Positions 1-64,000 of a stretch of 64,000 bases of DNA are shown here, in pieces. The position numbers and the translations under genes are program-made. Within the stretch, counting starts at the first letter, position 1. Each line of letters begins with the position of its first letter. Below the pieces are notes generated by a model. The model was not told where the DNA came from. It did no database searches and saw only the letters and a program-made list of their open reading frames with translations. This DNA is from Gemmatimonadota bacterium (lineage in GTDB: Bacteria; Gemmatimonadota; Gemmatimonadetes; Gemmatimonadales; GWC2-71-9). The stretch lies in the NCBI GenBank assembly GCA_003222035.1, contig QHUS01000057.1, positions 1-64,000 of the forward strand, in the 5' to 3' direction.

Positions 1-43
1 GGCGATTCAATACCGCAGCCTGGATCGGAGGGGGCTGGGGTAG
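1..43 (+). CDS. comM: 3' end of a comM (YifB-type Mg-chelatase-like ATPase) gene, cut by window edge
   Basis: An open frame enters from the left edge and reads AIQYRSLDRRGLG followed by TAG. This is the conserved C-terminal tail of the ComM/YifB family, AAA+ helicases that help branch migration of incoming DNA during natural transformation. The same tail, about 80% identical at the DNA level by eye with mostly third-position changes, ends the fragment at 1344-1916. Two comM ends therefore flank the MIOX gene. Only about 13 codons are visible, so whether the left copy is full length cannot be judged from this window. Confidence 0.7.
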   Translation, partial: AIQYRSLDRRGLG

Positions 44-230
44 GGCGAGGCACGTCCTCCGCGCAGGGCGGCGGTGGCGCTCTCGCGATTGCGCTTGCTG
101 CCCGATACCTGGGTGAGGGACATACAGACGTGCCTGGACCAGTGAACACCAGTCCGCCTATGCTGACGAACGTGGGAACTGTCTTTTGTGGGCTCCGCTA
201 GGCAGCGGACCAGCGCATCGTCCGCAGCCG

Positions 231-1139
231 CTACCAGCGGAGCTTGGTTGGAAAATATTCCGAAATCAATTCGCTATAGAAGGGCCGCAATTGCTCGACA
301 TTCGGGCGCTCGTGGCTTTTGGTATAAAGGTCGTAAGGATTGAAAGCTCGAACCCACGCGAACATTCTCTTGTCCCGGCCGTTCATGAGGTGTTGGTATT
401 CCCCTTCGCGGTGCGCCGGATAGAAGGAGTGATAGCGAATCATGTAGAGGGCCTCCGGCGGCAGGTAATCTTTGACGACGTGATACAGATATTCGTCATG
501 GCCCCAGGAGAGATGAACGTTTTCCAAGCCGCAGCCTTCTGAGTAGATGCCGGTTCGAGTCTGGTATTTCGGCTCTCGGCTGTCGGGATTGTCGGCGAAG
601 AACTGATGAAAGACGATCTTGTCCGAATAGCCGCAGCCTACTGGAAACGTATCGCCTACGACGGCCCACTGCGGCTCTCCGTAAAGACATAGGATTTTTC
701 CCAGATCGTGAATGAGGCCCGTCAAGATGAACCAGCGCGGATGCCCATCCCGGCGGATCTGTTCGGCCGTTTGAAGCAGATGATCAAGCTGCGATAGATC
801 GGTATCGGGATCGCTATCATCGACCAGCGTGTTCAAAAACTCCATCGCTTCCCAGATTCCCATTTTGTGCCGCGACAGCGACAGAAATTCTTTCTTCTTG
901 GCCTGCACGAAATCGTAAGTCTGATGGCGGTGATTGAGCCGGTAGAACTCGCACACGCTGGGTCGTGCGTCGGCCTCATAATTTCGAAACTGCTCTTTGG
1001 CCTTATTTGGGTCCGTCGCCTGAAAGGGCTTTGAACTGGCGGCTGTCTCTTCAGGATAACGGACTTTGAGGAAGTCCTCCCATTCTTCCAGGTTGGAAAG
1101 AGGGGCGTTCGAATTGGATGGAGTTTCTGTCGCGGCCAT
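231..1139 (-). CDS. miox: myo-inositol oxygenase
   Basis: Likely di-iron enzyme that cleaves myo-inositol with O2 to D-glucuronate in the cytoplasm. The 302-residue product matches the MIOX family along its whole length (animal enzymes are about 285 residues). Visible hallmarks are [10 protein letters not shown] near the N-terminus, the metal-binding [15 protein letters not shown] and [10 protein letters not shown] segments, and FNPYDLYTK near the C-terminus. Together these supply the expected His/Asp ligands. Start chosen at ATG 1139 because the 18 upstream codons look unrelated to the family; no ideal Shine-Dalgarno lies before it. The gene is clearly AT-richer than its neighbours, stands alone on its strand, and lies between two comM 3' ends. 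MIOX is mainly eukaryotic and scattered in bacteria, so horizontal acquisition is likely. No inositol transporter or uronate pathway gene is nearby. Confidence 0.9.
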
Positions 1140-1343
1140 AAATTTCAGCTGAGTTACGATTGAATATCCTCCGCAGGCCCTTGGCTGCAACAACTGAGCC
1201 AGAGGCTTCTTCTGGCAGGAAGGAGAGCCTTTCGGCGCCCTTATCGGTTAACGCACCACGCGCTTAAGGGCACCCGGCGCAGCCTCGTTCCCCGACGCTA
1301 CCGCCAGCAGCGGCAATCTTCACTGCGGCAATCCGTTGGCAGG

Positions 1344-1916
1344 GTGTCGCCCAGGGTCCGCAGTTCACGGGGAAAGGCTGCCGGAAGCGGTTTTTGGCCG
1401 TTCAGCCTCACAAGGCAAAAGGCAACGCGGGGATGTCCCTGCGGCTATTTCGGCGATCCGCAGCACCATTGCGTCTGCGGGCCCCTCGGCGTCGAGCGCT
1501 ACCTCGCCCGCGTCTCGGGACCCCTGCTCGACCGCATCGACATCCATCTCGAGGTGCCGGCCGTGAAGTACCGGGCGCTCGCCGACCAGGGAGCGGGGGA
1601 GCCGAGCGAAGCGATCCGGGAGCGGGTGGACCGGGCGCGCGTGGCGCAGCGCGACCGGTTTGCCAACCGGGTTGGTGTGTATGCCAACGCGCACATGGCG
1701 GCGCGCGACATCCGCGCGTTCTGTCGTGTCTCGGACGGTGCGGACGCCCTGCTACGAACCGCGATCACCCGCCTCGCGCTGTCGGCGCGGGCCTATCATC
1801 GGATCCTAAAGATCGCGCGGACGATCGCCGACCTGGACGGCGCTGCGGAGCTGCAGCCGAAGCATGTGAGCGAGGCGATCCACTATCGGAGCCTGGATCG
1901 CCGGGGGCTGGGTTGA
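1344..1916 (+). pseudogene. comM: comM 3' fragment (decayed second copy)
   Basis: From CPCGYFGDP onward this frame is a good C-terminal third of ComM, with SGPLLDRIDIHLEVPAV, SARAYHRILKIARTIADL and the final EAIHYRSLDRRGLG. Upstream of CPCG the frame still aligns in length with the family's FPASFMLVAATNPCPCG stretch, but most residues are changed. The frame then runs into unrelated sequence. Both Walker motifs are missing, so the piece cannot be an ATPase. It is either the remnant of the original gene displaced by the MIOX insertion or an incoming end. The ATG at 1344 is only the ORF-finder start and is probably not used. Confidence 0.75.
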
Positions 1917-1919
1917 GGC

Positions 1920-1933
1920 GTGATGTATATCAC
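1920..1933. promoter_or_regulatory. palindromic operator-like site, copy 1 (GTGATGTATATCAC)
   Basis: Inverted repeat GTGAT-N4-ATCAC directly after the comM fragment. It fits the Crp/Fnr-superfamily core GTGA-N6-TCAC. A second copy with identical arms lies 23 bp downstream, centre to centre, about two helical turns. A Crp/Fnr regulator is encoded at 31142-31813, but any link between them is inference. Confidence 0.5.
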
Positions 1934-1942
1934 CTAACATCA

Positions 1943-1956
1943 GTGATTTTTATCAC
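1943..1956. promoter_or_regulatory. palindromic operator-like site, copy 2 (GTGATTTTTATCAC)
   Basis: Second GTGAT-N4-ATCAC palindrome, extended by one base on each side to AGTGATTTTTATCACT. It sits in the AT-rich stretch upstream of the ZU5/HD-GYP gene pair and just upstream of a possible promoter, a position suited to a tandem activator or repressor site. Confidence 0.5.
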
Positions 1957-1963
1957 TAATATT

Positions 1964-1994
1964 TTGGTATGGTGCTTTCTTTTTTTTCGATAAT
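1964..1994 (+). promoter_or_regulatory. possible sigma-70-type promoter
   Basis: TTGGTA at 1964-1969 and GATAAT at 1989-1994 are separated by 19 bp in the only strongly AT-rich patch of this area, about 80 bp before the ZU5-like gene. The spacing is long and the -35 box weak, so this is tentative. Confidence 0.3.
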
Positions 1995-2075
1995 GCTTAA
2001 CTTGGGTGCCCCAGGACCACGGCGGCTCGCGCCCAGTTGAGCCAGGTCCTAACCGTGCTGGTGGAGGTTAACCCG

Positions 2076-2594
2076 ATGAGCCGCCGCAATCGGTTCCTCT
2101 CTGTCTTTACCGTCCTTGGTACTGCCTCCCTGGGCCTCACGTGCCGCTCAGACCGCCCGCTGCTCACGGGAATCGCATCCAGCCTCAGCCCCAGCCCCAC
2201 CAAACAATCGGGCCTGCTGAGCTGCACCCCGCTGCGGTCGACCACCGTCAAGCAGAGTGTGGGTCCCGGTGGAGGCACCATGGTCATCGGGCCGCACGTC
2301 TTCGTGGTTCCGCCCGGCGCGCTCGCTGCGCCGGTGGTGATCACCGGGAAGACCACGGGGGACGCGGGGAACGCGGTCTATTTCAAGCCTGCGGGACTGG
2401 TATTCAGCATACCCGCGTCCTTGACGCTGAGCTACGCCAACTGCAACACATTGGGCTCGACTGCCTCGAAGGAAGTCGCGTATACGAGCGACTCGCTCTT
2501 CATCGTCTACTACGTTTCATCGGCCGACGCTCCCAGCGCAAAGACGGTCACGGGACGCATCGATCACTTCTCGGCCTTCGCGGTGGCATGGTGA
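2076..2594 (+). CDS. secreted ZU5-like domain protein
   Basis: Exported protein of about 172 residues. It has an N-terminal signal with basic residues (MSRRNR), a hydrophobic stretch and a cysteine (GLTCRSD) that could be a weak lipobox. The body carries the pattern GGTMVIGPHVFVVPPGAL, then a PAGLVFSIPASLTLSY stretch, and ends in HFSAFAVAW, typical of ZU5-like beta domains in secreted Gemmatimonadota-type proteins. Start chosen at ATG 2076 because GGAGG lies 8 nt upstream; the ORF-track start at 2037 lacks a ribosome site. The stop overlaps the start of the HD-GYP gene, so the two are translationally coupled. The ligand is unknown; ZU5 domains usually mediate protein contacts. Confidence 0.7.
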   Translation: MSRRNRFLSVFTVLGTASLGLTCRSDRPLLTGIASSLSPSPTKQSGLLSCTPLRSTTVKQSVGPGGGTMVIGPHVFVVPPGALAAPVVITGKTTGDAGNAVYFKPAGLVFSIPASLTLSYANCNTLGSTASKEVAYTSDSLFIVYYVSSADAPSAKTVTGRIDHFSAFAVAW

Positions 2595-4189
2595 GGGGTG
2601 CGCAGGCTCACTCGGGCGCTGGACTCCGGGCCGCGGATCTCTTGCGGGACGCGCGAGACCACGAGCGCGCGGGATCTGTCGCCGACGCGGTCCAATCGTA
2701 CGGCGCTGCCATTGCCGAGGCGGAGCGGGCGAACGAGCCTGCGGTCCTTGGCGAGGCGCTGCGGCGCCTCGCCGTGGTGCGACACCACCGCGACGAGACC
2801 GAAGCCGCGCGTCGTCTGTGCCAGCGTAGCTACGAAGTGGCGACCGCCATGAAAAACGACGTCCTCGCTGCGGAGGCGCTGAATACGCTGGGAGGGCTCG
2901 CCCTCGAGAGCGGGGAGCTGGTCGAGGCCGGTGCGGCCTTCCGCAACGCTCTGGTTCTGGGTGGGCACAGCCGCGAGCTGCGCGCCCGCGCCGAGCAGAA
3001 CCTCGGCATCTTGGCGAACATCCACGGCGATCTCGTCCAGGCGGGTGCGCACTACACCCGCTCGCTCGAGGCGTATCGCGCCGCGAGCGACGAGCACGGC
3101 TGCGCGATTGCCTATCACAATCTGGGAATGGCGAGCCGGTATCGGGGCCTGTGGGATGACGCTGAGGGATATTTCGCGCACAGCCTCGCGATCGCGCAGG
3201 CGAGTGGAGATGTGCGGCTCCAGGGGCTCTGCCTCGTGAACCGCGCGGAGGTCCATGTGGCCCGGCAGCGCTACGATGAAGCCCTGCGGGATGCCGAGGC
3301 GGCGCTCGCCATGTTCGACCAGAGGGGCATGCGGGCACTCAAGGTCGAATCCTATCGCGTCATCGGGATGGTCTATCGCGAGACCGGCCGTCCCGCGCTG
3401 GCCGAGGCGCGTCTGCGGGCGGCGATGGAGCTGGCGATGCAAACCGGTACGGTCCTGGGTGAGGCCGAGGCGACACGTGAGCTCGCGCTCACGTGCCAGA
3501 CGATGGGCCGCAACCAGGAAGCGCTCACGCTCCTCAACGCCGCGCACCGGCTGTTCCGCCGGCTCGACGCCCGCGTCGATTTGGTCCACGTGGCGGGGAA
3601 GGTCGCGGAGCTCGTGACGACCTACCTCGCCGTCGCCAGGCAATGGAGCGAGTCCATCGAGTCGAGTGACCGCTACACCTTCGGCCACTCCGCGCGCGTC
3701 GCGACCTACGCCTGTGCCGTCGCCCGCGCCCTGGGTCTCGACGACGTGCAGGAGATGACGATTCGGACTGGTGCGTATCTGCACGACGTCGGTAAGGTCA
3801 AGGTCCCCCATGAGATCCTGAACAAGCCCGGTCGGCTGACGAGCGACGAGCTCGAGATCGTCCGACGACACCCGGAATGGGGGATTGAGCTCGTTGCCAA
3901 CATCGATTTCCCTTGGGACATCAAGCCGATCATCCGCTGGCACCACGAGAAGTACGATGGGACCGGGTACCCGGACCGGCTGCGGGGAGACGAGATCCCC
4001 CTCTCGGCGCAGATCGTGTGCGTCGTGGACGTGTACGACGCACTGCGGAGCGCTCGCTCCTACCGCAGAGCGCTGTCACACGAAGGCGCCCTCCGGAGGA
4101 TGAACGAGTGCCGGAGCTGGTGGCAGTCGAAAATCTACGACGCATTCGCGCGGGCGATCGGCCCGGAGACGGCGGCCACGTACGGCTGA
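2588..4189 (+). CDS. TPR-repeat HD-GYP domain protein (probable c-di-GMP phosphodiesterase)
   Basis: Cytoplasmic protein of 533 residues. Roughly residues 10-340 are tetratricopeptide repeats (e.g. EALNTLGGLALESGE, AIAYHNLGMASRYRG). The C-terminal part is an HD-GYP domain with HSARVATYACAVARALGL, the HD pair in LHDVGKVKVP and the signature HHEKYDGTGYP. HD-GYP domains hydrolyse cyclic di-GMP. The TPR part probably binds a partner that controls the activity, so the protein may be a scaffolded effector rather than a free enzyme. The ATG at 2588 overlaps the stop of the ZU5-like gene. The ORF-track start at 2141 runs through that gene and is rejected. No transmembrane segment is visible. Confidence 0.85.
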   Translation: MVRGAQAHSGAGLRAADLLRDARDHERAGSVADAVQSYGAAIAEAERANEPAVLGEALRRLAVVRHHRDETEAARRLCQRSYEVATAMKNDVLAAEALNTLGGLALESGELVEAGAAFRNALVLGGHSRELRARAEQNLGILANIHGDLVQAGAHYTRSLEAYRAASDEHGCAIAYHNLGMASRYRGLWDDAEGYFAHSLAIAQASGDVRLQGLCLVNRAEVHVARQRYDEALRDAEAALAMFDQRGMRALKVESYRVIGMVYRETGRPALAEARLRAAMELAMQTGTVLGEAEATRELALTCQTMGRNQEALTLLNAAHRLFRRLDARVDLVHVAGKVAELVTTYLAVARQWSESIESSDRYTFGHSARVATYACAVARALGLDDVQEMTIRTGAYLHDVGKVKVPHEILNKPGRLTSDELEIVRRHPEWGIELVANIDFPWDIKPIIRWHHEKYDGTGYPDRLRGDEIPLSAQIVCVVDVYDALRSARSYRRALSHEGALRRMNECRSWWQSKIYDAFARAIGPETAATYG

Positions 4190-4270
4190 GCCGGTGATCG
4201 TGAAGTTGGGACGCGCTGGCAGCCCGGAGGATTGCGCGACATCTTCTGCCGTCCCCAACGCGGTCGCGCC

Positions 4271-5077
4271 ATGCCCAGCCACGCTCCCGGCCCGCCGACC
4301 CTACTGGGTCTTCCTTACGACGGCAGCTCGTCCTTTCGCAAAGGGACCGCCGCCGCCCCGCCGTTGATCCGCCAGGCGCTGCACTCACCTGCCGGCAACC
4401 CGTGGACCGAAACGGGCGTCGATCTGGGAGCCGACGGCGCGCTCGGCGACGCCGGCGACGTACCGCTCACCAGCGGCGCCGACGCGCGGGCCAAGATGGA
4501 AGCGGCCGTGCGCACGCTGCTCGAGTCGGGGGGGCGGCCCATCGTCCTGGGCGGCGACCACTCGATCACCTATCCGATCATCCGCGCCGTGCGGTGGTTC
4601 CACCCGCGCCTGAATGTGCTCCACTTCGATGCCCATCCCGACCTGTACCCGGAGTTCGAAGGCGATCGCTATTCGCACGCGTGTCCGTTCGCCCGGGTCA
4701 TGGAGGAGAAGCTGGCCGATCAGCTGGTGCAGGTCGGTATCCGCACGATGAACCCAGTGCAACGCATGCAGGCTGAGCGCTACGGTGTCGAGGTCATCGA
4801 CATGCGCGCCTGGGCCGCCGGGCGACGGCCGGCGCTGCGCGGTCCGGTATACGTCTCCATCGACATGGATGCGTTCGATCCGGCGTTCGCGCCCGGCGTC
4901 GGGCATCGCGAGCCGGGTGGACTCACCGTGCGGGACGTGCTCGGCGTGCTCCACGGCCTGACCGTGCCGATCATCGGGGCCGACATCGTGGAATTCAATC
5001 CGGCGGAAGACCCGAGCGGGATGACCGCTACCGTGTGCGCGAAGCTCGCGAAGGAGCTCGCGGGGAAGATGAGCTAG
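4271..5077 (+). CDS. speB: agmatinase/arginase (ureohydrolase) family protein
   Basis: Binuclear manganese hydrolase of about 268 residues. The metal-binding motifs of the ureohydrolase fold are all present: GGDHSITYPI, HFDAHPDLYPEF and SIDMDAFDPAFAPGVGHREPGG. Family members cleave agmatine, arginine, guanidinobutyrate or formimidoylglutamate. The length and the SHACPFARVMEE segment fit agmatinase best, but the substrate is not settled by sequence alone. Start set at ATG 4271 (MPSHAPGPP), where similarity begins; 4232 would add 13 poorly conserved residues. It follows the HD-GYP gene by 81 bp. The stop overlaps by three bases the stop of the convergent lipoprotein gene (CTAG). Confidence 0.85.
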   Translation: MPSHAPGPPTLLGLPYDGSSSFRKGTAAAPPLIRQALHSPAGNPWTETGVDLGADGALGDAGDVPLTSGADARAKMEAAVRTLLESGGRPIVLGGDHSITYPIIRAVRWFHPRLNVLHFDAHPDLYPEFEGDRYSHACPFARVMEEKLADQLVQVGIRTMNPVQRMQAERYGVEVIDMRAWAAGRRPALRGPVYVSIDMDAFDPAFAPGVGHREPGGLTVRDVLGVLHGLTVPIIGADIVEFNPAEDPSGMTATVCAKLAKELAGKMS

Positions 5078-5412
5078 CTAGGCGGGATTCTCAGGCTGAT
5101 GACGTCGCCGGGATGCACGGAGATGCTCTCCGTGATCGGGTTGCCCTGGCCGCCGATGGGATGGAGCTCGAACTGCAGGTCCGCGCCATACCCCACGTAC
5201 TCGGGCCGCAGCATGATCGTGCGCGAGCTGAGACCCGGCACCGTGCCCAGGCGGATCCGCTGGCCGCCGCGGACGAGGTACACGTTCATGTCGAGAAAAT
5301 TCTGGTTGTCCACGTTCAGCGCGACTTCCGCCCGCGGATTGATCGGGGCCACGGCGCCGCGGTGGCAGGCGAGACTGACGAGGGTGACGACGGTGAGAAG
5401 CGCGCGCATCAC
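5074..5412 (-). CDS. small lipoprotein of unknown function
   Basis: A 112-residue product with a short signal peptide and lipobox-like VSLAC at residues 12-16, followed by a beta-rich region (VALNVDNQNFLDMNVYLV, ISVHPGDVISLRIPPS). The cysteine suggests lipid attachment and envelope location. I recognise no named family, although proteins of this size and layout are common in Gemmatimonadota-like genomes. It lies between the convergent ureohydrolase gene and the divergent MscS gene. ATG 5409 is an equally possible start. Confidence 0.6.
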   Translation of the reverse strand: MMRALLTVVTLVSLACHRGAVAPINPRAEVALNVDNQNFLDMNVYLVRGGQRIRLGTVPGLSSRTIMLRPEYVGYGADLQFELHPIGGQGNPITESISVHPGDVISLRIPPS

Positions 5413-5490
5413 GTCGTAATCTACACGTCTCCGTCTGGCGCGGTGCGAGCCACCTCCCTACCTTGTTTCCCCAACTCACCACGCGCTCGC

Positions 5491-6435
5491 ATGATCGACT
5501 GGCTGCAAACGCATCTCGGAATGAACACCGAGCTCCAGACGCGGCTGTTGACCACGATCGCGACCATTGTCGGCCTGTGGCTCGTTCGGCGGATCGTGCT
5601 GGGGTATGTGTACCGCCGGGTGCGCGACCCGTGGAGCCGCTACCGCTGGCGCAAAGGTCTGACGTACCTGGTGGTGGCGATCGGTGCCATCATCATCGGC
5701 CGCATGTGGTTCGCGGGCGTGCAGTCCCTCGCGACCTTCCTTGGCCTGCTGACTGCAGGGCTCGCGATCGCACTCAAGGAGCCGGTGTCGAACCTCGCGG
5801 GGTGGGCGTTCATCATCTGGCGGGGTCCCTTCGAGGTGGGCGACCGCATCCAGATCGGGTCGCACGCGGGGGACGTGATCGACCTGGGCCTGTTCCAGTT
5901 CACGCTCAACGAGATCGGGGCGTGGGTGGACGCGGACCAGTCGAGCGGGCGGATCATTCACGTTCCGAACGGCAAGGTGTTCAGCGATCCGGTCGCCAAT
6001 TACAACAAGGGATTCCCCTACATCTGGAACGAAGTGCCCGTGCTGGTGACGTTCGAGAGCGATTGGCGCAAAGCCAAGCAGCTGCTCACGAACATCGCCT
6101 TCAAGCATGCGGAGCACCTGACCACCCAGGCCGAGCAGGAGCTGTTGGCCGCCTCCCGTCAGTATCTCATCAACTACCGCAAGCTGACGCCGATCGTCTA
6201 CACGAAGGTGACGGACAGCGGCGTGCAGCTCACCATCCGCTACCTGATCGAGCCGCGCAAGCGTCGCGGGACCGAGCACGCGATCTGGGAGGAGATTCTC
6301 ACGGAGTTCGCGGGAGTGCCGGATATCGACCTCGCGTATCACACCGTGCGCGGCTTCAAGTACGCGGACGAAGGGAAGCCGGCGCTGCGAGCGCCGTCGC
6401 CGCACCCGAGCGGCGTCCCCACCACCGAGGAGTGA
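5491..6435 (+). CDS. mscS: MscS-family mechanosensitive ion channel
   Basis: Inner-membrane channel that opens under membrane tension during hypo-osmotic shock. The 314-residue protein has two to three transmembrane helices in the first 100 residues. These are followed by the pore-lining segment SLATFLGLLTAGLAIALKEPVSNLAGW and the conserved beta domain (FEVGDRIQIGSHAGDVIDLGLFQFTL, IIHVPNGKVFSDPVANYNKG). Start placed at ATG 5491, just before the first hydrophobic helix; the long upstream ORF extension covers the divergent lipoprotein gene and is spurious. No convincing ribosome site is visible. The C-terminal tail is short and Pro-rich. Confidence 0.9.
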   Translation: MIDWLQTHLGMNTELQTRLLTTIATIVGLWLVRRIVLGYVYRRVRDPWSRYRWRKGLTYLVVAIGAIIIGRMWFAGVQSLATFLGLLTAGLAIALKEPVSNLAGWAFIIWRGPFEVGDRIQIGSHAGDVIDLGLFQFTLNEIGAWVDADQSSGRIIHVPNGKVFSDPVANYNKGFPYIWNEVPVLVTFESDWRKAKQLLTNIAFKHAEHLTTQAEQELLAASRQYLINYRKLTPIVYTKVTDSGVQLTIRYLIEPRKRRGTEHAIWEEILTEFAGVPDIDLAYHTVRGFKYADEGKPALRAPSPHPSGVPTTEE

Positions 6436-6454
6436 AGTGCCTCGAACGGCTCGC

Positions 6455-6799
6455 TTACGACTCCAGAACGTCGTAGTGCGTGACGTTCGGCTCGAGCTCG
6501 AGCAGGTACTCACGGTCCTCCGGGTAGTACCGCGCGCGCTCGACGTCGTCGCCGGCAAAGCCTCGGATCGCATCGAGCGAATCCCAGAACGAGATGAACA
6601 GGAAGTGCGTCTCGCCGCCGGAAGTGCGGCGGAGCACTTCGACGCCCCGGTTGCCCGGTGTCGCGCGGCACTCCGTCACGCCGGTTCGCCGGAGATACGC
6701 GGCGTAGGCGTCCCCCTTGGCGGCGGGTACGGCGCCATGCCAGAGCCGCGCAATCAGCGGGCCCTTAAAGCCTTTGGAGCTCGCTGATCGTGCGCTCAT
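6455..6799 (-). CDS. antibiotic biosynthesis monooxygenase (ABM) domain protein
   Basis: Small cytoplasmic ferredoxin-fold protein of about 114 residues. The segments LIARLWHGAVPAAKGDAYAAYL and HFLFISFWDSLDAIRGFAGDD match the ABM/EthD-like dimeric alpha-beta barrel family. Many members act as cofactor-independent monooxygenases or haem-binding proteins; the real substrate is unknown. Best start is ATG 6799, which overlaps the end of the cupin gene by 35 bp. Last gene of the Lrp-transporter-cupin-ABM run and convergent with mscS, 19 bp apart. Confidence 0.7.
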   Translation of the reverse strand: MSARSASSKGFKGPLIARLWHGAVPAAKGDAYAAYLRRTGVTECRATPGNRGVEVLRRTSGGETHFLFISFWDSLDAIRGFAGDDVERARYYPEDREYLLELEPNVTHYDVLES

Positions 6800-7124
6800 T
6801 GCGGACGTTACCGGTGTTGAGTGTGGATTTGGGCTCGAACAGGAGCACGTGAGTCTCCTCGGGCGCGACGGGCAAATGGTCCACGCCGCGCGGCACAATC
6901 ACGAACTCCCCCGGGTCGAGCCATACGTCGTGGTCTCGGAACTTGAGCAGCAGCCGCCCTTTCACCACGAGGAACAGCTCGTCCTCGCCATCGTGGTGAT
7001 GCCACACGAACTCGCCCTTGAGCTTGGTGAGCTTGACGTACGCGTCGTTGACCTCTCCCACGATCTTCGGATTCCAGAAGTCTCGGAACGACTCGAATTT
7101 CTGTGCCAGGTTCACGCTCTCCAT
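6765..7124 (-). CDS. cupin domain protein
   Basis: Single-domain cupin of 119 residues. The metal-binding motifs are visible as WHHHDGEDELFLVVKGRLLLKF and, further on, PGEFVIVPRGVDHLPVAPEETHVLLFEP. Proteins of this type act as small isomerases, dioxygenases or storage/ligand-binding domains; the reaction here is unknown. It starts 10 bp after the EamA transporter gene and overlaps the next gene, so it is probably cotranscribed from the lrp promoter. Length and motif spacing are normal for the family. Confidence 0.85.
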   Translation of the reverse strand: MESVNLAQKFESFRDFWNPKIVGEVNDAYVKLTKLKGEFVWHHHDGEDELFLVVKGRLLLKFRDHDVWLDPGEFVIVPRGVDHLPVAPEETHVLLFEPKSTLNTGNVRNERTISELQRL

Positions 7125-7134
7125 GGTGCGCTCC

Positions 7135-8115
7135 TCAGGACGAGGTACTCTGACTGACAGTCGGACTGTCGGACTGCCTGACGGTAGTTGCGCTTTCAGT
7201 CCGACTGTCCGACCGTCCGACCCTGTTGGGGATCTTGTTTGCGAATTGGATCCACGCGACCGCCCCGACGATCAGAGCCATCGCGAGGAACGTGCGCGCG
7301 GTCACGGGTTCCGAGAGGATCAGCCAGCCGAGCAGCACGGCGATCACCGGGTTCACATATGCGTACGTCCCGACGATGGTGGGCGAGGCGTGGCGCAGCG
7401 CGTAGGTGTACGCGCTATAGCCGAGGATCGAGCCGAACACCACCAGGTAGGCGATCGCGCCGACGCCGCGTGGCGTGAGATGCCAGCGACTTCCCTCGCC
7501 GAGCAGCAGTCCGAGCACGGCGACGGTGGTGCCCCCGGCGATCATCTGGATGGCCGCGCCGACGTACGGACTCGTCTCCGTGTGATGCCGCTTGCTATAC
7601 ACTGAGCCGAGTGACCACGAGGCACTCGCACATGTGAGCGCGATCGGCCCGCGCAGATCGGCGCGCAGGATCTCCGCGGGGCTCGCCCCGACCAGAAGTG
7701 CCGTGCCGATGAAGCCGAGCAACAGTCCCATCACCACGCGCCAATTGAGATCGCCCGAGCCGCCCGGAATGATCGCGTCGAAGAACGCCATCCACAGCGC
7801 GACGGTCACGACGAAGATGCTGGCGATCCCGGACGCGGTGAATTGCTCCGCCCACACGACGAATGCGTTGCCGCCCGCGAGCAGCAGGATGCCCACAATC
7901 GCCTGCGTGCGCCAATCCACCAACCGCCGGGGCAGCTTGTCGCCCAACGCGAGCACGACGGCCAGCAGCAGCGTGCCCGCGATCAGGAATCGCAATCCGG
8001 CGAAGAGGAACGGTGGCAGCACTGACACGCCGACGCGGATGGCGAGGTACGTCGAGCCCCAGAAGACGCACACCACGAGGTAGGCGACGAGCGCCTTGCC
8101 GCGCAGCCCCGCCAT
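7135..8115 (-). CDS. EamA/DMT-family transporter
   Basis: Inner-membrane drug/metabolite transporter with about ten transmembrane segments in two EamA repeats. Clues are FWGSTYLAIRVGVSVLPPF at the N-terminus and SPTIVGTYAYVNPVIAVLLG in the second half. Relatives export amino acids and metabolites. An Lrp-type regulator gene overlaps its start by ATGA, which suggests amino-acid-linked export. The last 28 residues, rich in Ser, Thr and Gln, are encoded by an 8-bp stutter repeat (7150-7223). They probably do not belong to the original protein: the repeat seems to have replaced the natural C-terminus and stop. Confidence 0.85.
   Translation of the reverse strand: MAGLRGKALVAYLVVCVFWGSTYLAIRVGVSVLPPFLFAGLRFLIAGTLLLAVVLALGDKLPRRLVDWRTQAIVGILLLAGGNAFVVWAEQFTASGIASIFVVTVALWMAFFDAIIPGGSGDLNWRVVMGLLLGFIGTALLVGASPAEILRADLRGPIALTCASASWSLGSVYSKRHHTETSPYVGAAIQMIAGGTTVAVLGLLLGEGSRWHLTPRGVGAIAYLVVFGSILGYSAYTYALRHASPTIVGTYAYVNPVIAVLLGWLILSEPVTARTFLAMALIVGAVAWIQFANKIPNRVGRSDSRTESATTVRQSDSPTVSQSTSS
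7150..7223. repeat. 8-bp stutter array with hairpin, inside transporter 3' end
   Basis: Repeated words related to GTCGGACT and AGTCCGAC flank a short non-repeat centre. Arms GACAGTCGGACTG (7156-7168) and CAGTCCGACTGTC (7197-7209) form a perfect 13-bp hairpin stem. The whole array is read as the transporter's C-terminal tail. Confidence 0.75.
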
Positions 8116-8600
8116 CAGTCGAGCTCCACCGGGACGAATCCCGGCTTTTCAAACACGGTGCCCAGCACGATCGTCGTGCGCGTGTCCATCCGCGCGTGGG
8201 GATCGGGACCGCGAATGTCCCGCAGCAGGCCCTGCAAGCTCTCGAGATCCGGAGCCGCCACCTTGAGGATGTAGCAGTCCTCGCCGGCGACATGGTGGCA
8301 CTCGAGCACGCCGGGCTGCTTTTCCAACTCCCGCATTCGCGGCTCGTCGCCCACGTAATCGGAGGTGCCGTAGCGCACCGCCACGAACGCCGTCACCGGG
8401 AATCCGGCCTTCGCGCGATCGACCCGCGCGCCATATCCGGTGATGTAACCCGCTTCCTCCAGGCGTTTCACCCGCTCCATCACTGCCGGCCGCGACAGCC
8501 CGACTTCGTCGGCGACGGCCTGGTAGCTCGAGCGCCCGTCCGTGGCCAGCAACCGCAGGATCTTCCGATCGACGGCATCGACTTCGGTCTTGAGTGCCAT
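8115..8600 (-). CDS. Lrp/AsnC-family transcriptional regulator
   Basis: DNA-binding regulator of 161 residues that responds to amino acids or related metabolites. The N-terminal winged helix-turn-helix is visible as DAVDRKILRLLATDGRSSYQ and SRPAVMERVKRLEEAGYI. The C-terminal RAM effector domain follows (FVAVRYG, VLECHHVAGEDCYILKVAAPDLESLQGLL). Start chosen at ATG 8600 (MALKTEV), which gives the usual family length. Its stop overlaps the start of the EamA transporter gene, a common local regulator-exporter pair, so autoregulation and control of export are likely. The 169-bp divergent region to larE would hold its operator. Confidence 0.9.
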   Translation of the reverse strand: MALKTEVDAVDRKILRLLATDGRSSYQAVADEVGLSRPAVMERVKRLEEAGYITGYGARVDRAKAGFPVTAFVAVRYGTSDYVGDEPRMRELEKQPGVLECHHVAGEDCYILKVAAPDLESLQGLLRDIRGPDPHARMDTRTTIVLGTVFEKPGFVPVELD

Positions 8601-8769
8601 TTCGGAGCCCCAGTACCTTAATGACTTACTAGACGTAGACACCGTGAATGATTTTTGAACGCATCATAAGGGTAGTAGGTTTCACGCCTACGATCTATCC
8701 GGTTTTTGCGCGCAACTGCTCCGCCGAAAATGTCCTTTGATTGAGACAGTCTCACCCTTACTATTCGCC

Positions 8770-9567
8770 ATGCTCGGCCCCCTCAGAGCCCTCGTCAGCA
8801 CCTTCCCGTCGGCGCTGGTTGGGTATTCTGGGGGCGTCGATTCGGCCCTCCTCGCGGTCGTGCTCCGTCAGGAGCTGGGGCGCGACCGTGTGCTGGCAGC
8901 GGTGGGCCGGAGCCCGTCGTATCCGGAGGCGCAATGGGCGGCGGCGCGGTCCCTGGCGGAACGCTTTGACCTTCCACTCCTCGAGCTCGAGACGCACGAG
9001 CTCGACGACCCCGACTACGTCGCGAATCCGACCAACCGGTGCTTCTTCTGCAAGACCGAGTTGTGGCGGCGGCTCGTCCCGGCGGCGCGGGCACGCGGCC
9101 TCGCCGTGGTGTGTGACGGCACCAACGCGGACGACCTGCGCGAGCACCGCCCGGGGTACGCGGCGGGTCAGGCTGCCGGGGTGCGGTCGCCGCTCGCCGA
9201 ACTGGGGTTGACCAAGGGGGACGTGCGCACGGCGGCACGCGAGCTCGGGCTTCCGGTGTGGGATGCGCCGGCGGCGCCATGCCTATCGAGCCGGGTGGCG
9301 TACGGGCTGGCGATCACGCCGCGACGCCTCGAGCAGATCGAGCGTGCCGAGGCGTACCTGCGTGAACTCGGCGTGACGGGCGATCTCCGCGTGCGTCACC
9401 ACGGGGACCGGGGTGGCGCTCGTATCGAAGTTGAGCCGCGCTGGATTGCCTGGGTCGCCGAGCGGCTCCCGTCGTTACGGGCGCATCTCGAAGGTCTCGG
9501 GTTCGCGGCGGTGGAAGTGGATCCGCGCGGCTACCGTCGCGGGGGCCTGCTCGCCGAGCGTCCGTGA
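8770..9567 (+). CDS. larE: LarE-like ATP-dependent sulfur transferase (PP-loop)
   Basis: Cytoplasmic enzyme of 265 residues in the LarE family, which inserts sulfur into the nickel-pincer nucleotide cofactor of lactate racemase-type enzymes. The PP-loop SGGVDSALLA and family segments TNRCFFCKTELW, CDGTNADDL and PAAPCLSSRV are visible. CFFC plus the Cys of PCLSSR gives three cysteines, the pattern described for [4Fe-4S]-type LarE proteins rather than the single sacrificial-Cys type. Start set at ATG 8770; the ORF-track start TTG 8737 is less likely. No larA, larB or larC is nearby, so the target is unknown. The stop overlaps thpR. Confidence 0.85.
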   Translation: MLGPLRALVSTFPSALVGYSGGVDSALLAVVLRQELGRDRVLAAVGRSPSYPEAQWAAARSLAERFDLPLLELETHELDDPDYVANPTNRCFFCKTELWRRLVPAARARGLAVVCDGTNADDLREHRPGYAAGQAAGVRSPLAELGLTKGDVRTAARELGLPVWDAPAAPCLSSRVAYGLAITPRRLEQIERAEAYLRELGVTGDLRVRHHGDRGGARIEVEPRWIAWVAERLPSLRAHLEGLGFAAVEVDPRGYRRGGLLAERP

Positions 9568-10121
9568 GGCTGTTCGTCGCCCTGAACCTGCCCGCGAACG
9601 TGCAAGACGGGCTGTGGGCGGCCGCGGCTCGGTTGCGTGAAATGGACCTTCCGGTGAAGTGGGTGCGTGGCGCCGGGATCCATCTGACGCTCAAGTTCCT
9701 CGGAGATGTGGCGGACGAGCGGGAGGGAGAGCTGGTAGCTGCGCTCGGAGGCGCCGCGCGCGGGGCGCGAGCCCTCTCACTCGTGCTCGAGGGGTTCGGT
9801 GTGTTCCCGGACTTCCGGCGGCCGCGTGTCGTGTGGGCAGGGATCGCGCCCGACGCGGCCTTGGAGATCCTGCAGCATCGCGTGGAGCAGGAATTCGCGC
9901 CCCTGGGATTCCCGACCGAGGCGCGGCCGTTCCGGCCGCACGTCACGCTGGGGCGGGCCACGCGGGACGCGAAGCCGCGCGATTTCGCCGGGCTCGAGGC
10001 GGCGTTGGGGCGCATCGGGTACACCGAGACGGCGCTGGTGAGCGGCGTCGATCTGATGCAGAGCACGCTCCAATCGGGAGGCGCGGTGTATCACGTGAGA
10101 CACAGTGAACGGCTGCCTTAA
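9564..10121 (+). CDS. thpR: RNA 2',3'-cyclic phosphodiesterase (2H family)
   Basis: Cytoplasmic 2H phosphoesterase of 185 residues, related to ThpR/LigT, which opens 2',3'-cyclic phosphates on RNA ends. Both catalytic HxT motifs are present, HLTLKFLGDV near residue 40 and HVTLGRATR near residue 133, with the typical MRLFVALNLP start. It begins at GTG 9564 overlapping the larE stop (GTGA) and overlaps the next gene by 17 bp, so translation is coupled in this run. The physiological RNA substrate in bacteria is unclear. Confidence 0.92.
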   Translation: MRLFVALNLPANVQDGLWAAAARLREMDLPVKWVRGAGIHLTLKFLGDVADEREGELVAALGGAARGARALSLVLEGFGVFPDFRRPRVVWAGIAPDAALEILQHRVEQEFAPLGFPTEARPFRPHVTLGRATRDAKPRDFAGLEAALGRIGYTETALVSGVDLMQSTLQSGGAVYHVRHSERLP

Positions 10122-10773
10122 GGGACTGCTCCGCCTCGCGCTCCTCGGCGTCACGTGCGCAACGGCGCTCACCGTGTGGTGGTTCCGGGAGCCGATCATG
10201 CGCACGGTGGCGCACCGGTTCGGCCCGCAGTCCACTAAGCTCCCGCCGGTTTCGGACACCGGGGTCGGCGCTCCCACCCCGAAGGCACTGTCCAGCACGC
10301 AAGCCAAGGTGGATCGCTTGAAGCGGCGGATCGGCCCGGATTCCGTGGTGCTGTCCGCCAATGAAGTGGCGTCCATGATCGGCAGCTCGATGGACTGGTC
10401 CGTGCGTAAGAGCTTCGACTCGCTCCGCGTCGAGCTGATGGAGGGATCGTTGGCGGTCCACTGCCGGCTCGACACGCGGGTGATTCCACCTGATGCGCTG
10501 GGTCCCATCGCCGGCTTCCTCAACCCCCAGGAGCCGCTCCGCATCGCCGGTCCGCTGCGGATCGAGCGGCCCGGGCTGGCCCGGTTCACGGTTCTGGAGC
10601 TGAGCCTGCGCGGCATCCCGTTCCCGCCGTCCGTCGTGCGGCAGCTGGCGCAGCGCATGGCGGGGGCGGACTCGACCGGGGCCGTCCCGCTGCGGGTCTC
10701 CCCGGGATTCGCCGATGTGAAGATCCATCCCACCGCAGTCATTTTGTACCGCGTGAAACGGAGCGAACTGTGA
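10105..10773 (+). CDS. membrane-anchored protein of unknown function
   Basis: A 222-residue product with one N-terminal transmembrane segment (CLKGLLRLALLGVTCATALTVWW) and a soluble part likely outside the cytoplasm. Segments such as VVLSANEVASMIGSSM and LSLRGIPFPPSVVRQLAQRM suggest a folded alpha/beta domain, but I do not recognise a family. It overlaps thpR by 17 bp and the NtrC-type regulator by four bases, so it belongs to the same operon. It might work with that regulator at the membrane, which is speculation. Confidence 0.6.
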   Translation: MNGCLKGLLRLALLGVTCATALTVWWFREPIMRTVAHRFGPQSTKLPPVSDTGVGAPTPKALSSTQAKVDRLKRRIGPDSVVLSANEVASMIGSSMDWSVRKSFDSLRVELMEGSLAVHCRLDTRVIPPDALGPIAGFLNPQEPLRIAGPLRIERPGLARFTVLELSLRGIPFPPSVVRQLAQRMAGADSTGAVPLRVSPGFADVKIHPTAVILYRVKRSEL

Positions 10774-12179
10774 GCCGTCGTGTCCTGGTGGTCGACGACG
10801 AGAAGGGGATCCGCGAAGCGCTCACGCAGCTGCTCGAGTATGAGGAGATCGAAGTTCAGGCCTGCGCGTCGGGGTCGGAGGCCCTGCAGCGCTACTCCGA
10901 GTTCCGGCCCCATCTCGTGCTCCTCGACGTGAAAATGCAGGGGATGGACGGCCTGGAGGCCCTGCGCAAGCTGCGCGAGTTCGACGCACACGCCCAGGTC
11001 GTCATGATCTCCGGCCACGGTACGATCCAGACCGCCGTCGAGGCGACGCAGCTCGGCGCCTACGACTTCCTGGAGAAGCCGCTCGACACCAATCGCATCC
11101 TGCTCACGCTGCGGAACGCCCTGCAGCACGTGGATCTCACGAGCGAGAACGTTCGACTCAAAGCCGAGGTGCACCAGCAGTACGAGATGGTCGGCACGAG
11201 CCGCGCCGTGAAGCAGGTGATCGAGCGCATCGAGAAGGTCGCGCCGACCGCGGCCCGCGTGCTCATCACGGGGGAGAACGGCACGGGGAAGGAGCTGGTG
11301 GCGCGGGCGATCCACGCGCTCTCGCCCCGGTCGCGCGGGCCGTTCGTCGAGGTGAACTGTGCCGCGATCCCCACGGAGCTGATCGAAAGCGAGCTGTTCG
11401 GGCACATGAAGGGGAGCTTCACGGGAGCCTTCGCGGACCGCGCGGGAAAGTTCGAGCTGGCCGATGGCGGCACGCTGTTTCTCGACGAGATCGGGGACAT
11501 GAGCCTGTCGGCGCAGGCCAAGGTGCTGCGCGCGCTGGAAGAGGGCGTCATCTCGCGGGTGGGCTCGGGTAAGGCCGTCGCGGTGGACGTGCGGGTCGTC
11601 GCCGCCACGAACAAGGACCTGAGCGCCGAGATCGCGGCGGGGCGGTTCCGCGAAGACCTGCTATACCGACTGAACGTCGTACCGATCGAGGTGCCGCCGC
11701 TCCGCGCCCGCCGCGCCGACATCGCGCAGCTGGTCGCCCACTTCATGGGCCAGCTGACCAAGAGCGGAGGAGCGGGTGGTGGGGGGCTGCAGCCTAAAAC
11801 CTTCGACGCCGAAGCGCTGCAGCGCCTCGCGGCCCACGATTGGCCCGGTAACATCCGCGAACTGCGGAACGCCATCGAGCGAATCCTCATCCTCGCGGCC
11901 GGGCCGGTGGTCACGGCGGAGGACGTCGATCGCGTGGCAGGCGTGGGACGAGCGACGGGGGACGGGGGACAGGGAAGGGCGTCCGCCGACGTCGCTGGGG
12001 CGCCGTGGATGCGCGCGGCCACCTTCGAGGAATTCAAGCAGGTCGCGGAGCGCACCTACATCCTGGCGAAGCTGAAGGAAAACGACTGGAATGTGTCGGA
12101 GACCGCGCGCACATTGGACATGCCGCGCAGCAATCTCTATAAGAAGATTGAGCGCTACGGACTGACTCGGGAGGCTTAG
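10770..12179 (+). CDS. NtrC-family sigma-54-dependent response regulator
   Basis: Three-domain activator of 469 residues. The receiver domain carries the phospho-acceptor Asp in LVLLDVKMQGMDG. The AAA+ domain has Walker A GENGTGKE, the sigma-54 contact loop as GSFTGA (a Ser variant of GAFTGA) and Walker B GGTLFLDEIGD. The C-terminal Fis-type helix-turn-helix is visible as NVSETARTLDMPRSNLYKKI. It activates sigma-54 promoters after phosphorylation by a histidine kinase not found in this window. The linker between AAA+ and HTH holds three 7-bp stutter words (11955-11975). It starts with GTG overlapping the previous stop. Confidence 0.93.
   Translation: MSRRVLVVDDEKGIREALTQLLEYEEIEVQACASGSEALQRYSEFRPHLVLLDVKMQGMDGLEALRKLREFDAHAQVVMISGHGTIQTAVEATQLGAYDFLEKPLDTNRILLTLRNALQHVDLTSENVRLKAEVHQQYEMVGTSRAVKQVIERIEKVAPTAARVLITGENGTGKELVARAIHALSPRSRGPFVEVNCAAIPTELIESELFGHMKGSFTGAFADRAGKFELADGGTLFLDEIGDMSLSAQAKVLRALEEGVISRVGSGKAVAVDVRVVAATNKDLSAEIAAGRFREDLLYRLNVVPIEVPPLRARRADIAQLVAHFMGQLTKSGGAGGGGLQPKTFDAEALQRLAAHDWPGNIRELRNAIERILILAAGPVVTAEDVDRVAGVGRATGDGGQGRASADVAGAPWMRAATFEEFKQVAERTYILAKLKENDWNVSETARTLDMPRSNLYKKIERYGLTREA
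11955..11975. repeat. 7-bp stutter array in the regulator linker
   Basis: Three consecutive heptads, ACGGGGG twice and ACAGGGA once. Total 21 bp, in frame, encoding the Gly-rich linker between the AAA+ and DNA-binding domains. Confidence 0.7.
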
Positions 12180-12180
12180 G

Positions 12181-12657
12181 GTGGCGATCGAGAAAGAGCA
12201 CGACTGGGACAAAGAGATGGCGGAGGTGGATCGGCTGCTCAAAAAGCTGCCGAACGCCGATCCGACCCTCGGTCGCAGTCGCGCCGAGCCGACGGTGAAG
12301 AAGCCCGCGGTCGGCGGCGGGAGCGGGGGCCACCTGGCCTTCGACGCCCGCACACGCGGTCGGGAAGTGCTCGGGACGTGGGCGCGGGTGCTCCTCGGCC
12401 TGCTGGTCGGCATCGGCGTCGCCCCGGGCGTGTGGCCGTACACGCACGGCTGCGGCCTGTACCTGATCCTCTACCTAGGGGGCGTCACGACCGTCATTGC
12501 CGCCGGACTGTGGTCGAGCGTCTCGTCGTGGCGGCACCGCCTCGGGTTCGCCCACGTGATCGCGCAGCTACTGATCGTGTGGGGGAGCCTGCTGCTGGCT
12601 CGCGAAGTGATCCCCCGCGTCGGTGCCAAACCTCAGGCCGTCTGGCTGTGTCCCTAG
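12181..12657 (+). CDS. small membrane protein of unknown function
   Basis: A 158-residue product with a charged, soluble N-terminal third (residues 1-60, containing KEHDWDKEMAEVDRLLKKLP). Three hydrophobic segments follow, around VLLGLLVGIGVAP, GLYLILYLGGVTTVIAAGLW and HVIAQLLIVWGSLLLA. No family is recognised. It begins with GTG one base after the stop of the NtrC-type regulator, so it is cotranscribed. Its stop codon lies inside the first word of the heptad array at 12651. Confidence 0.6.
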   Translation: MAIEKEHDWDKEMAEVDRLLKKLPNADPTLGRSRAEPTVKKPAVGGGSGGHLAFDARTRGREVLGTWARVLLGLLVGIGVAPGVWPYTHGCGLYLILYLGGVTTVIAAGLWSSVSSWRHRLGFAHVIAQLLIVWGSLLLAREVIPRVGAKPQAVWLCP

Positions 12658-12685
12658 TCCCTGGTCCCTAGCCCCTAGCCCCTCT
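12651..12685. repeat. five-word 7-bp stutter array bridging stop and start codons
   Basis: Five exact heptads: TCCCTAG, TCCCTGG, TCCCTAG, CCCCTAG, CCCCTCT. The first contains the upstream stop TAG. One base after the last comes the ATG of the aldehyde dehydrogenase. The array therefore makes up the whole intergenic gap, and no Shine-Dalgarno remains. Confidence 0.85.
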
Positions 12686-12686
12686 C

Positions 12687-14074
12687 ATGCCCGAGAACTT
12701 CAAGAACTTCATCGCCGGCCAGTGGGTCGCCCCGGTCACCGGCGCGTACTTCGAAAACCGCAATCCCGCGGATTTCGATGATGTCATCGGTTGCTTTCCG
12801 CGCTCGGGTCCGGAAGACGTCACCCGCGCGGTGGCGTCGGCCAGACGGGCCTTCGCACAATGGTCCAGGACGCCGGCGCCGATCCGGGGCGAGGTGCTCC
12901 ATCGCGTGGGCGATCTGCTGGTCGCGCGCAAGGACGAGATCGCCCGCGCCATGACGCGGGAGATGGGCAAGGTCCTCGCCGAGACCCGCGGCGACGTGCA
13001 GGAAGGCATCGACACGGCGCACTACGCGCACACCGAAGGCCGCCGGCTGTTCGGGCGCACACCTGGAAGATGTTCCCGGCGCTGCTGTGCGGGAACGCCG
13101 TGATCTTCAAGCCCGCCGAGGACGTGCCCCATACGGCGCACCTGCTGGTGGAGATCCTGCTCGAAGCGGGACTGCCGCCCGAGGTCGTGCAGCTGGTGCA
13201 CGGCGAAGGCTCCGTCGTGGGCAAGGCAATGGTGGAGCATCCGGACGTACCGGTCATCTCGTTCACGGGATCGACCGAAACGGGATCGATCATCGGCGCG
13301 ACCTGCGGCCGCATGCACAAGCGGTTGTCGCTCGAGATGGGTGGCAAGAACGCCATGATCGTGATGGACGATGCCGACCTCGAGCTCGCGCTCGACGGGG
13401 TGTTATGGGGAGCGTTCGGCACGACGGGCCAGCGCTGCACCGCCACGAGTCGCCTGATCGTGCACCAGCGGGTGCACGACAAATTGGTCGAGATGGTGAG
13501 CGAGCGGGCCGGACGCCTGCGGCTCGGCCCCGGGCTCGACGCCAACACGGACGTGGGTCCCCTGATCAACGAGGACGCTCGCAAGAAAGTCGAGTACTAC
13601 GTCGGCGTGGCGCGGGAGGAGGGCGCGACCGTGGTGATCGGCGGCGAGCGGACGGCTGGGAAGGGACTCGACCGGGGCTGGTTCTACCGGCCCACGGTGC
13701 TCACCGGGGTGCGACCCGGCATGCGCGTTGAACAGGAGGAGATCTTCGGTCCCGTGCTCTGCGTCATCAAGGTTGGCTCGCTCGACGAAGCGATCGGCGT
13801 CAACAACGCCGTGAAATACGGACTCTCGAGCTCACTCTACACGCGGGATGTGAACGCCGCCTTTCGCGCGATGGGCGAGCTCGACACGGGGATTACCTAC
13901 GTGAACGCACCGACCATAGGCGCCGAGGCGCATCTCCCGTTCGGGGGAGTCAAGCAGACGGGGAACGGGCACCGCGAAGGCGGCTGGGAGGTCTACGACT
14001 TCTACTCGGAGACCAAGGTGATCTACGTGGACTTCTCCGGGACGCTGCAGCGCGCGCAAATCGACACGGAATAG
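12687..14074 (+). pseudogene. aldehyde dehydrogenase with internal deletion and frameshift
   Basis: NAD(P)-dependent aldehyde dehydrogenase family. The first part (MPENFKNFIAGQWV to GRRLFGRT) is in one frame. The rest, from TWKMFPALLCGNAVIFKPAE to the end, is in another. Family members have about 33-38 residues between these points, including the PWNFP motif whose Asn stabilises the oxyanion. That stretch is missing at about 13060 together with a net frame change. Downstream, the catalytic Glu (LEMGGKN), Cys (GQRCTATSR) and EEIFGPVL are intact. As read, the enzyme cannot be made; either the gene is dead or the assembly lost about 100 bp here. The product resembles semialdehyde dehydrogenases (VNAPTIGAEAHLPFGG). 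Confidence 0.85.
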
Positions 14075-14137
14075 GGGCACGCGAGAAATTGCGCCGCCCC
14101 GCAATAGGATGGTGACGCTGCTCACACCGGATGCAGT

Positions 14138-14395
14138 ATGGTGCGTCCGGTGGATCACGTCTCCCTGGTGATCGTTCTCTCGACCGGCGGCTCCCCGCTC
14201 GACTGGTCCGCGCTCGACGGGTTGCAGGATGTGCGCGTGGCATGGGTGCGCGTCGAACGAGAGGGCGACGCCGCCTGTCTCGCGGCCCGACTGTTGCACG
14301 GCGACCCTCCCGACGACTTCCGGGACCGGATGCGTCGGTGGGCGGCGGCCCGCGGGTGGGCGGTAACCGTTGCGTCTGGCGACCGCCCTGGCTAA
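14138..14395 (+). CDS. small hypothetical protein
   Basis: Possible 85-residue protein starting at ATG 14138, with an N-terminal hydrophobic strand (HVSLVIVLSTGG) and an Arg/Asp-rich helical C-terminus (DDFRDRMRRWAAARGWAV). No family is recognised and no clear ribosome site precedes it. It fills the gap between the aldehyde dehydrogenase remnant and lepB, and its codon use resembles the neighbours. It could be a chance ORF. Confidence 0.4.
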   Translation: MVRPVDHVSLVIVLSTGGSPLDWSALDGLQDVRVAWVRVEREGDAACLAARLLHGDPPDDFRDRMRRWAAARGWAVTVASGDRPG

Positions 14396-14405
14396 AGTAC
14401 TAGCC

Positions 14406-15179
14406 ATGCATCACTTGGGCCCCCCCTGGCCGGGAACGGGCGCACGCACCGCGCCGGTCACCTTCGACCCCCCCCCCCTAAAGCGGCGCTCCCGGCTCGC
14501 GCGATGGTTCGACAATTGGATGCGGTCGCTGGGCATGGCGCTGGTGTTGTTCCTGATCATCCGCACCTTCCTGATCGAAGCCTTTCAGATTCCCTCCGGC
14601 AGCATGGAGCGAACCCTGCTCGCCGGCGATTTCTTGTTCGTCAACAAGGCCGTCTATGGCGCTCAGATCCCGGGCACCCACGCACGGCTGCCCGGCTTTG
14701 AGTCGCCCCATCGCGGCGATGTGATCGTATTCGCGTACCCGAAGAATCCCGAGCTCAACTACGTGAAGCGCGTGATCGGCGCCCCCGGCGACACCGTGGA
14801 GATGCGCAGCGGCGACGTCCGCGTAAACGGCCGTCGTTTGCGCGAGGCGTACGTGCAGCGGGTCGACCCCGGCCGCGATGTGTACGATCCCGAGTTCAAC
14901 TGGCAGCGGGATTACTTGGTCGCGGGTGCGTCGGCCGCGCGCGACTACCATCCCACGCGCGACAACTGGGGCCCCCTGCGGGTCCCGGCGAGCAAGTACT
15001 TCGTCCTGGGCGACAATCGAGACAACTCGGCGGATTCCCGGTATTGGGGATTCGTGGACGCGGCCGCGGTCAAGGGACGGCCGCTGGTCGTGTATTTCAG
15101 CTATGACCGGGAAGCGCACGATGCGCTGCCCTGGCTGACCGATATTCGCTGGCACCGGCTCGGGTCGATCATCCGGTAA
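14406..15179 (+). CDS. lepB: signal peptidase I
   Basis: Membrane serine protease of 257 residues that removes signal peptides from exported proteins. One N-terminal transmembrane helix (LGMALVLFLIIRTFLIEAFQ) leads into the catalytic Ser in PSGSMERTLL. The catalytic Lys follows in YVKRVIGAPGD, and the signature GDNRDNS near the C-terminus. Start set at ATG 14406. The N-terminal cytoplasmic extension contains a run of eleven C residues (14468-14478 region) coding for Pro, which could slip. A second in-frame ATG just before the helix (about 14519) would escape such a frameshift. Followed by the rpoD-type gene after 100 bp. Confidence 0.92.
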   Translation: MHHLGPPWPGTGARTAPVTFDPPPLKRRSRLARWFDNWMRSLGMALVLFLIIRTFLIEAFQIPSGSMERTLLAGDFLFVNKAVYGAQIPGTHARLPGFESPHRGDVIVFAYPKNPELNYVKRVIGAPGDTVEMRSGDVRVNGRRLREAYVQRVDPGRDVYDPEFNWQRDYLVAGASAARDYHPTRDNWGPLRVPASKYFVLGDNRDNSADSRYWGFVDAAAVKGRPLVVYFSYDREAHDALPWLTDIRWHRLGSIIR

Positions 15180-15279
15180 GTGCAGCATCGACTGGAGTCT
15201 GGGGCCCCGAGTCCGCGCCGTCGGCTCGGGCGTCGAGATCGTGCGGCGGCGTCGTGCGCGCCTGGAGGGTGACTCGGCC

Positions 15280-16137
15280 ATGCAATTAAATACGGCGAAA
15301 CGAGCCTCGTTTGACGAAGGATCGCTCGACCAGTATCTCCGCGAGATCAGCCAGTACCCGTTGATCACCCGCGAGGAAGAGGTGACCCTAGCGCAGCGCA
15401 TCAAGCAGAAGGACCCGGAAGCGCTCGACAAGCTGGTGCGCTCGAATCTCCGCTTCGTCGTCTCCGTGGCCAAGAAGTACCAGAACCAGGGGGTGTCGCT
15501 CTCGGACCTGATCAACGAGGGCAACCTTGGCCTGATCCGCGCCGCCCACAAGTTCGACGAGACCAAGGGCATCAAGTTCATCTCCTATGCGGTCTGGTGG
15601 ATCCGGCAGGCGATTCTCCAGGCGCTGGCCGAGCAGTCGCGCATCGTGCGGGTGCCGCTGAACCGGGCCGGCACGCTGCACCGGATCGGCAAGCGCTCGG
15701 CCTCGCTCCTGCAAGAGCTCGGCCGCGAGCCGACCGTCGAAGAGATCGCCGAGGGGATGGACATCTCCGAGGAAGAGGTGGCCAAGACCCTGTCCATCTC
15801 GCAGGCCCACCTCTCGCTCGACGCGCCCCTCACCCCGGGCGAGGACAACAAGCTGCTCGACTACCTCCCGGATACCACGAACCCCGGTCCCGACGACGAG
15901 ATCTTCGAGCACGCCCTCACGGAATCGATCGAGGGAGTACTGGCCACGCTCAAGGAGCGCGAGGCCAAGATCCTCCGCCTGTATTTCGGGCTCGAGGGTC
16001 AGGAGCCGATGACGCTGGAAGAGATCGGCTCGTTGCTGGGCATCACGCGCGAGCGGGTCCGGCAGATCAAAGAAAAGGCGCTGGCGCGGCTGCGTCACGT
16101 CTCGAGGGCCAGAGCGCTGGAGAGTTTCCTCTTCTAA
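15280..16137 (+). CDS. rpoD: RpoD/SigA-type RNA polymerase sigma factor
   Basis: Sigma-70 family factor of 285 residues that directs RNA polymerase to promoters. It lacks region 1.1 but has regions 1.2 to 4: SLDQYLREISQYPLITREEE, the core-binding and -10 regions (NLGLIRAAHKFDETKGIKF, SYAVWWIRQAI), region 3 and the -35-binding helix (TLEEIGSLLGITRERVRQIKEKAL). The compact build equals the primary-like sigma of many Gemmatimonadota and Bacteroidota; a group 2 paralogue is also possible. Start chosen at ATG 15280, preceded by CTGGAGGG. A heptad-built hairpin lies after the stop. Confidence 0.92.
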   Translation: MQLNTAKRASFDEGSLDQYLREISQYPLITREEEVTLAQRIKQKDPEALDKLVRSNLRFVVSVAKKYQNQGVSLSDLINEGNLGLIRAAHKFDETKGIKFISYAVWWIRQAILQALAEQSRIVRVPLNRAGTLHRIGKRSASLLQELGREPTVEEIAEGMDISEEEVAKTLSISQAHLSLDAPLTPGEDNKLLDYLPDTTNPGPDDEIFEHALTESIEGVLATLKEREAKILRLYFGLEGQEPMTLEEIGSLLGITRERVRQIKEKALARLRHVSRARALESFLF

Positions 16138-16151
16138 ATACCAACGGCGTG

Positions 16152-16196
16152 GTGAGTGGTGCGTGGTTGTCCACGGTGCGATCACTCACCACTCAC
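16152..16196. repeat. 7-bp stutter array forming a hairpin after the sigma factor gene
   Basis: GTGAGTG and GTGCGTG on the left and two CACTCAC words on the right. GTGAGTGGTG (16152-16161) pairs perfectly with CACCACTCAC (16187-16196). The position between stop and the next ATG suggests a terminator or mRNA-end role, but no U-tract follows. Confidence 0.75.
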
Positions 16197-16220
16197 AACG
16201 CCTTTGTATATTGCCTCCCT

Positions 16221-16724
16221 ATGGCCGGCTCTGCGTCGTTCGACATCTCCACCGGTGCCGACCTCCAAGAGGTCGACAACGCGGTGAATCAAGCCACCAA
16301 AGAAGTCGCGCAGCGTTATGACTTCAAAGGCTCCAAAGCCTCCATCGCGTTCGACCGCACCAAAGCGACGCTCACCCTCGTCGCGGACGACGACTTCAAG
16401 ATGAAAGCCTTGTTCGACGTGCTGCAGTCCAAGCTCGTCAAGCGCGCCGTGCCCGTGAAGAACCTCGAGCTCGGCGCGGTCACGCCGGCCGCGAACGACA
16501 CCGTACGCCGCGACATCACGCTCACCCAGGGCATCCCGCAGGAGAAAGCGAAGGCCATCGTCAAGGCGATCAAGGACCACAAGTTCAAGAAGGCCCAGGC
16601 CTCGATCCAGGGCACCGAGATCCGGGTGCAGTCGCCGTCCAAGGACGAGCTGCAGGAAGTCATGGCGTTCCTGCGCACGCAGGATTGGGGCATCGAGCTC
16701 AAGTTCGGGAATTATCGCGGATGA
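16221..16724 (+). CDS. yajQ: YajQ family nucleotide-binding protein
   Basis: Cytoplasmic protein of 167 residues in the YajQ family, whose members bind nucleotides or RNA; some are reported as cyclic di-GMP effectors. The sequence matches along its full length, from SFDISTGADLQEVDNAVNQA and QRYDFKGSKASI to the C-terminal [16 protein letters not shown]. Start at ATG 16221 gives the usual length. Its stop overlaps the ATG of rimO. With two HD-GYP proteins in the window, a c-di-GMP link is attractive but not proven. Confidence 0.93.
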   Translation: MAGSASFDISTGADLQEVDNAVNQATKEVAQRYDFKGSKASIAFDRTKATLTLVADDDFKMKALFDVLQSKLVKRAVPVKNLELGAVTPAANDTVRRDITLTQGIPQEKAKAIVKAIKDHKFKKAQASIQGTEIRVQSPSKDELQEVMAFLRTQDWGIELKFGNYRG

Positions 16725-18037
16725 AGCTCGGCGTGGTCTCGCTGGGGTGCGACAAGGCGACGGTCGATTCCGAGCGGCTCGTCGGCGAGCTCGTGGGCCA
16801 CGGTGCCGAGGTAACGCCGCATCTCCCGGACGCCGACGTGATCCTGGTGAACACCTGCGGGTTCATCGACGCGGCCAAGCAGGAGTCCATCGACGCGATG
16901 CTCGCGGCCGCGCAGCTGAAGCGAACGGCGGCGGTCAAGGCGGTCGTGGCGGTCGGTTGCCTGGTGCAGCGGTACAAGGCGGAGCTGCAAGAGGAGATTC
17001 CCGAGATCGATCTGTTCCTGGGATTCTCCGATCTCCATCACCTGGTGCCCGAGCTGGCGAGTCGGGGGCTCATCGCCGATCCCGTCGCCGGGCATCCCGG
17101 CGTACGGCAGTTCCTCGGCACCGAGGCGCACGTTCGCTACCTGAAGATCTCCGAAGGCTGCGACCACACCTGCGCGTTCTGCGCTATCCCGCTCATGCGG
17201 GGAAGGCACCGCTCCGAGCCGCTGGAGCGCCTGGTTCGGGAAGCTCGGACGCTCGAGGCCCAGGGAGCGAAGGAGATCAACCTCGTGGCCCAGGACCTCG
17301 GTCACTACGGCCGTGACTTGGGCCTTGCAGGTCCCAAACTCCCGGACCTGCTCGAAGCCCTGCTGCGGGAGACCTCCGTGCCCTGGTATCGTCTCCTATA
17401 CCTCTATTCAGCGGGCCTCACCGACCGCCTCGTGGAGCTTGTGGCTCGGAGCCCGCGCATCGTGCCATACCTCGACATCCCGATCCAGCACGCCGCGGAC
17501 CGCATGCTCGAGCGGATGCGCCGGCCCGAGCGGAAACGCACCCTGCGGGAGAAGCTGGCGTGGCTGCGGGGTGCGATCCCCGACGTGGCGATCCGCACGA
17601 CGTGTCTCGTGGGGTTCCCGGGCGAGACCGACGAAGACTTTCGCGAGCTCCTGGCCTTCGTCGAAGAAGCCCAGTTCGACCGGCTCGGCGCCTTCGCGTA
17701 CTCCCCCCAGGAGGGGACCCGCGCGACCCAGTACCCAGACGACGTGCCCGACGGCGTAAAGCGTGACCGGCTGGAGGAGCTGCTCGAGGTACAGCGCGCG
17801 ATCTCCGCAGAGCGCCTCGCGCGCTTCGTGGGGCGGGAGGTACCGGTGCTGGTGGACCGCGTCGCGGAGCCCGACGAGACCGGCGCGACCCATGTCGGTC
17901 GGGTGGCGTGGCAGGCCGACGACGTGGACGGCGCCACCTACCTCGAGCGGGGTGGATGGGCAGAGGTCGGCACCTTCGTGCCGGCGCGACTCACGGCGAG
18001 CGAGGACTACGATTTCCGGGCGGTCGCCCTGACGTGA
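16721..18037 (+). CDS. rimO: ribosomal protein S12 methylthiotransferase
   Basis: Radical-SAM enzyme of 438 residues that adds a methylthio group to the conserved Asp of ribosomal protein S12. It shows the N-terminal MTTase domain with its cluster cysteines ([32 protein letters not shown]), the radical-SAM motif [14 protein letters not shown] and a C-terminal TRAM domain ([19 protein letters not shown]). The first motif reads [10 protein letters not shown] instead of the usual GCPKNLVDSE, a mild variant. ATG 16721 overlaps the yajQ stop and the TGA overlaps the hemL GTG, so translation is coupled on both sides. Confidence 0.93.
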
Positions 18038-19320
18038 GTCGCTCGGAGGAGCTCTTCGAGCGAGCCAGAGCAGTGCTGCCGGGCGGGGTGAATTCCCCGG
18101 TGCGGGCGTTCCGGGCGGTAGGCGGGACGCCCTTTTTCGTGGCTCGCGCCGCCGGCGCCCAACTCACCGACGTAGATGGACGAACGTACCTCGATTACGT
18201 CGGTTCGTGGGGCCCCTTGATCCTGGGGCACGCGCACCCGGCCGTGCTCGACGCGATCCGCGCGGCGGTGGAGCGCGGGTGGAGCTATGGCACGCCGTGC
18301 GAGCCCGAAGTGGAACTGGCCGAGCACGTGCGGCGCCGGATGCCGGCCGTCGAGATGCTGCGCTGCGTGAGCTCGGGGACCGAAGCGACCATGGCGGCCG
18401 TGCGGCTCGCGCGGGCGGCGACGCGCCGCGACGCGATCCTCAAGTTCGAGGGCTGCTACCACGGTCACGGGGACAGCTTCCTGGTGAAGGCGGGGAGCGG
18501 CGTTGCGACCCTCGGCCTGCCCGATAGCCCGGGCGTGCCCGCGGTACTCGCCGGATTGACCGTCACGCTGCCGTTCAATGACACTCCCGCCGTCGACGCA
18601 TTGTTTCGGCGGCAGGGCGACACGCTGGCCGCGGTGATCGTCGAGCCGTACGTCGGGAATTCCGGGTTCATTGCTCCCGCGCCGGAGTTCCATACCACGC
18701 TGCGCGCGCTGTGCGATCGCCACGGCGCTCTGTTGATCTTCGACGAGGTCATGACCGGATTTCGGGTCGCCGCCGGCGGCGCTCAGGAGCGCCTTCATGT
18801 GCGGCCCGATCTCACCACGCTCGGCAAGATCATCGGAGGCGGAATGCCCGTGGGGGCATACGGTGGTCGCGCGGACCTGATGCGACTGGTCGCGCCCGAG
18901 GGCCCCGTCTACCAGGCGGGCACGCTCTCCGGGAATCCCGTGGCCATGGCGGCCGGTCTGGCCACGCTGCGCGAGACGGAGCGGCCCGGCTTCTACGAGA
19001 CGCTCGAGCGGCGAACCGCGCGGCTCGTGGCGGGTATAGCGAACGCCGCGCGCCGGCACGGCATCGCGGTGACGGCGGGCCACGCGGGCTCGATGTGGGG
19101 GATGTATTTCGCGCGCGGCCCGATCCGCAACTTCGCCGAGGCGAAGGCCGCGGACACCGGCGCGTTCGCTCGTTGGCACCGGGCCGCACTCGCGCGCGGC
19201 GTGTTCCTCGCTCCTTCGGCGTTCGAAGCGGGATTCGTCTCCGGCGCGCACACCGATGCCGACATCGATTTCACCATCACACAACTCGACGCGGCGCTGG
19301 GCGAGGCGCGGGCTCGCTAG
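18034..19320 (+). CDS. hemL: glutamate-1-semialdehyde 2,1-aminomutase
   Basis: PLP enzyme of 428 residues that converts glutamate-1-semialdehyde to 5-aminolevulinate in the C5 route of haem synthesis. Clear marks are the N-terminal [16 protein letters not shown], the substrate region [16 protein letters not shown], the cofactor aspartate in [11 protein letters not shown] and the PLP lysine in [18 protein letters not shown]. It starts at GTG 18034 overlapping the rimO stop; the longer ORF from 17908 is a read-through of rimO. No other haem gene lies in the window. Confidence 0.95.
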
Positions 19321-20542
19321 CGCCGTCACGGTGGCGTGGGCGTGCGGCGGCGCGCGGCCCGCTCCCCCCCTCACGCCGGGCGCCGAGCCCGAGTTGCGCG
19401 TGGGACTGCTCGCCGGCGCGCGCAGCGTCACGCTGGGCGGCGACGGGGGCGGCGAGCTGCTGCTCAGCGACGACTCGAACGGCGAGCCGCTCGGCTCCAT
19501 TCCCGCGGGCACGAGGTGGACGGTCGTCGCCGACACCCCCGGAGTCCGGCTCGTGAAGGCCGACGGCACCCCCGGCGAGCAGCGCGCCGGCATCTCGGCC
19601 GTCAACGTTACCGAGCACCGGTTCGCCATGGCGAACGGACGTCGCTACCGGGGGCGGTTGAGCGTGATTCGCGACGCCGCGGGGCTGACGTTGATCAACC
19701 GGGTACCGGTCGAGAGTTACCTGGCGGGCGTGATCGGCGGCGAAATGGGGGCCCGCCGGCCGGAGGAACGGCAGGCGATGCTCGCGCAGGCGGTGGTCTC
19801 GCGAACCTTCGCCCTCCGGAACCGGGGCCGCTGGGAGCCGCAGGGGTTCGACACGTGGGCGGACGTGCGGGACCAGGTGTACACCGGGATTGCGGGCGAG
19901 ACGCCGGAGGTGTGGAGTGCCCTGCGCGCCACGCGCGGCGAGGTGCTTCGGTACGACGGCCAGATGATCTACGCGTACTTCCATTCGACGTGCGGGTTCT
20001 CGACCGCCGCCGTCGACGAGGCCTTCAAGACGGCCCAGGGCCAGCCCTACTTGCGTCCCGTTTCGGACGCGGCCGGGGGGGGTCACTACTACTGCGAGCT
20101 GTCACCGCGGTTTCGGTGGCGCGAGGAATGGGACAGCGCAAAGCTGCGCGCTATATTGTCGCGGACGCTTCCCGCGATGATGAACGCGGGCGGAGGTGGG
20201 CTCCAACGTATCACCGACGTCGCCGTGACCCGCACGACGCCGTCGGGTCGCGTGGGTGAGCTGCGCATCACGTTCGAGCACGGGGAGGTGCGGGTTCCCG
20301 GTCCGGATGTGCGCGCGGTGTTGCGGCCGCAGCCCGATCAACTCCTCGGGAGCACGGCGTTCCAGGTGGCGGTGACGAAGGAAGCCGGTGAGGTGAGCCG
20401 GCTCGTCGCCTCGGGCGTGGGGTGGGGCCACGGTGTCGGGTTCTGTCAGTGGGGCGCGGTAGGTCGGGCCCGCGCGGGTCAGGACTACCGCAAGATCGTC
20501 ACGACTTACTTTCCGGGGACCAATGTCGAGCGCCTCTACTAG
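19256..20542 (+). CDS. SpoIID/LytB-domain lipoprotein
   Basis: Exported 428-residue protein with an Arg-rich signal and lipobox-like VAWAC at residues 26-30. The SpoIID/LytB domain is clear: [50 protein letters not shown] and the C-terminal [23 protein letters not shown]. SpoIID of Bacillus is a lytic transglycosylase acting on stripped glycan; this organism is a diderm, so the role is probably peptidoglycan remodelling or amidase activation. ATG 19256 overlaps hemL by 65 bp but is needed for the signal peptide. Its stop TAG opens the repeat region at 20541. Confidence 0.88.
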
Positions 20543-21180
20543 GCAGGCCGCTAGCCGGCTAGGCGGTTGGGCGGTTAGGCGGGCCGCGGGTGCCGCACTC
20601 CTGCTAACCGCCTACCCGCCTGCCCGGCTACCCGCGCAGGGTGTTCTTTCGAGGGACGGTTGCGGGCGGGATGCGGCTCGACTACGGCCTGATCGCGCCG
20701 CGCGTCCGGGTACTCCTAGGGGTGTCGTACTACAGCGCCGATGTCAGCGCCGAGGCGTCGAAGCGGTTCGAGCAAGGGCTCCGAGACGTCGTGATCGACC
20801 CTACCGGTGACGATACGATCCGCCTCGGCCAGGTCACGTGGAGCGACGTGACGGCGGATCTCGACCTGCAGTGGGTGCTGCCCCAGGGGCGCGCCGTCAC
20901 GGTGTATCTGGGGGCCGGCGTGGGGGCGCATATTCGCCATGGCAGTGGGCCCGCGATCGACGGCACCTTCGTCCAGGACGCGCTGAACACCCTCACGCCG
21001 GGCCTGAACGGCACGCTCGGGGCGGAGCTCGGCGCGAAGCGGTGGCGCATCACAGTGGAGGCGCGCGGGGTGCTGGCGAGCGGCATGTCGACGGTTTCCC
21101 TTCGCAGCGGCGTCATGTATCGGTGGGCGGGGATGAGGCAGGGGGCAGGGGCGGGAGGGGGAGGAGGAAGGCCGAAGTGA
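20523..21180 (+). CDS. outer-membrane beta-barrel protein, signal peptide out of frame
   Basis: The mature part (20641-21180: FFRGTVAGGMRLDYGLIAPRVRVLLG and later amphipathic strands such as VTVYLGAGVGAHIRHG) looks like a small outer-membrane barrel protein. A fitting signal peptide, ALLLTAYPPARLPAQG, is encoded just upstream from ATG 20523 but in a different frame. The frames part near 20638, where one base extra or two missing would join AQ to VFFRGT. The signal region itself consists of 8-bp stutter repeats. The C-terminal tail, MRQGAGAGGGGGRPK, is also repeat-encoded. Either the gene is switched off or phase-variable, or this is an assembly slip. Confidence 0.6.
20561..20635. repeat. 8-bp stutter arrays with hairpin in signal-peptide region
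   Basis: The left array has words like GGTTGGGC and GGTTAGGC; the right array has the reverse complement type (CCGCCTAC, CCGCCTGC). GGCGGTTAG (20570-20578) pairs with CTAACCGCC (20604-20612). CTAG words also start at the upstream stop codon (20539-20542). Confidence 0.7.
21138..21165. repeat. 7-bp G-rich stutter array at the barrel gene 3' end
   Basis: GCAGGGG twice, then CGGGAGG and GGGAGGA, all in 7-bp phase. The array encodes the Gly-rich tail and lies just before the GTG start of the MocA-type gene, where it may also serve as its ribosome-binding region. Confidence 0.6.
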
Positions 21181-22184
21181 GCGATCCCGTACGCGTCGCG
21201 GTGATCGGGGCGGGTGCCATCGCGCAGGTGGCCCACCTTCCGGTGTTGCGGCGGCTCCCCGGTGTCGAAGTCGCGGCGATCTGCGACTCGGACATCAGCA
21301 AGGCCCAGGCACTCGCGGCGCGCTTCGACGTGAAGGAGACGTTCGACGACATCGAAGAGGTGCTCAAGTACTCGCATCCCACCGCCGTCGCCATCTGTAC
21401 GCCCAACCACCTCCACGAGATCCACGTCGTCTCCGCGCTCGCGGCCGGCGCGCACGTGCTGTGCGAACGCCCGCTGGCGCTCACGCAGGCCGGGATCGAG
21501 CGCGTGCTTCAGGCGAGCGAGAAGTACTCCCGTCGGGTCATGGTCGGGATGAACCACCGGTTCCGCTCCGACGTCCAGGCTGTGCGTGGGTTCCTCGCCG
21601 GCGGCGACATCGGCGTCCTGCAGGCGATCCGGTGCGGCTGGTACACCTTTCAGCCGAGCCGCGGCATCGCCGCCTGGCGGCTGCGACGTCAGGAAGCCGG
21701 TGGCGGCGCGTTCCTCGACCTCGGCCTTCAGCTCCTGGATTTGGGTCTCTGGCTCGCCGGGTGGCCGGCCGCGAAGCGCGTCGCGGCGCACATCATGGGC
21801 CCCGGGAAGGAGCACGTGGAAGACTTGGCCACCGCGCTCGTGGTCTGCGCAAACGGCGTGTCGCTCTCCATCGACGTGAGTTGGCGCCACATGGGCGAGG
21901 CGGAGCGCTTCTGGTTCGATCTCGTAGGGACGAAGGGCTCGGCGAGCGTGCATCCGTTGCGCGTATTCAAGGAGCAGCACGGCAGCGTGACCGACGTGAC
22001 ACCCAGGGGTGCGAGCGGGCGTGAGACGCCATTCGCCCAATCGTACCGCGCCGAATGGACCTACTTCCTCGCCGTGATGCGGGGCGACGTGAATGCTCCG
22101 CCACCGCGCGACCAACTCGCATTGCACCGCGTGCTGGAAGCCGTATACCGCTCGGCCGACGAAGGGCGCGACGTGCTCTTGTGA
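21177..22184 (+). CDS. Gfo/Idh/MocA-family oxidoreductase
   Basis: NAD(P)-dependent oxidoreductase of 335 residues acting on sugars or sugar-like alcohols. The N-terminal Rossmann fold shows VAVIGAGAIAQVAHLPVLRR. The family signature appears as CTPNHLHEIHVVSALAAGAHVLCERPLALT, where the usual catalytic Lys of EKP is Arg (ERP). The C-terminal domain has VGMNHRFR and GGGAFLDLGLQLLDLGLWL. ERP instead of EKP may mean altered chemistry. It starts at GTG 21177 overlapping the barrel gene stop, and its TGA overlaps the lnt ATG. Its substrate is unknown. Confidence 0.88.
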   Translation: MSDPVRVAVIGAGAIAQVAHLPVLRRLPGVEVAAICDSDISKAQALAARFDVKETFDDIEEVLKYSHPTAVAICTPNHLHEIHVVSALAAGAHVLCERPLALTQAGIERVLQASEKYSRRVMVGMNHRFRSDVQAVRGFLAGGDIGVLQAIRCGWYTFQPSRGIAAWRLRRQEAGGGAFLDLGLQLLDLGLWLAGWPAAKRVAAHIMGPGKEHVEDLATALVVCANGVSLSIDVSWRHMGEAERFWFDLVGTKGSASVHPLRVFKEQHGSVTDVTPRGASGRETPFAQSYRAEWTYFLAVMRGDVNAPPPRDQLALHRVLEAVYRSADEGRDVLL

Positions 22185-23710
22185 TGCTCGTCGCACTCGG
22201 CGCCCTGCTGCTCGCCGCCAGCTATCCGCCGTTCCATCTCCCGTTCCTCAGCTTCGTGGCGATCGCGCCGGCGGTGGTATTGCTCCGCCGGCTGGAACTG
22301 CGCCAGGACACGCGCGGCGCGTTGCGTTGGGGATTCTGGTACGGGTTCGTGACGCAGGGCGCCGTGCTGTATTGGCTCGTGGTCGCCCTGTGGCACTTCA
22401 CGCCCTTTTCGGCGCTCGGGTACCTCGCAACGATCGCGCTATTCGGCCTGTGGCACGCGCTGCTCTTCTGGCTCGTGGTCCGCGTACGCCTGCGCTTCCC
22501 GGTGCTGCCGCTGTGGGTCGCCCTTCCGGTGGCCTGGACGGCGGTCGAATGGGCGGTGGGGCACCAGGGCGACATCCGGTTCCCCTGGCTCGGGCTCGGC
22601 ACCTCGCTCGCCGACGCCCCGGTGCTGGTCCAGTGGGCCGATATCGCTGGCGCGCGTGGGGTGACGCTCTGGCTGGGTTGGTGCAATGTCATGCTCGTAG
22701 AAGCGGCGGACAGTCGGGCGGTGGGACAGTCCGGCATCGTGCGGCGATTCGCGCTCGTGCTCGCGACGATCGTCGCGGCCTGGGGCTACGGCGCGTGGCG
22801 CATCCGGACGCTCCCGCTGCGCGAGCTGGGGACCGTCGGCCTCATTCAGCCGAACGAAGGCTTCCGGGAGAAATGGGATCCTCGTCACGCCGATAGCGTC
22901 GTGGCGAAGCTGGTGACCATGTCGCGCGACCTGGAGGCGCGCGGCCCGTTGGATCTCATGATCTGGCCCGAGGCCGCAATCCCCGGTTATCTGCGACCGG
23001 CGTGGGATTCCGCGGTTGCTCGTTCTGCGCGCGAGAGCCGCACGCCGATTCTCACGGGCGGCATTTACGCCGAGGATCGTCCCGATGGATCGTACGAATA
23101 CTTCAACGCGGCGTTTTACTTCGATTCCTCCGGCGCGTGGCGTCGCTATCCGGTCTACGAGAAGCGCTACCTGGTGCCGGTCGTCGAGCGCGTGCCGTTC
23201 GTTCCAGCGCGGCTGATGCAGGGCGTGCCGGGGATCGGGCATTGGTCCGGCGGATTCGGTCGCGGCAGGAGCCTGCCCCTTTACCCCAGCACGCTCGGCC
23301 GCTTCGGTGTCGCGATCTGCTACGAGTCCGCCTTCGAAGAGCTGGCCCGGGCGTACCGGCGCGCCGGCGCCGATTTCCTCGTGAACATCACGAACGACGC
23401 GTGGTACGGGCGCACCGCCGGGCCATACCAGCACGTGTCCCACCTCGTCCTGCGCGCGATCGAGACGCGGATGGGCATCGCACGCGCCGCCAACGACGGG
23501 ATTTCCGAGGTGGTCGATCCGCTCGGGCACTCCGCTGCGGAGACTGGCCTGGAGCGGGAGGCGACGGTCTCGGCCCGCCTGCGAACCAGCGATGTCGTCC
23601 CGCTGTACACGCGGCTCGGCGACTGGGTGGGGACGCTGGTGGTGCTCACCACCCTGGGGTTCGCCGGCCTACTGTTGGTGGACAAATGGCGATCACGACA
23701 CCTGTCATGA
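22184..23710 (+). CDS. lnt: apolipoprotein N-acyltransferase
   Basis: Inner-membrane enzyme of 508 residues that adds the third acyl chain to lipoproteins so they can be sent to the outer membrane by Lol. About six transmembrane helices occupy the first 210 residues, followed by the nitrilase-like periplasmic domain. The catalytic triad is in place: Glu of WPEAAIPG, Lys of YEKRYLVPV and Cys of VAICYESAF. An in-frame 24-bp stutter of 8-bp words (22708-22731) encodes part of a loop before the last N-terminal helix. It supports the diderm interpretation together with lolA at 39496. Confidence 0.94.
   Translation: MLVALGALLLAASYPPFHLPFLSFVAIAPAVVLLRRLELRQDTRGALRWGFWYGFVTQGAVLYWLVVALWHFTPFSALGYLATIALFGLWHALLFWLVVRVRLRFPVLPLWVALPVAWTAVEWAVGHQGDIRFPWLGLGTSLADAPVLVQWADIAGARGVTLWLGWCNVMLVEAADSRAVGQSGIVRRFALVLATIVAAWGYGAWRIRTLPLRELGTVGLIQPNEGFREKWDPRHADSVVAKLVTMSRDLEARGPLDLMIWPEAAIPGYLRPAWDSAVARSARESRTPILTGGIYAEDRPDGSYEYFNAAFYFDSSGAWRRYPVYEKRYLVPVVERVPFVPARLMQGVPGIGHWSGGFGRGRSLPLYPSTLGRFGVAICYESAFEELARAYRRAGADFLVNITNDAWYGRTAGPYQHVSHLVLRAIETRMGIARAANDGISEVVDPLGHSAAETGLEREATVSARLRTSDVVPLYTRLGDWVGTLVVLTTLGFAGLLLVDKWRSRHLS
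22708..22731. repeat. 8-bp stutter array inside lnt
   Basis: Three octads, GGACAGTC, GGGCGGTG, GGACAGTC. Total 24 bp, so the reading frame is kept (residues DSRAVGQS). The words are related to those in the transporter array at 7150. Confidence 0.65.
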
Positions 23711-23720
23711 AGGCGGTGCA

Positions 23721-25709
23721 GTGAGGATCGGGATCGACGTCGGCGGAACCTTCACCGATCTCGTCGCCGTCGCCGAGGACGGGTCGATCGCGGTTCGGAA
23801 GGTCGTGACGACGCCGGACGATCCGTCAATCGGCATGTTCCGGGCGCTGGATGCCCTCGCTCCCTCGTCCCCCGTCCCCCCCGCCATCGATTTGCTGGTG
23901 CACGGTACCACAATCGCGACCAACGCCCTACTGGAACGGCGCGGCGCACGCGTGGTGCTCATCACCACCCGCGGTTTCGAAGACCTGCTGTGGCTGCGAC
24001 GCCAGGACCGCGCGGCGCTGTACGACCTCGCCCGCGATCATCCGCCGCCGCTCGTGGCCCGGTCCGACGTCGTGGGCGTCGCGGAGCGCATGGGACCGGC
24101 GGGTGTGCTCGAGCCGCTCGGCGACGCTGAGGTCGCCCGTGTGGTCACCGTGGTCCACGCGCTCGCACCAGAGGCGGTCGCGGTCGCGCTCCTGTTCGCC
24201 TTCCGCCACCCTGAGCACGAGCGGCGGCTCGCGGCGGCACTACGCGCTGCCCTCCCGGACATTCCAGTCGCCGCGAGCCACGAAGTCCTGCCGCTGTTCC
24301 GCGAGTTCGAGCGCACCAGCACGACGACCGTCGAAGCGTACCTGCGCCCCAAGGTCTCCGCCTATTTGGGCCGACTCGAGCGTGCGGCCCGAGCCCGGGA
24401 GGTCTCGACGTTGCGGGTGATGACGTCGAGCGGAGGTACGCTCCCGCCCGCAACGGCGGCCGCCCGCGCAGCGTCGCTCGCGTTGTCGGGCCCGGCAGGA
24501 GGCGTCGTCGGTGCGCGGCTCGTCGGGGTGGCCGTAGGCGTGTCGGACCTCCTCACGCTCGACATGGGTGGGACGAGCGCCGACGCGAGCCTTGTCTCGG
24601 GCGGCGCGCCGCTGGCCGACGGGGGCGCCGCCGTGGCCGGCGTCCCCCTCGCCCTGCCCGCGGTCTTGATCGAGACCGTGAGCGCCGGGGGCGGGAGCAT
24701 CGCACATCTGGACGAGGGTGGCGCGCTCAAGGTGGGGCCGGAAAGCGCCGGAGCGGATCCCGGCCCGGCGTGCTACGGCCGCGGCGGCGAGCGGCCGACC
24801 GTCACCGACGCCTGCCTGGCGCTGCGCTGGCTCGACCCGCAGCATCCCCTCGCGGACACGGTGCGGCTCGATCGCGCGGCCGCGGAGCGCGCCCTGTGCT
24901 CGCTTTCGAATGAGCTGGCGGCGACCGATCCGGCCGCCATCGCCACCGGTATCGTCGCGGTCGCCGGCGCCGTGATGGCGCGGGCGCTCAAGCGGGTCAG
25001 CGTGGCGCGCGGGCTCGATCCCCGGCAGATGGCCCTGCTGCCGTTCGGTGGCGCCGGGGGGCTGTTTGGATGCGCCCTCGCCGACGCGCTCGGCATGCGC
25101 TCCATCGTCATCCCACCGCATCCGGGTGTCCTCTCGGCGCTGGGGCTCGGCTCCGCCGCCGAGCGAGTGGATGTGCTCGCGTCGTGCCACCGTTCGCTCG
25201 ACGGGATGAAACCGGCGGAGCTCGGAGGCCTGTTCGCGCCGCTCCTCGAAGAAGGGGGCCGCCAGCTGCCCGGAGCGGGAGTGGTTTTGCTGCGGTACGC
25301 CGATTGTCGGTTTGCCGGGCAAGGCTACGAGGTGACGGTGCGCGTCACGGATGACCACCCGCGACGCATTCGCGATGCCTTCCTGGCCGAGCATCGGACG
25401 CGGTTCGGCCACGCCACGAGCGACCATACGGTCGAGCTCGTGAACCTGCGCGTGGTCGCCCTACGCGAGGGTCCCATGCCACGCTTTTCCGGTCTGCGGC
25501 GCGTGGTGCAACGGCCCGGCGCGAGTCGTCCCATCGCCGTGCGAGGCAACCGCGTCAGCGCGGCGGTCTGGGCACTCGACGAGCTCGCTCCCGGACTTAC
25601 CATCGCGGGACCGGCAATCCTCGCGGGGCGTGACGCGACCGCGCTGGTCGAGCCGGGGTGGCGTGGTACGACGCATCCGTCCGGAGCCGTACTGCTGGAG
25701 CGCCTATGA
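23721..25709 (+). CDS. hyuA: hydantoinase/oxoprolinase subunit A
   Basis: ATP-dependent amide-ring hydrolase subunit of 662 residues. The nucleotide-binding start IGIDVGGTFTDLVAV, LLVHGTTIATNALLERRGARV, TLDMGGTSADASLV and LPFGGAGGLFGCALADALG identify the HyuA/oxoprolinase A family. With HyuB it opens hydantoins, 5-oxoproline or related rings at the cost of ATP. It starts at GTG 23721, 10 bp after lnt; ATGA overlap with hyuB couples the subunits. Residues 46-52 are encoded by a 7-bp stutter (23861-23881). The substrate cannot be told from sequence. Confidence 0.92.
   Translation: MRIGIDVGGTFTDLVAVAEDGSIAVRKVVTTPDDPSIGMFRALDALAPSSPVPPAIDLLVHGTTIATNALLERRGARVVLITTRGFEDLLWLRRQDRAALYDLARDHPPPLVARSDVVGVAERMGPAGVLEPLGDAEVARVVTVVHALAPEAVAVALLFAFRHPEHERRLAAALRAALPDIPVAASHEVLPLFREFERTSTTTVEAYLRPKVSAYLGRLERAARAREVSTLRVMTSSGGTLPPATAAARAASLALSGPAGGVVGARLVGVAVGVSDLLTLDMGGTSADASLVSGGAPLADGGAAVAGVPLALPAVLIETVSAGGGSIAHLDEGGALKVGPESAGADPGPACYGRGGERPTVTDACLALRWLDPQHPLADTVRLDRAAAERALCSLSNELAATDPAAIATGIVAVAGAVMARALKRVSVARGLDPRQMALLPFGGAGGLFGCALADALGMRSIVIPPHPGVLSALGLGSAAERVDVLASCHRSLDGMKPAELGGLFAPLLEEGGRQLPGAGVVLLRYADCRFAGQGYEVTVRVTDDHPRRIRDAFLAEHRTRFGHATSDHTVELVNLRVVALREGPMPRFSGLRRVVQRPGASRPIAVRGNRVSAAVWALDELAPGLTIAGPAILAGRDATALVEPGWRGTTHPSGAVLLERL
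23861..23881. repeat. 7-bp stutter array inside hyuA
   Basis: TCCCTCG, TCCCCCG, TCCCCCC in exact 7-bp phase. Total 21 bp, in frame, encoding a Pro/Ser-rich loop. Confidence 0.6.
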
Positions 25710-27148
25710 GCCTCGACGCTGTGGGTCTGGAAGTCATGGGCCACGCATTCGCCTCGATCGCCGAGGAGATGGGCCTGGTGCTCATTCATTCGGCCGTGTC
25801 GCCCAACATCCGTGAACGCCGTGACTGCTCGGCGGCGCTGTTCGACGCGGCCGGCGAGATGATCGCCCAGGCGGCGCACATTCCCGTACATCTCGGTGCC
25901 ATGCACGAATCTGTCGCCGCCGTCCGTGCCCTCTCACCCGCACCGGGCGACCTCTTCATCCTCAACGATCCCTACACCGGTGGCTCGCACCTCCCCGACA
26001 TCACGCTCGTCGGCGCCGTCGAGGTGGACGGGGGCTTGGGCGGTTACAGCGTGGTCCGCGCGCACCACTCGGACGTGGGCGGGATGCAGGCGGGGAGCAT
26101 GCCGGCCGGGGCGCGCGAGATCTTCGCCGAGGGCGTGATCGTGCCGCCGCTACGGCTCACGCCCGAGGTCGAGCGGTTCTTCCTCGCCAACGTGCGCACC
26201 CCGGACGCGCGGCGCGCGGATCTCGGAGCGCAGCGGGCGGCCGTGGTGCGTGGCGCGGAGGGCCTCCGAGCCCTGGTCGCCCGACACGGCTGGGCGGCGG
26301 TGCGCGCCGCCGCGGCGGACCTCCTCGACTACGCCGAACGCCGCACTCGAGACGCCCTGGCGCGGAATCCCGCGAGCGGTCTCACCGCAACCGACTGGCT
26401 CGAGGGAGACGGCGTGGACGACGTCGATCTCGCCATCAGGGTGCGCGTCGACATCGCGGAGGGCGTGTTCCACGTCGACTTCGAGGGTACGGCACCGGCG
26501 GCGCGCGGGAACGTCAACTGTCCGCTGGCCGTCGCGCGCTCGGCAGCGCTCTTCGTGGTGCGAACGCTCCTCCCCGAGGACGTCCCGACAAACGGCGGCG
26601 TGCAGCGCGCGGTGCGTGTCACCGCACCCCCGGGCTGCCTCGTCAATGCCCGGTTCCCGAGCGCGGTCGCCGCCGGGAACGTCGAAACGTCGCAGCGCAT
26701 CGTGGACACGGTGTTCCTCGCGCTTGCCGCGGGTGGGCTGGCGGTCCCGGCGCAGGGGCAGGGCACGATGAACAACGTGACGTTCGGGGGGGGGGCGGGG
26801 GCGACGGGGGGGACGGGGGAATGGACGTACTATGAGACGATCGGGGGCGGCCAGGGGGCGAGGCGGGGCGCGCGCAGCGGCGGGACGGGGCGATGGTCGG
26901 GTGGCGCCGGCGTGATCCGCGAATTCGAGGCGCTGGCGTCGATCGACGCCAGTATTCTGGCCGAGCGGCGGCGGCACGCTCCGCGCGGCGCCGGCGGCGC
27001 ACGCGACGGCGCGCCGGGCGCGACGCTGTTGAACGGGGTCCCGCTCGCGTCCAAGGTGCGGACGCCGCTCGTCGCCGGAGACGTTCTGCGGATCGAGACC
27101 CCGGGAGGTGGAGGCTGGGGCGAACCCGAACACGGAGGGGGAAGATGA
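25706..27148 (+). CDS. hyuB: hydantoinase/oxoprolinase subunit B with internal deletion
   Basis: Partner subunit of HyuA, 480 residues where the family usually has 510-590. Family segments are clear: [56 protein letters not shown] and the C-terminal [12 protein letters not shown]. After [15 protein letters not shown] the sequence jumps to [11 protein letters not shown]. The roughly 38 residues that normally carry the HTHMTNT region are missing, in frame. Just upstream lies a G10 run and a G-rich stutter (26786-26820). Either a real deletion at a repeat or an assembly collapse; activity is doubtful. It overlaps hyuA by ATGA and the TauE gene likewise. Confidence 0.88.
26786..26820. repeat. G-rich homopolymer and stutter in hyuB
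   Basis: A run of ten G residues is followed by repeated ACGGGGG words. The stretch encodes Gly-rich residues ([12 protein letters not shown]), is a likely slippage site, and lies about 50 bp upstream of the missing HTHMTNT segment. Confidence 0.6.
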
Positions 27149-27501
27149 CGTGGTTGCTGGTGGCGCTCATCGGCTTGGTGGCGGGCGTGGTGTCCGGGTT
27201 GTTCGGCGTGGGTGGAGCGGTCGTGATCGTTCCGGCGCTCGTGTTGCTGGCAAAGCTGCCGCAACACGTGGCGAACGGCACGTCGCTCGCGTCGCTCCTC
27301 CTGCCGGTCGGCCTCCTGGGCGCGCTCGAGTACTACAGGCGGGGACAGATCAACATCGCCTACGCCGCCATCATCGCGGTGGGGTTGTTCGTCGGGGCGT
27401 TCCTGGGGGCGCGGCTCGCGGGGGGGATGTCCGATATCACGCTGCGGCGGACGTTCGGCGGATTCCTGCTGCTGGTCGCCGGCAAGCTGCTGTTCAGTTA
27501 G
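27145..27501 (+). CDS. small TauE/SafE-family membrane protein
   Basis: A 118-residue inner-membrane protein with about four helices. It begins with LVALIGLVAGVVSGLFGVGGAVVIVPALV, the hallmark of the TauE/SafE family of anion exporters. It is half the usual length of about 250 residues, equal to one of the two internal repeats, and would have to dimerise. Half-size members occur in other bacteria. ATG 27145 overlaps the hyuB stop. It ends in a three-base convergent overlap with the HD-GYP gene. Confidence 0.85.
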   Translation: MTWLLVALIGLVAGVVSGLFGVGGAVVIVPALVLLAKLPQHVANGTSLASLLLPVGLLGALEYYRRGQINIAYAAIIAVGLFVGAFLGARLAGGMSDITLRRTFGGFLLLVAGKLLFS

Positions 27502-29432
27502 ACGTTTGCCTCGAACACTTTTCCCTCCACGAACAGGCGGAACAGCTCCTGGTCGAGCTGTCCCGCGCGCACCTCATCGGCCATGATGTCGAGGGCGCGC
27601 GCGGGAGGCACGGCGGCCTTGTACGGGCGGTCCGCGGCGCTCAGCGCGTCGTAGATGTCGCTGATCGTCATCATCCGCGTTTGAACGGGGATGGCCTCCC
27701 CGGTCACGCGCCGCGGGTAGCCCCCGCCGTCGAGCTTTTCGTGGTGCCCGTAGGCGATGATCGGGACATGCTGCAGCTCGCGCGTCCACGGGATCTGTTG
27801 CAGGAACCGGTAGGTGTGGGTGACGTGGCTCTCGATCTCCTGACGCTCCGCGTCGTCGAGCGAGCCCTTCGGGATCGTGAGGTAGCGCATCTCGTCGTCG
27901 GTGAGGTACGGATGCTGCGCGCCGCTCATGGCTTCGTACGTGCGGCGTGACACGTGGAGCAGCGAGTCGAACTGGCTGGCAGGCAGCACCGTCGGCTCGT
28001 TCGCCTTGAGGACGGCGTCGAGGAATCCGTCGAGCGCCGCGATCTCCCGGGCGTGCTGGTCCTCGAGCTCCGCGAGGAACGCGGCGTAGTCCGTGCGGCC
28101 GTGCTCCTCCAGGAACCGGGCGCGCTTTCTCCAGAATTCGCGTTCCGCGGTGCGCCGCACGAAGTCGTGGCGCTGCCTGATGAGGTCGAGCTGCAGCGGG
28201 TAGAGCTTCTTCGCCTTGACGAGCACCTGCTCTCGTACGCCGACCTTCCCGAAGTCGTGGAGCAGCCCGGCATAGCGGATCTCACGAATTTGCTCGCGCG
28301 TGAACATCACGTTGCGATACGTGCCGTTATCGACGCGATCGACCACGTGCGCGAGGCCCACGGTCATGTTGGCGACGCGGCCGGAATGTCCGAAGGTCGT
28401 CGGGTCGCGCTGTTCGATCGCGTGCACCGCGGCCTTCACGAATCCCTCGAACAGCTTCTCGATCTCCTGGTACAGCCGGCTGTTCTCGATTGCAACCGCT
28501 GCCTGCCCGGCGAGCGCCGTCACCAGCTCCACCGTGCGCTTCGAGTAGGGCACGACCTCGTGCTCCACGTCGGCCGGCTCCGCGAGCACGGCGTCGGGGT
28601 GGCGCTTGCGGTTGATGAGCTGCAGGACGCCGATGACCTCTTCCTTGTGATCCTTCATCGGGATCACGAGCATCGACTTGGTCCGATACCCGTGGCGCTC
28701 GTCGAACGAGCGGTTGATGCTGTACTCGACATCGGGAGGCAGGAAGTATGCGTCGTCGATCACCAGCGGCTCGCCCGTCACCGCAGTGTAGCCCGCGAGG
28801 CTCGAGCGATTGACCGGGATCGTGAACTCCACGAACGGCGCCGCGGGCTTGGAGTACGTCTGCGCGATGCGAAAGCGCAACCGCTTCTGGCCCTCTTCAC
28901 CTGTCTCGACCAGGTACAGGCTGCCCGCGTCCGACGTCGTGATGCGGCGGGCCTGCGTGACGATGAGCTCCAGCAGGGTCTTCAGGTCGCGCTCGGTGCC
29001 GAGCGCGACGCCGATGCGGGTGAGCTCGCCGATCTCGCGGCTCCGGTTCGCGGCCTCCGCGCGGGCGCGCGCCGTCTCGGCGCGGGCGGCCGCCTCGCGA
29101 TACCCCGCGCGCACGGCCACGAGGAGCTGCCGCGGCCCCACGGGGTGCCGCACGAAGCCGGACAGCAGCTCCGAGGGCATCTCCGTGGGCAGGTCGGGTT
29201 CGCCATCACGGCCGAGCGCCACGATCGCGCCCCCCGCGTCGATGAACGCCCGCAGCACGTCCAGCGGGAAGGCGGAGCGGCTCTCGGAGTCGAGTACGAA
29301 CACCGTCGGCCGCTCATCCACCACCAGATCGCGGGGAGTGCGCACGTCGCGCGATTCGATCTGGGCACTCTCGAGGGCCGGCCGCACGGCGGCGGGCGCC
29401 CAGGAGGACGTGTGGAGCAGCAGGTATCTCAC
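27498..29432 (-). CDS. GAF and HD-GYP domain protein with large insert in the HD-GYP domain
   Basis: Soluble 644-residue signalling protein. Residues 1-120 look like a receiver-type domain (TVFVLDSESRS, GFVRHPVGPRQLLVAVRAG). A GAF domain follows at about 140-330 (DLKTLLELIVTQARRITTSDAGSLYL) and then an HD-GYP domain with FGHSGRVANMTVGLA, LLHDFGKVGV and HHEKLDGGGYP. Between HDFGK and HHE there are about 180 residues instead of about 60. The insert is highly charged and probably helical (REFWRKRARFLEEHG). The likely activity is c-di-GMP hydrolysis controlled by the GAF ligand. It starts at GTG 29432, one base after the CsgG-like gene. Confidence 0.85.
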   Translation of the reverse strand: MRYLLLHTSSWAPAAVRPALESAQIESRDVRTPRDLVVDERPTVFVLDSESRSAFPLDVLRAFIDAGGAIVALGRDGEPDLPTEMPSELLSGFVRHPVGPRQLLVAVRAGYREAAARAETARARAEAANRSREIGELTRIGVALGTERDLKTLLELIVTQARRITTSDAGSLYLVETGEEGQKRLRFRIAQTYSKPAAPFVEFTIPVNRSSLAGYTAVTGEPLVIDDAYFLPPDVEYSINRSFDERHGYRTKSMLVIPMKDHKEEVIGVLQLINRKRHPDAVLAEPADVEHEVVPYSKRTVELVTALAGQAAVAIENSRLYQEIEKLFEGFVKAAVHAIEQRDPTTFGHSGRVANMTVGLAHVVDRVDNGTYRNVMFTREQIREIRYAGLLHDFGKVGVREQVLVKAKKLYPLQLDLIRQRHDFVRRTAEREFWRKRARFLEEHGRTDYAAFLAELEDQHAREIAALDGFLDAVLKANEPTVLPASQFDSLLHVSRRTYEAMSGAQHPYLTDDEMRYLTIPKGSLDDAERQEIESHVTHTYRFLQQIPWTRELQHVPIIAYGHHEKLDGGGYPRRVTGEAIPVQTRMMTISDIYDALSAADRPYKAAVPPARALDIMADEVRAGQLDQELFRLFVEGKVFEANV

Positions 29433-29433
29433 G

Positions 29434-30159
29434 TCACGAGTTCTTGACGCGCTGGAGCCCCTCCCGCGCCTCCGTGTACTCCGGGAAGACGGCCAGTGCC
29501 CGCTGGTACATCTCCACGGCCTTGTCCTTTTGGCCGCGGTCCTGGTACAACAGCGCTTTGGAGTAGAACGTCAGCGCCTCGGTCGGGATCTCCCGGCTGG
29601 ACCGCGGATCCGCGGCCTGCCGCGGGAGCGGTGGCAGATTGGCGTCCTTCATCAGACGGGCGCCCACCGTCCGGATGATATCGAACAGGTGATCACGCTG
29701 CTTGCGATCCGACTCGACCTTGATGATCTCGCTCGTCTCGACGTTGACGAGGCGCGCGTCGAGGCGAAAGTCTCCATAGAAGTCGATGAAGCTGCCGGTG
29801 ATGACGTAGCGCGCCCCCACGAGCTTGCCGATCTTGGCCGCTGTCTCCGGCGCCACCTTGCCCGAGGTGCCGAGGTTTTGCTCCGCCAAGAGCTTCTCGA
29901 TCTCCTCACGCTCGACCACCCGGGCCGCGGGATTGGCAGCGAGCTCCGAGATCAGCATCCCCGCGATTCCCTTCTGGAGGGCGTCGAAATTCTCCTTGTC
30001 CTGCCCGTACGAGCCGCCGTTGTCGAACGGCAGGACGGCGAGCCCCGGCCGGCTGTCCTGACCGTGGCCCTGCGCGGCCAGCCCCGCCCATCCCCCCGGG
30101 CCCGCGACGCAACAGAGCAGGGCGAGCGACACAACGGCGACGACCGAACGCGAGTGCAT
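29434..30159 (-). CDS. CsgG/FlgO-like secreted protein with TPR
   Basis: Exported protein of 241 residues with an N-terminal signal (SVVAVVSLALLCCVAGPGG). The middle matches the CsgG-type fold (LAVLPFDNGG, IAGMLISELAANPAARVVEREEIEKLLAEQ, ARYVITGSFIDFYGDFRLDARLVNVETSEI). The C-terminus holds one or two TPRs (ALTFYSKALLYQDRGQKDKAVEMYQRAL). CsgG-like domains build outer-membrane pores or periplasmic assemblies; this one lacks the transmembrane hairpins of true CsgG. ATG 30159 sits 14 bp after the MBL hydrolase gene, so it belongs to the crp-MBL-csgG-HD-GYP operon. Confidence 0.8.
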   Translation of the reverse strand: MHSRSVVAVVSLALLCCVAGPGGWAGLAAQGHGQDSRPGLAVLPFDNGGSYGQDKENFDALQKGIAGMLISELAANPAARVVEREEIEKLLAEQNLGTSGKVAPETAAKIGKLVGARYVITGSFIDFYGDFRLDARLVNVETSEIIKVESDRKQRDHLFDIIRTVGARLMKDANLPPLPRQAADPRSSREIPTEALTFYSKALLYQDRGQKDKAVEMYQRALAVFPEYTEAREGLQRVKNS

Positions 30160-30173
30160 AGAGTCAGTCCTCG

Positions 30174-31082
30174 TCAGAGAGTCAGTGTCATGCCTTCCTG
30201 CGCGGCGACCACCTCGGCTGGCAGGCCTTTGGTGCGTGCCTGGCGCCGGGCCGCCGCGACGAGTGCGTCGATCGCCTCGTCGCCGTGCTCCGGCTCGTGA
30301 TGGAACAGCACCAGGCGCTTCACCCCCGCATCTCCCGCGAGCGCGACCGCCTCTTCGAAGGTCGAGTGGCCCCACCCGCGGTGCTCCTCCAGCTCCTCCG
30401 GCGTATACATCGCGTCGTGGATCAGCAGCTCCACGCCCTCGAGAAACGTCACAAAGTCCTTCCGCCAGGACGGGGAGGTCTCGTACTTGCCACCGGGTCC
30501 GAGCTCATTGTCGGTCACGTATGCCATGCTCGCCCCTTCTGCCCGGCCACCCGCCCCAGCCGGGGTGAGCCGGTATCCGAGCGTGGTCCCGGGGTGGCGC
30601 AGCCGCATGGCTCGCACGCGGAAGGCCCCGACGGTGAACTCGCCCGGCTCCACCTGTTGCACTGTCAGCTTGGCGGACAAGGCGTCCAGCGGGACTGGGA
30701 AGACCGCCGGGTCCATCTGCTGGCGGAGGATTGCTTCGAGGGACGTCGTTCCCTGCCGCGAGCCCCAGATACGCACGGCGTTTCCGGGAGCGAAGAAGGG
30801 TTTGAAGTGAGGCAAACCCTGGATGTGGTCCCAATGGGCGTGCGACAAAAGGATTTCCGCCTGCACGGCGCCGTTCTGGCGCTCCACCAGTTCGCGGCCG
30901 AGCGGCCGGATCCCCGTACCCGCGTCCAGGATCACGAGCTGACCGGTCCCCCCCCCCTCATCCCCGCTTCTCACGGCAACGCACGGGGTGTTGCCACCGT
31001 AGCGTGCGGTATGAGCTCCGGGAGTGGGGATCGAACCCCGCGTTCCCCAAAAGGTGACCGTGTACGCTATCCGTCCCGGCAA
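30174..31082 (-). CDS. metallo-beta-lactamase fold hydrolase
   Basis: Zinc-dependent hydrolase of 302 residues. It starts with FWGTRGSIPTPGAHTARYGGNTPC, typical of MBL hydrolases related to phosphodiesterases and PhnP. The metal motif is HAHWDHIQGLPHF; later ligands are seen in VTDNE, LIHDAMYTPEE and WGHSTFEEA. The substrate is unknown; the position between a cyclic-nucleotide-type regulator and an HD-GYP protein suggests a signalling nucleotide. The start is TTG 31082 with AAAGGGA upstream. A C10 run at about 30948-30957 codes for Gly-Gly-Gly and may slip. Confidence 0.85.
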   Translation of the reverse strand: MPGRIAYTVTFWGTRGSIPTPGAHTARYGGNTPCVAVRSGDEGGGTGQLVILDAGTGIRPLGRELVERQNGAVQAEILLSHAHWDHIQGLPHFKPFFAPGNAVRIWGSRQGTTSLEAILRQQMDPAVFPVPLDALSAKLTVQQVEPGEFTVGAFRVRAMRLRHPGTTLGYRLTPAGAGGRAEGASMAYVTDNELGPGGKYETSPSWRKDFVTFLEGVELLIHDAMYTPEELEEHRGWGHSTFEEAVALAGDAGVKRLVLFHHEPEHGDEAIDALVAAARRQARTKGLPAEVVAAQEGMTLTL

Positions 31083-31141
31083 CGTCGCGTCCCTTTTCGA
31101 GCTAACTTACGGAAAATACGACAGGTAGGCCGTGACTCAAC

Positions 31142-31813
31142 TCACGACCGCCCGGCGGAGGCTTCCAGCGCGGAGCGATCGCGGATCACGATCTCGCGGC
31201 GACTGATCTCGATGTAGCCCTTGTCCACCAGTTCGCGCATGGTGCGGCTGACGGTTTCGCGTGACGATCCGATCATCTGCGCAATGGTATGGTGCGTGAG
31301 CCGACGGGTGATGCGATCGGAGCCGGCTTCGTCGGCGAGGTCGAGGAGCAGCTGTGCCACGCGTCCGTTCACGTCGAGCAGGACCAGGCTGCCGACCTTC
31401 TCGTCGACCCGTCGCAACCGGCGCGAGAGCTCCCGCAACAGTCCCATGGCGATGCCGGGAGACTGCTGGAGGATGGCCTGGAAATCTTCGCGTCGGATCA
31501 CGAGCAGGTTGGAGTCCTCCATCGCGATCACGTGGGCTGAGCGCGGCTCCTCGTCGATCAACGACATTTCCCCGAAGAAGTCCCCTTCGCCCAGCACGGA
31601 AAGAATCACCTCGCGTCCGTCCTCCCCGATCAGCACCACCTTCACCTGTCCGCTGGCGACCACGTACAGCGCGTCGCCAGGATCGTCCTCGAACAGAATG
31701 ACGGAATTGCGGGGATAGCTGCGTTCGCGGGTGATGTCTGCCACCCGCTCGAGCTCGGCGGGTGCGAGTTGGCTGAACAGCGGGACCTTTTGGAGAATGG
31801 CCGTAACCGACAC
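31142..31813 (-). CDS. Crp/Fnr-family transcriptional regulator
   Basis: Global-type regulator of 223 residues. The cyclic-nucleotide-binding fold shows LYVVASGQVKVVL, GEGDFFGEMSLIDEEPRSAHVIAMED and the dimer helix. The C-terminal helix-turn-helix is THHTIAQMIGSSRETVSRTMREL. The pocket motif GEMSLIDEEPRSA resembles the cAMP-binding GELGLF-RxA motif and keeps the Arg, so cAMP is a possible ligand. There are no Fnr-type N-terminal cysteines. Start chosen at GTG 31813, preceded by AGGGGAAG; the track start 31870 adds 19 unlikely residues. First gene of the minus-strand signalling operon. Sites of the GTGA-N6-TCAC type occur at 1920, 1943 and 53880. Confidence 0.9.
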   Translation of the reverse strand: MSVTAILQKVPLFSQLAPAELERVADITRERSYPRNSVILFEDDPGDALYVVASGQVKVVLIGEDGREVILSVLGEGDFFGEMSLIDEEPRSAHVIAMEDSNLLVIRREDFQAILQQSPGIAMGLLRELSRRLRRVDEKVGSLVLLDVNGRVAQLLLDLADEAGSDRITRRLTHHTIAQMIGSSRETVSRTMRELVDKGYIEISRREIVIRDRSALEASAGRS

Positions 31814-31857
31814 GATAAGCTTCCCCTGGGGGCGTGGTGGGGGTGTTGGGTCGCGCA

Positions 31858-31886
31858 AGCTTACGTACAAGGTGCGCTGGTGTCAA
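31858..31886 (-). promoter_or_regulatory. probable promoter of the crp-like operon
   Basis: On the minus strand a perfect TTGACA (31886-31881) is followed after 17 bp by TAAGCT (31863-31858), about 45 bp before the GTG start. The -35 is strong, the -10 weak. Confidence 0.45.
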
Positions 31887-31906
31887 TTCGGCGGACGCCG
31901 CGATGC

Positions 31907-31936
31907 TTGCCGCCAACTTGCTGCGCCAGTTATATT
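31907..31936 (+). promoter_or_regulatory. probable promoter of rpmE-prfA operon
   Basis: TTGCCG (31907-31912), an 18-bp spacer and TATATT (31931-31936), in an AT-rich patch 44 bp before rpmE. It diverges from the crp-like promoter; the two -35 boxes lie about 20 bp apart. Confidence 0.45.
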
Positions 31937-31979
31937 TCCACACTTCGTTCTGTTCGACTTTTAGTCAAGGATCGAGTCA

Positions 31980-32192
31980 GTGAAACCCGGGATTCACCCC
32001 GCCTATCGGCGGGCGACTGTGCAGTGCGCGTGCGGCAATAGCTTCGTGACCCGCTCGACCGTGCCCGTCATCCACGTCGAGGTCTGTGCCAAGTGTCACC
32101 CGTACTTCACCGGCAAGCAAAAGCTCATGGATACGGCCGGCCGGGTGGAGCGCTTCCGCCAGAAATACGGGACCGAGAAGGCTGCAGGCTGA
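31980..32192 (+). CDS. rpmE: ribosomal protein L31, zinc-binding type
   Basis: Large-subunit protein of 70 residues. The start MKPGIHPAYR and the cysteines in QCACGNSF and EVCAKCHPYFTGKQKLMDT identify L31 of the C+ type that binds one zinc ion. Length is normal. It starts at GTG 31980 and is followed three bases later by prfA, an old and widespread pair. A probable promoter lies 44 bp upstream. Confidence 0.95.
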   Translation: MKPGIHPAYRRATVQCACGNSFVTRSTVPVIHVEVCAKCHPYFTGKQKLMDTAGRVERFRQKYGTEKAAG

Positions 32193-32195
32193 CGT

Positions 32196-33254
32196 ATGGA
32201 GGACCGACTCCGCCAGGCGCTCGCGCGGGCGGAGCAGGTCGCGCGCGAGCTGGCCGACCCCGAGACCGCGCGGAACCCGTCGAGGCTGAGGCAGCTGGGC
32301 CGCGAGCACGCGCGCCTCGACCAAATCCGCCAGACCCACGAGCGACTGACCCGCCTCGGCGACGAGCTGGTACAGGCGCGCGAGGTGCTGCACGACCGGG
32401 ACCCGGAGTTGTTGCAGCTGGCGCGCGCGGACGTCGAGCGTCTGCAGCCGGAGATCCAGCGCCTCGAGCGCCGGCTCACCGACCTGTTGACCCCGCCGGA
32501 TCCGCTCGATGACCGCGATGCGATCGTCGAGATACGCGCGGGGACGGGAGGCAACGAGGCGGCGCTCTTTGCGGCCGAGTTGTTTCGCATGTACACGCGG
32601 TTCTGCGAACGGCGCGGCTGGAAGGTGGAGGTGGTGTCGCTCTCAGAAGGGAATCTCGGCGGGCTGAAGGAAGCCATCTTCGCGGCTCGTGGGCCCGGCG
32701 TGTACGGGACCTTGCGTTACGAATCGGGCGTCCACCGGGTGCAGCGGGTTCCGGTGACCGAAGCGCAGGGGCGCATCCACACGTCCGCGGCGACGGTGGC
32801 CGTGCTCCCAGAGGCGGAGGAGGTCGACGTCAAGATCGAAGACAAGGATCTCCGGATCGACGTCTTCCGCTCGCAAGGACCGGGCGGGCAGAGCGTCAAC
32901 ACCACGGACAGCGCAGTGCGGATCACCCACCTCCCGACGAACCTCGTGGTTCAATGCCAGGACCAGAAGAGCCAGCTGCAGAACAAGATCAAGGCACTCG
33001 AGGTGCTGCGCTCCCGCCTGCTCGACAAGATGATCGCGGAGCAGGAAGCGAGCCGCGCCCGTGAGCGGCGCGCGCAGGTTGGGACGGGCGATCGCTCCGC
33101 CAAGATCCGCACGTACAACTTTCCCCAGAATCGCGTTACCGATCACCGGATTCACTACACCGCGCACAACCTGTCCGAAGTGGTGGACGGCAATCTCGAC
33201 GACTTGATCAATGCGCTCCGCCTCGCGGGGGAGAAGGAGCGCCTGAGTGCCTGA
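32196..33254 (+). CDS. prfA: peptide chain release factor 1
   Basis: Release factor of 352 residues that ends translation at UAA and UAG. The codon-recognition tripeptide is PVT in RVPVTEAQGRIHTSAATVAVLPE (PxT type, so RF1, not RF2). The catalytic GGQ is in RSQGPGGQSVNTTDSAVRITH. The Gln of GGQ is the target of PrmC, whose gene follows with an eight-base overlap. Starts at ATG 32196, length typical of the family. Confidence 0.96.
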   Translation: MEDRLRQALARAEQVARELADPETARNPSRLRQLGREHARLDQIRQTHERLTRLGDELVQAREVLHDRDPELLQLARADVERLQPEIQRLERRLTDLLTPPDPLDDRDAIVEIRAGTGGNEAALFAAELFRMYTRFCERRGWKVEVVSLSEGNLGGLKEAIFAARGPGVYGTLRYESGVHRVQRVPVTEAQGRIHTSAATVAVLPEAEEVDVKIEDKDLRIDVFRSQGPGGQSVNTTDSAVRITHLPTNLVVQCQDQKSQLQNKIKALEVLRSRLLDKMIAEQEASRARERRAQVGTGDRSAKIRTYNFPQNRVTDHRIHYTAHNLSEVVDGNLDDLINALRLAGEKERLSA

Positions 33255-34146
33255 GCGCACGGTTCTCGGGCCCAGCATCGCCGCCGCGCTCCGCGACGGG
33301 GCGGGGCGGCTCCACGGCTCGGGCATCGTCGACCCGCGGCGCGAGGCCCGCATGCTGTGGGCTGCCGTCGCAGGCGACGCCACGACGCCCGGCGACGTCT
33401 GGATCGGGCGGGACCGCGCGCCGGCTCCCGAAGTCGCGGCGCGCTTCCGCCAGGCGATCGAGCTGCGGGCGGGCGGGGTGCCCTTCGCATATGCGGTCGG
33501 GTCGACGGATTTCCGGACGTTGCAATTGAGCATCGACCGGCGCGCCCTGATTCCGCGCCCCGAGACCGAGGGGCTGGTCGACCTGGTTCTGCACGCAGCC
33601 GGGACGCGGGATGCGGGATGCGGGATGCGAGGTGTGGCCGCGGACATCGGGACAGGGTGTGGGTGCATCGCGCTGGCGCTCGCGGTCGAGGGCAACTTCG
33701 AGCGGGTGATCGCGGTCGAGCGGTCGCCCGAGGCCGCGGCCCTGGCGCGCCAGAACGTAGCGCGCCTGCACCCGGCCGTGCCGGTCGAGGTGCGCCAGGG
33801 CGACCTCTTCGCGCCGCTCGCGGGCGCACGGTACCGGGCGATCGTCTCGAACCCCCCGTACCTGACCGAAACGGAATACCTTGCGCTCGACCCGGCGGTA
33901 CGCGAGTTCGAGCCACGCGAGGCCCTGGTCAGCGGCGCCGACGGGCTGGACGCCACGCGTGCCTTGCTGGCAGGCGCGGCAGCGCTGCTCGAGCCGGGCG
34001 GGCTCGTCGCGCTCGAGATCGACGAGCGGCGGGCCGAGACAGTTCGCTCGCTCGCGCACTGCTGTGGCTGGTCTCGCGTCACGGTGCACGATGACCTGTT
34101 CGGCCGGCCCCGCTTCCTGGTGGCCCGACGTGCGGAGGGGGTATGA
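33247..34146 (+). CDS. prmC: release factor glutamine methyltransferase
   Basis: SAM-dependent enzyme of 299 residues that methylates the GGQ glutamine of release factors. It shows an N-terminal helical domain, the family motif LIPRPETEGLVD, the SAM loop ADIGTGCGCIALALA and the catalytic NPPY in IVSNPPYLTETEY. Directly before the SAM loop are about ten extra residues (GTRDAGCGMRGV) encoded by four 7-bp stutter words, which lengthens a surface loop. It starts at GTG inside the end of prfA and overlaps the YlbF-like gene by ATGA. Confidence 0.94.
   Translation: MPERTVLGPSIAAALRDGAGRLHGSGIVDPRREARMLWAAVAGDATTPGDVWIGRDRAPAPEVAARFRQAIELRAGGVPFAYAVGSTDFRTLQLSIDRRALIPRPETEGLVDLVLHAAGTRDAGCGMRGVAADIGTGCGCIALALAVEGNFERVIAVERSPEAAALARQNVARLHPAVPVEVRQGDLFAPLAGARYRAIVSNPPYLTETEYLALDPAVREFEPREALVSGADGLDATRALLAGAAALLEPGGLVALEIDERRAETVRSLAHCCGWSRVTVHDDLFGRPRFLVARRAEGV
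33601..33628. repeat. four-word 7-bp stutter array inside prmC
   Basis: GGGACGC followed by three perfect GGGATGC words, 28 bp in all. As 28 is not a multiple of three, loss or gain of one word would shift the prmC frame. Confidence 0.85.
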
Positions 34147-34496
34147 TCGACCAAAAGGCGGGAGAGTTGGGCCGGCTGCTCGGGCAGAGCGAAGAGTACA
34201 AGACCCTCGTGCGGGCCAGCGACCGCATGAAGGAGGACGCGGTCGTCAGGCAGTTGCTCGCCGAGGTCGAGCGCATCGCTCAGGACATCGAGCGCGCCAC
34301 CCAGGAGGGGCGCGAGCCCGCCAAAGACCAGGTGGAGCGGTACGACCGAGCGCTGCAGAGCGTCCAGGCGAACCCGGTGTATCAGCAGGTCGTAGCCGCG
34401 CAAGCCAATTTCGAGAAACTAATGGCCAAGGTGAACGCGCGGATCTACGACGGCATGAAGCAGGGCGCGGCGAGCCCCATCATCACGCTGGGTTAG
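34143..34496 (+). CDS. YlbF/YmcA-family helical protein
   Basis: Cytoplasmic protein of 117 residues, almost wholly alpha-helical (GRLLGQSEEYKTLVRASDRM, EVERIAQDIERATQEGREP, NPVYQQVVAAQANFEKLMAKV). This matches the YlbF family. In Bacillus, YlbF and YmcA partner RNase Y in mRNA processing and competence; a comparable role here is inference. It overlaps prmC by ATGA. Its TAG stop is the first part of the heptad array running into tmk. Confidence 0.75.
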   Translation: MIDQKAGELGRLLGQSEEYKTLVRASDRMKEDAVVRQLLAEVERIAQDIERATQEGREPAKDQVERYDRALQSVQANPVYQQVVAAQANFEKLMAKVNARIYDGMKQGAASPIITLG

Positions 34497-34516
34497 GGAC
34501 TGGGGACTGGGGATGG
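34496..34516. repeat. 7-bp stutter array joining ylbF-like stop and tmk start
   Basis: GGGACTG, GGGACTG, GGGATGG. The G of the stop TAG is its first base, and the tmk start ATG lies inside the third word. The whole gap is repeat; its G-rich words could act as ribosome site. Confidence 0.85.
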
Positions 34517-35157
34517 GTGCGCGGGACTCTGGGGTGTTCGTGGTAGTCGAGGGCCCCGAAGGGGCGGGGAAGTCGACGCTGGCTCGGTGGCTCGGGGTCC
34601 GGCTGACCGCCGAGGGGCTGCCAGTGGTGACGGTGCGGCAGCCGGGCGGCACACCGGTGGCGGAAGCGGCGCGCAAAGTGGCGCTCAGGTTTCCCCACGA
34701 GATGTCGCCGGCGGCGGAGTTGTTCCTGTTCCTGGCGGCCCGTGCGGACCTGGTGTTTCGCGTCATCCGGCCGGCGCTCGAGGCGGGGCAGGTGGTGGTG
34801 GCGGACCGGTTCGACCTGTCGACGCTGGCGTACCAGGTCGCGGGGGCGGGCCTGCCGGCTGACGATGTGGCGCGCGCCATTCGGCTCGCCACAGGTGGCC
34901 TGGTTCCGGACTTGACCGTGGTGCTCGACGTGCCCGTTGACGTCGGGCGCGCGCGGCAGCGCGCCGCGCGCAAGGTCCAGGACCGGATCGAACGTCAGGA
35001 CGACGCGTTCCACCGGCGCGTGCTCGACGCGTATCGCCGGGCGACGGGGCCGGGCGTGGTACATATTGATGCAACGCAGTCCAAGAAGGCCGTGCAGGAC
35101 GCCGCGTGGCGCGAGGTCATGGCGGTGACCGCACTCTCAACGCGAGGCGTCTCATGA
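34513..35157 (+). CDS. tmk: thymidylate kinase
   Basis: Cytoplasmic kinase of 214 residues that phosphorylates dTMP to dTDP. The P-loop is EGPEGAGKSTLARWL, the substrate motif RQPGGTPVAEAARKV (usually REPGGT), the DRF motif is VVADRFDLSTLAYQV, and the lid has RARQRAARKVQDRIE. Its ATG lies within the heptad array. It overlaps ctpA by ATGA. The Gln in place of Glu in the RxPGGT motif is a small deviation. Confidence 0.93.
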   Translation: MGARDSGVFVVVEGPEGAGKSTLARWLGVRLTAEGLPVVTVRQPGGTPVAEAARKVALRFPHEMSPAAELFLFLAARADLVFRVIRPALEAGQVVVADRFDLSTLAYQVAGAGLPADDVARAIRLATGGLVPDLTVVLDVPVDVGRARQRAARKVQDRIERQDDAFHRRVLDAYRRATGPGVVHIDATQSKKAVQDAAWREVMAVTALSTRGVS

Positions 35158-36779
35158 AGCTTCGGAATGTCGTGATCGTCACGGCTGCCGCCGGGCTGGC
35201 GCTGGCCACGGGGGGCTGGCTCCTGCAACGCGAGACCGAACCCGGGGGAGGGTCCGTCTACCAGCAGGCACGTCTGTTCGAAGACGTGCTGGCTCATGTC
35301 GCGGACTTCTATGTCGACTCGATCGACGAGCGCCGGCTCTATCAGATGGCGATCGACGGCATGCTCGACGAGCTGCACGACCCGTATTCGGTGTTCCTGA
35401 AACGCGACGACTTCCGCGCCCTCAACGAGGCGACCACCGGCAACTACGGCGGCCTCGGCATACAGATCGACGTACGCGACGGGTGGATCACCGTCGTCGC
35501 CCCGTTACCCGAGACGCCGGCGGAACGCGCCGGCATCCAGTCGGGTGACCAGATCATCGCGCTGGACGGGCGGTCGACCGAGGGTTGGAAGAACGATCAG
35601 GCCGTGAAGGAGCTGCGCGGCGAGCCGGGCAGCACGGTGGAGCTGAAGGTGCGCCGGGTCGGCGTGGACCAGGCGATCGCCTTCAAGCTGACGCGCGCGA
35701 CGATCCACATCCGTTCGGTCCAGGTCTCGATGATGCTGGACGACAAGGTCGGCTACGTCTTGCTCACACCCGTCAGTGAGACCTCTACGCAAGAGCTGAC
35801 GGATGCCGTGAGCACGCTCACCCAGCAGGGGATGAAGTCGCTCGTGCTGGACCTGCGCGGCAATCCGGGCGGATTGCTCGATCAGGGGGTGGCGGTCAGC
35901 GACTTGTTTCTCGACCCGGGCCAGGAGGTGGTAGAGACCCGCGGCCGGGCGCCCAATACGTCCCGCACATATCGCGACGCGAAGCCGCAGCCGTGGCCGC
36001 ACCTGCCGGTGGTCGTCTTGACGAACGGGGGCACCGCGAGTGCCGCTGAAATCATCACGGGCGCGCTGCAGGATCACGACCGCGCGCTGGTCGTCGGAAC
36101 GCCGACCTTCGGCAAGGGTCTGGTGCAGTCGCTGTGGCAGCTTACGCCCGAAACGGCGCTCAAGCTCACGACGGCGCGGTGGTTCACGCCCAGCGGCCGG
36201 ACGATCCAGCGCAGGAGCAAGAACGAAGAGGACCAGTTGGCTCAGGCCGAAGCCGCCGAAGTGGGACGCGACACCACGAAAATCGATTCCACCCTCGTAT
36301 TCCACACCGATCGCGGCAGGGTCGTCCTGGGTGGCGGGGGGATCCGACCCGACCTGTTCGTCGCGCCCGACACCTTCACGACCGCCGAGCGCTCCTTCGT
36401 CAGGGCATTGGGGAACAAGATCCCGACCTACTGGGACGCGCGTACCGCCTACGCGCTGGAGATCAAGACGGCCGGTCGCGTGAAGAGTCCCGACTTCGTC
36501 GTCACGTCGGACATGGTGGATGAGGTGATCCGACGTCTGCGCGCCCGCGGCGTCGCGGTGCCCGACAGCGTGCTACCCGGTGCCCGGGAAGTGATCACCC
36601 AGGACTTGGGGTACGAGATCGCGCGCTACGTCTTTGGCCGGCCCGCAGAGGTGCGCCGCCAACGGGGCGAGGACCGGCAGGTGCGGGCCGCACTCTCGCT
36701 GGCGCGCCGCGCCAAGACGCCCCAGGATCTGATCGCCCTCGCTGCCGCGCAGCCGACGCCGGCCTCGTCGCGCAACTAA
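35154..36779 (+). CDS. ctpA: C-terminal processing peptidase (S41)
   Basis: Periplasmic serine protease of 541 residues with an N-terminal signal anchor (NVVIVTAAAGLALATGGWLL). A PDZ domain follows at about 95-175 (GLGIQIDVRDGWITVVAPLPETPAERAGI). The S41 core has LRGNPGGLLDQGV, the nucleophile Ser in TNGGTASAAEI and the general-base Lys in FGKGLVQSLW. It trims or degrades envelope proteins. A C-terminal region of about 150 residues beyond the core is present, as in tail-specific proteases. It overlaps tmk by ATGA; the next gene follows directly. Confidence 0.93.
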   Translation: MKLRNVVIVTAAAGLALATGGWLLQRETEPGGGSVYQQARLFEDVLAHVADFYVDSIDERRLYQMAIDGMLDELHDPYSVFLKRDDFRALNEATTGNYGGLGIQIDVRDGWITVVAPLPETPAERAGIQSGDQIIALDGRSTEGWKNDQAVKELRGEPGSTVELKVRRVGVDQAIAFKLTRATIHIRSVQVSMMLDDKVGYVLLTPVSETSTQELTDAVSTLTQQGMKSLVLDLRGNPGGLLDQGVAVSDLFLDPGQEVVETRGRAPNTSRTYRDAKPQPWPHLPVVVLTNGGTASAAEIITGALQDHDRALVVGTPTFGKGLVQSLWQLTPETALKLTTARWFTPSGRTIQRRSKNEEDQLAQAEAAEVGRDTTKIDSTLVFHTDRGRVVLGGGGIRPDLFVAPDTFTTAERSFVRALGNKIPTYWDARTAYALEIKTAGRVKSPDFVVTSDMVDEVIRRLRARGVAVPDSVLPGAREVITQDLGYEIARYVFGRPAEVRRQRGEDRQVRAALSLARRAKTPQDLIALAAAQPTPASSRN

Positions 36780-36780
36780 G

Positions 36781-37686
36781 GTGACCCAGCGGCCGCGACC
36801 GGTGCGCGGCCTGCCTGTCGTCGGCATCATCGGGCCGGGTCGTGCGGGCGTCGGATTGGCGTTGGCGCTCGCGCGAGCGGGCTACGACGTCCGGCTGCAC
36901 GGGCGCCGCAAGAAGCCCGTGCCGAAGCCGCTCGCCCTCACCGTCGGTCCCGAACATCAGCCGCCCGCCTGGATCCCTCAGGCGGGCGTCGTCATTCTCG
37001 CCGTACGGGACGATGCCATCGGGCCCCTCGCGGACGCGCTGGCCCGCGCGGGCGCGATCCACGCCGAGCACGTCGTGCTGCACCTATCAGGAGCGCTCGG
37101 CCAGGAGGCGCTCGGAGCCCTGGTCGGATCCCGCGCCGCGCTCGGGTCGCTCCACCCGCTGCAAACGGTCTCTGACCCCGAGCGCGCGGGCGACCGGCTC
37201 AAAGGGGCATGGGCGGCCGTGGAAGGTATGCCGCGAGCCGTGCAGGCGGCGGAGCAGCTGGCGCAGAGCCTCGGCATGCACGCCTTTCGCATCGCTTCGA
37301 AGGCGAAAGCGATCTACCACGCGGGGGCCGTGTTCGCGTCCAACTATTGCGTGGTCGTGGAAGCCGTGGCGCAGCGCCTGTTGCGACACGCGGGCCTGTC
37401 GGACGCGGACGCCTGGCGCGCCCTGCGGCCGTTGGTGGAAGGGACGCTCGAGAACCTCAGTCGCCAAGCGCCGCTGGAGGCCCTGACTGGCCCGGTGGCA
37501 CGGGGCGACCGGGCAACCATCCGCCGTCATCTCGAGGCGCTAACGCACGACGACGCCGTACTGTACCGCGCGCTGGGGCGGGCGGCGCTCGAGTTGGCGC
37601 AGAAGCAGGGGATGGACGAGACGACCGCAGCACAGGTAGCAGCGGAGCTGGGGACGGATCTGCCACCCGTGATGCGAAAGACGTAA
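36781..37686 (+). CDS. Rossmann-like/DUF2520 domain protein
   Basis: A 301-residue protein with an N-terminal NADP-binding fold (VVGIIGPGRAGVGLALALARAGYDV) and a helical C-terminal DUF2520 domain (HPLQTVSDPERA, YHAGAVFASNYCVVVEAVAQRL). The build is like ketopantoate reductase and pyrroline-carboxylate reductase, and the family is usually annotated as a putative oxidoreductase next to panB/panC. Neither is found here, so its substrate stays unknown. It starts with GTG one base after the ctpA stop and is the last gene of the rpmE operon. Confidence 0.88.
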   Translation: MTQRPRPVRGLPVVGIIGPGRAGVGLALALARAGYDVRLHGRRKKPVPKPLALTVGPEHQPPAWIPQAGVVILAVRDDAIGPLADALARAGAIHAEHVVLHLSGALGQEALGALVGSRAALGSLHPLQTVSDPERAGDRLKGAWAAVEGMPRAVQAAEQLAQSLGMHAFRIASKAKAIYHAGAVFASNYCVVVEAVAQRLLRHAGLSDADAWRALRPLVEGTLENLSRQAPLEALTGPVARGDRATIRRHLEALTHDDAVLYRALGRAALELAQKQGMDETTAAQVAAELGTDLPPVMRKT

Positions 37687-37688
37687 GT

Positions 37689-37702
37689 GCGTGTCGACAC
37701 GC
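37689..37702. promoter_or_regulatory. 14-bp perfect palindrome
   Basis: GCGTGTCGACACGC is fully self-complementary and lies three bases after the DUF2520 stop, in the 149-bp gap before the secreted protein gene. It could be an operator or part of a transcription end. Confidence 0.3.
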
Positions 37703-37835
37703 CGCGGTATGCGGGCGGCGTGCGCTTGGACGCGGTTTGTGTGACGGGCGCCACCGCCCGGCTCGTCATCGAAGACAGACTGTAGACTCGCGCCCTCCGT
37801 GAAGTATAGGCCTCCACGAGAGCCAGGAGGGTACG

Positions 37836-38348
37836 ATGCGTGCTTGCATAGTTTTGTTTGCGTTGCTGGCGACGCCGCTGGTCGTCGGCGTGTCGCAGAT
37901 CCCACCAGAGTTGCCCGGCAACAGCGCCTGCGACAACGGCCAGGGCGACGAGATTCGCTCGGACTCAGGCACCGTGCACGCGCATCAGGGACTATGCGTG
38001 CCTCAACCGCCCCCCTCGACGTGCGGTGCGGCGCCGGCAGGAGGCGGCACCGCCACGATCACAGGGCAGGTGTTCCAGGACGTCGCCCCCGACTTCCCGG
38101 GGCTCGAGAACTGGTGCGTCGATCTCACCGGCCCGGTGAGCGGCTCCATGGTCACAGACCCCTCAGGGAACTACCGGTTCTCCAGTCTGCCCGCGGGCAC
38201 CTACCTGGTGTGTCTGGAAGTCCAGACCGGTTGGCACGAGACGCGTCCGTCCAACGGGGCCAGTTGCCCGGGCGGGCTCGGTTACTCGTTTAGCCTCGCC
38301 GATGGCGACATGGCGGGTATGAACGACTTTGGAGTTGTCACGCCGTAG
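37836..38348 (+). CDS. secreted SdrD-B/carboxypeptidase-regulatory-like domain protein
   Basis: Exported protein of 170 residues with a signal peptide (CIVLFALLATPLVVGVSQ). A Cys-containing N-terminal part leads to a beta-sandwich of the SdrD B/CarbopepD type: ATITGQVFQDVAPDFPGLENWCVDLTG, DPSGNYRFSSLPAGTYLVCLEV. Such domains act as stalks or adhesive modules on the surface. Four or more cysteines suggest disulfides. The strong ribosome site AGGAGGG before ATG 37836 indicates good expression. A terminator-like hairpin follows. Confidence 0.75.
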   Translation: MRACIVLFALLATPLVVGVSQIPPELPGNSACDNGQGDEIRSDSGTVHAHQGLCVPQPPPSTCGAAPAGGGTATITGQVFQDVAPDFPGLENWCVDLTGPVSGSMVTDPSGNYRFSSLPAGTYLVCLEVQTGWHETRPSNGASCPGGLGYSFSLADGDMAGMNDFGVVTP

Positions 38349-38372
38349 CGTGAGCTGAGGACCGGTTAACGG

Positions 38373-38397
38373 GGCCCCGGGCAGTCTCGCCGGGGCC
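38373..38397 (+). terminator. hairpin after the secreted protein gene
   Basis: GGCCCCGG (38373-38380) and CCGGGGCC (38390-38397) form a perfect 8-bp GC stem with a 9-base loop, 25 bp after the stop. No U-run follows, so a Rho-independent role is only probable. Confidence 0.5.
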
Positions 38398-38427
38398 TCG
38401 TCGCAGTAGAAAACATAGTATATCATC

Positions 38428-38439
38428 GTCAAAGTTGAC
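38428..38439. promoter_or_regulatory. palindrome in an AT-rich promoter region
   Basis: GTCAA-AG-TTGAC lies in a short AT-rich stretch about 50 bp before the membrane protein gene and overlaps a TTGACA box. No well-placed -10 is visible. It may be an operator. Confidence 0.3.
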
Positions 38440-38489
38440 AAAACAATATCAAAATCGCACCTTTGGCTCGGATCCAAAGAGACCGGGCC

Positions 38490-39284
38490 ATGGCCGCAAA
38501 GCAGCCGATCGCCAGCTACTCCGACTTCCTGAAGGCGCTGCTGAGCGACCGGGAGCGGTTTTTTGAGGAGGTCGTCGACGGGGTCGCGCTCCGTCACAAG
38601 CTCCGCTCTGCCGTCGTCACGATCGTCGCGTTTGCGGGGTTCTTTGGATTCGTCGCCGGCGCGTACTCGGGACCGGCACAAGCGGTGTCGGCCGGCGTCA
38701 AGCTGCCGTTTCTGTTCTTCGCGACGTTCATCGTATGCTTCCCCGCGTTCTACGTGGTGCAGGTGCTCGTCGGTTCACGCTTGCGCCTGTTGCAGGTCGT
38801 CGTTCTGGTGCTCGGTGCCCTGGCGCTCACCTCTGTGCTGCTCGCCGCGTTCGTACCGATTACGGCGTTCTTTCTCGTCACTGGCGCGAACTACTACTTC
38901 CAGCATCTGCTCAACATCGTAATCGCGGGCGTGGCAGGGCTGTTCGGGATGTATGCCCTGCACGACGGGCTCAGTGTCGTTTGCGAGAAACGCGGGGTGT
39001 ATCCGCGGAAGGCGCTCACCATCATGCGCGCCTGGGCGCTGTTGTTCGCGTTTGTCGGGATCCAGCTAGCATGGACGCTGCGCCCGTTCCTGGGGGATCG
39101 CAATCAGCCTTTCCAGGTGTTCGGCAGGTACCAGGGCAACTTCTACGCGGCGATCATCTACGCGATGAACAAGCTGTTGCAGGGAGACGAAAAGCCTGCG
39201 GCGCCGCGCAGCCGGCTCGACGCCATGCCGCGATTTCCGATCGACACCGTGGCCGATACCACCGGGCGACGCAGGCAGCCATGA
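38490..39284 (+). CDS. multi-spanning membrane protein of unknown function
   Basis: Inner-membrane protein of 264 residues with about six hydrophobic helices (e.g. FFGFVAGAYSG, LPFLFFATFIVCFPAFYVVQV, VVVLVLGALALTSVLLAAFVP). A conserved-looking C-terminal part reads PFQVFGRYQGNFYAAIIYAMNKLL. I do not recognise a named function. Start set at ATG 38490 (MAAKQPIASYSDF). Its TGA overlaps the ATG of the small HTH gene, so both are probably made together. Confidence 0.7.
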   Translation: MAAKQPIASYSDFLKALLSDRERFFEEVVDGVALRHKLRSAVVTIVAFAGFFGFVAGAYSGPAQAVSAGVKLPFLFFATFIVCFPAFYVVQVLVGSRLRLLQVVVLVLGALALTSVLLAAFVPITAFFLVTGANYYFQHLLNIVIAGVAGLFGMYALHDGLSVVCEKRGVYPRKALTIMRAWALLFAFVGIQLAWTLRPFLGDRNQPFQVFGRYQGNFYAAIIYAMNKLLQGDEKPAAPRSRLDAMPRFPIDTVADTTGRRRQP

Positions 39285-39502
39285 CGGGGGATGGCAGCAA
39301 GGAGATCCTGACGCTCGAAGAGGTCGCGACGTATCTGCGACTCACGCCGCAGACGATCTACAAGTGGGCGCAGGAGAAACGGATTCCCGCGGCCAAGCTT
39401 GGGAAGGAATGGCGTTTTCGGAAGAGCATCATCGATCGCTGGCTGGACGAGCAGATCTTGAGCAGCGATTCGGGGTTCGAGCACTTGAAGAAGGACTACT
39501 GA
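39281..39502 (+). CDS. excisionase-type helix-turn-helix protein
   Basis: A 73-residue DNA-binding protein with the HTH_17/excisionase pattern LTLEEVATYLRLTPQTIYKWAQEKRIPAAKLGKEWRFRK. Such proteins may be real excisionases or simple regulators. No integrase or attachment site is seen here, so a regulatory role, perhaps over the coupled membrane protein gene, is more likely. It ends in a seven-base convergent overlap with lolA. Confidence 0.85.
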   Translation: MTGDGSKEILTLEEVATYLRLTPQTIYKWAQEKRIPAAKLGKEWRFRKSIIDRWLDEQILSSDSGFEHLKKDY

Positions 39503-40197
39503 TCCACTACTCGCACTCCTGCGGGCGGTGAAAAAGTCAGCTCGCGGCCAGGGACGCCCCCGTTGACCCGGATGTTGCGCAAGGTCACCGTCCGCCGCTG
39601 GCTCGAAGACTCCGTGATGTCGAGGCGGCGCACGAGCCCGTCTTCCCGTCCGACCCAGATCGTCGCCTCGCTGTAAGGCGCGTCGCGCCCCATGGGTACG
39701 AGCCGCACCACATCCGCCATACCCTCGGGCAGCGAGTCTGCCCGGACGTACGAGGCCGTGTACCGCTCGTGGGGGCGCTCCACGAACTGGCCGATGAGAT
39801 TCGGTCCGGTCGTGCCGTAGTCCGGGATGCGGGACCGGATCACTTGTCCGGGCGTCGTGCTCGGCGTGTAGAGCCAGAGAAAGCGCCCGTCGGCGACGAT
39901 GCGATCGCCCTTGGGCGCCGTGAAGCGCATGGCGAACCGGCTGGGTCGCATCTGGTACAGCCGCCCGTGCGTCGTGTCGGGCGCGCCGATCATCGGGTTC
40001 ACGATGACCTGGTCGAAGTTTGCCGAGAGGCTGGTGATCGTCTGGTAGACCTGGCTCGCGTGGTCGAGGATGGGCCAGGGGTCGGGGCTCTGGAGGCCGA
40101 GGGAAAGCCCGATCGCAAGAAACGCGGAACATGCGTACCAGCGTTGGCTCGGCTGTTCCGCGTTCCGACTTCCGCGTTCCGCGTTTTCCGTTCTCAC
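39496..40197 (-). CDS. lolA: LolA-like outer-membrane lipoprotein carrier
   Basis: Periplasmic carrier that shuttles lipoproteins to the outer membrane. The LolA fold is indicated by [61 protein letters not shown] and the C-terminal strands. The frame starts at GTG 40197, overlapping the DAHP synthase stop. It first reads 14 residues ([14 protein letters not shown]) that come entirely from a 7-bp stutter array, and only then the signal peptide ([14 protein letters not shown]). The repeat therefore inserted at the start of the gene, and the original start may be lost. The partner lnt is at 22184. Confidence 0.85.
40155..40196. repeat. six-word 7-bp stutter array at the DAHP synthase/lolA junction
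   Basis: Six heptads of the GTTCCGC type (with GTTCCGA, CTTCCGC, GTTTTCC, GTTCTCA), 42 bp in exact phase. On the minus strand the array begins with the stop TGA of the DAHP synthase gene. It shares most words with the array at 55756. Confidence 0.88.
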
Positions 40198-41234
40198 GCC
40201 CCCACCGACGCCGGCTCCGCCACCCGTCGCCCGATCACCTCGGCGATCACCCGGATCTCGCGCATCAGCTGGGCGAACTGGTCGGGAAAGAGGGTCTGCG
40301 CGCCGTCGGACAGCGCCTGATCGGGATTGGGGTGCACTTCCACGATGATGCCGTCCGCCCCCGCCGCGACCGCCGCGCGCGCCATCGGGATCACCTTGTC
40401 GCGCAGCCCGGTGCCGTGGGACGGATCCGCGATGATCGGGAGGTGCGACAGCTTGTGCACGACGGGAATGGCGGTGAGATCGAACACGTTGCGGGTCGCG
40501 GTGTCGAAGCCGCGAATGCCCCGCTCGCACAGGATCACGTCGTGGTTCCCTTCGGCGAGCACGTATTCCGCCGAGAGGAGCAGCTCCTCGATCGTTGCCG
40601 ACATCCCGCGCTTCAGCAGCACGGCCTTCTTGGCCCGACCCGCCGCCTTGAGGAGCGACGAGTTCTGCATGTTGCGGGCGCCGATCTGAATGATGTCCGC
40701 GATCTCTGCGACGTATGCCACGCCCTCCGGGTCCATCGCCTCGGTGCAGACGAGCAGGCCCGTCTCCTCGCGCGCCTTGGCCAGGAGCTTCAGCCCCGGG
40801 CGTCCCAGTCCCTGGAAGGCGTAGGGGGACGTGCGGGGCTTCCACGCGCCGCCGCGCAGGATGACCGCGCCCGCCTCCTTGACGAGCCGCGCCGCCTCGA
40901 TGATCTGCCGCTCGCTCTCCACGGAGCACGGGCCCGCGATGGTCACGACGTCGGTGCCGCCGACGGCGACGCCGCCCGGGAGCCGCACGACGGTGTTCTC
41001 TTCCTTCCACTCGCGACTCACCTGCTTGTACGGCTTGGTGACGTGAATGACGTCCTGCACGCCGGGGAGGCCTTCCAGACGCGACGCGTCCACGCGACCG
41101 TCGTTGCCGACGAGGCCGACGGCGGTGCGCTGCGCCCCCGGCATGAGCTGGGCTTTGTAGCCCATCTCCTGAATCACTGCGATGACGCGCCGGACCTCGT
41201 CGTCGGTCGCGCCGTGCCGCATCACGATGAGCAC
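40194..41234 (-). CDS. aroF: 3-deoxy-7-phosphoheptulonate (DAHP) synthase
   Basis: First enzyme of the shikimate pathway, joining phosphoenolpyruvate and erythrose-4-phosphate; 346 residues. The N-terminal ferredoxin-like domain ([25 protein letters not shown]) and core motifs [40 protein letters not shown] and [12 protein letters not shown] place it in the type I-beta group, in which the N-terminal domain allows allosteric feedback control. It starts with GTG three bases after the MBL hydrolase stop. Its stop forms the first bases of the lolA repeat. Confidence 0.94.
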
Positions 41235-41237
41235 GTG

Positions 41238-42017
41238 CTACTTGCCTCCGCGTCCCCCACCGATGGTAAACCGGTCCCCGTCGCGGGCTGCCGTCACCCG
41301 TCCCGTGAACCGCTGTCCGGCCACTCGTGCCGGGTCCGTAGTTTCCACCGGCGGATAGAAGTGCGTCAAGACGAGGTGCCGAGCGCCGGCCTCCCGGGCC
41401 AGGTCGCCCGCCTGCTCCGGTGTGAGATGCATGTCCGTCGCCATCTCTTTGGGGAGAGAGCACTCGGCGAGCAGCAGATCGGCGCCCGCGGCCCAGCGAG
41501 CCAGCTCTTTCGACGGCCCGGTATCGCCGGTGTACACGAGGCGGCCCTCCGGGGCCGTGAGTGAGAGCGCGACGCTCTCCGGGGTGTGCGGCACCGGGTG
41601 CGTCTCGAGGCTCACTTCCGCGTCGAGCGGAAACGGCTCGCCCGCCTGCACATCGAGGATCCCGATCGGAAAGCCGGGGTCGAGCAGCCAGGGGCCGTAC
41701 CCTTCGGCGAGCTGTTTGACCAGCCGGACCACGCCGCGGGGCCCGAGGATCACGAGGGGTTCCTGGCGCGGCGGCGCGGTCGTGTACTTGAGGGCGTACA
41801 CGAGCATGGGCAGCTCGCCCCAGTGGTCGGGGTGGAAGTGGGAGAGCACGACGTGGGTGACCTGATGCCAGGGCAGGCCGAATAGCGCGAGGTGGTGCAG
41901 GGCTCCCGCCCCGCAGTCGAGCAGGATCTTGAGATTGCCTCGACCGACCCAATGGCACGCCGATGTCCGGGTGGCCGACGGCGCGACGGTCCCCGTGCCG
42001 ACGGTGACGAGGTCCAT
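41238..42017 (-). CDS. ribonuclease Z-like metallo-beta-lactamase fold hydrolase
   Basis: Zinc hydrolase of 259 residues. The metal motif SHFHPDHWGELPMLVYALKY, the later Asp in YTGDTGPS and the terminal LTHFYPP fit the RNase Z/arylsulfatase-like branch. It lacks a clear exosite arm for tRNA, so tRNase activity is not assured. Its ATG directly follows the smc stop (TAG-ATG), and aroF follows after three bases. Confidence 0.85.
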   Translation of the reverse strand: MDLVTVGTGTVAPSATRTSACHWVGRGNLKILLDCGAGALHHLALFGLPWHQVTHVVLSHFHPDHWGELPMLVYALKYTTAPPRQEPLVILGPRGVVRLVKQLAEGYGPWLLDPGFPIGILDVQAGEPFPLDAEVSLETHPVPHTPESVALSLTAPEGRLVYTGDTGPSKELARWAAGADLLLAECSLPKEMATDMHLTPEQAGDLAREAGARHLVLTHFYPPVETTDPARVAGQRFTGRVTAARDGDRFTIGGGRGGK

Positions 42018-45499
<3,482 letters not shown>

Positions 45500-45503
<4 letters not shown>

Positions 45504-46828
45504 GGTGTGGTCCCGCCCTCCCCCCTCGTGCGAGTGATGAGCGTGGCGTGCACGCCGGCCCGCTTGAGCCGTGTCTCGAGCAGGCCCGCCTGTTCCGTCG
45601 TCTCGAACGCGCCGACGAGCACGCGTGCCGTCGAGTCCTCGCTCCACGCGACCGCGGGGATGCCCCGGGCGCGCAACCGTGTGGCGGCCGCCGAGCCGTG
45701 GCCCTCTCTCACCAGGAAGGAGTACGGCGCACGCAGCACATCGCCCTGGCCGCGCGCGGCGAGGCCGCGCTTCCACAGGCCGGCGCGCGCGCCGACGGCT
45801 GCCTCCCGCGTCGGGAACGCGCCCGCGAGTACGCGATACCACACCGTGCCGCTGGCGGTCTCACCGGCTCCTCCGCGCGCGCTCAACGCAACCGGCGTGA
45901 CGAATGGCGTCACGCCGCCATCGGTCGCGAGCCGGTCGGCGAGCGCGAGCGCTTTGTCGAGGCCGGCGTACGCCGCGAGCTGAACGGTCCAGGCGAGGGT
46001 GTCGACACGCGGCGGCGGGACCACGGCGATGGGGCGCGCGCGAGGCAGTGCCGCTGGGGCCGCTGGCGCGACCAGCCTGGCGTGCTCGGCTCCGCGAGCG
46101 AACAGCGCCCAGCCCCCCGCCGCGCCAGCCGCCAGCGTTGCCGCCACCATGACCGGGCGTACCCGCCGGCGCGCCGAGCCCCGTAGTTGCGCGGATATCC
46201 GCCCCGGTGGCGGCGCGACGGCGCGTGGGTCCGACGCCGCGGCGGACGCGGTGTCGGGGGTCCAGCGCTCGCGCACGACGCCGAGCAGCGGAACGCCCCG
46301 CTCCATCACGGCCGTGATGCCCTGACCGATGGACGATTCCGGTTCGTAGCCGTCTGGCGAGAGCACGAACAGTCCGTCGGGCACCGTCGCCAGCCGGGCG
46401 AGCGCACCGGCCGAAAGGTAGAGGAGCAACAGGGCGTCTTCGACCCGGAAGCCGCCATGCAGCTTCTTCCAGCGCGGGTTCGCGAACAGGTCGCCGGCGT
46501 GCGCCGTCACCGTTCCCGCGCCGATGAAGAACACCCGGTCCACCTCGCGCGCCGCCTTGGTGAGCGACACGTCGTACTCGAACGCGTCGACGATTCCCTC
46601 GGTGGGTGCGAGACCGACGGTCTCGTGAAGGGTGGGATGCTCCAGCCACAGGTCCACGAGGGCGATGCGCCGCTCGCTCAGCGCCGCGGCGCGCGCGACG
46701 TCCCACGCCGCGCCCGCGGTCCACTTGAGGTCGCCGCTCGCGGGCACCAGCGCCACGAGGGCCTGGCCTGCGACGAGCGACGGCACGAGCCCGTCGAGGC
46801 GCGAGCGTGGCAGGGGGCGGACGGTCAC
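45500..46828 (-). CDS. MinD/CpsD-like degenerate ATPase fused to SPOR domains
   Basis: A 442-residue protein. Residues 1-200 resemble MinD/CpsD-type P-loop ATPases (AWDVARAAALSERRIALVDLWLEHPTLHETVGLAPTEGIVDAFEYD, IGAGTVTAHAGDLF), but no Walker A GKGGxGK(T/S) is visible. A transmembrane segment lies near 255 (VMVAATLAAGAAGGWALFA). Two SPOR repeats follow (WTVQLAAYAGLDKALALADRL; WYRVLAGAFPTREAAVGARAGL). SPOR domains bind denuded septal peptidoglycan, so a role in division or its positioning is likely. It starts at GTG overlapping the previous stop and overlaps smc. Confidence 0.75.
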
Positions 46829-48309
46829 GGCGTCGGTTGGTAAATCCAGAAGGGCCGGCCCAGCTTCCGGCCGATGGCCTCCGCCTGCGCCCGCGTGGGG
46901 TAGGGTCCGAGCACCACTCGGAACCCGTCGTCCGGATTGCGCGGCGGCAGCACCCGCGCCGCCAGTCCCGCGCGGCTGAGCTGCTGCGCCATCTCCGACG
47001 ACCAGGCCTCGTTCTGCGAGGTGGACACCTGCACGTACATCGGGCCCTCCGGCCCCGCCGTGTCCGCGGCGACCTGATCCCCCGGGGTCCCGCCGTCCGC
47101 AAACGCGCCACGATACCCGCCGCGGGGCCGCCAGCCCGTGAGAATCCACAAGTCTGACCCGCCGCCCTTCACCCGTCCCGCGGCCGTGAGTGAGTCGGCC
47201 CGGTAGGCGATCACGTCGTCACCCTGGCGCACGAGCAACGCGCCGTCCGGGGCGATTGCCGGCAGGTCGGGGCGCCACGCGCACGCCAGCGCGCCCACGA
47301 GCCGCTTTACCGGGAGGTCCACGACCCAGACGGAGTCTCCGATATTCGGCTTCGCCAAGAGCCAGCGCCCCAGCGGGTCGAGCCGGATTATGGCGGCGGG
47401 AAGTGGGAGCGCGATGCCGTCGATCTCTTCGCGTTCGTAGCGATCGATCGCCGCCAGTCCGGGCTGAGTGCGCCGGGCTACGTAGATGCGGTGTCCGCTC
47501 GGCGAGAACACCAGCGCGCGAGGGTGATCGGCGAGCGACACGAACCCCGGGTCTCGGCGGCCGAGCGGATCCATGAGGAGGACGCCCGAATCCGTGGCGA
47601 CGGCCACCAAGTCTCCCCAACGCGTCGAGGCGACGTCGCTGCCCGTCGGCAAGGGCCGGCTGGTGGCGGGCTGGTCGGCGGCCGCGGTCACGAGCGCCGG
47701 CGGATCGGCGACGACCAGCCGTTGATCGGCTGCTCCGAACATCTGGATCGGCACGCCCGGGAGCGCCTGAGGCCACGCCACTCGCACGCGGCGCGCGACG
47801 CTCACGACGCGCCGCTTGGCGTCGACCGTATACAGCGTGCCGTCCGGACCGAGCGTCGCCTTTTCGATACCACTCGCCACGGTGTCGATGCGGGCGCTCC
47901 CGAGGTCGAGAGCCAGAACGTCGCTCTTGGGAGCGGTCGGGGTCGTATCCGGTTTCGCGCGCGGCGGCTTCTTCTTGGGCGTCGAGTCCTTCGATGGTGT
48001 CGTGACGTAGAGAAACTCAGTCTCGACATCGAGGCCGATCACTCGCTCCACGGGAGGGAGTTTGCCGCGAATCGCTGTCGGGACCTCGGCCATGGTGGGG
48101 AGGCGGTATACTCTCGGTGTGCCTCCCTTGGTCGGGATCCTGATGGCGACGCCGCCGGGTCGGGTCGGGGCGGCGGCGGGCTTCGTAGTGGGCGCCTTCG
48201 TAATCGTTTGCTTGCCATGTAGTTGCGACGATTCCGCGGCGGGCGCCCGGGACCGGCAGCCCCAGAGCGCCAAGCTGGCAAGCAGGAGGAACGATCTGCG
48301 AGTAAGCAA
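46825..48309 (-). CDS. lipoprotein with beta-propeller and C-terminal SPOR domain
   Basis: Exported protein of about 494 residues. The signal SFLLLASLALWGC ends in a lipobox-like cysteine. A Pro/Lys-rich linker follows, then repeated strands typical of a TolB/WD-type propeller (GTLYTVDAKRRVVSVARRV, GHRIYVARRTQPGLAAIDRYE). The C-terminal SPOR domain reads MYVQVSTSQNEAWSSEMAQQLSRAGL and FRVVLGPYPTRAQAEAIGRKLG. Start TTG 48309 is chosen because the upstream part of the ORF is a terminator hairpin. It precedes the second SPOR protein with GTGA overlap, so both probably act at the division site. Confidence 0.75.
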   Translation of the reverse strand: MLTRRSFLLLASLALWGCRSRAPAAESSQLHGKQTITKAPTTKPAAAPTRPGGVAIRIPTKGGTPRVYRLPTMAEVPTAIRGKLPPVERVIGLDVETEFLYVTTPSKDSTPKKKPPRAKPDTTPTAPKSDVLALDLGSARIDTVASGIEKATLGPDGTLYTVDAKRRVVSVARRVRVAWPQALPGVPIQMFGAADQRLVVADPPALVTAAADQPATSRPLPTGSDVASTRWGDLVAVATDSGVLLMDPLGRRDPGFVSLADHPRALVFSPSGHRIYVARRTQPGLAAIDRYEREEIDGIALPLPAAIIRLDPLGRWLLAKPNIGDSVWVVDLPVKRLVGALACAWRPDLPAIAPDGALLVRQGDDVIAYRADSLTAAGRVKGGGSDLWILTGWRPRGGYRGAFADGGTPGDQVAADTAGPEGPMYVQVSTSQNEAWSSEMAQQLSRAGLAARVLPPRNPDDGFRVVLGPYPTRAQAEAIGRKLGRPFWIYQPTP

Positions 48310-48310
48310 A

Positions 48311-48345
48311 TGGCCTCGCCGGAAAATAGGCAACCGGCGAGGCCA
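48311..48345 (-). terminator. strong hairpin terminator after the peptidase/barrel gene
   Basis: TGGCCTCGCCGG and CCGGCGAGGCCA form a perfect 12-bp stem with an 11-base loop. On the minus strand it is followed by TTTGCTTACT. It lies 25 bp after the stop of the gene at 48371 and just before the lipoprotein start. Confidence 0.7.
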
Positions 48346-48370
48346 GGACAAGTGTTTGAGCGGTGCGGAG

Positions 48371-51300
48371 TTAGAACGTTGGGCCGAGGCTCACCGTCCA
48401 GTACGCCGTGTCGTGTGGTCGGGAGAGCGGTTTGGTGTAGTCGAACCGCAGGATCACGAACCCCAAGGCGTTCATGCGAATTGACGCGCCCCAGCTACGC
48501 AGCGGGGCCCGCAGGATGGCCGATTGCGCCACGCCGGCCCACAGCGGCGGGCGGTCCCACTTGATGATCGAGTTCGAGTACCACGCGATCCCCGCATCGT
48601 AGAAAATGGCGCCCTCGATGGGGGGGAGCCCTACCGGCAGGAAGCCGAGTATGAGGCTGCGGGTCAGGGGGAAGCGCAGCTCGGCGTTCGCCACCGCGAT
48701 GCGCGACCCGCTGAGCTGGTCGAGCTCCGGACACGTGCTCGCGGACTGCCGCTGGATGCACTCGTGGTTGATGATCGAGCCGGACGTGTAGCCGCGGATC
48801 AGATCGGTGTTGCCCAAGAACAGGGGGAACTGGTCGCCATCGCGGCCGAACCGCCCGTACATCGCGGTACGGATGGCGATGGTGAACGGCCGCGCGAACA
48901 GGTAGCGCCGAAAATCGACCACGGCCCCGAGGAACTGCCAGTTGCCGAAGCTCGGCGAAGCCTCGAGCCGCCACCGGGAGCCCGAGAACGGGCCGACGAA
49001 TCCGAACAGCGAGTTGTCGTGGACCAGGCCCACCTGGGGACCGAAGTAGGTGAGCGACGGCCCGTCGATCGTCACAGGGTCGCTCACGCCGATGACGTTG
49101 CCGAACGCGTCGGTCAGGTATTGCTGCTGCTGCACGCCCTGGGTCATGTTCGAGATGTGGCTCCCGAACTCCAGGCGGGTGAAGCGGTCGAACGGGTAAA
49201 AGGTCTGCGCGAACGCGTCGCGAATGACGTAGCGCGCCAGCCGCGGCGTGACGATGAACGTGTTCCCGCTCGGGTCAGCGGGGTTCGCCTCTACCGTGGT
49301 CGGAAGGTAGAAGTACACCGGGTACTGGGATGCGCCGAGCACCCAGTTGAGGCGGTGCGCCTGGTTGATGTAGGCCGCGAGGGCTTGGGCCTCGCTGATC
49401 CGACCGTTGATGGCGAGGGAGAACAGCAACGAGTGGTTGCCGAGGATATCGGACAGCGTGATCGCGGTCCCGCCGTAGACACCGGAGCCGAAGTTGTCGC
49501 GGGCGTAGCCGACCGTGGGTCGCGCCACGTAGTCCGGGCTGAACTTCGTGCTGTAGTTCTTCAACGTGAACTCGCTCGTATCCGGCAACGCGGGAGACGA
49601 GTTAAGCAGGTCCTTCACCGTGACCGGCGCCAGCGCGGAGCCTGAATCACCCGCCTGGGGCGGCGTGCCGGACGCTCGGAAGCCGCTGGGTGTGCGGTAC
49701 ACCGACGTGCGGCCGCGCAGCGCGGGATCGGCACGCACCACCGCCGCGGCCACCGTGTTCGTCGAGGTCGAGACAGACGGAAGCCCACGACGCAGGGCGG
49801 CCATGAGCGACGTCACCGGCGGGGTCTTGGGGCCCTCGTACGGTTCGCGCTTGAGGGACCGCGGGTTGTCAACGGCGTACACGTTGTACTCGCCGTCCTC
49901 GTAGTAGGCGAAGGCGAGGCGGTCCGCCTCGTGCGCCCACGAGAGGCAGGGGGACAGGGCCGTGATCCCGGAGACGCCGGTGAACACGTCAGTCAGCTCG
50001 TAGATGTTCGTGTCGGTGAAGTCGTAGAGAAAGATGTTGCTGATCCCGGTGCGGTCCGAGACGAACGCCAGCGACCGGCCGTCCGGTGCCCACGCGGGGT
50101 CGATGTTCTTCCCCTGATCCATGTGACGCAGCAACTCGATCGAGCCGTCCTGGAGGTGGAGCAGCGCGATCCGCATGTTGCCGAATTTCAGCGTCGAGAA
50201 GTCGGTCCCGGGGCCGCGGTCGGTGACGAAGGCGATCGTCTTGCCGTCGGGGGACCAGGACGGCTCGAGGTCCGCGTACTTGTCGTGCGTGAGGCGCTGC
50301 AGGCCCGTCCCGTCGGTGTTCACGATGAACAGGTCCGACAGGCCGCCGTCGTACCCGGTGAACACGATCCGCGAGCCATCCGGCGACCAGGACGGCGTGG
50401 TAAGGCCGTTGAAGGGGATGCGGATGCGGCGGAGCTCCTTGTCCTTCTTCACGTCGAGGATCACGAGGTCGTCGCGATCCTTGTGCTTCGCCGCGATCGC
50501 GAAGTAGCGCCCGTCCGGGGAGAACGAGCCCGCCGAATTGATGAACCGCAAGCTCTCATAGTTCGAGTTGAGCGTGGACTTCACCAGCCGCCGGATGACT
50601 CGCCCCGTCTCCGCATCCGCGAGATAGAGATCCACGAAAAACGAGTTCTTCTCGCTGAAGTAGGCGATGTAGTGCCCGTCGGGGGCGAGGGCCGGGGCCA
50701 GGTGGAGCGTGCCTTCCGAGCGTCGTTCCGTGAGCAGCGGCTGGGAGATGCGCCGGGCGCGGTAGTGGTCGGCGAGTTGCGGCAGGAACGTCGTCTGAAT
50801 CGCGTCGCGCCACTCGCTCGAAAGGTCATCGAGCGTCACCCCGAGCGCGCGTTTGAAGCCGCCGTCGACGCCGGCGGCCACGGAGGTCTGCAGGATCTGA
50901 CCGATCGCTTCATCGCCCCACTTTTCTCCCACGAATGCCCAGAGCGCATGGCCGAACCGATAAGGAAAGATCCGGGGGTCGAACGTCATCTCCTCAATGG
51001 TCGGCAGGTGGCCTTCGAGGGAGGCGTCCCGTAGCCACATGGACGTGTGCGGGTCGATCGGCCCGATCGAGAGATACTCCGCCATGCCCTCCATGAACCA
51101 GCCCGGCAGATTGGCGTTGACGAGCGTCTGCACGCCGGCACCGATGTGGCCGCGACTGATCACGTCGTACTGGAACTGGTGCACCATCTCGTGGCCCAGG
51201 ACGTGCTCCAGCTCCGCGTACGTGCCGGTGAAGGGCAACACCATCCGGTGCTTGAAGAACTCCGTGAACCCGCCTGTTCCCTCGCCGAGATCCTCGCTCG

Positions 51301-51595
51301 TCGTGTTGGTCTGCTGAAAGTCCGACTGCGAGGCGTACAGGATGATCGGTTTCCGGGCCTGGAACTGATGGTGCAGCACGCGCGACAGCCGGGCGTACCA
51401 GCGCTCCGCCATGCGCGCCGCATCGAGGGCGGCCTCCCGCTCGGCGGGATAGTAGTAGATCTCGAAGTGCTCGGTTTGGATGATGTGGAAGTCGAAGGCC
51501 TGATACTGGACCTTGTTCTGCCCGAAGTACTGCGCGGCGAGCGGCCCCGCGCTGAACAACGCGAGCGCCACCGCAATCCCACCGATCCGTCGCAT
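48371..51595 (-). CDS. peptidase MA-like/beta-propeller/outer-membrane barrel protein
   Basis: Secreted 1074-residue protein with a signal peptide (GGIAVALALFSAGPLAAQ). Residues about 30-270 form a gluzincin-like domain with HEMVH in LEHVLGHEMVHQFQYD and the third ligand in WFMEGMAEYLS. Residues about 300-600 are TolB-type propeller blades (SFSPDGRYFAIAAK, SWSPDGSRIVFTG, PSWSPDGKTIAFV). The C-terminal about 350 residues resemble the Omp85/surface-antigen barrel (FPLFLGNTDLIRGYTSG, RIAVANAELRFPL). It is probably an outer-membrane protein with a periplasmic protease-propeller part. Start ATG 51595 has GAAAGGATG upstream. Confidence 0.85.
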   Translation of the reverse strand: MRRIGGIAVALALFSAGPLAAQYFGQNKVQYQAFDFHIIQTEHFEIYYYPAEREAALDAARMAERWYARLSRVLHHQFQARKPIILYASQSDFQQTNTTSEDLGEGTGGFTEFFKHRMVLPFTGTYAELEHVLGHEMVHQFQYDVISRGHIGAGVQTLVNANLPGWFMEGMAEYLSIGPIDPHTSMWLRDASLEGHLPTIEEMTFDPRIFPYRFGHALWAFVGEKWGDEAIGQILQTSVAAGVDGGFKRALGVTLDDLSSEWRDAIQTTFLPQLADHYRARRISQPLLTERRSEGTLHLAPALAPDGHYIAYFSEKNSFFVDLYLADAETGRVIRRLVKSTLNSNYESLRFINSAGSFSPDGRYFAIAAKHKDRDDLVILDVKKDKELRRIRIPFNGLTTPSWSPDGSRIVFTGYDGGLSDLFIVNTDGTGLQRLTHDKYADLEPSWSPDGKTIAFVTDRGPGTDFSTLKFGNMRIALLHLQDGSIELLRHMDQGKNIDPAWAPDGRSLAFVSDRTGISNIFLYDFTDTNIYELTDVFTGVSGITALSPCLSWAHEADRLAFAYYEDGEYNVYAVDNPRSLKREPYEGPKTPPVTSLMAALRRGLPSVSTSTNTVAAAVVRADPALRGRTSVYRTPSGFRASGTPPQAGDSGSALAPVTVKDLLNSSPALPDTSEFTLKNYSTKFSPDYVARPTVGYARDNFGSGVYGGTAITLSDILGNHSLLFSLAINGRISEAQALAAYINQAHRLNWVLGASQYPVYFYLPTTVEANPADPSGNTFIVTPRLARYVIRDAFAQTFYPFDRFTRLEFGSHISNMTQGVQQQQYLTDAFGNVIGVSDPVTIDGPSLTYFGPQVGLVHDNSLFGFVGPFSGSRWRLEASPSFGNWQFLGAVVDFRRYLFARPFTIAIRTAMYGRFGRDGDQFPLFLGNTDLIRGYTSGSIINHECIQRQSASTCPELDQLSGSRIAVANAELRFPLTRSLILGFLPVGLPPIEGAIFYDAGIAWYSNSIIKWDRPPLWAGVAQSAILRAPLRSWGASIRMNALGFVILRFDYTKPLSRPHDTAYWTVSLGPTF

Positions 51596-51600
51596 GACGA

Positions 51601-52008
51601 TCATCCTTTCGACTGCCCTTCGAGGGCTGTCCCCGCCAGCACCGGTGCGTCGCCCCACAGGCGCTCGAGCTGATAGAACTGCCGCAGCTCTGGGTGGAAA
51701 ACGTGCACCACGAAGTCCACGTAGTCCAGCAGCACCCACCGACCCTGTGTGAGGCCTTCGACGTGATGCGGTACAAGACCCCGAGGCGCCAACGCGGACA
51801 GCAGATGCTCAGCCATGCCCCGCACGTGGGCGTCGGACGTGCCCGACACGATCACGAAGTAGTCGGCCGCCGCCGTCAGACCCCGAAGATCGAGTACCGT
51901 CGGCTCGATCGCCTTGCGGTCCGCCAGCGCGGCCGTCACCAGTCGGAGCGCTGCCAGCGCATCGTCCCCCGCCCGGCCGGCCGGGCGTCCGCTCCGCCTG
52001 CTAGTCAT
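51601..52008 (-). CDS. rsfS: ribosome silencing factor
   Basis: Small protein of 135 residues that binds L14 on the large subunit and blocks subunit joining in poor conditions. The RsfS pattern is clear: LRGLTAAADYFVIVSGTSDAHVRGMAEHL and GRWVLLDYVDFVVHVFHPELRQFYQLERLWGDA. It follows rplI by 43 bp and precedes the peptidase/barrel gene by five bases. The usual partner nadD is absent; here the gene travels with ribosomal proteins. Confidence 0.93.
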   Translation of the reverse strand: MTSRRSGRPAGRAGDDALAALRLVTAALADRKAIEPTVLDLRGLTAAADYFVIVSGTSDAHVRGMAEHLLSALAPRGLVPHHVEGLTQGRWVLLDYVDFVVHVFHPELRQFYQLERLWGDAPVLAGTALEGQSKG

Positions 52009-52051
52009 ATCGCGTCTGTCGCGCGTTTGTTCCGCGCCTCACCCGATGCCG

Positions 52052-52495
52052 CTATTCCTTGATCACCGTCACCTGGATCTCCGGCCGGACGTCGGGGTGC
52101 AGCTTGATCCCGACCCGGAACTCCCCCAGCTCGCGGATCGGCTCGGGGAGGTCCACCCGGCGCTTGTCCACCTTGATCCCGAGCTCGTCAAGCTTGCGCT
52201 GGATGTCGCTCGCTGTAACCGATCCGTACAACTTGTCCTCTTCCCCCACCTTCACGGGAAACGTGAGGTGGACATCGGCGATGCGGCCGGCCTCCGTTTC
52301 AGCGGCGCCCCGTTCAGCGGCACGTTGCCGGGCGATCCGCTCCGCCTCGTGCGCGATTCTCTTCTTGTTCGCTTCGGTCGCCGGGTAGGCAAGCCCCTTC
52401 GGTAGCAAGAAGTTGCGCGCGTAGCCGTCCTTGACCTTCACGACCTGACCCACTGAACCCAGATGTTGTACGTCCTCTCGCAGGATCACTTCCAT
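52052..52495 (-). CDS. rplI: ribosomal protein L9
   Basis: Large-subunit protein of 147 residues. The N-terminal domain MEVILREDVQHLGSVGQVVKVKDGYARNFLLPKGLA is highly typical. A long connecting helix follows, then the C-terminal domain (KLYGSVTASDIQRKL). Length is normal. It lies 16 bp after the DUF2232-like gene in the rpsF-rpsR cluster. Confidence 0.96.
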   Translation of the reverse strand: MEVILREDVQHLGSVGQVVKVKDGYARNFLLPKGLAYPATEANKKRIAHEAERIARQRAAERGAAETEAGRIADVHLTFPVKVGEEDKLYGSVTASDIQRKLDELGIKVDKRRVDLPEPIRELGEFRVGIKLHPDVRPEIQVTVIKE

Positions 52496-52511
52496 AGTGC
52501 GTCGCTTCCTC

Positions 52512-53090
52512 TCACGTGTTCAAGCTGGTTGCCGACAGCGGAGTGCGCGCGATCAGGGCGTGGCCGCGCCAGGCCAGGCCCAGACCCGCCAGGCTCTCGA
52601 GCACGAGCCACAGCGGCCAGGCTGCGAACAGGCGAACCGCGGGCTCGAACGCGGGATACAGCCCCGGTGCGACCTCGACCGCGTAGCGCACCGACCGGCT
52701 CGCGGCCCGCGTCGCCTCCCATTGAATCTGGGTCCAGACGCGCGGCGCCGCCGACCCCGGACCCACGAGCAACATCACGCCGGCGGCCGCATACAGGCAC
52801 GCCCGCAGCGCAAGCCGCCAAAACCGCCGCTGCCCTGGGGGGCGCAGCGCCGCGCCCGCGACGAACGCCACGGTGACGAGCACGATCCACAGGCGGCTCA
52901 AGGCATCGAGCATCCCCCCCGGAGGAACGGCCACGAGGGTCGTGCCGGCGCCAGCGGCCAGGGCGACCCACAGCCACTCGCCTCGCGTCCCGGGCCCCGC
53001 CGCGAGCAGGAGGGCGCCGAACGGCAGCGCGACCAGGCTCACGGGCGCCAGGGCGGCGAACAGCAGCACGCCCAGCGTCAGGCTCCCCAC
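52512..53090 (-). CDS. DUF2232/YybS-like membrane protein
   Basis: Hydrophobic protein of 192 residues with about five transmembrane helices (LTLGVLLFAALAPVSLVALPFGALLLAAG, LYAAAGVMLLVGPG). Sequence alone gives weak identification, but a DUF2232 membrane protein is often found between rpsR and rplI, and the fit is good. Start chosen at GTG 53090, preceded by GGAGGG; the longer ORF reads through rpsR. Function unknown. Confidence 0.7.
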   Translation of the reverse strand: MGSLTLGVLLFAALAPVSLVALPFGALLLAAGPGTRGEWLWVALAAGAGTTLVAVPPGGMLDALSRLWIVLVTVAFVAGAALRPPGQRRFWRLALRACLYAAAGVMLLVGPGSAAPRVWTQIQWEATRAASRSVRYAVEVAPGLYPAFEPAVRLFAAWPLWLVLESLAGLGLAWRGHALIARTPLSATSLNT

Positions 53091-53110
53091 GTCCCCCGCC
53101 CTCCAGCGAC

Positions 53111-53332
53111 TCAGCCGGCGTACCCTTTGATGTAGGGCAGCAGGGCGAGCTGGCGCGCACGCTTGATCGCGGTGGCAAGCTGACGCTGGTGTCGCGCACA
53201 CATTCCTGACAATCGGCTGGGGAGAATCTTGCCTCGTTCGGTCAGGAAGCGGCCGAGGGTACGGTCGTCCTTGTAGTCGAGCACTCGCACACCGGACTCG
53301 CAGACCGGGCACGTCTTGGCGGGCCGTCTCAT
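53111..53332 (-). CDS. rpsR: ribosomal protein S18
   Basis: Small-subunit protein of 73 residues; with S6 it binds the central domain of 16S rRNA. Typical segments are [51 protein letters not shown]. The cysteines CPVC and the one in GMCARHQ show the zinc-type variant. It overlaps rpsF by four bases (ATGA). Confidence 0.96.
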
Positions 53333-53697
53333 GCTTCATCCTCCTCGATCTCGTCGACCACGTCGGCCGCGATCACCGCGGGGGGTGCTTCGGGCTTCGC
53401 CGGCAGGCCTTCGGAAACCACCACGAGAAACCGCACGACCCCCTCGTCGAGCGTCACGGCGCGCTCGTACTCGGGGAGCAGCTCTGCGGCGGTCTCGAAC
53501 TGGGCGACGACGTAGTAGCCAGTGTCCTTTTTTTTGATCGGGTAGGCAAGGGAACGCTTGCCCCAATGCGCGACGTTCGTAAGGGAGCCCTTCGCGTCTT
53601 TGGTGAGCAGCGCGTGGAACCGTTCGAGCCGCTCGTTGATTGCGGGCTCTTCCAGCGCGGGATCGAAGATGTAGACGGTCTCATAGCGGCGAGCCAT
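53329..53697 (-). CDS. rpsF: ribosomal protein S6
   Basis: Small-subunit protein of 122 residues. It matches S6 from [25 protein letters not shown] through [22 protein letters not shown] to the beta-strand FLVVVSEG, and has an acidic C-terminal tail (DEIEEDEA). Start ATG 53697 has AAAGGGAGG upstream, the strongest ribosome site in the cluster. The 175-residue ORF extends into the leader and is not accepted. It leads the rpsF-rpsR-DUF2232-rplI-rsfS operon. Confidence 0.95.
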
Positions 53698-53725
53698 GCC
53701 ACCTCCCTTTGGTCGTAGGCGACCC

Positions 53726-53742
53726 GGCGCCGGTGCGGCGCC
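53726..53742 (-). promoter_or_regulatory. possible S6:S18 leader hairpin
   Basis: GGCGCCG and CGGCGCC with a 3-base loop form a strong hairpin about 30 bases before the rpsF start. In many bacteria the S6:S18 complex represses its operon by binding a leader stem-loop. Position fits; the consensus of the known motif was not checked base by base. Confidence 0.35.
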
Positions 53743-53879
53743 GAGTAGGGGGTTCTGTGAGGGGCGAAAGATAGAGGGGGGGAGCCGGGGTGGGGAAGGC
53801 CATGAGCGGTCGGGTTCGTGACCCGGCTCACACAGCAGACTGCGCGAAGCGCGCACTTTGACGCTTGCTTGACGGGTAC

Positions 53880-53893
53880 GTGACGACCGTCAC
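53880..53893. promoter_or_regulatory. Crp-type palindrome (GTGACGACCGTCAC)
   Basis: GTGAC-N4-GTCAC, extended by C/G to 16 bp, matches GTGA-N6-TCAC like the two sites at 1920 and 1943. It starts 5 bp after the second TTGACG box upstream of the JAMM-like gene. Confidence 0.4.
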
Positions 53894-54018
53894 GCTATCG
53901 TCGACGCGGACCAATCATCCTATGGGCAACGGGTTGCCAATCGCGCCGTCCGGAGTGTTGGAACGGCATCACTGTTGCGTCGGCTTGGGGAGCGGGACTC
54001 GTACGAAAGGAAGGACGC

Positions 54019-54651
54019 ATGCAGGTCGGGGGGGTCGGGCTGGCCAGGCGCGCCGCGCGCGCCGTGGCGGCGGCAGCGGGGCTCATGGTCCTGCTGGCGC
54101 TGCAGCCGGAGCCTGCCCGCCTGGCGGAAACGGCCGGCTCGCACGCCCGTGCCTTGATCGTGTCCGACCAAGCGCGCCGCTATCTCCTGCTCCAGTATCG
54201 CGCGTATCCGACCGAGTTCATGGGCTGCATGATCGGCGAGATCCACGGGAATGCCGTGATCGTACGACGCATCGCGCCGGCGGACGTCGAGCCCGGACAC
54301 TCCACTGAGACAACCGTCGTTCCCAAGCAGACGTGCGAGGACGCAGGCTGGGCGGGGACGGTGGGCGTGATCCACAGCCACCCGCAGGGCGAGCGGTGCT
54401 GGTATTTCTTCCCTGGCACGCGCGTGGCGAGCTCGGACGCGCACTCGTTCGCCCGGCAGATCTATCCCGTGGACGCCATCATGTGCGGTAACCGGGTCGT
54501 TTGGATCAGCCGGGACATGGTGCAGCAGCAGGTTCCGCTCTCGGGTGCCGACCTGCCGCCGGGCGCGGCGGCGCCGGTGCGGCAGCAGCGGGGCAACCAG
54601 GTGCACGGCGGCGCGGCCGCGTCGGACGGCAGCGACTACGGGAGCCGCTAG
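54019..54651 (+). CDS. secreted JAMM/MPN-like protein
   Basis: Exported protein of 210 residues. The signal is rich in Arg and Ala, then hydrophobic (AVAAAAGLMVLLALQ). The body looks like a JAB1/MPN metalloprotease: PTEFMGCMIGEIHGNAVIV supplies the Glu, and VGVIHSHPQGERCWYFF with VASSDAHSF corresponds to HxHP-(x)n-SxxD. The spacing puts Ala where the canonical Ser stands (ASSD), so activity is uncertain. Four cysteines could form disulfides outside the cytoplasm. JAMM proteins with a signal peptide are unusual; the substrate is unknown. It is convergent with ychF (CTAG overlap). Confidence 0.7.
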   Translation: MQVGGVGLARRAARAVAAAAGLMVLLALQPEPARLAETAGSHARALIVSDQARRYLLLQYRAYPTEFMGCMIGEIHGNAVIVRRIAPADVEPGHSTETTVVPKQTCEDAGWAGTVGVIHSHPQGERCWYFFPGTRVASSDAHSFARQIYPVDAIMCGNRVVWISRDMVQQQVPLSGADLPPGAAAPVRQQRGNQVHGGAAASDGSDYGSR

Positions 54652-55751
54652 ACGTTGAACCGGAACAGCAGGATGTCTCCGTTCTGCACGACGTAGTCCC
54701 GCCCTTCGCTTCTGACCAAGCCCTGCTCCCGCGCCGTCTTGTACGACCCCACGCGCTCGAAGTCGCGATAGGACACGGTCTCGGCGCGAATAAAGCCGCG
54801 CTGGAAATCGGAGTGGATCTCGCCCGCGGCGTCGAACGCAGTGCCGCCCTGGTGCATGGTCCACGCGCGTACCTCGTTCTCCCCGACCGTGAAGAACGTC
54901 TGCAGGCCAAGCAGCCGGTAGCCCGCATGGATCAGCCGGTCGAGTCCCGGCGCGCTGACGCCGGCGCTGGCGAGGTACTCCGCCCGCTCGTCGCCTGACA
55001 GCTCGCTCAGTTCCGCCTCGAACTTGGCGGAGAAGAGCACGATCTCCGCTTCTTCGTGGTGGGTCTGGACCGCGGTCCGCAGCGCGTCGAGTCGCTTCCC
55101 GCCGCCCGCGGCGAGGTCGTCTTCGTTGACGTTGGCGGCGTAGAGGATCGGTTTGGCGGTGAGCAGCCCGAGCTGGCGCAGGAATCGCACGGCGTCCTCG
55201 CTCTCGCCGGCCTCGCGCGCGCCGCGGCCCGCGTCGAGCTCGGCGATCACGCGCTCCAGGACCCCGACCTCGGTCTGAGCGTCCTTGTCGCCGGAGCGGG
55301 CGGTCTTGCGGGTCTTCTCGAGCCGCCGCTCCACGACCGCGAGGTCGGCCAGGGCGAGCTCGCTCGTGATGACGTCGTGGTCGCGCACCGGGTCTACGGG
55401 CCCCATCACGTGCACCACGTCCGGGTCGTCGAAGCAGCGGATCACGTGGACGACCGCGTCGACTTCACGGATGTGCGACAGGAACTGGTTGCCGAGTCCC
55501 TCGCCCTGGGACGCGCCCTTGACCAGGCCGGCGATGTCCACGAACTCGACCACCGCCGGGACCTTCTTCTTGGGCTTGACGAGCTGGTTCAACCGCTCGA
55601 GGCGCGGGTCGGGGACCTCGACCACGCCGACGTTGGGCTCGACGGTGCAGAAGGGGTAGTTCTCCGCCGCGGCGGCCTTGGACGAGGTGAGAGCGTTGAA
55701 CAGCGTGGATTTTCCCACGTTGGGTAAGCCAACTATCCCGAGGCGGAGCAT
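54648..55751 (-). CDS. ychF: redox-regulated ATPase YchF (OLA1 family)
   Basis: Obg-related P-loop protein of 367 residues that prefers ATP and binds ribosomes. It shows [34 protein letters not shown], the switch region [31 protein letters not shown], a coiled coil and the C-terminal TGS domain ([27 protein letters not shown]). Start ATG 55751. The sequence before it is pure stutter repeat, so no ribosome site is present. Translation may depend on coupling with pth upstream. Confidence 0.95.
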   Translation of the reverse strand: [367 protein letters not shown]

Positions 55752-55755
55752 GTCA

Positions 55756-55832
55756 GAACGCGGAACGCGGAAGTGGGAACGCGGAACATGCACGTCTGTT
55801 CCGCGTTCCGCGTTCCGACTTCCGCGTTCTCA
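55756..55832. repeat. eleven-word 7-bp stutter array with long hairpin between pth and ychF
   Basis: 77 bp in exact 7-bp phase. The left half has GAACGCG words with one GAAGTGG; the right half has GTTCCGC words with GTTCCGA and CTTCCGC. The halves are inverted copies, about 32 bp each with few mismatches, around a 10-base loop. The last three bases are the pth stop. Only four bases separate the array from the ychF ATG. Confidence 0.92.
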
Positions 55833-56363
55833 CGAGCGGAGCCACTTCTCGACCTCGTCCATCATCTGAGGCATCACCGCGGCCACCTTCTCGCGCTGCT
55901 CGGGATCGAACGGGGCGAGCACGTATTCCGACCAGTCGGTCACGCCTTCGGGGAGCGGTCCCACGCCAATGCGGAGGCGCGGGTACTGCTGGGATTGAAG
56001 GGAGGCCTCGATGCTTTTGAGGCCGTTGTGCCCTCCCGCGGAGCCCTCGCTGCGCACGCGAAAGGTGCCGGTGGGGATGCGGAACTCGTCCACGAGGATG
56101 AGAAGGTCCGTCGCGGGGTTGAAGGCCGGGTCGGCACGGAGCGACGCGAGGGCGGCGCCGCTTTCGTTCATGTACGTGGTAGGCTTGAGCACGCGTACGG
56201 GCACGTCCGCCACGTCGCCCTCGCTGACACGGGCGCGCTCCCCCCGGCGGAACGGTGGCAGGCCCCACCGCTCGACGAGGGCGTCGGCCAGCCAGAAGCC
56301 GGCATTGTGGCGCGTCGCCGCGTACTCGGGCCCCGGGTTGCCGAGGCCGACGACGGCGCGCAA
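55830..56363 (-). CDS. pth: peptidyl-tRNA hydrolase
   Basis: Cytoplasmic esterase of 177 residues that frees tRNA from dropped peptidyl-tRNA. Typical motifs are VVGLGNPGPEYAATRHNAGFWLAD (with the catalytic His), TYMNESGAAL, LILVDEFRIPTGTFRVRSEGSAGGHNGLKSIEASL and GVTDWSEYVLAPF. In the usual VxDDxxxPxG motif the second Asp is Glu (VDEFRIPTG). It starts at TTG 56363, three bases after the rplY stop. The coupling rplY-pth-ychF is a widespread order. Confidence 0.93.
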   Translation of the reverse strand: MRAVVGLGNPGPEYAATRHNAGFWLADALVERWGLPPFRRGERARVSEGDVADVPVRVLKPTTYMNESGAALASLRADPAFNPATDLLILVDEFRIPTGTFRVRSEGSAGGHNGLKSIEASLQSQQYPRLRIGVGPLPEGVTDWSEYVLAPFDPEQREKVAAVMPQMMDEVEKWLRS

Positions 56364-56366
56364 GCG

Positions 56367-57155
56367 TTAGCTCTCTTTGCCGCCCTTGGGCTTCTCGGCC
56401 TTGTCCGTCTTCTCGCCCTTCGCCGGTGCGGCGGTGCCCGCTGCGCCTCCGGCTTTGGCCTCGGGCTTGGCCGGGCCACCGGCCCCGCCCTCGGCGGCCG
56501 CTTCGCCTTCTTCCTCCTCGCCCTCGCGCACCTTGCGGATGAGCTCGGGCTCGGCGACCTCGGTCGCGGCTTCGGGGCTCGGCGCCGCGACTTCTTCGGC
56601 GCGCGGCGGCACCACGGTCGCGATCGTGAGGTCCGCTTCGGTGAGTAGCTTGGCGTTCGCGATGGTCAGGTCCCGCACGTGCAACGAGTCGCCGATCTTG
56701 AGCGCGGTCACGTCGAGCTCGACGCGCTCCGGGATGTTCTCCGGCAGGACCTCGATTTCCACCTCGCGCGTGACCTGATCGAGCACGCCGCCGGCGTTGC
56801 GCACGCCGTCGGGGCTGCCGACGAGATGCACGGGCACCTTGAGCTTCACCTTCTCGGAGGCGTGGATCTCGTAGAAGTCCACGTGGATGATGTCGGGCCG
56901 GATCGGATGGCGCTGGATCTCCCGAATCAGCGTCTTCACCGTCTTGCCGTCTACGGCGAGATCGATGATGGTGCTCGCGGGCTCGATCCCATGGAGCGCC
57001 TTTTCGAGGGCCTGGGACTCGAGCTCGAGCGACTGCGTCTCGCGCCCGTGGCCGTAGATCACCGCGGGCACCTTGCCGCGGAAGCGGGCCTGGCGCGCCG
57101 CGCCTTTTCCGGTTGCTTGCCGCGCGCTCGCCGCGAGGCTCACGTTTTTCGCCAT
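56367..57155 (-). CDS. rplY: ribosomal protein L25 (general stress protein Ctc type)
   Basis: 5S rRNA-binding protein of 262 residues. The N-terminal L25 domain (GKGAARQARFRGKVPAVIYGHG, IREIQRHPIRPDIIHVDFYEI) is followed by the TL5/CTC beta domain (VPVHLVGSPDGVRNAGGVLDQ). The last about 70 residues are a low-complexity tail of Glu, Ala, Gly and Lys, longer than in most relatives. It lies 17 bp after prs. Confidence 0.94.
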   Translation of the reverse strand: MAKNVSLAASARQATGKGAARQARFRGKVPAVIYGHGRETQSLELESQALEKALHGIEPASTIIDLAVDGKTVKTLIREIQRHPIRPDIIHVDFYEIHASEKVKLKVPVHLVGSPDGVRNAGGVLDQVTREVEIEVLPENIPERVELDVTALKIGDSLHVRDLTIANAKLLTEADLTIATVVPPRAEEVAAPSPEAATEVAEPELIRKVREGEEEEGEAAAEGGAGGPAKPEAKAGGAAGTAAPAKGEKTDKAEKPKGGKES

Positions 57156-57172
57156 GTCTCCCTCAGCTCAGT

Positions 57173-58126
57173 TCAATCGAACAACGCGCTGACCGACTGG
57201 TTCGAGTGCTCGTAACCGATCGCCTTGGCCATGAGCCCGGCGATGGACAGCACTTTCAGCTTGTCGAACGTCCGCTCCTCGGCGATGTGGATCGTGTTGG
57301 TCACCGCGACCTCGTTGATCGCCGAGGCGCGGAGCCGCTCGACCGCCGGCCCCGACAGCAGCGCGTGCGACGCGAACGCATAGATGTTGCGCGCGCCGAG
57401 CCGCTTGAGCGCCGTCGCCGCCTCGGTGACCGTCCCCGCCGTATCGATCATGTCGTCCGGGATGAGGCAGTCTTTGTCTTCGACTTCCCCGACGACGTTC
57501 ACGACTTCGGCCACATTCGCCGACGGGCGCCGCTTGTCGATGATCGCGAGCGACGCGTTCAGTCGCTTGGCGAAACCGCGCGCCATCTTCGCCGAACCGA
57601 CGTCGGGCGCCACGAGCACCGGGTCGTGCAGCTGCTTCTGCCGGAAGTGGCTCACGAACACCGGCGCCGCGTACAAGTGATCCACCGGGATGTCGAAGAA
57701 CCCCTGCACCTGGTGGGAATGGAAGTCCATTCCCAGCACCCGGTCCGCGCCCGCGGCGGTGATCAGGTTCGCCATGAGCTTGGCGCTGATCGCGACCCGC
57801 GGCTGATCCTTACGGTCTTGGCGCGCGTACCCGAAATAAGGCAGCACCGCCGTAATCCGCGCCGCGCTGGCCCGGCGCGCGGCATCGATCAGAAACAGCA
57901 GCTCGAGGTAGTTCTCGGCCGGCGGGTTCGTGGACTGAATGATGAACACATCCCGGCCCCGCACGTTCTCGTCGATCTTGACGAAGATCTCACCGTCGGC
58001 GAAACGGCGGATCGTCACGGCACACAGCGGCTGTCCCAGGTTCTGAGCCATCTCCTCGGCGAGCGGCCGGTTGGCCGTCCCGGCGAGGAGCAACAGCTGG
58101 CTCCGCGAGAGCGAGAGGTCCGCCAT
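57173..58126 (-). CDS. prs: ribose-phosphate pyrophosphokinase
   Basis: Makes phosphoribosyl pyrophosphate from ribose-5-phosphate and ATP; 317 residues. Class I marks are RRFADGEIFVKIDENVRGRDVFIIQST, YFGYARQDRK, GMDFHSHQVQGFFDIPVDHL, IDKRRPSANVAEVVNVVGEVE and the PRPP loop DDMIDTAGT. Start ATG 58126 gives the normal length; the longer ORF overlaps the DUF4340 gene. The order prs-rplY-pth-ychF is conserved in many bacteria. Confidence 0.96.
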   Translation of the reverse strand: MADLSLSRSQLLLLAGTANRPLAEEMAQNLGQPLCAVTIRRFADGEIFVKIDENVRGRDVFIIQSTNPPAENYLELLFLIDAARRASAARITAVLPYFGYARQDRKDQPRVAISAKLMANLITAAGADRVLGMDFHSHQVQGFFDIPVDHLYAAPVFVSHFRQKQLHDPVLVAPDVGSAKMARGFAKRLNASLAIIDKRRPSANVAEVVNVVGEVEDKDCLIPDDMIDTAGTVTEAATALKRLGARNIYAFASHALLSGPAVERLRASAINEVAVTNTIHIAEERTFDKLKVLSIAGLMAKAIGYEHSNQSVSALFD

Positions 58127-58170
58127 GTGAGCCTTGCAAAATAGACGGCAAACTGCACGAAGCCAAGGGG

Positions 58171-59091
58171 TTACTTCTTGGGCGGGAGTAGCGAGCGACT
58201 CGCGGGCGTGACACCATCCACGTCCCAAAAGTTCATGCGGTACACGGTCGCGCCGTCACCGCCCACACCGCCGACGTGGTGCACCAGGAAGACCGAGGGC
58301 GTCGAGTCGAACGCGAGCGTGAGGACCACGCCGTGGGCGCCGCGCACGGCGAGCCGTCGGACGGCTCGCGCCTTGGCCGAGTCGAGGGCGGCGGGCGTGG
58401 CAAACCCCGCTGCGGTGATGACCTTCACACGGTCGAGATAGCGCGCTACCGCGGCCGAGTCGGTACGAGTCCCATTCAACGTCCACGCGGAGCGCGCGCG
58501 CGCGAGAGTGTAGCGGTCCTTCCCACGCACCACGTCGAGGGCCGCAATGCTGTCGACCGCGAGCGCAGCGATGCGTCTGTCGCGCCAGCCTTCGACGGCG
58601 CGGTCCGCGACCGACGCGAGCCGGCCGCGCCAGAGGTAGACGTGCGTGTCGCCGGGCCGGCGGAGGTAGGCGCTCTGGTAGTCCGGGCCGCGCTCCCCGA
58701 GGATGAGCTGCAGCTGCGCCTTGCCGGCGTGGCGGATCCGGAGCCAGCGACCACCGGCGCTGTCCACGCCGAGACGCGCGAACGACGCCGCCGCCTGCGC
58801 CACGAGCTCGGGCCGCGTCGTATCCGTGAAGGCCTGGAACAGCTCTCCGATCGCGTCGGCGGCCGCGCGCTGGCCGTTGACGCTCCAGGTGCCGGAGGAC
58901 TGCTTCGCGAGGACGACGCTATCGGTCCCCTTGATGATCGTGACCGTGTCCACGTCTGCTTGGGAGAGTTTCGGAAGCGCGAAGGATCCGGTCACGGTGT
59001 CCGAGCCGCGCGACAGCAGCTCGCTGCCGCCCCACAGGAGCAACAGGACGGCGAGCGCGACGGCGATCAGTCTGAGTTGGTGACTGTTCAT
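58171..59091 (-). CDS. DUF4340 domain protein
   Basis: Protein of 306 residues with one N-terminal transmembrane helix (LIAVALAVLLLLWGGSELLS) and a periplasmic part. The DUF4340 pattern is seen in VDTVTIIKGTDSVVLAKQSSGTWSVNGQRAAADAIGELFQAF. DUF4340 proteins usually follow GldG-like transporter genes, as here (10 bp). It probably is an accessory part of the ABC system encoded at 59102-62301; function unknown. Confidence 0.85.
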   Translation of the reverse strand: MNSHQLRLIAVALAVLLLLWGGSELLSRGSDTVTGSFALPKLSQADVDTVTIIKGTDSVVLAKQSSGTWSVNGQRAAADAIGELFQAFTDTTRPELVAQAAASFARLGVDSAGGRWLRIRHAGKAQLQLILGERGPDYQSAYLRRPGDTHVYLWRGRLASVADRAVEGWRDRRIAALAVDSIAALDVVRGKDRYTLARARSAWTLNGTRTDSAAVARYLDRVKVITAAGFATPAALDSAKARAVRRLAVRGAHGVVLTLAFDSTPSVFLVHHVGGVGGDGATVYRMNFWDVDGVTPASRSLLPPKK

Positions 59092-59101
59092 CGTTGACGA
59101 G

Positions 59102-61351
59102 TCACGCCACCGCCGGTTGCCCCAGGGGACGATACGTCCGTCGCGTCGTCTGGCGACGGCGCCACAGCCGCAGGATGCCGGCCACGACCAGCAGCGCCGG
59201 CACGCCGATGAAGTTGCCGTACCGTGCCGCGCTGCGCAGCGTGGCGCTCGTGAACACGAGCGGCGGCGGGGCGCGGTTCTTCGAGCGGATGCCGATCAAC
59301 GCCTCGTCCTGGGCGAGCCAATCGATCGCGTTGGCCACGAAGACAAGATTCTCCGGCGCGTTGCGCGCGTAGCGGTCGCTCGCGAAGTCGCTGGAGCCGA
59401 CGACGACGACGCGGCCCCGGGCGCGCCCCTTGGCCGTGTCGCCACCGGCGGCGAGCGGGTTGGCGAGCGCCGCCACGAGCCGCGAGCGCAGGCTGTCACG
59501 GGCGAACTCCCGTGCCGGGTCGATCATCACCATGGTCTCCTGGGCGCCGGCCGCCCGGCTCGTGACCAGGAGCGGGGTCACGGTACCCCGCGGCGCGTGC
59601 GTCGTATCGAGCTGGCTCGCCCAGGGCAGCAGCGTCGCGTCGAGGTCCGCGTTCACCGGGGACGCCTTGGTGCTGATCGCCCGCAGCCACAGCGGGTAGG
59701 GGACGAGCACCTGGCCGAACTGCGCGGGGATACCGACCTGAACGTTGGACGCCAGGTCGTACACCATGTTGGAGCGGATCGACAGGCCGTACGGCGCGAG
59801 CAGCTCGTTCCACCCGACGAGGCGCGACGTCGCGAACGGTTGTCCCTGCGCCGAGAGCTGCATCCCGCCGGCCATCACGAGCAGGCTGCCCCCCCGGTCG
59901 AGGAAGCCCCGGAGGCGCGCCAGCTGGGGACGCGTCAGCGAATCGGGAGCACCGGCGACGGCGATCACGCGGACCGAGTCCGCGATCGCGGTGTCGGTGA
60001 GCGTGAACGACCGCACGGCGTACGTGCGCTCGAGCTGTTCGCGCAGCCCACTGAAGCTCCGCTGGCCGCGCATCGAAACCGGATCGCTGATCTCACCCAA
60101 GGCGATCGCGGGCTTGTCCGCGTGGGTCAACGAGCGAATGTCGGACGTGAGGCGGTATTCGAGGTCGTTGCTCTGCTGCACGAAGGGAACCGTCTTGACG
60201 CCGTCGGCATAACGAATCGCGATCCCGAGGTAGCCCTCTTTCACCTGCAGCTCCGACCGCCCCAGCACGTTGAACTGCACGGCCGGTATGCCGAGTGAGC
60301 GAGCCTCCCTGAGCCCCGCGGTGTCGGCCTGCGGATCGACGAAGACCAGCTTGACCTTGCCGCGGCCCGCGGCGCGATAGTCCCGCAACAGATCGTCCAC
60401 GTCGCGCTTCAGGAACGCGACTTCGGGCGGCAGCGCGGCGGTCGTGAACAGCTTGATCGTCACGAGGTCCGGAAGCGTGGCCATCAGCTGCCTGGTCGCG
60501 CGGGAGAGCGTGAACGCTCTCCCGGGTGTCAGGTCGATCCGGCCGCCGATCTGGCGCCCGAACAGGTTCACGACCACCGTGCCGGCGGCGAGCAGCGCGG
60601 TTCCGAACCGCAGGCGCTTGAGCGCCTCACCCTGCGGGGTGAGCTTGCGTGAGAGCAGCGCGAAATACGCGAAGACCAGGAACAGCGCCGCGAGCGTGAG
60701 GAAGTAGATCGCGTCGCGCAGATCGATCACGCCCCGGTTGATGCCAGAGAAGTGGGACAGCACGCCGAGCGAAGCGGCGATCGCCCCGAGCTGCGCCGGC
60801 AGGCCCACGATGAGCGGGTCGAGGCCGACCAGGATCAGCAGGAACATCACCGCGACCGCGAGAATGAACGCCGTGATCTGATTGCGCGTCACGCTCGACG
60901 CCCACACGCCCACGCCGGCGAGGCCGAGGATCAGCAACGCCGCGCCGATGTACTGGGCCACGACGATGCCCAGCGGCGGGGCGGTCCCGAGAGTGAGCGA
61001 GAGCGGAATGGCCAGCGTGAGCGCCAGGGCGAGCCACAGGAACAGCACCAGGCCGACGTACTTCCCGAGCAGCAGCTCCAGCTCGCTGATCGGCTGCGCC
61101 AGCACGACCTCGAGGGTGCCCGCGCGCGCGTCCTCGGCGAGGGCGCGCATCGTCACCGCCGGCACCAGGAACAGCAGCAGCCAGGGCAGGAAGTCGAGCA
61201 TCGGTCGCAGCGACGCGACGTTATAGAGCTCGAGCTGCCGAAACGTGAGGAAGCCGTTCACGGCCGTGAACACGACGAGCAGGATGTAGGCCGTCGGCTG
61301 GTCGACCAGCGCCTTCAGCTCGCGCCGCGCGATCGTCCGGATGGGGCTCAT
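59102..61351 (-). CDS. GldF-GldG fusion: ABC-2 permease with GldG-type auxiliary domain
   Basis: Membrane protein of 749 residues. The first about 240 residues are an ABC-2 permease with six helices (FLPWLLLFLVPAVTMRALAEDARAGTLEVVLAQPIS). The rest is a GldG-type protein: helix, large periplasmic domain (IDLTPGRAFTLSRATRQLMATLPDLVTIKLF) and a C-terminal helix. In Bacteroidota gldF and gldG are separate genes required for gliding; outside that phylum similar systems are of unknown substrate. ATGA overlap with the ATPase gene marks a complete transporter operon. Confidence 0.88.
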   Translation of the reverse strand: MSPIRTIARRELKALVDQPTAYILLVVFTAVNGFLTFRQLELYNVASLRPMLDFLPWLLLFLVPAVTMRALAEDARAGTLEVVLAQPISELELLLGKYVGLVLFLWLALALTLAIPLSLTLGTAPPLGIVVAQYIGAALLILGLAGVGVWASSVTRNQITAFILAVAVMFLLILVGLDPLIVGLPAQLGAIAASLGVLSHFSGINRGVIDLRDAIYFLTLAALFLVFAYFALLSRKLTPQGEALKRLRFGTALLAAGTVVVNLFGRQIGGRIDLTPGRAFTLSRATRQLMATLPDLVTIKLFTTAALPPEVAFLKRDVDDLLRDYRAAGRGKVKLVFVDPQADTAGLREARSLGIPAVQFNVLGRSELQVKEGYLGIAIRYADGVKTVPFVQQSNDLEYRLTSDIRSLTHADKPAIALGEISDPVSMRGQRSFSGLREQLERTYAVRSFTLTDTAIADSVRVIAVAGAPDSLTRPQLARLRGFLDRGGSLLVMAGGMQLSAQGQPFATSRLVGWNELLAPYGLSIRSNMVYDLASNVQVGIPAQFGQVLVPYPLWLRAISTKASPVNADLDATLLPWASQLDTTHAPRGTVTPLLVTSRAAGAQETMVMIDPAREFARDSLRSRLVAALANPLAAGGDTAKGRARGRVVVVGSSDFASDRYARNAPENLVFVANAIDWLAQDEALIGIRSKNRAPPPLVFTSATLRSAARYGNFIGVPALLVVAGILRLWRRRQTTRRTYRPLGQPAVA

Positions 61352-62301
61352 GGTTCAGCCCGACTCTCGGTTTCACTCGTGAGCTGATGGAACAGATCTT
61401 CGAGGCTGCCGGCTCGCTGGTGCAGCTCGTACAGGGTCCAGCCCCGGGCCTTGGCGAGCGCGTAGACCTCCGGGCGCAGGTCCTTCGCCCGCTCCGCCGT
61501 GACCGTTGCCGCAACCCGGCCGTTGGGCGCGGTGGCCGCCGGCGTAACCCGGAGAACGCCGGGCAGCCGCTCCAGCTCCGTAGCCACGTTGGTCCCGGCG
61601 ACCTCGACCGCGATCTCGACCGCGCCCGCCGCCTGCGCGATGAGGTGGTCCACGGGCCCGTCGGCGACGATCTTGCCGCGCCTGATGATCAGCAGCCGCG
61701 AGCAGGTGTGCTGCACTTCCGGGAGGACGTGGGTCGACAGGATGACGGTCCGGTCTTTCCCCAGGGTCCCGATCAGGCGGCGAATCTCGACGCGCTGATT
61801 GGGATCGAGCCCCTCGGTCGGCTCGTCGAGCACGAGAAGATCGGGCCGATGGAGGATGGCCTGCGCGAGACCCACGCGTTGGCGGAAACCCTTCGACAAC
61901 TCGTCGATCGGCCGGTAGAACACGGTCTCGATTGCCGTGGCCGCGACGGCTTCGTCGATGGCCTGCCCGCGGGCGGGGCCCGCCACCTGCCGCAGGTCCG
62001 CGATGAAGGCGAGGTACTCGCCGACCAGCAGATCACCGTACAGCGGATTGTTCTCGGGCAGATAGCCGATGCGACGCTTCGCCGCCCGCGGCGCGTCAGC
62101 GAGCGGCACGCCGTCGAAACGGATCGTCCCTGTGTCCGGCTCGTAGTACTGGGTGATCATACGCATGGTCGTGGACTTGCCGGCGCCGTTCGGCCCCAGA
62201 AAACCCACGACTTGACCGCGATCGACCGCGAAGGAGACCTGGTCGACGGCCGTCACGCCGTCGAATCGCTTGGAGACACCCTCGACCGACAGGAAGGACA
62301 T
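61348..62301 (-). CDS. ABC transporter ATP-binding protein (GldA-like)
   Basis: ATPase of 317 residues that powers the permease in the next gene. Walker A is GFLGPNGAGKSTTMR, the Q-loop region ITQYYEPDTG, the signature LSKGFRQRVGLAQAI (variant of LSGGQ) and Walker B LLVLDEPTEGLDP. A C-terminal regulatory domain of about 90 residues follows. Start chosen at ATG 62301 (MSFLSVEGVSKRF); GTG 62322 is also possible, and ribosome-site evidence is poor for both. Confidence 0.9.
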   Translation of the reverse strand: MSFLSVEGVSKRFDGVTAVDQVSFAVDRGQVVGFLGPNGAGKSTTMRMITQYYEPDTGTIRFDGVPLADAPRAAKRRIGYLPENNPLYGDLLVGEYLAFIADLRQVAGPARGQAIDEAVAATAIETVFYRPIDELSKGFRQRVGLAQAILHRPDLLVLDEPTEGLDPNQRVEIRRLIGTLGKDRTVILSTHVLPEVQHTCSRLLIIRRGKIVADGPVDHLIAQAAGAVEIAVEVAGTNVATELERLPGVLRVTPAATAPNGRVAATVTAERAKDLRPEVYALAKARGWTLYELHQRAGSLEDLFHQLTSETESRAEP

Positions 62302-62357
62302 ACCGGCAGTGATGCTAATCACCCTCGCTGGGGTTGTTCAAGTCCCGGAGGCGTTTC

Positions 62358-63518
62358 TTAGAGCGACTTGAGGAACGCGACCACGGCTGCCCGATCGGCC
62401 TCGGACAACGTCTTGAAGCGGTCGCGTGCGCCGGCGGCTTCGCCCCCGTGCAGCTCGATCGCCTGCTCGAGCGAGGTCGCCCGGCCGTCGTGCAGGAAGT
62501 GCTCCGCACCACGCAGGTCGAGAAGCGGCTCGGTACGGAAGTCGGCCGGGGTGGCGAGGCCGACGCAGATGTCCGCCAGGTCGGGTCCCATGTCGTGCAG
62601 CAGCAGGTCGGTATAGGCGGCAAACTCCCGGTTCTTCAGGGCGGCGACGGGGCTGTCGCCGGTGCGCAGCAGCGGGCGATGACACGTGGCGCACCCGATC
62701 TGCGAGAACAGGTCGCGGCCGTGGCGCCCGTCCTTACCGGCCTTCAGCGGAGTGGGAGGCGCGAGGAAGCGCACGAAGTCGTCGGTGAGGTCGAGGGCCT
62801 CCTGCGACAGCTCGGGATCGGTCGCCGGGTCGACGCCGGCGGGAATCGGCTTTCCGCCGACGGTCTCCTCGGTCGGCTGCTCGGGGTTCGTCACACTCAT
62901 CTCAGCACCGAACGCGCCCGCGTTGAACTCCCGCAGCGTGGGGACGAACCCCTTGCGCCCGAACCGTCCGATACGGCCGTCCACGAAGCGGTTGGGCCGC
63001 CCTTTCACGCCATCATGGTTCTTGTCGCTCGGGTCGGCGTAGGAAAGGATGACCGTGTCGGGGACGAGGTCGAGCAGGCCGCGTCCAAAGATCACCGGCG
63101 ACGTGCGCATGGCGCGCGCCGTGGCCGACGGCGGGAACGGCTCCTGATCGATGCCGAGCGCCTGCTTGAGTGCCGGAGTGGTGTGCAGCTGAATGACCGG
63201 TCCACCTTCCTGAGCGAGCGGGTCGCAGACAGCGGGCGGAGGGTTGGGCGGGCTGGCGTGGAATGCCGTGGCGTGGACCTCGACTTCGTCGCCGCGGCCC
63301 CCGGCGGGATCTTCGTGGCACTCCCCGCACGCGTCCTGATTGAACAGGGGCCCGAGCCCGGTTTCGGGCGTGAACACGCTGTCGAACACGACCTTGCCGC
63401 GCGCGAAGCGATCGCGCTGCTCTTTGGTGAGCTTGGGAACGGGGTCGCCCGGCTTCAGGGGCTTCTCGCAGCCCGCGGCGAAGAAGAGGAGGGCGATCGC
63501 AACCCGGTGCCGGGTCAC
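62358..63518 (-). CDS. dihaem oxidoreductase (DHOR) family lipoprotein
   Basis: Exported c-type cytochrome of about 386 residues. The signal VAIALLFFAAGC ends in a lipobox cysteine. Two haem-binding sites are visible, CGECH in FNQDACGECHEDP and CATCH in QIGCATCHRPLL. Further DHOR marks are GRGLLDLVPD, GRPNRFVDGRIGRFGRKGF and LLLHDMGPDLADICVG. The family is often called thiol oxidoreductase and is linked to metal or peroxide handling; the real reaction is unknown. It starts with GTG overlapping the stop of the small secreted protein gene. Confidence 0.88.
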   Translation of the reverse strand: MTRHRVAIALLFFAAGCEKPLKPGDPVPKLTKEQRDRFARGKVVFDSVFTPETGLGPLFNQDACGECHEDPAGGRGDEVEVHATAFHASPPNPPPAVCDPLAQEGGPVIQLHTTPALKQALGIDQEPFPPSATARAMRTSPVIFGRGLLDLVPDTVILSYADPSDKNHDGVKGRPNRFVDGRIGRFGRKGFVPTLREFNAGAFGAEMSVTNPEQPTEETVGGKPIPAGVDPATDPELSQEALDLTDDFVRFLAPPTPLKAGKDGRHGRDLFSQIGCATCHRPLLRTGDSPVAALKNREFAAYTDLLLHDMGPDLADICVGLATPADFRTEPLLDLRGAEHFLHDGRATSLEQAIELHGGEAAGARDRFKTLSEADRAAVVAFLKSL

Positions 63519-63823
63519 GGAGCCGGCACCTCGATCTTTACGATCCGGTCGGCCACGAGGCCGGTGTCGGTGCGCCGGCATTCCGCTCGAACGACGTCTC
63601 CGGGCTTCAGATTGGCGGGCGCAGCCGCGGGCGGCGCGGTCATCGTCACGAGGCGCAGCGACATGCCGACGCCGGTGATCAGTTCGAGCGTGCCGGTCGT
63701 GGTGTCGAGGGTGTGAACGGTGCCCTGATAGGTGTACGCCGGCGCGGCTTGCGCCGCGGCGGACACCGCGAGCGGTAGCAACAGGGTAGCAACGAGCGCC
63801 GCGGTCCAGGCTGTCATGCGCAT
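63515..63823 (-). CDS. small secreted protein of unknown function
   Basis: A 102-residue exported protein. The signal peptide (AALVATLLLPLAVSAAAQA) is followed by a short beta-rich domain (YTYQGTVHTLDTTTGTLELITGVG, LKPGDVVRAECRRTDTGLVADRI) like small OB-type periplasmic domains. No family is recognised with certainty. GTGA overlap with the DHOR gene suggests that it supports or precedes this cytochrome. ATG 63817 is an alternative start. Confidence 0.65.
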   Translation of the reverse strand: MRMTAWTAALVATLLLPLAVSAAAQAAPAYTYQGTVHTLDTTTGTLELITGVGMSLRLVTMTAPPAAAPANLKPGDVVRAECRRTDTGLVADRIVKIEVPAP

Positions 63824-63897
63824 ACGGCCTCTCCCTCCTTTGCCGGGTCCGGTCCCGGCCGCAAACTGGCGCCGCGGACCGGGAGAGTCAATCGTGC

Positions 63898-64000
63898 CTA
63901 CGAGCCGAGCTTTTCGAGCTGCTCCGCGGCGCGGTTGATGGCGTTCGTGTGCGCCGCGAGCGCCTGAGCGGTCGCCGCGATCTGCTGATCGGCTTCCGAC
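63898..64000 (-). CDS. 3' end of an unidentified gene, cut by window edge
   Basis: On the minus strand the frame ending at TAG 63898-63900 reads SEADQQIAATAQALAAHTNAINRAAEQLEKLGS, an amphipathic helix that could be coiled coil. It breaks off at the right edge. Too short to identify; the codon use is normal for this genome. Confidence 0.45.
   Translation of the reverse strand, partial: SEADQQIAATAQALAAHTNAINRAAEQLEKLGS

Follow-up and report, generated by a model that had tools for sequence, protein, structure and literature searches.

The intervening sequences (IVSs) of 23S rRNA are located in rRNA helices 9, 25 and 45 (PMC4990558). The Coxiella burnetii example, which has been termed a selfish element, is 428 nt long, carries one S23p gene (PF05635), has complementary ends of ~28 bp and bears tandem heptamers, GACAGAT, in one arm (PMC4990558). 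Dispersed heptamer arrays have been described too. Those of Xanthomonas (GGGAATC) and Nostoc (GGGGA(C/T)T) are intergenic and mostly of four units, and the Xanthomonas word forms ~70 convergent inverted pairs, with 83% keeping their gene context in a sister species (PMC4692102); the TAACTGA repeats of the Beggiatoaceae are dispersed intergenic arrays beside start codons, patchy across phyla (PMC4679880).

Here we consider a window, by which we mean one 64,000-nt stretch of contig QHUS01000057.1 from a Gemmatimonadota soil MAG (the host, G000). We think it likely that small mobile elements shaped as hairpins, which in complete form contain an IVP gene, have given rise to the 7- and 8-bp arrays in it, each array being an arm of such an element or one that was left over on its own. 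Full elements share the anatomy of the 23S IVS, with an S23p/23S_rRNA_IVP gene (PF05635, TIGR02436), complementary ends giving a long stem and heptamers as in Coxiella, but not its defining rRNA location. Rfam searches of the window and of seven IVP/Avd loci gave no rRNA and no match, and annotated neighbours of IVP loci are nrdB/nrdA, cas6/cas4 and cas10/cmr3. Instead, the present elements lie at protein-gene junctions, in many copies, with many words and with short gene-less derivatives. Like the STRR and GGGAATC families, the arrays consist of about four tandem 7-nt units scattered between genes; the host words, however, are AACGCGG, ATTGCGG and others, rather than the published GGGAATC or GGGGAYT. 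The Xanthomonas and Nostoc study describes one word per genome and reports no link to a gene (PMC4692102), whereas our genomes combine several words with several periods, and these switch, and the Beggiatoaceae repeats are almost all direct and unpaired (PMC4679880), unlike the paired arms seen here. With REPIN/RAYT systems (PMC3116915) there is a shared wealth of inverted-pair hairpins, variable loops and a low-copy gene, but the protein belongs to another family and the arms are tandem words where REPIN arms are REP palindromes. In a literature search that lay mostly outside the subscription journals, no paper tied the IVP gene family to dispersed heptamer hairpins.

Arrays and hairpins in the window and the host genome

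Nearly all of the array sites listed in the first-pass annotation were recovered at period 7 or 8 by Tandem Repeats Finder (7156/7199, 11945, 12650, 16149, 20552/20604, 21137, 23854, 33600, 34496, 40155 and 55756/55798), although that at 21137 amounts to 2.1 copies only, and the one at 22708 falls under the program's threshold and was picked out by eye alone. The 3 to 11 words originally claimed per array come down to 2–5 units per arm, the higher counts being both arms summed. The excess of 7/8-bp periodicity is large: in 817 kb of the 94%-complete host genome, against a null of local triplet shuffling, we counted 38 period-7 arrays versus 1 and nine period-8 arrays versus 0, with 4 versus 0 at period 7 within the window itself. 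Period 10 (11 versus 0), which the earlier annotation did not mention, is part of the same phenomenon, and period 14 gave 28 versus 0. Period 11 gave 0 in both, and periods 11, 13, 15, 16 and 17 stand at 0–1.

Several of these arrays pair up as the left and right arm of a single hairpin, supported by folding z-scores (Table 1), as had been proposed for some of them; the pairing at 55752–55833, 20547–20635, 7156–7222 and 16142–16206, each a single hairpin, had been missed. The reported preference for stop/start junctions is borne out, since an ORF stop is found no more than 10 nt away from 40 of 74 Gemmatimonadota hairpins, compared with 8% of random positions.

Table 1. Periodic arrays and hairpins of the window, with their words and context
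Feature	Position	Strand	Remarks
Hairpin, family B, 8-bp GTCGGACN / NGTCCGAC	7146..7226		Fold z -4.3; words dispersed in genome
Single array, 7-bp GGGACGG-type words, within long ORF	11945..11974		Word and length differ between species
Single array, 7-bp GTCCCTA, from stop codon to next gene's ATG	12650..12683		Other 7-bp words here in relatives
Hairpin, 7-bp GGTGNGT / CACNCAC, between stop TAA and next ATG	16140..16208		Fold z -6.3
Hairpin, 8-bp GGCGGTTA-type words, directly after stop codon	20540..20642		Fold z -2.2; loop overlaps apparent signal-peptide coding sequence of next ORF
Weak in-frame insertion, 8-bp GGACAGTC, within lnt gene	22705..22735	+	By eye and ortholog comparison
Right hairpin arm CCCTCGT in hydantoinase gene	23854..23878	+	Tandem Repeats Finder and orthologs
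Single array, 7-bp GCGGGAT	33600..33629		Tandem Repeats Finder; present elsewhere in genome too
Single array, 7-bp GGGACTG	34496..34517		Tandem Repeats Finder
Hairpin, family A, AACGCGG / CCGCGTT, truncated left arm	40121..40190		Fold and orthologs; 3' of DAHP synthase gene stop (40194-41234, minus)
Hairpin, family A, between pth and ychF	55752..55833		-58.5 kcal/mol, z -7.8; AACGCGG AACGCGG AAGTGGG AACGCGG AACA-loop-TGTT CCGCGTT CCGCGTT CCGACTT CCGCGTT

The words had been described as specific to each locus, and this is mostly wrong. GTTCCGC cannot be locus-specific, because its doublet, with no more than one mismatch allowed, has 159 matches in the genome and a reversed control word has 9, and the ATTGCGG, GTCGGACN and GGTGGAGGGC families are likewise dispersed across the host genome; only a minority of single arrays carry rare or unique words. 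The commonest arm words are AACGCGG and ATTGCGG in the host, ATTGCGG in G001, AAACGGG and AACGCGG in G002 and AACGCGG in G009.

The order of the arms is always 5'-(G-rich word)n-loop-(C-rich word)n-3', in 22 paired cases against 0 reversed, and family A arms take the form AACGCGG AACGCGG AAGTSGG AACGCGG AACA - loop - TGTT CCGCGTT..., with a constant inner boundary and with the variant units AAGTCGG/AAGTGGG at a set arm position in several unlinked copies. The recurrence of a variant unit at one position in dispersed copies, together with the constant inner boundary, argues that arms are copied as units and not grown locally. Loops are variable in sequence, and we note in passing that the motif AGGTCG is found in 12 of 61 of them, compared with 1.2 expected.

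These features bear directly on local polymerase slippage, by which arrays of any word would grow in place, 7–8 nt being the most easily duplicated unit. Slippage would account for single arrays with unique words, for the 14-nt difference, two units, between one element's copies in Trichormus and Scytonema, and for the differences in unit number between Coxiella strains (PMC4990558), and it is likely to be a process that adds and removes units. As the main source it is largely refuted, and we give it little chance of being right: the same words recur at tens of sites per genome, arm polarity is fixed, variant units keep set positions, and the arrays are linked to one gene family and inserted as whole elements with duplications, as described below. 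The first-pass annotation had offered slippage or a dedicated mechanism, and it is the second of these that the evidence favours.

The IVP gene between the arms

The first case came from the host, where an ATTGCGG pair 382 nt apart encloses an ORF for a four-helix bundle (L205). PF05635 is present in all ten genomes of the genus, at 2–11 copies each, and matched none of 14 control genomes. Inverted arms scoring at least 15 flank 49 of the 69 PF05635 genes of the genus, versus 1 of 120 random positions; some of the other 20, which are without strong arms, lie at contig ends. Among the arm words are those of the short hairpins, such as AACGCGG (L306), ATTGCGG (L205), AATGCGG (L313, L317) and GGTGCGT (L301), and further examples are GGGAAAC (L290, L298), the 10-bp GGTGGAGGGC (L299) and the 8-bp GACGCCTA (L309). 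For several features of Table 1 a full-length relative with an IVP gene can be named: the pth–ychF word is carried by L306 in G009, arms related to the 16140..16208 hairpin by L301 in the host (GGTGCGT) and L329 in G005 (GGTGCGC), and the 7146..7226 hairpin relates to an 8-bp GGACGGGC element in the sister species G007 (L331). No matching IVP gene was found for families B and D in the 94%-complete host genome.

The correspondence between words and genes is clear in single examples and mixed in an exact-match table of array words against own-genome IVP arms. When arrays were compared with own-genome IVP arm 13-mers in four genomes there was a marginal excess (permutation p 0.055), a signal blurred by chance GC-rich matches. 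IVP protein identity is related to arm similarity, weakly but significantly (Mantel p 0.005). Seven IVP-negative relatives have 0–12 A-word matches, near background, and all of the scanned relatives with at least 18 have IVP.

No nuclease or recombinase fold is recognised in the protein itself. Its closest solved structure, and the only one found, is 2GSC (XCC0516), whose locus name points to Xanthomonas campestris, in which the GGGAATC arrays were described (PMC4692102). IVP is also a distant relative of Avd (NF033474, E 5e-4), which brings to mind reverse-transcriptase-dependent elements in which IVP would act like the Avd of diversity-generating retroelements. Against this, PF00078 is found in 0 of 10 genus genomes, and the likely genuine Avd set, in G400, adjoins a reverse transcriptase and is without such arms. 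In a second route the hairpins would resemble REPINs and depend on a Y1/RAYT transposase for movement, the IVP genes being passengers, and the inverted pair with its variable loop, as well as a conserved single-copy gene (IVP at obg, in five genomes) accompanied by many short copies, would suit it; yet PF01797 is absent from G000, G002, G004 and G007, two of which (G000 and G002) rank with the most hairpin-rich. With no reverse transcriptase in the genus and no Y1_Tnp (RAYT) gene found in the host, both routes are very unlikely. Separately, eleven near-identical PF05635 matches in G400 were considered as recent transposition and rejected; they are Avd-like genes of an apparent multi-copy diversity-generating retroelement.

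Hairpin and IVP gene recur together in all of the bacterial groups sampled. Fifteen genomes, drawn from several phyla and picked solely for containing (GTTCCGC)3, all have PF05635, where the base rate is 159/298 for Gemmatimonadota and, in a sample taken across the Gammaproteobacteria as a class, 77/369; inverted arms, mostly periodic, were found at 24 of the 29 IVP genes tested in these fifteen. In Gammaproteobacteria a period-7 array lies within 300 bp of 22/29 IVP genes on the left and 19/29 on the right, versus 2/51 control windows, with other periods at 0–1. GTGAATA, an arm word of one such element, has 206, 203 and 45 occurrences in three genomes, each of which has IVP genes flanked by GTGAATA, against 0–5 in twelve others. 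Phage records searched for IVP yielded none, and plasmid-borne IVP is almost confined to cyanobacteria, mainly heterocystous ones, which are the classical STRR hosts. Arms of 7 bp flank most of the 12 plasmid IVP loci that we read (on Nostoc, Calothrix, Anabaena and Trichormus plasmids). The likeness to cyanobacterial STRRs drawn in the first-pass annotation is upheld in the shared 7-bp tandem words, the comparison being with plasmid IVP loci.

Insertion, target duplication and a proposed mechanism

Insertion can be read directly from filled and empty plasmid sites. Relative to Nostoc linckia plasmid 2, Trichormus plasmid C has gained 423 nt with GTAAT on both sides, in flanks that are 98–99.6% identical (98.4–99.6%), and pNsp_a and pNsp_c of Nostoc ATCC 53789 differ by an insertion with TTCTA on both sides. 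A third filled/empty pair gives the near-match TAATG/TTATG, so that the exact 5-bp duplication stands on two clean pairs and one near-match, all cyanobacterial, the Gemmatimonadota flanks being too diverged to show any. The duplicated bases contain a stop codon and, in the third pair, an overlapping start codon as well, and neither neighbouring gene is therefore broken. One further locus, L444, is a 213-nt hairpin that has no IVP gene and carries the same words, at a site where relatives L433 and L450 hold the full element. With its terminal inverted repeats and a coding relative with the same ends (L433), it has the make-up of a MITE, as have short hairpins of the genus; the 5-bp target-site duplication was read at full cyanobacterial elements.

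How might such elements work? In the scheme that we favour, a full element of ~420–550 bp consists of about four copies of a G-rich 7–10-bp word, one gene for a ~125-aa four-helix bundle and the reverse-complement words, and the window's short hairpins would be internally deleted, non-autonomous, MITE-like copies. Insertion would occur with a 5-bp duplication and mainly at stop/start junctions, where duplicated stop and start codons may keep both genes intact, and an occasional in-frame copy within a gene could also survive. The linkage of arms and gene suggests that the IVP protein drives movement: it may bind arms of its own word, recruit or direct cutting, and mobilise short copies in trans. 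Each word family would be tied to one IVP lineage, and lineage turnover would therefore change the words at favoured sites and leave them species-specific. This reading draws on what is seen plainly, namely the identity of the arrays and the arm–gene linkage, the dispersal of arm words beside the IVP element that bears them, the clean insertions, the deletion derivative and the word switching described below.

A broader claim seems to us evenly balanced. It holds that these form a widespread element class whose sole protein is a four-helix bundle without a known catalytic site, which combines lineage-specific arm recognition, moves to stop/start junctions with 5-bp duplication and mobilisation of gene-less hairpins in trans, and of which rRNA IVSs, STRRs and Xanthomonas heptamers are local faces. 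The same elements are probably behind the cyanobacterial and Xanthomonas heptamer repeats, a prediction made from their anatomy, from the range of hosts and from the match to 2GSC. If so, heptanucleotide repeats catalogued for decades without a cause would have one source, and the large S23p/IVP/four helix bundle family, with a structure solved and no function assigned, would gain its first context. From the scheme one can also predict, for any genome, the word expected beside a given gene, and, were IVP a mobility factor, a non-transposase fold moving DNA with constant target duplication would come as a surprise.

Word switching at orthologous sites

Aligning orthologous junctions, as had been suggested at the outset, revealed that hairpin position is kept while the word changes, with some sites lacking a hairpin; for the host these are comparisons among species-level relatives, the closest to hand. 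For example, nine genomes of the genus have a periodic hairpin at the same place beside DAHP synthase (40121–40190), between flanking genes that are 80–91% identical, and its words are AACGCGG, ATTGCGG, AATGCGG, the 8-bp GGACCGGC or the 8-bp GGCGGTTA/GGCGGATA, with two different words mixed within one arm in G006. At a tRNA-adjacent site with flanks 95–100% identical, the host has AACGCGG and G001 has ATTGCGG, and an IVP gene sits at the same position before obg in G000, G001, G002, G003 and G009, with differing words. Similar switching is seen at other junctions, for instance at 20540..20642, where relatives have GGACGGTC or GGCGGTCA words. One site is empty in several species; the hairpin of 16140..16208 is missing from the orthologous site in G003, G004 and G008.

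Two of the switching sites lie in frame inside genes, in agreement with an early claim, and their lengths are equal modulo 3 between species. In lnt (22705..22735), relatives carry 7-bp GGGGAGC, GGGAGCA or GGGGAGA, differing in length by multiples of 3, and two of these words are exactly the IVP-element arms of the same species (GGGGAGC in G001, L342; GGGGAGA in G003, L339). The hydantoinase site (23854..23878) has a full 73-nt hairpin in G001 and none in others.

Constancy of position in nine species while words change is also what one would expect if junction hairpins were useful to the host, in RNA processing or transcript stability, and were selected and homogenised with IVP as an RNA-binding partner and not a mobility factor. 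One IVP gene is indeed vertically kept at obg, and RNase III cuts 23S IVSs (PMC4990558). The prospects of this explanation are nonetheless slim, given that empty sites are known between near-identical flanks, with target duplications, that some copies stand in frame within genes and that the elements occur on plasmids.

Under the mobile-element reading, word switching at fixed sites would form a natural archive of how competing elements have turned over. Different words at one site, or repeated hits on it, may reflect insertion into existing hairpin loops, much as 23S IVSs take the place of rRNA hairpin tetraloops (PMC4990558), or may instead come about by excision followed by re-insertion at the same site. 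Insertion into an existing hairpin fits both the mixed arm in G006 and the obg site of G001, where an AATGCGG element is nested in an older CCGCAAT array. At the pth–ychF site (55757), the hairpin of G002 has its arms exchanged and inverted.

Loops and arms of the hairpins

Within the hairpin loops of the host and three sister species of its genus (G001, G002 and G009), the hexamer AGGTCG or its complement is found in 12 of 61, against an expectation of about 1.2. The 22-nt loop of the family A hairpin at 40121-40190 lies in opposite orientations in the host and in the sister species G006, while the flanks keep the same orientation in both. In the region 20540-20700, the arms of the hairpin built of 8-bp words appear to supply some of the signal-peptide codons of the next ORF, so that the N-terminal residues of its protein vary between species.

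A broken reading frame in the host

About 100 bases that are present in all nine sister species are missing from the host, where the ORF is broken into two overlapping pieces; this could represent either a scaffold gap or a genuine deletion.

Window features considered here
Feature	Position
Host ORF, one piece	12687-13103
Host ORF, other piece	13087-13731
Site of missing bases	13060/13061
Region of 8-bp-word hairpin	20540-20700
Family A hairpin	40121-40190

IVP and Avd-like loci in other bacteria

CRISPR-Cas genes (the neighbour pairs being cas10/cmr3 and cas6/cas4) flank the IVP elements, which carry a four-helix-bundle protein gene, in Picosynechococcus PCC 7003 (L439), Anabaena sp. 90 (L430) and Pseudanabaena (L437), and this placement between cas genes suggests a preference for operon junctions. 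A 1.54-Mb gammaproteobacterial contig (G400) holds ten loci (L408-L417) of at most 3.3 kb, mutually about 98-100% alike and each with an Avd-like gene, which are apparently copies of a multi-copy diversity-generating retroelement; in L408, the one locus read out, a putative reverse transcriptase and a variable-repeat-like stretch adjoin that gene.
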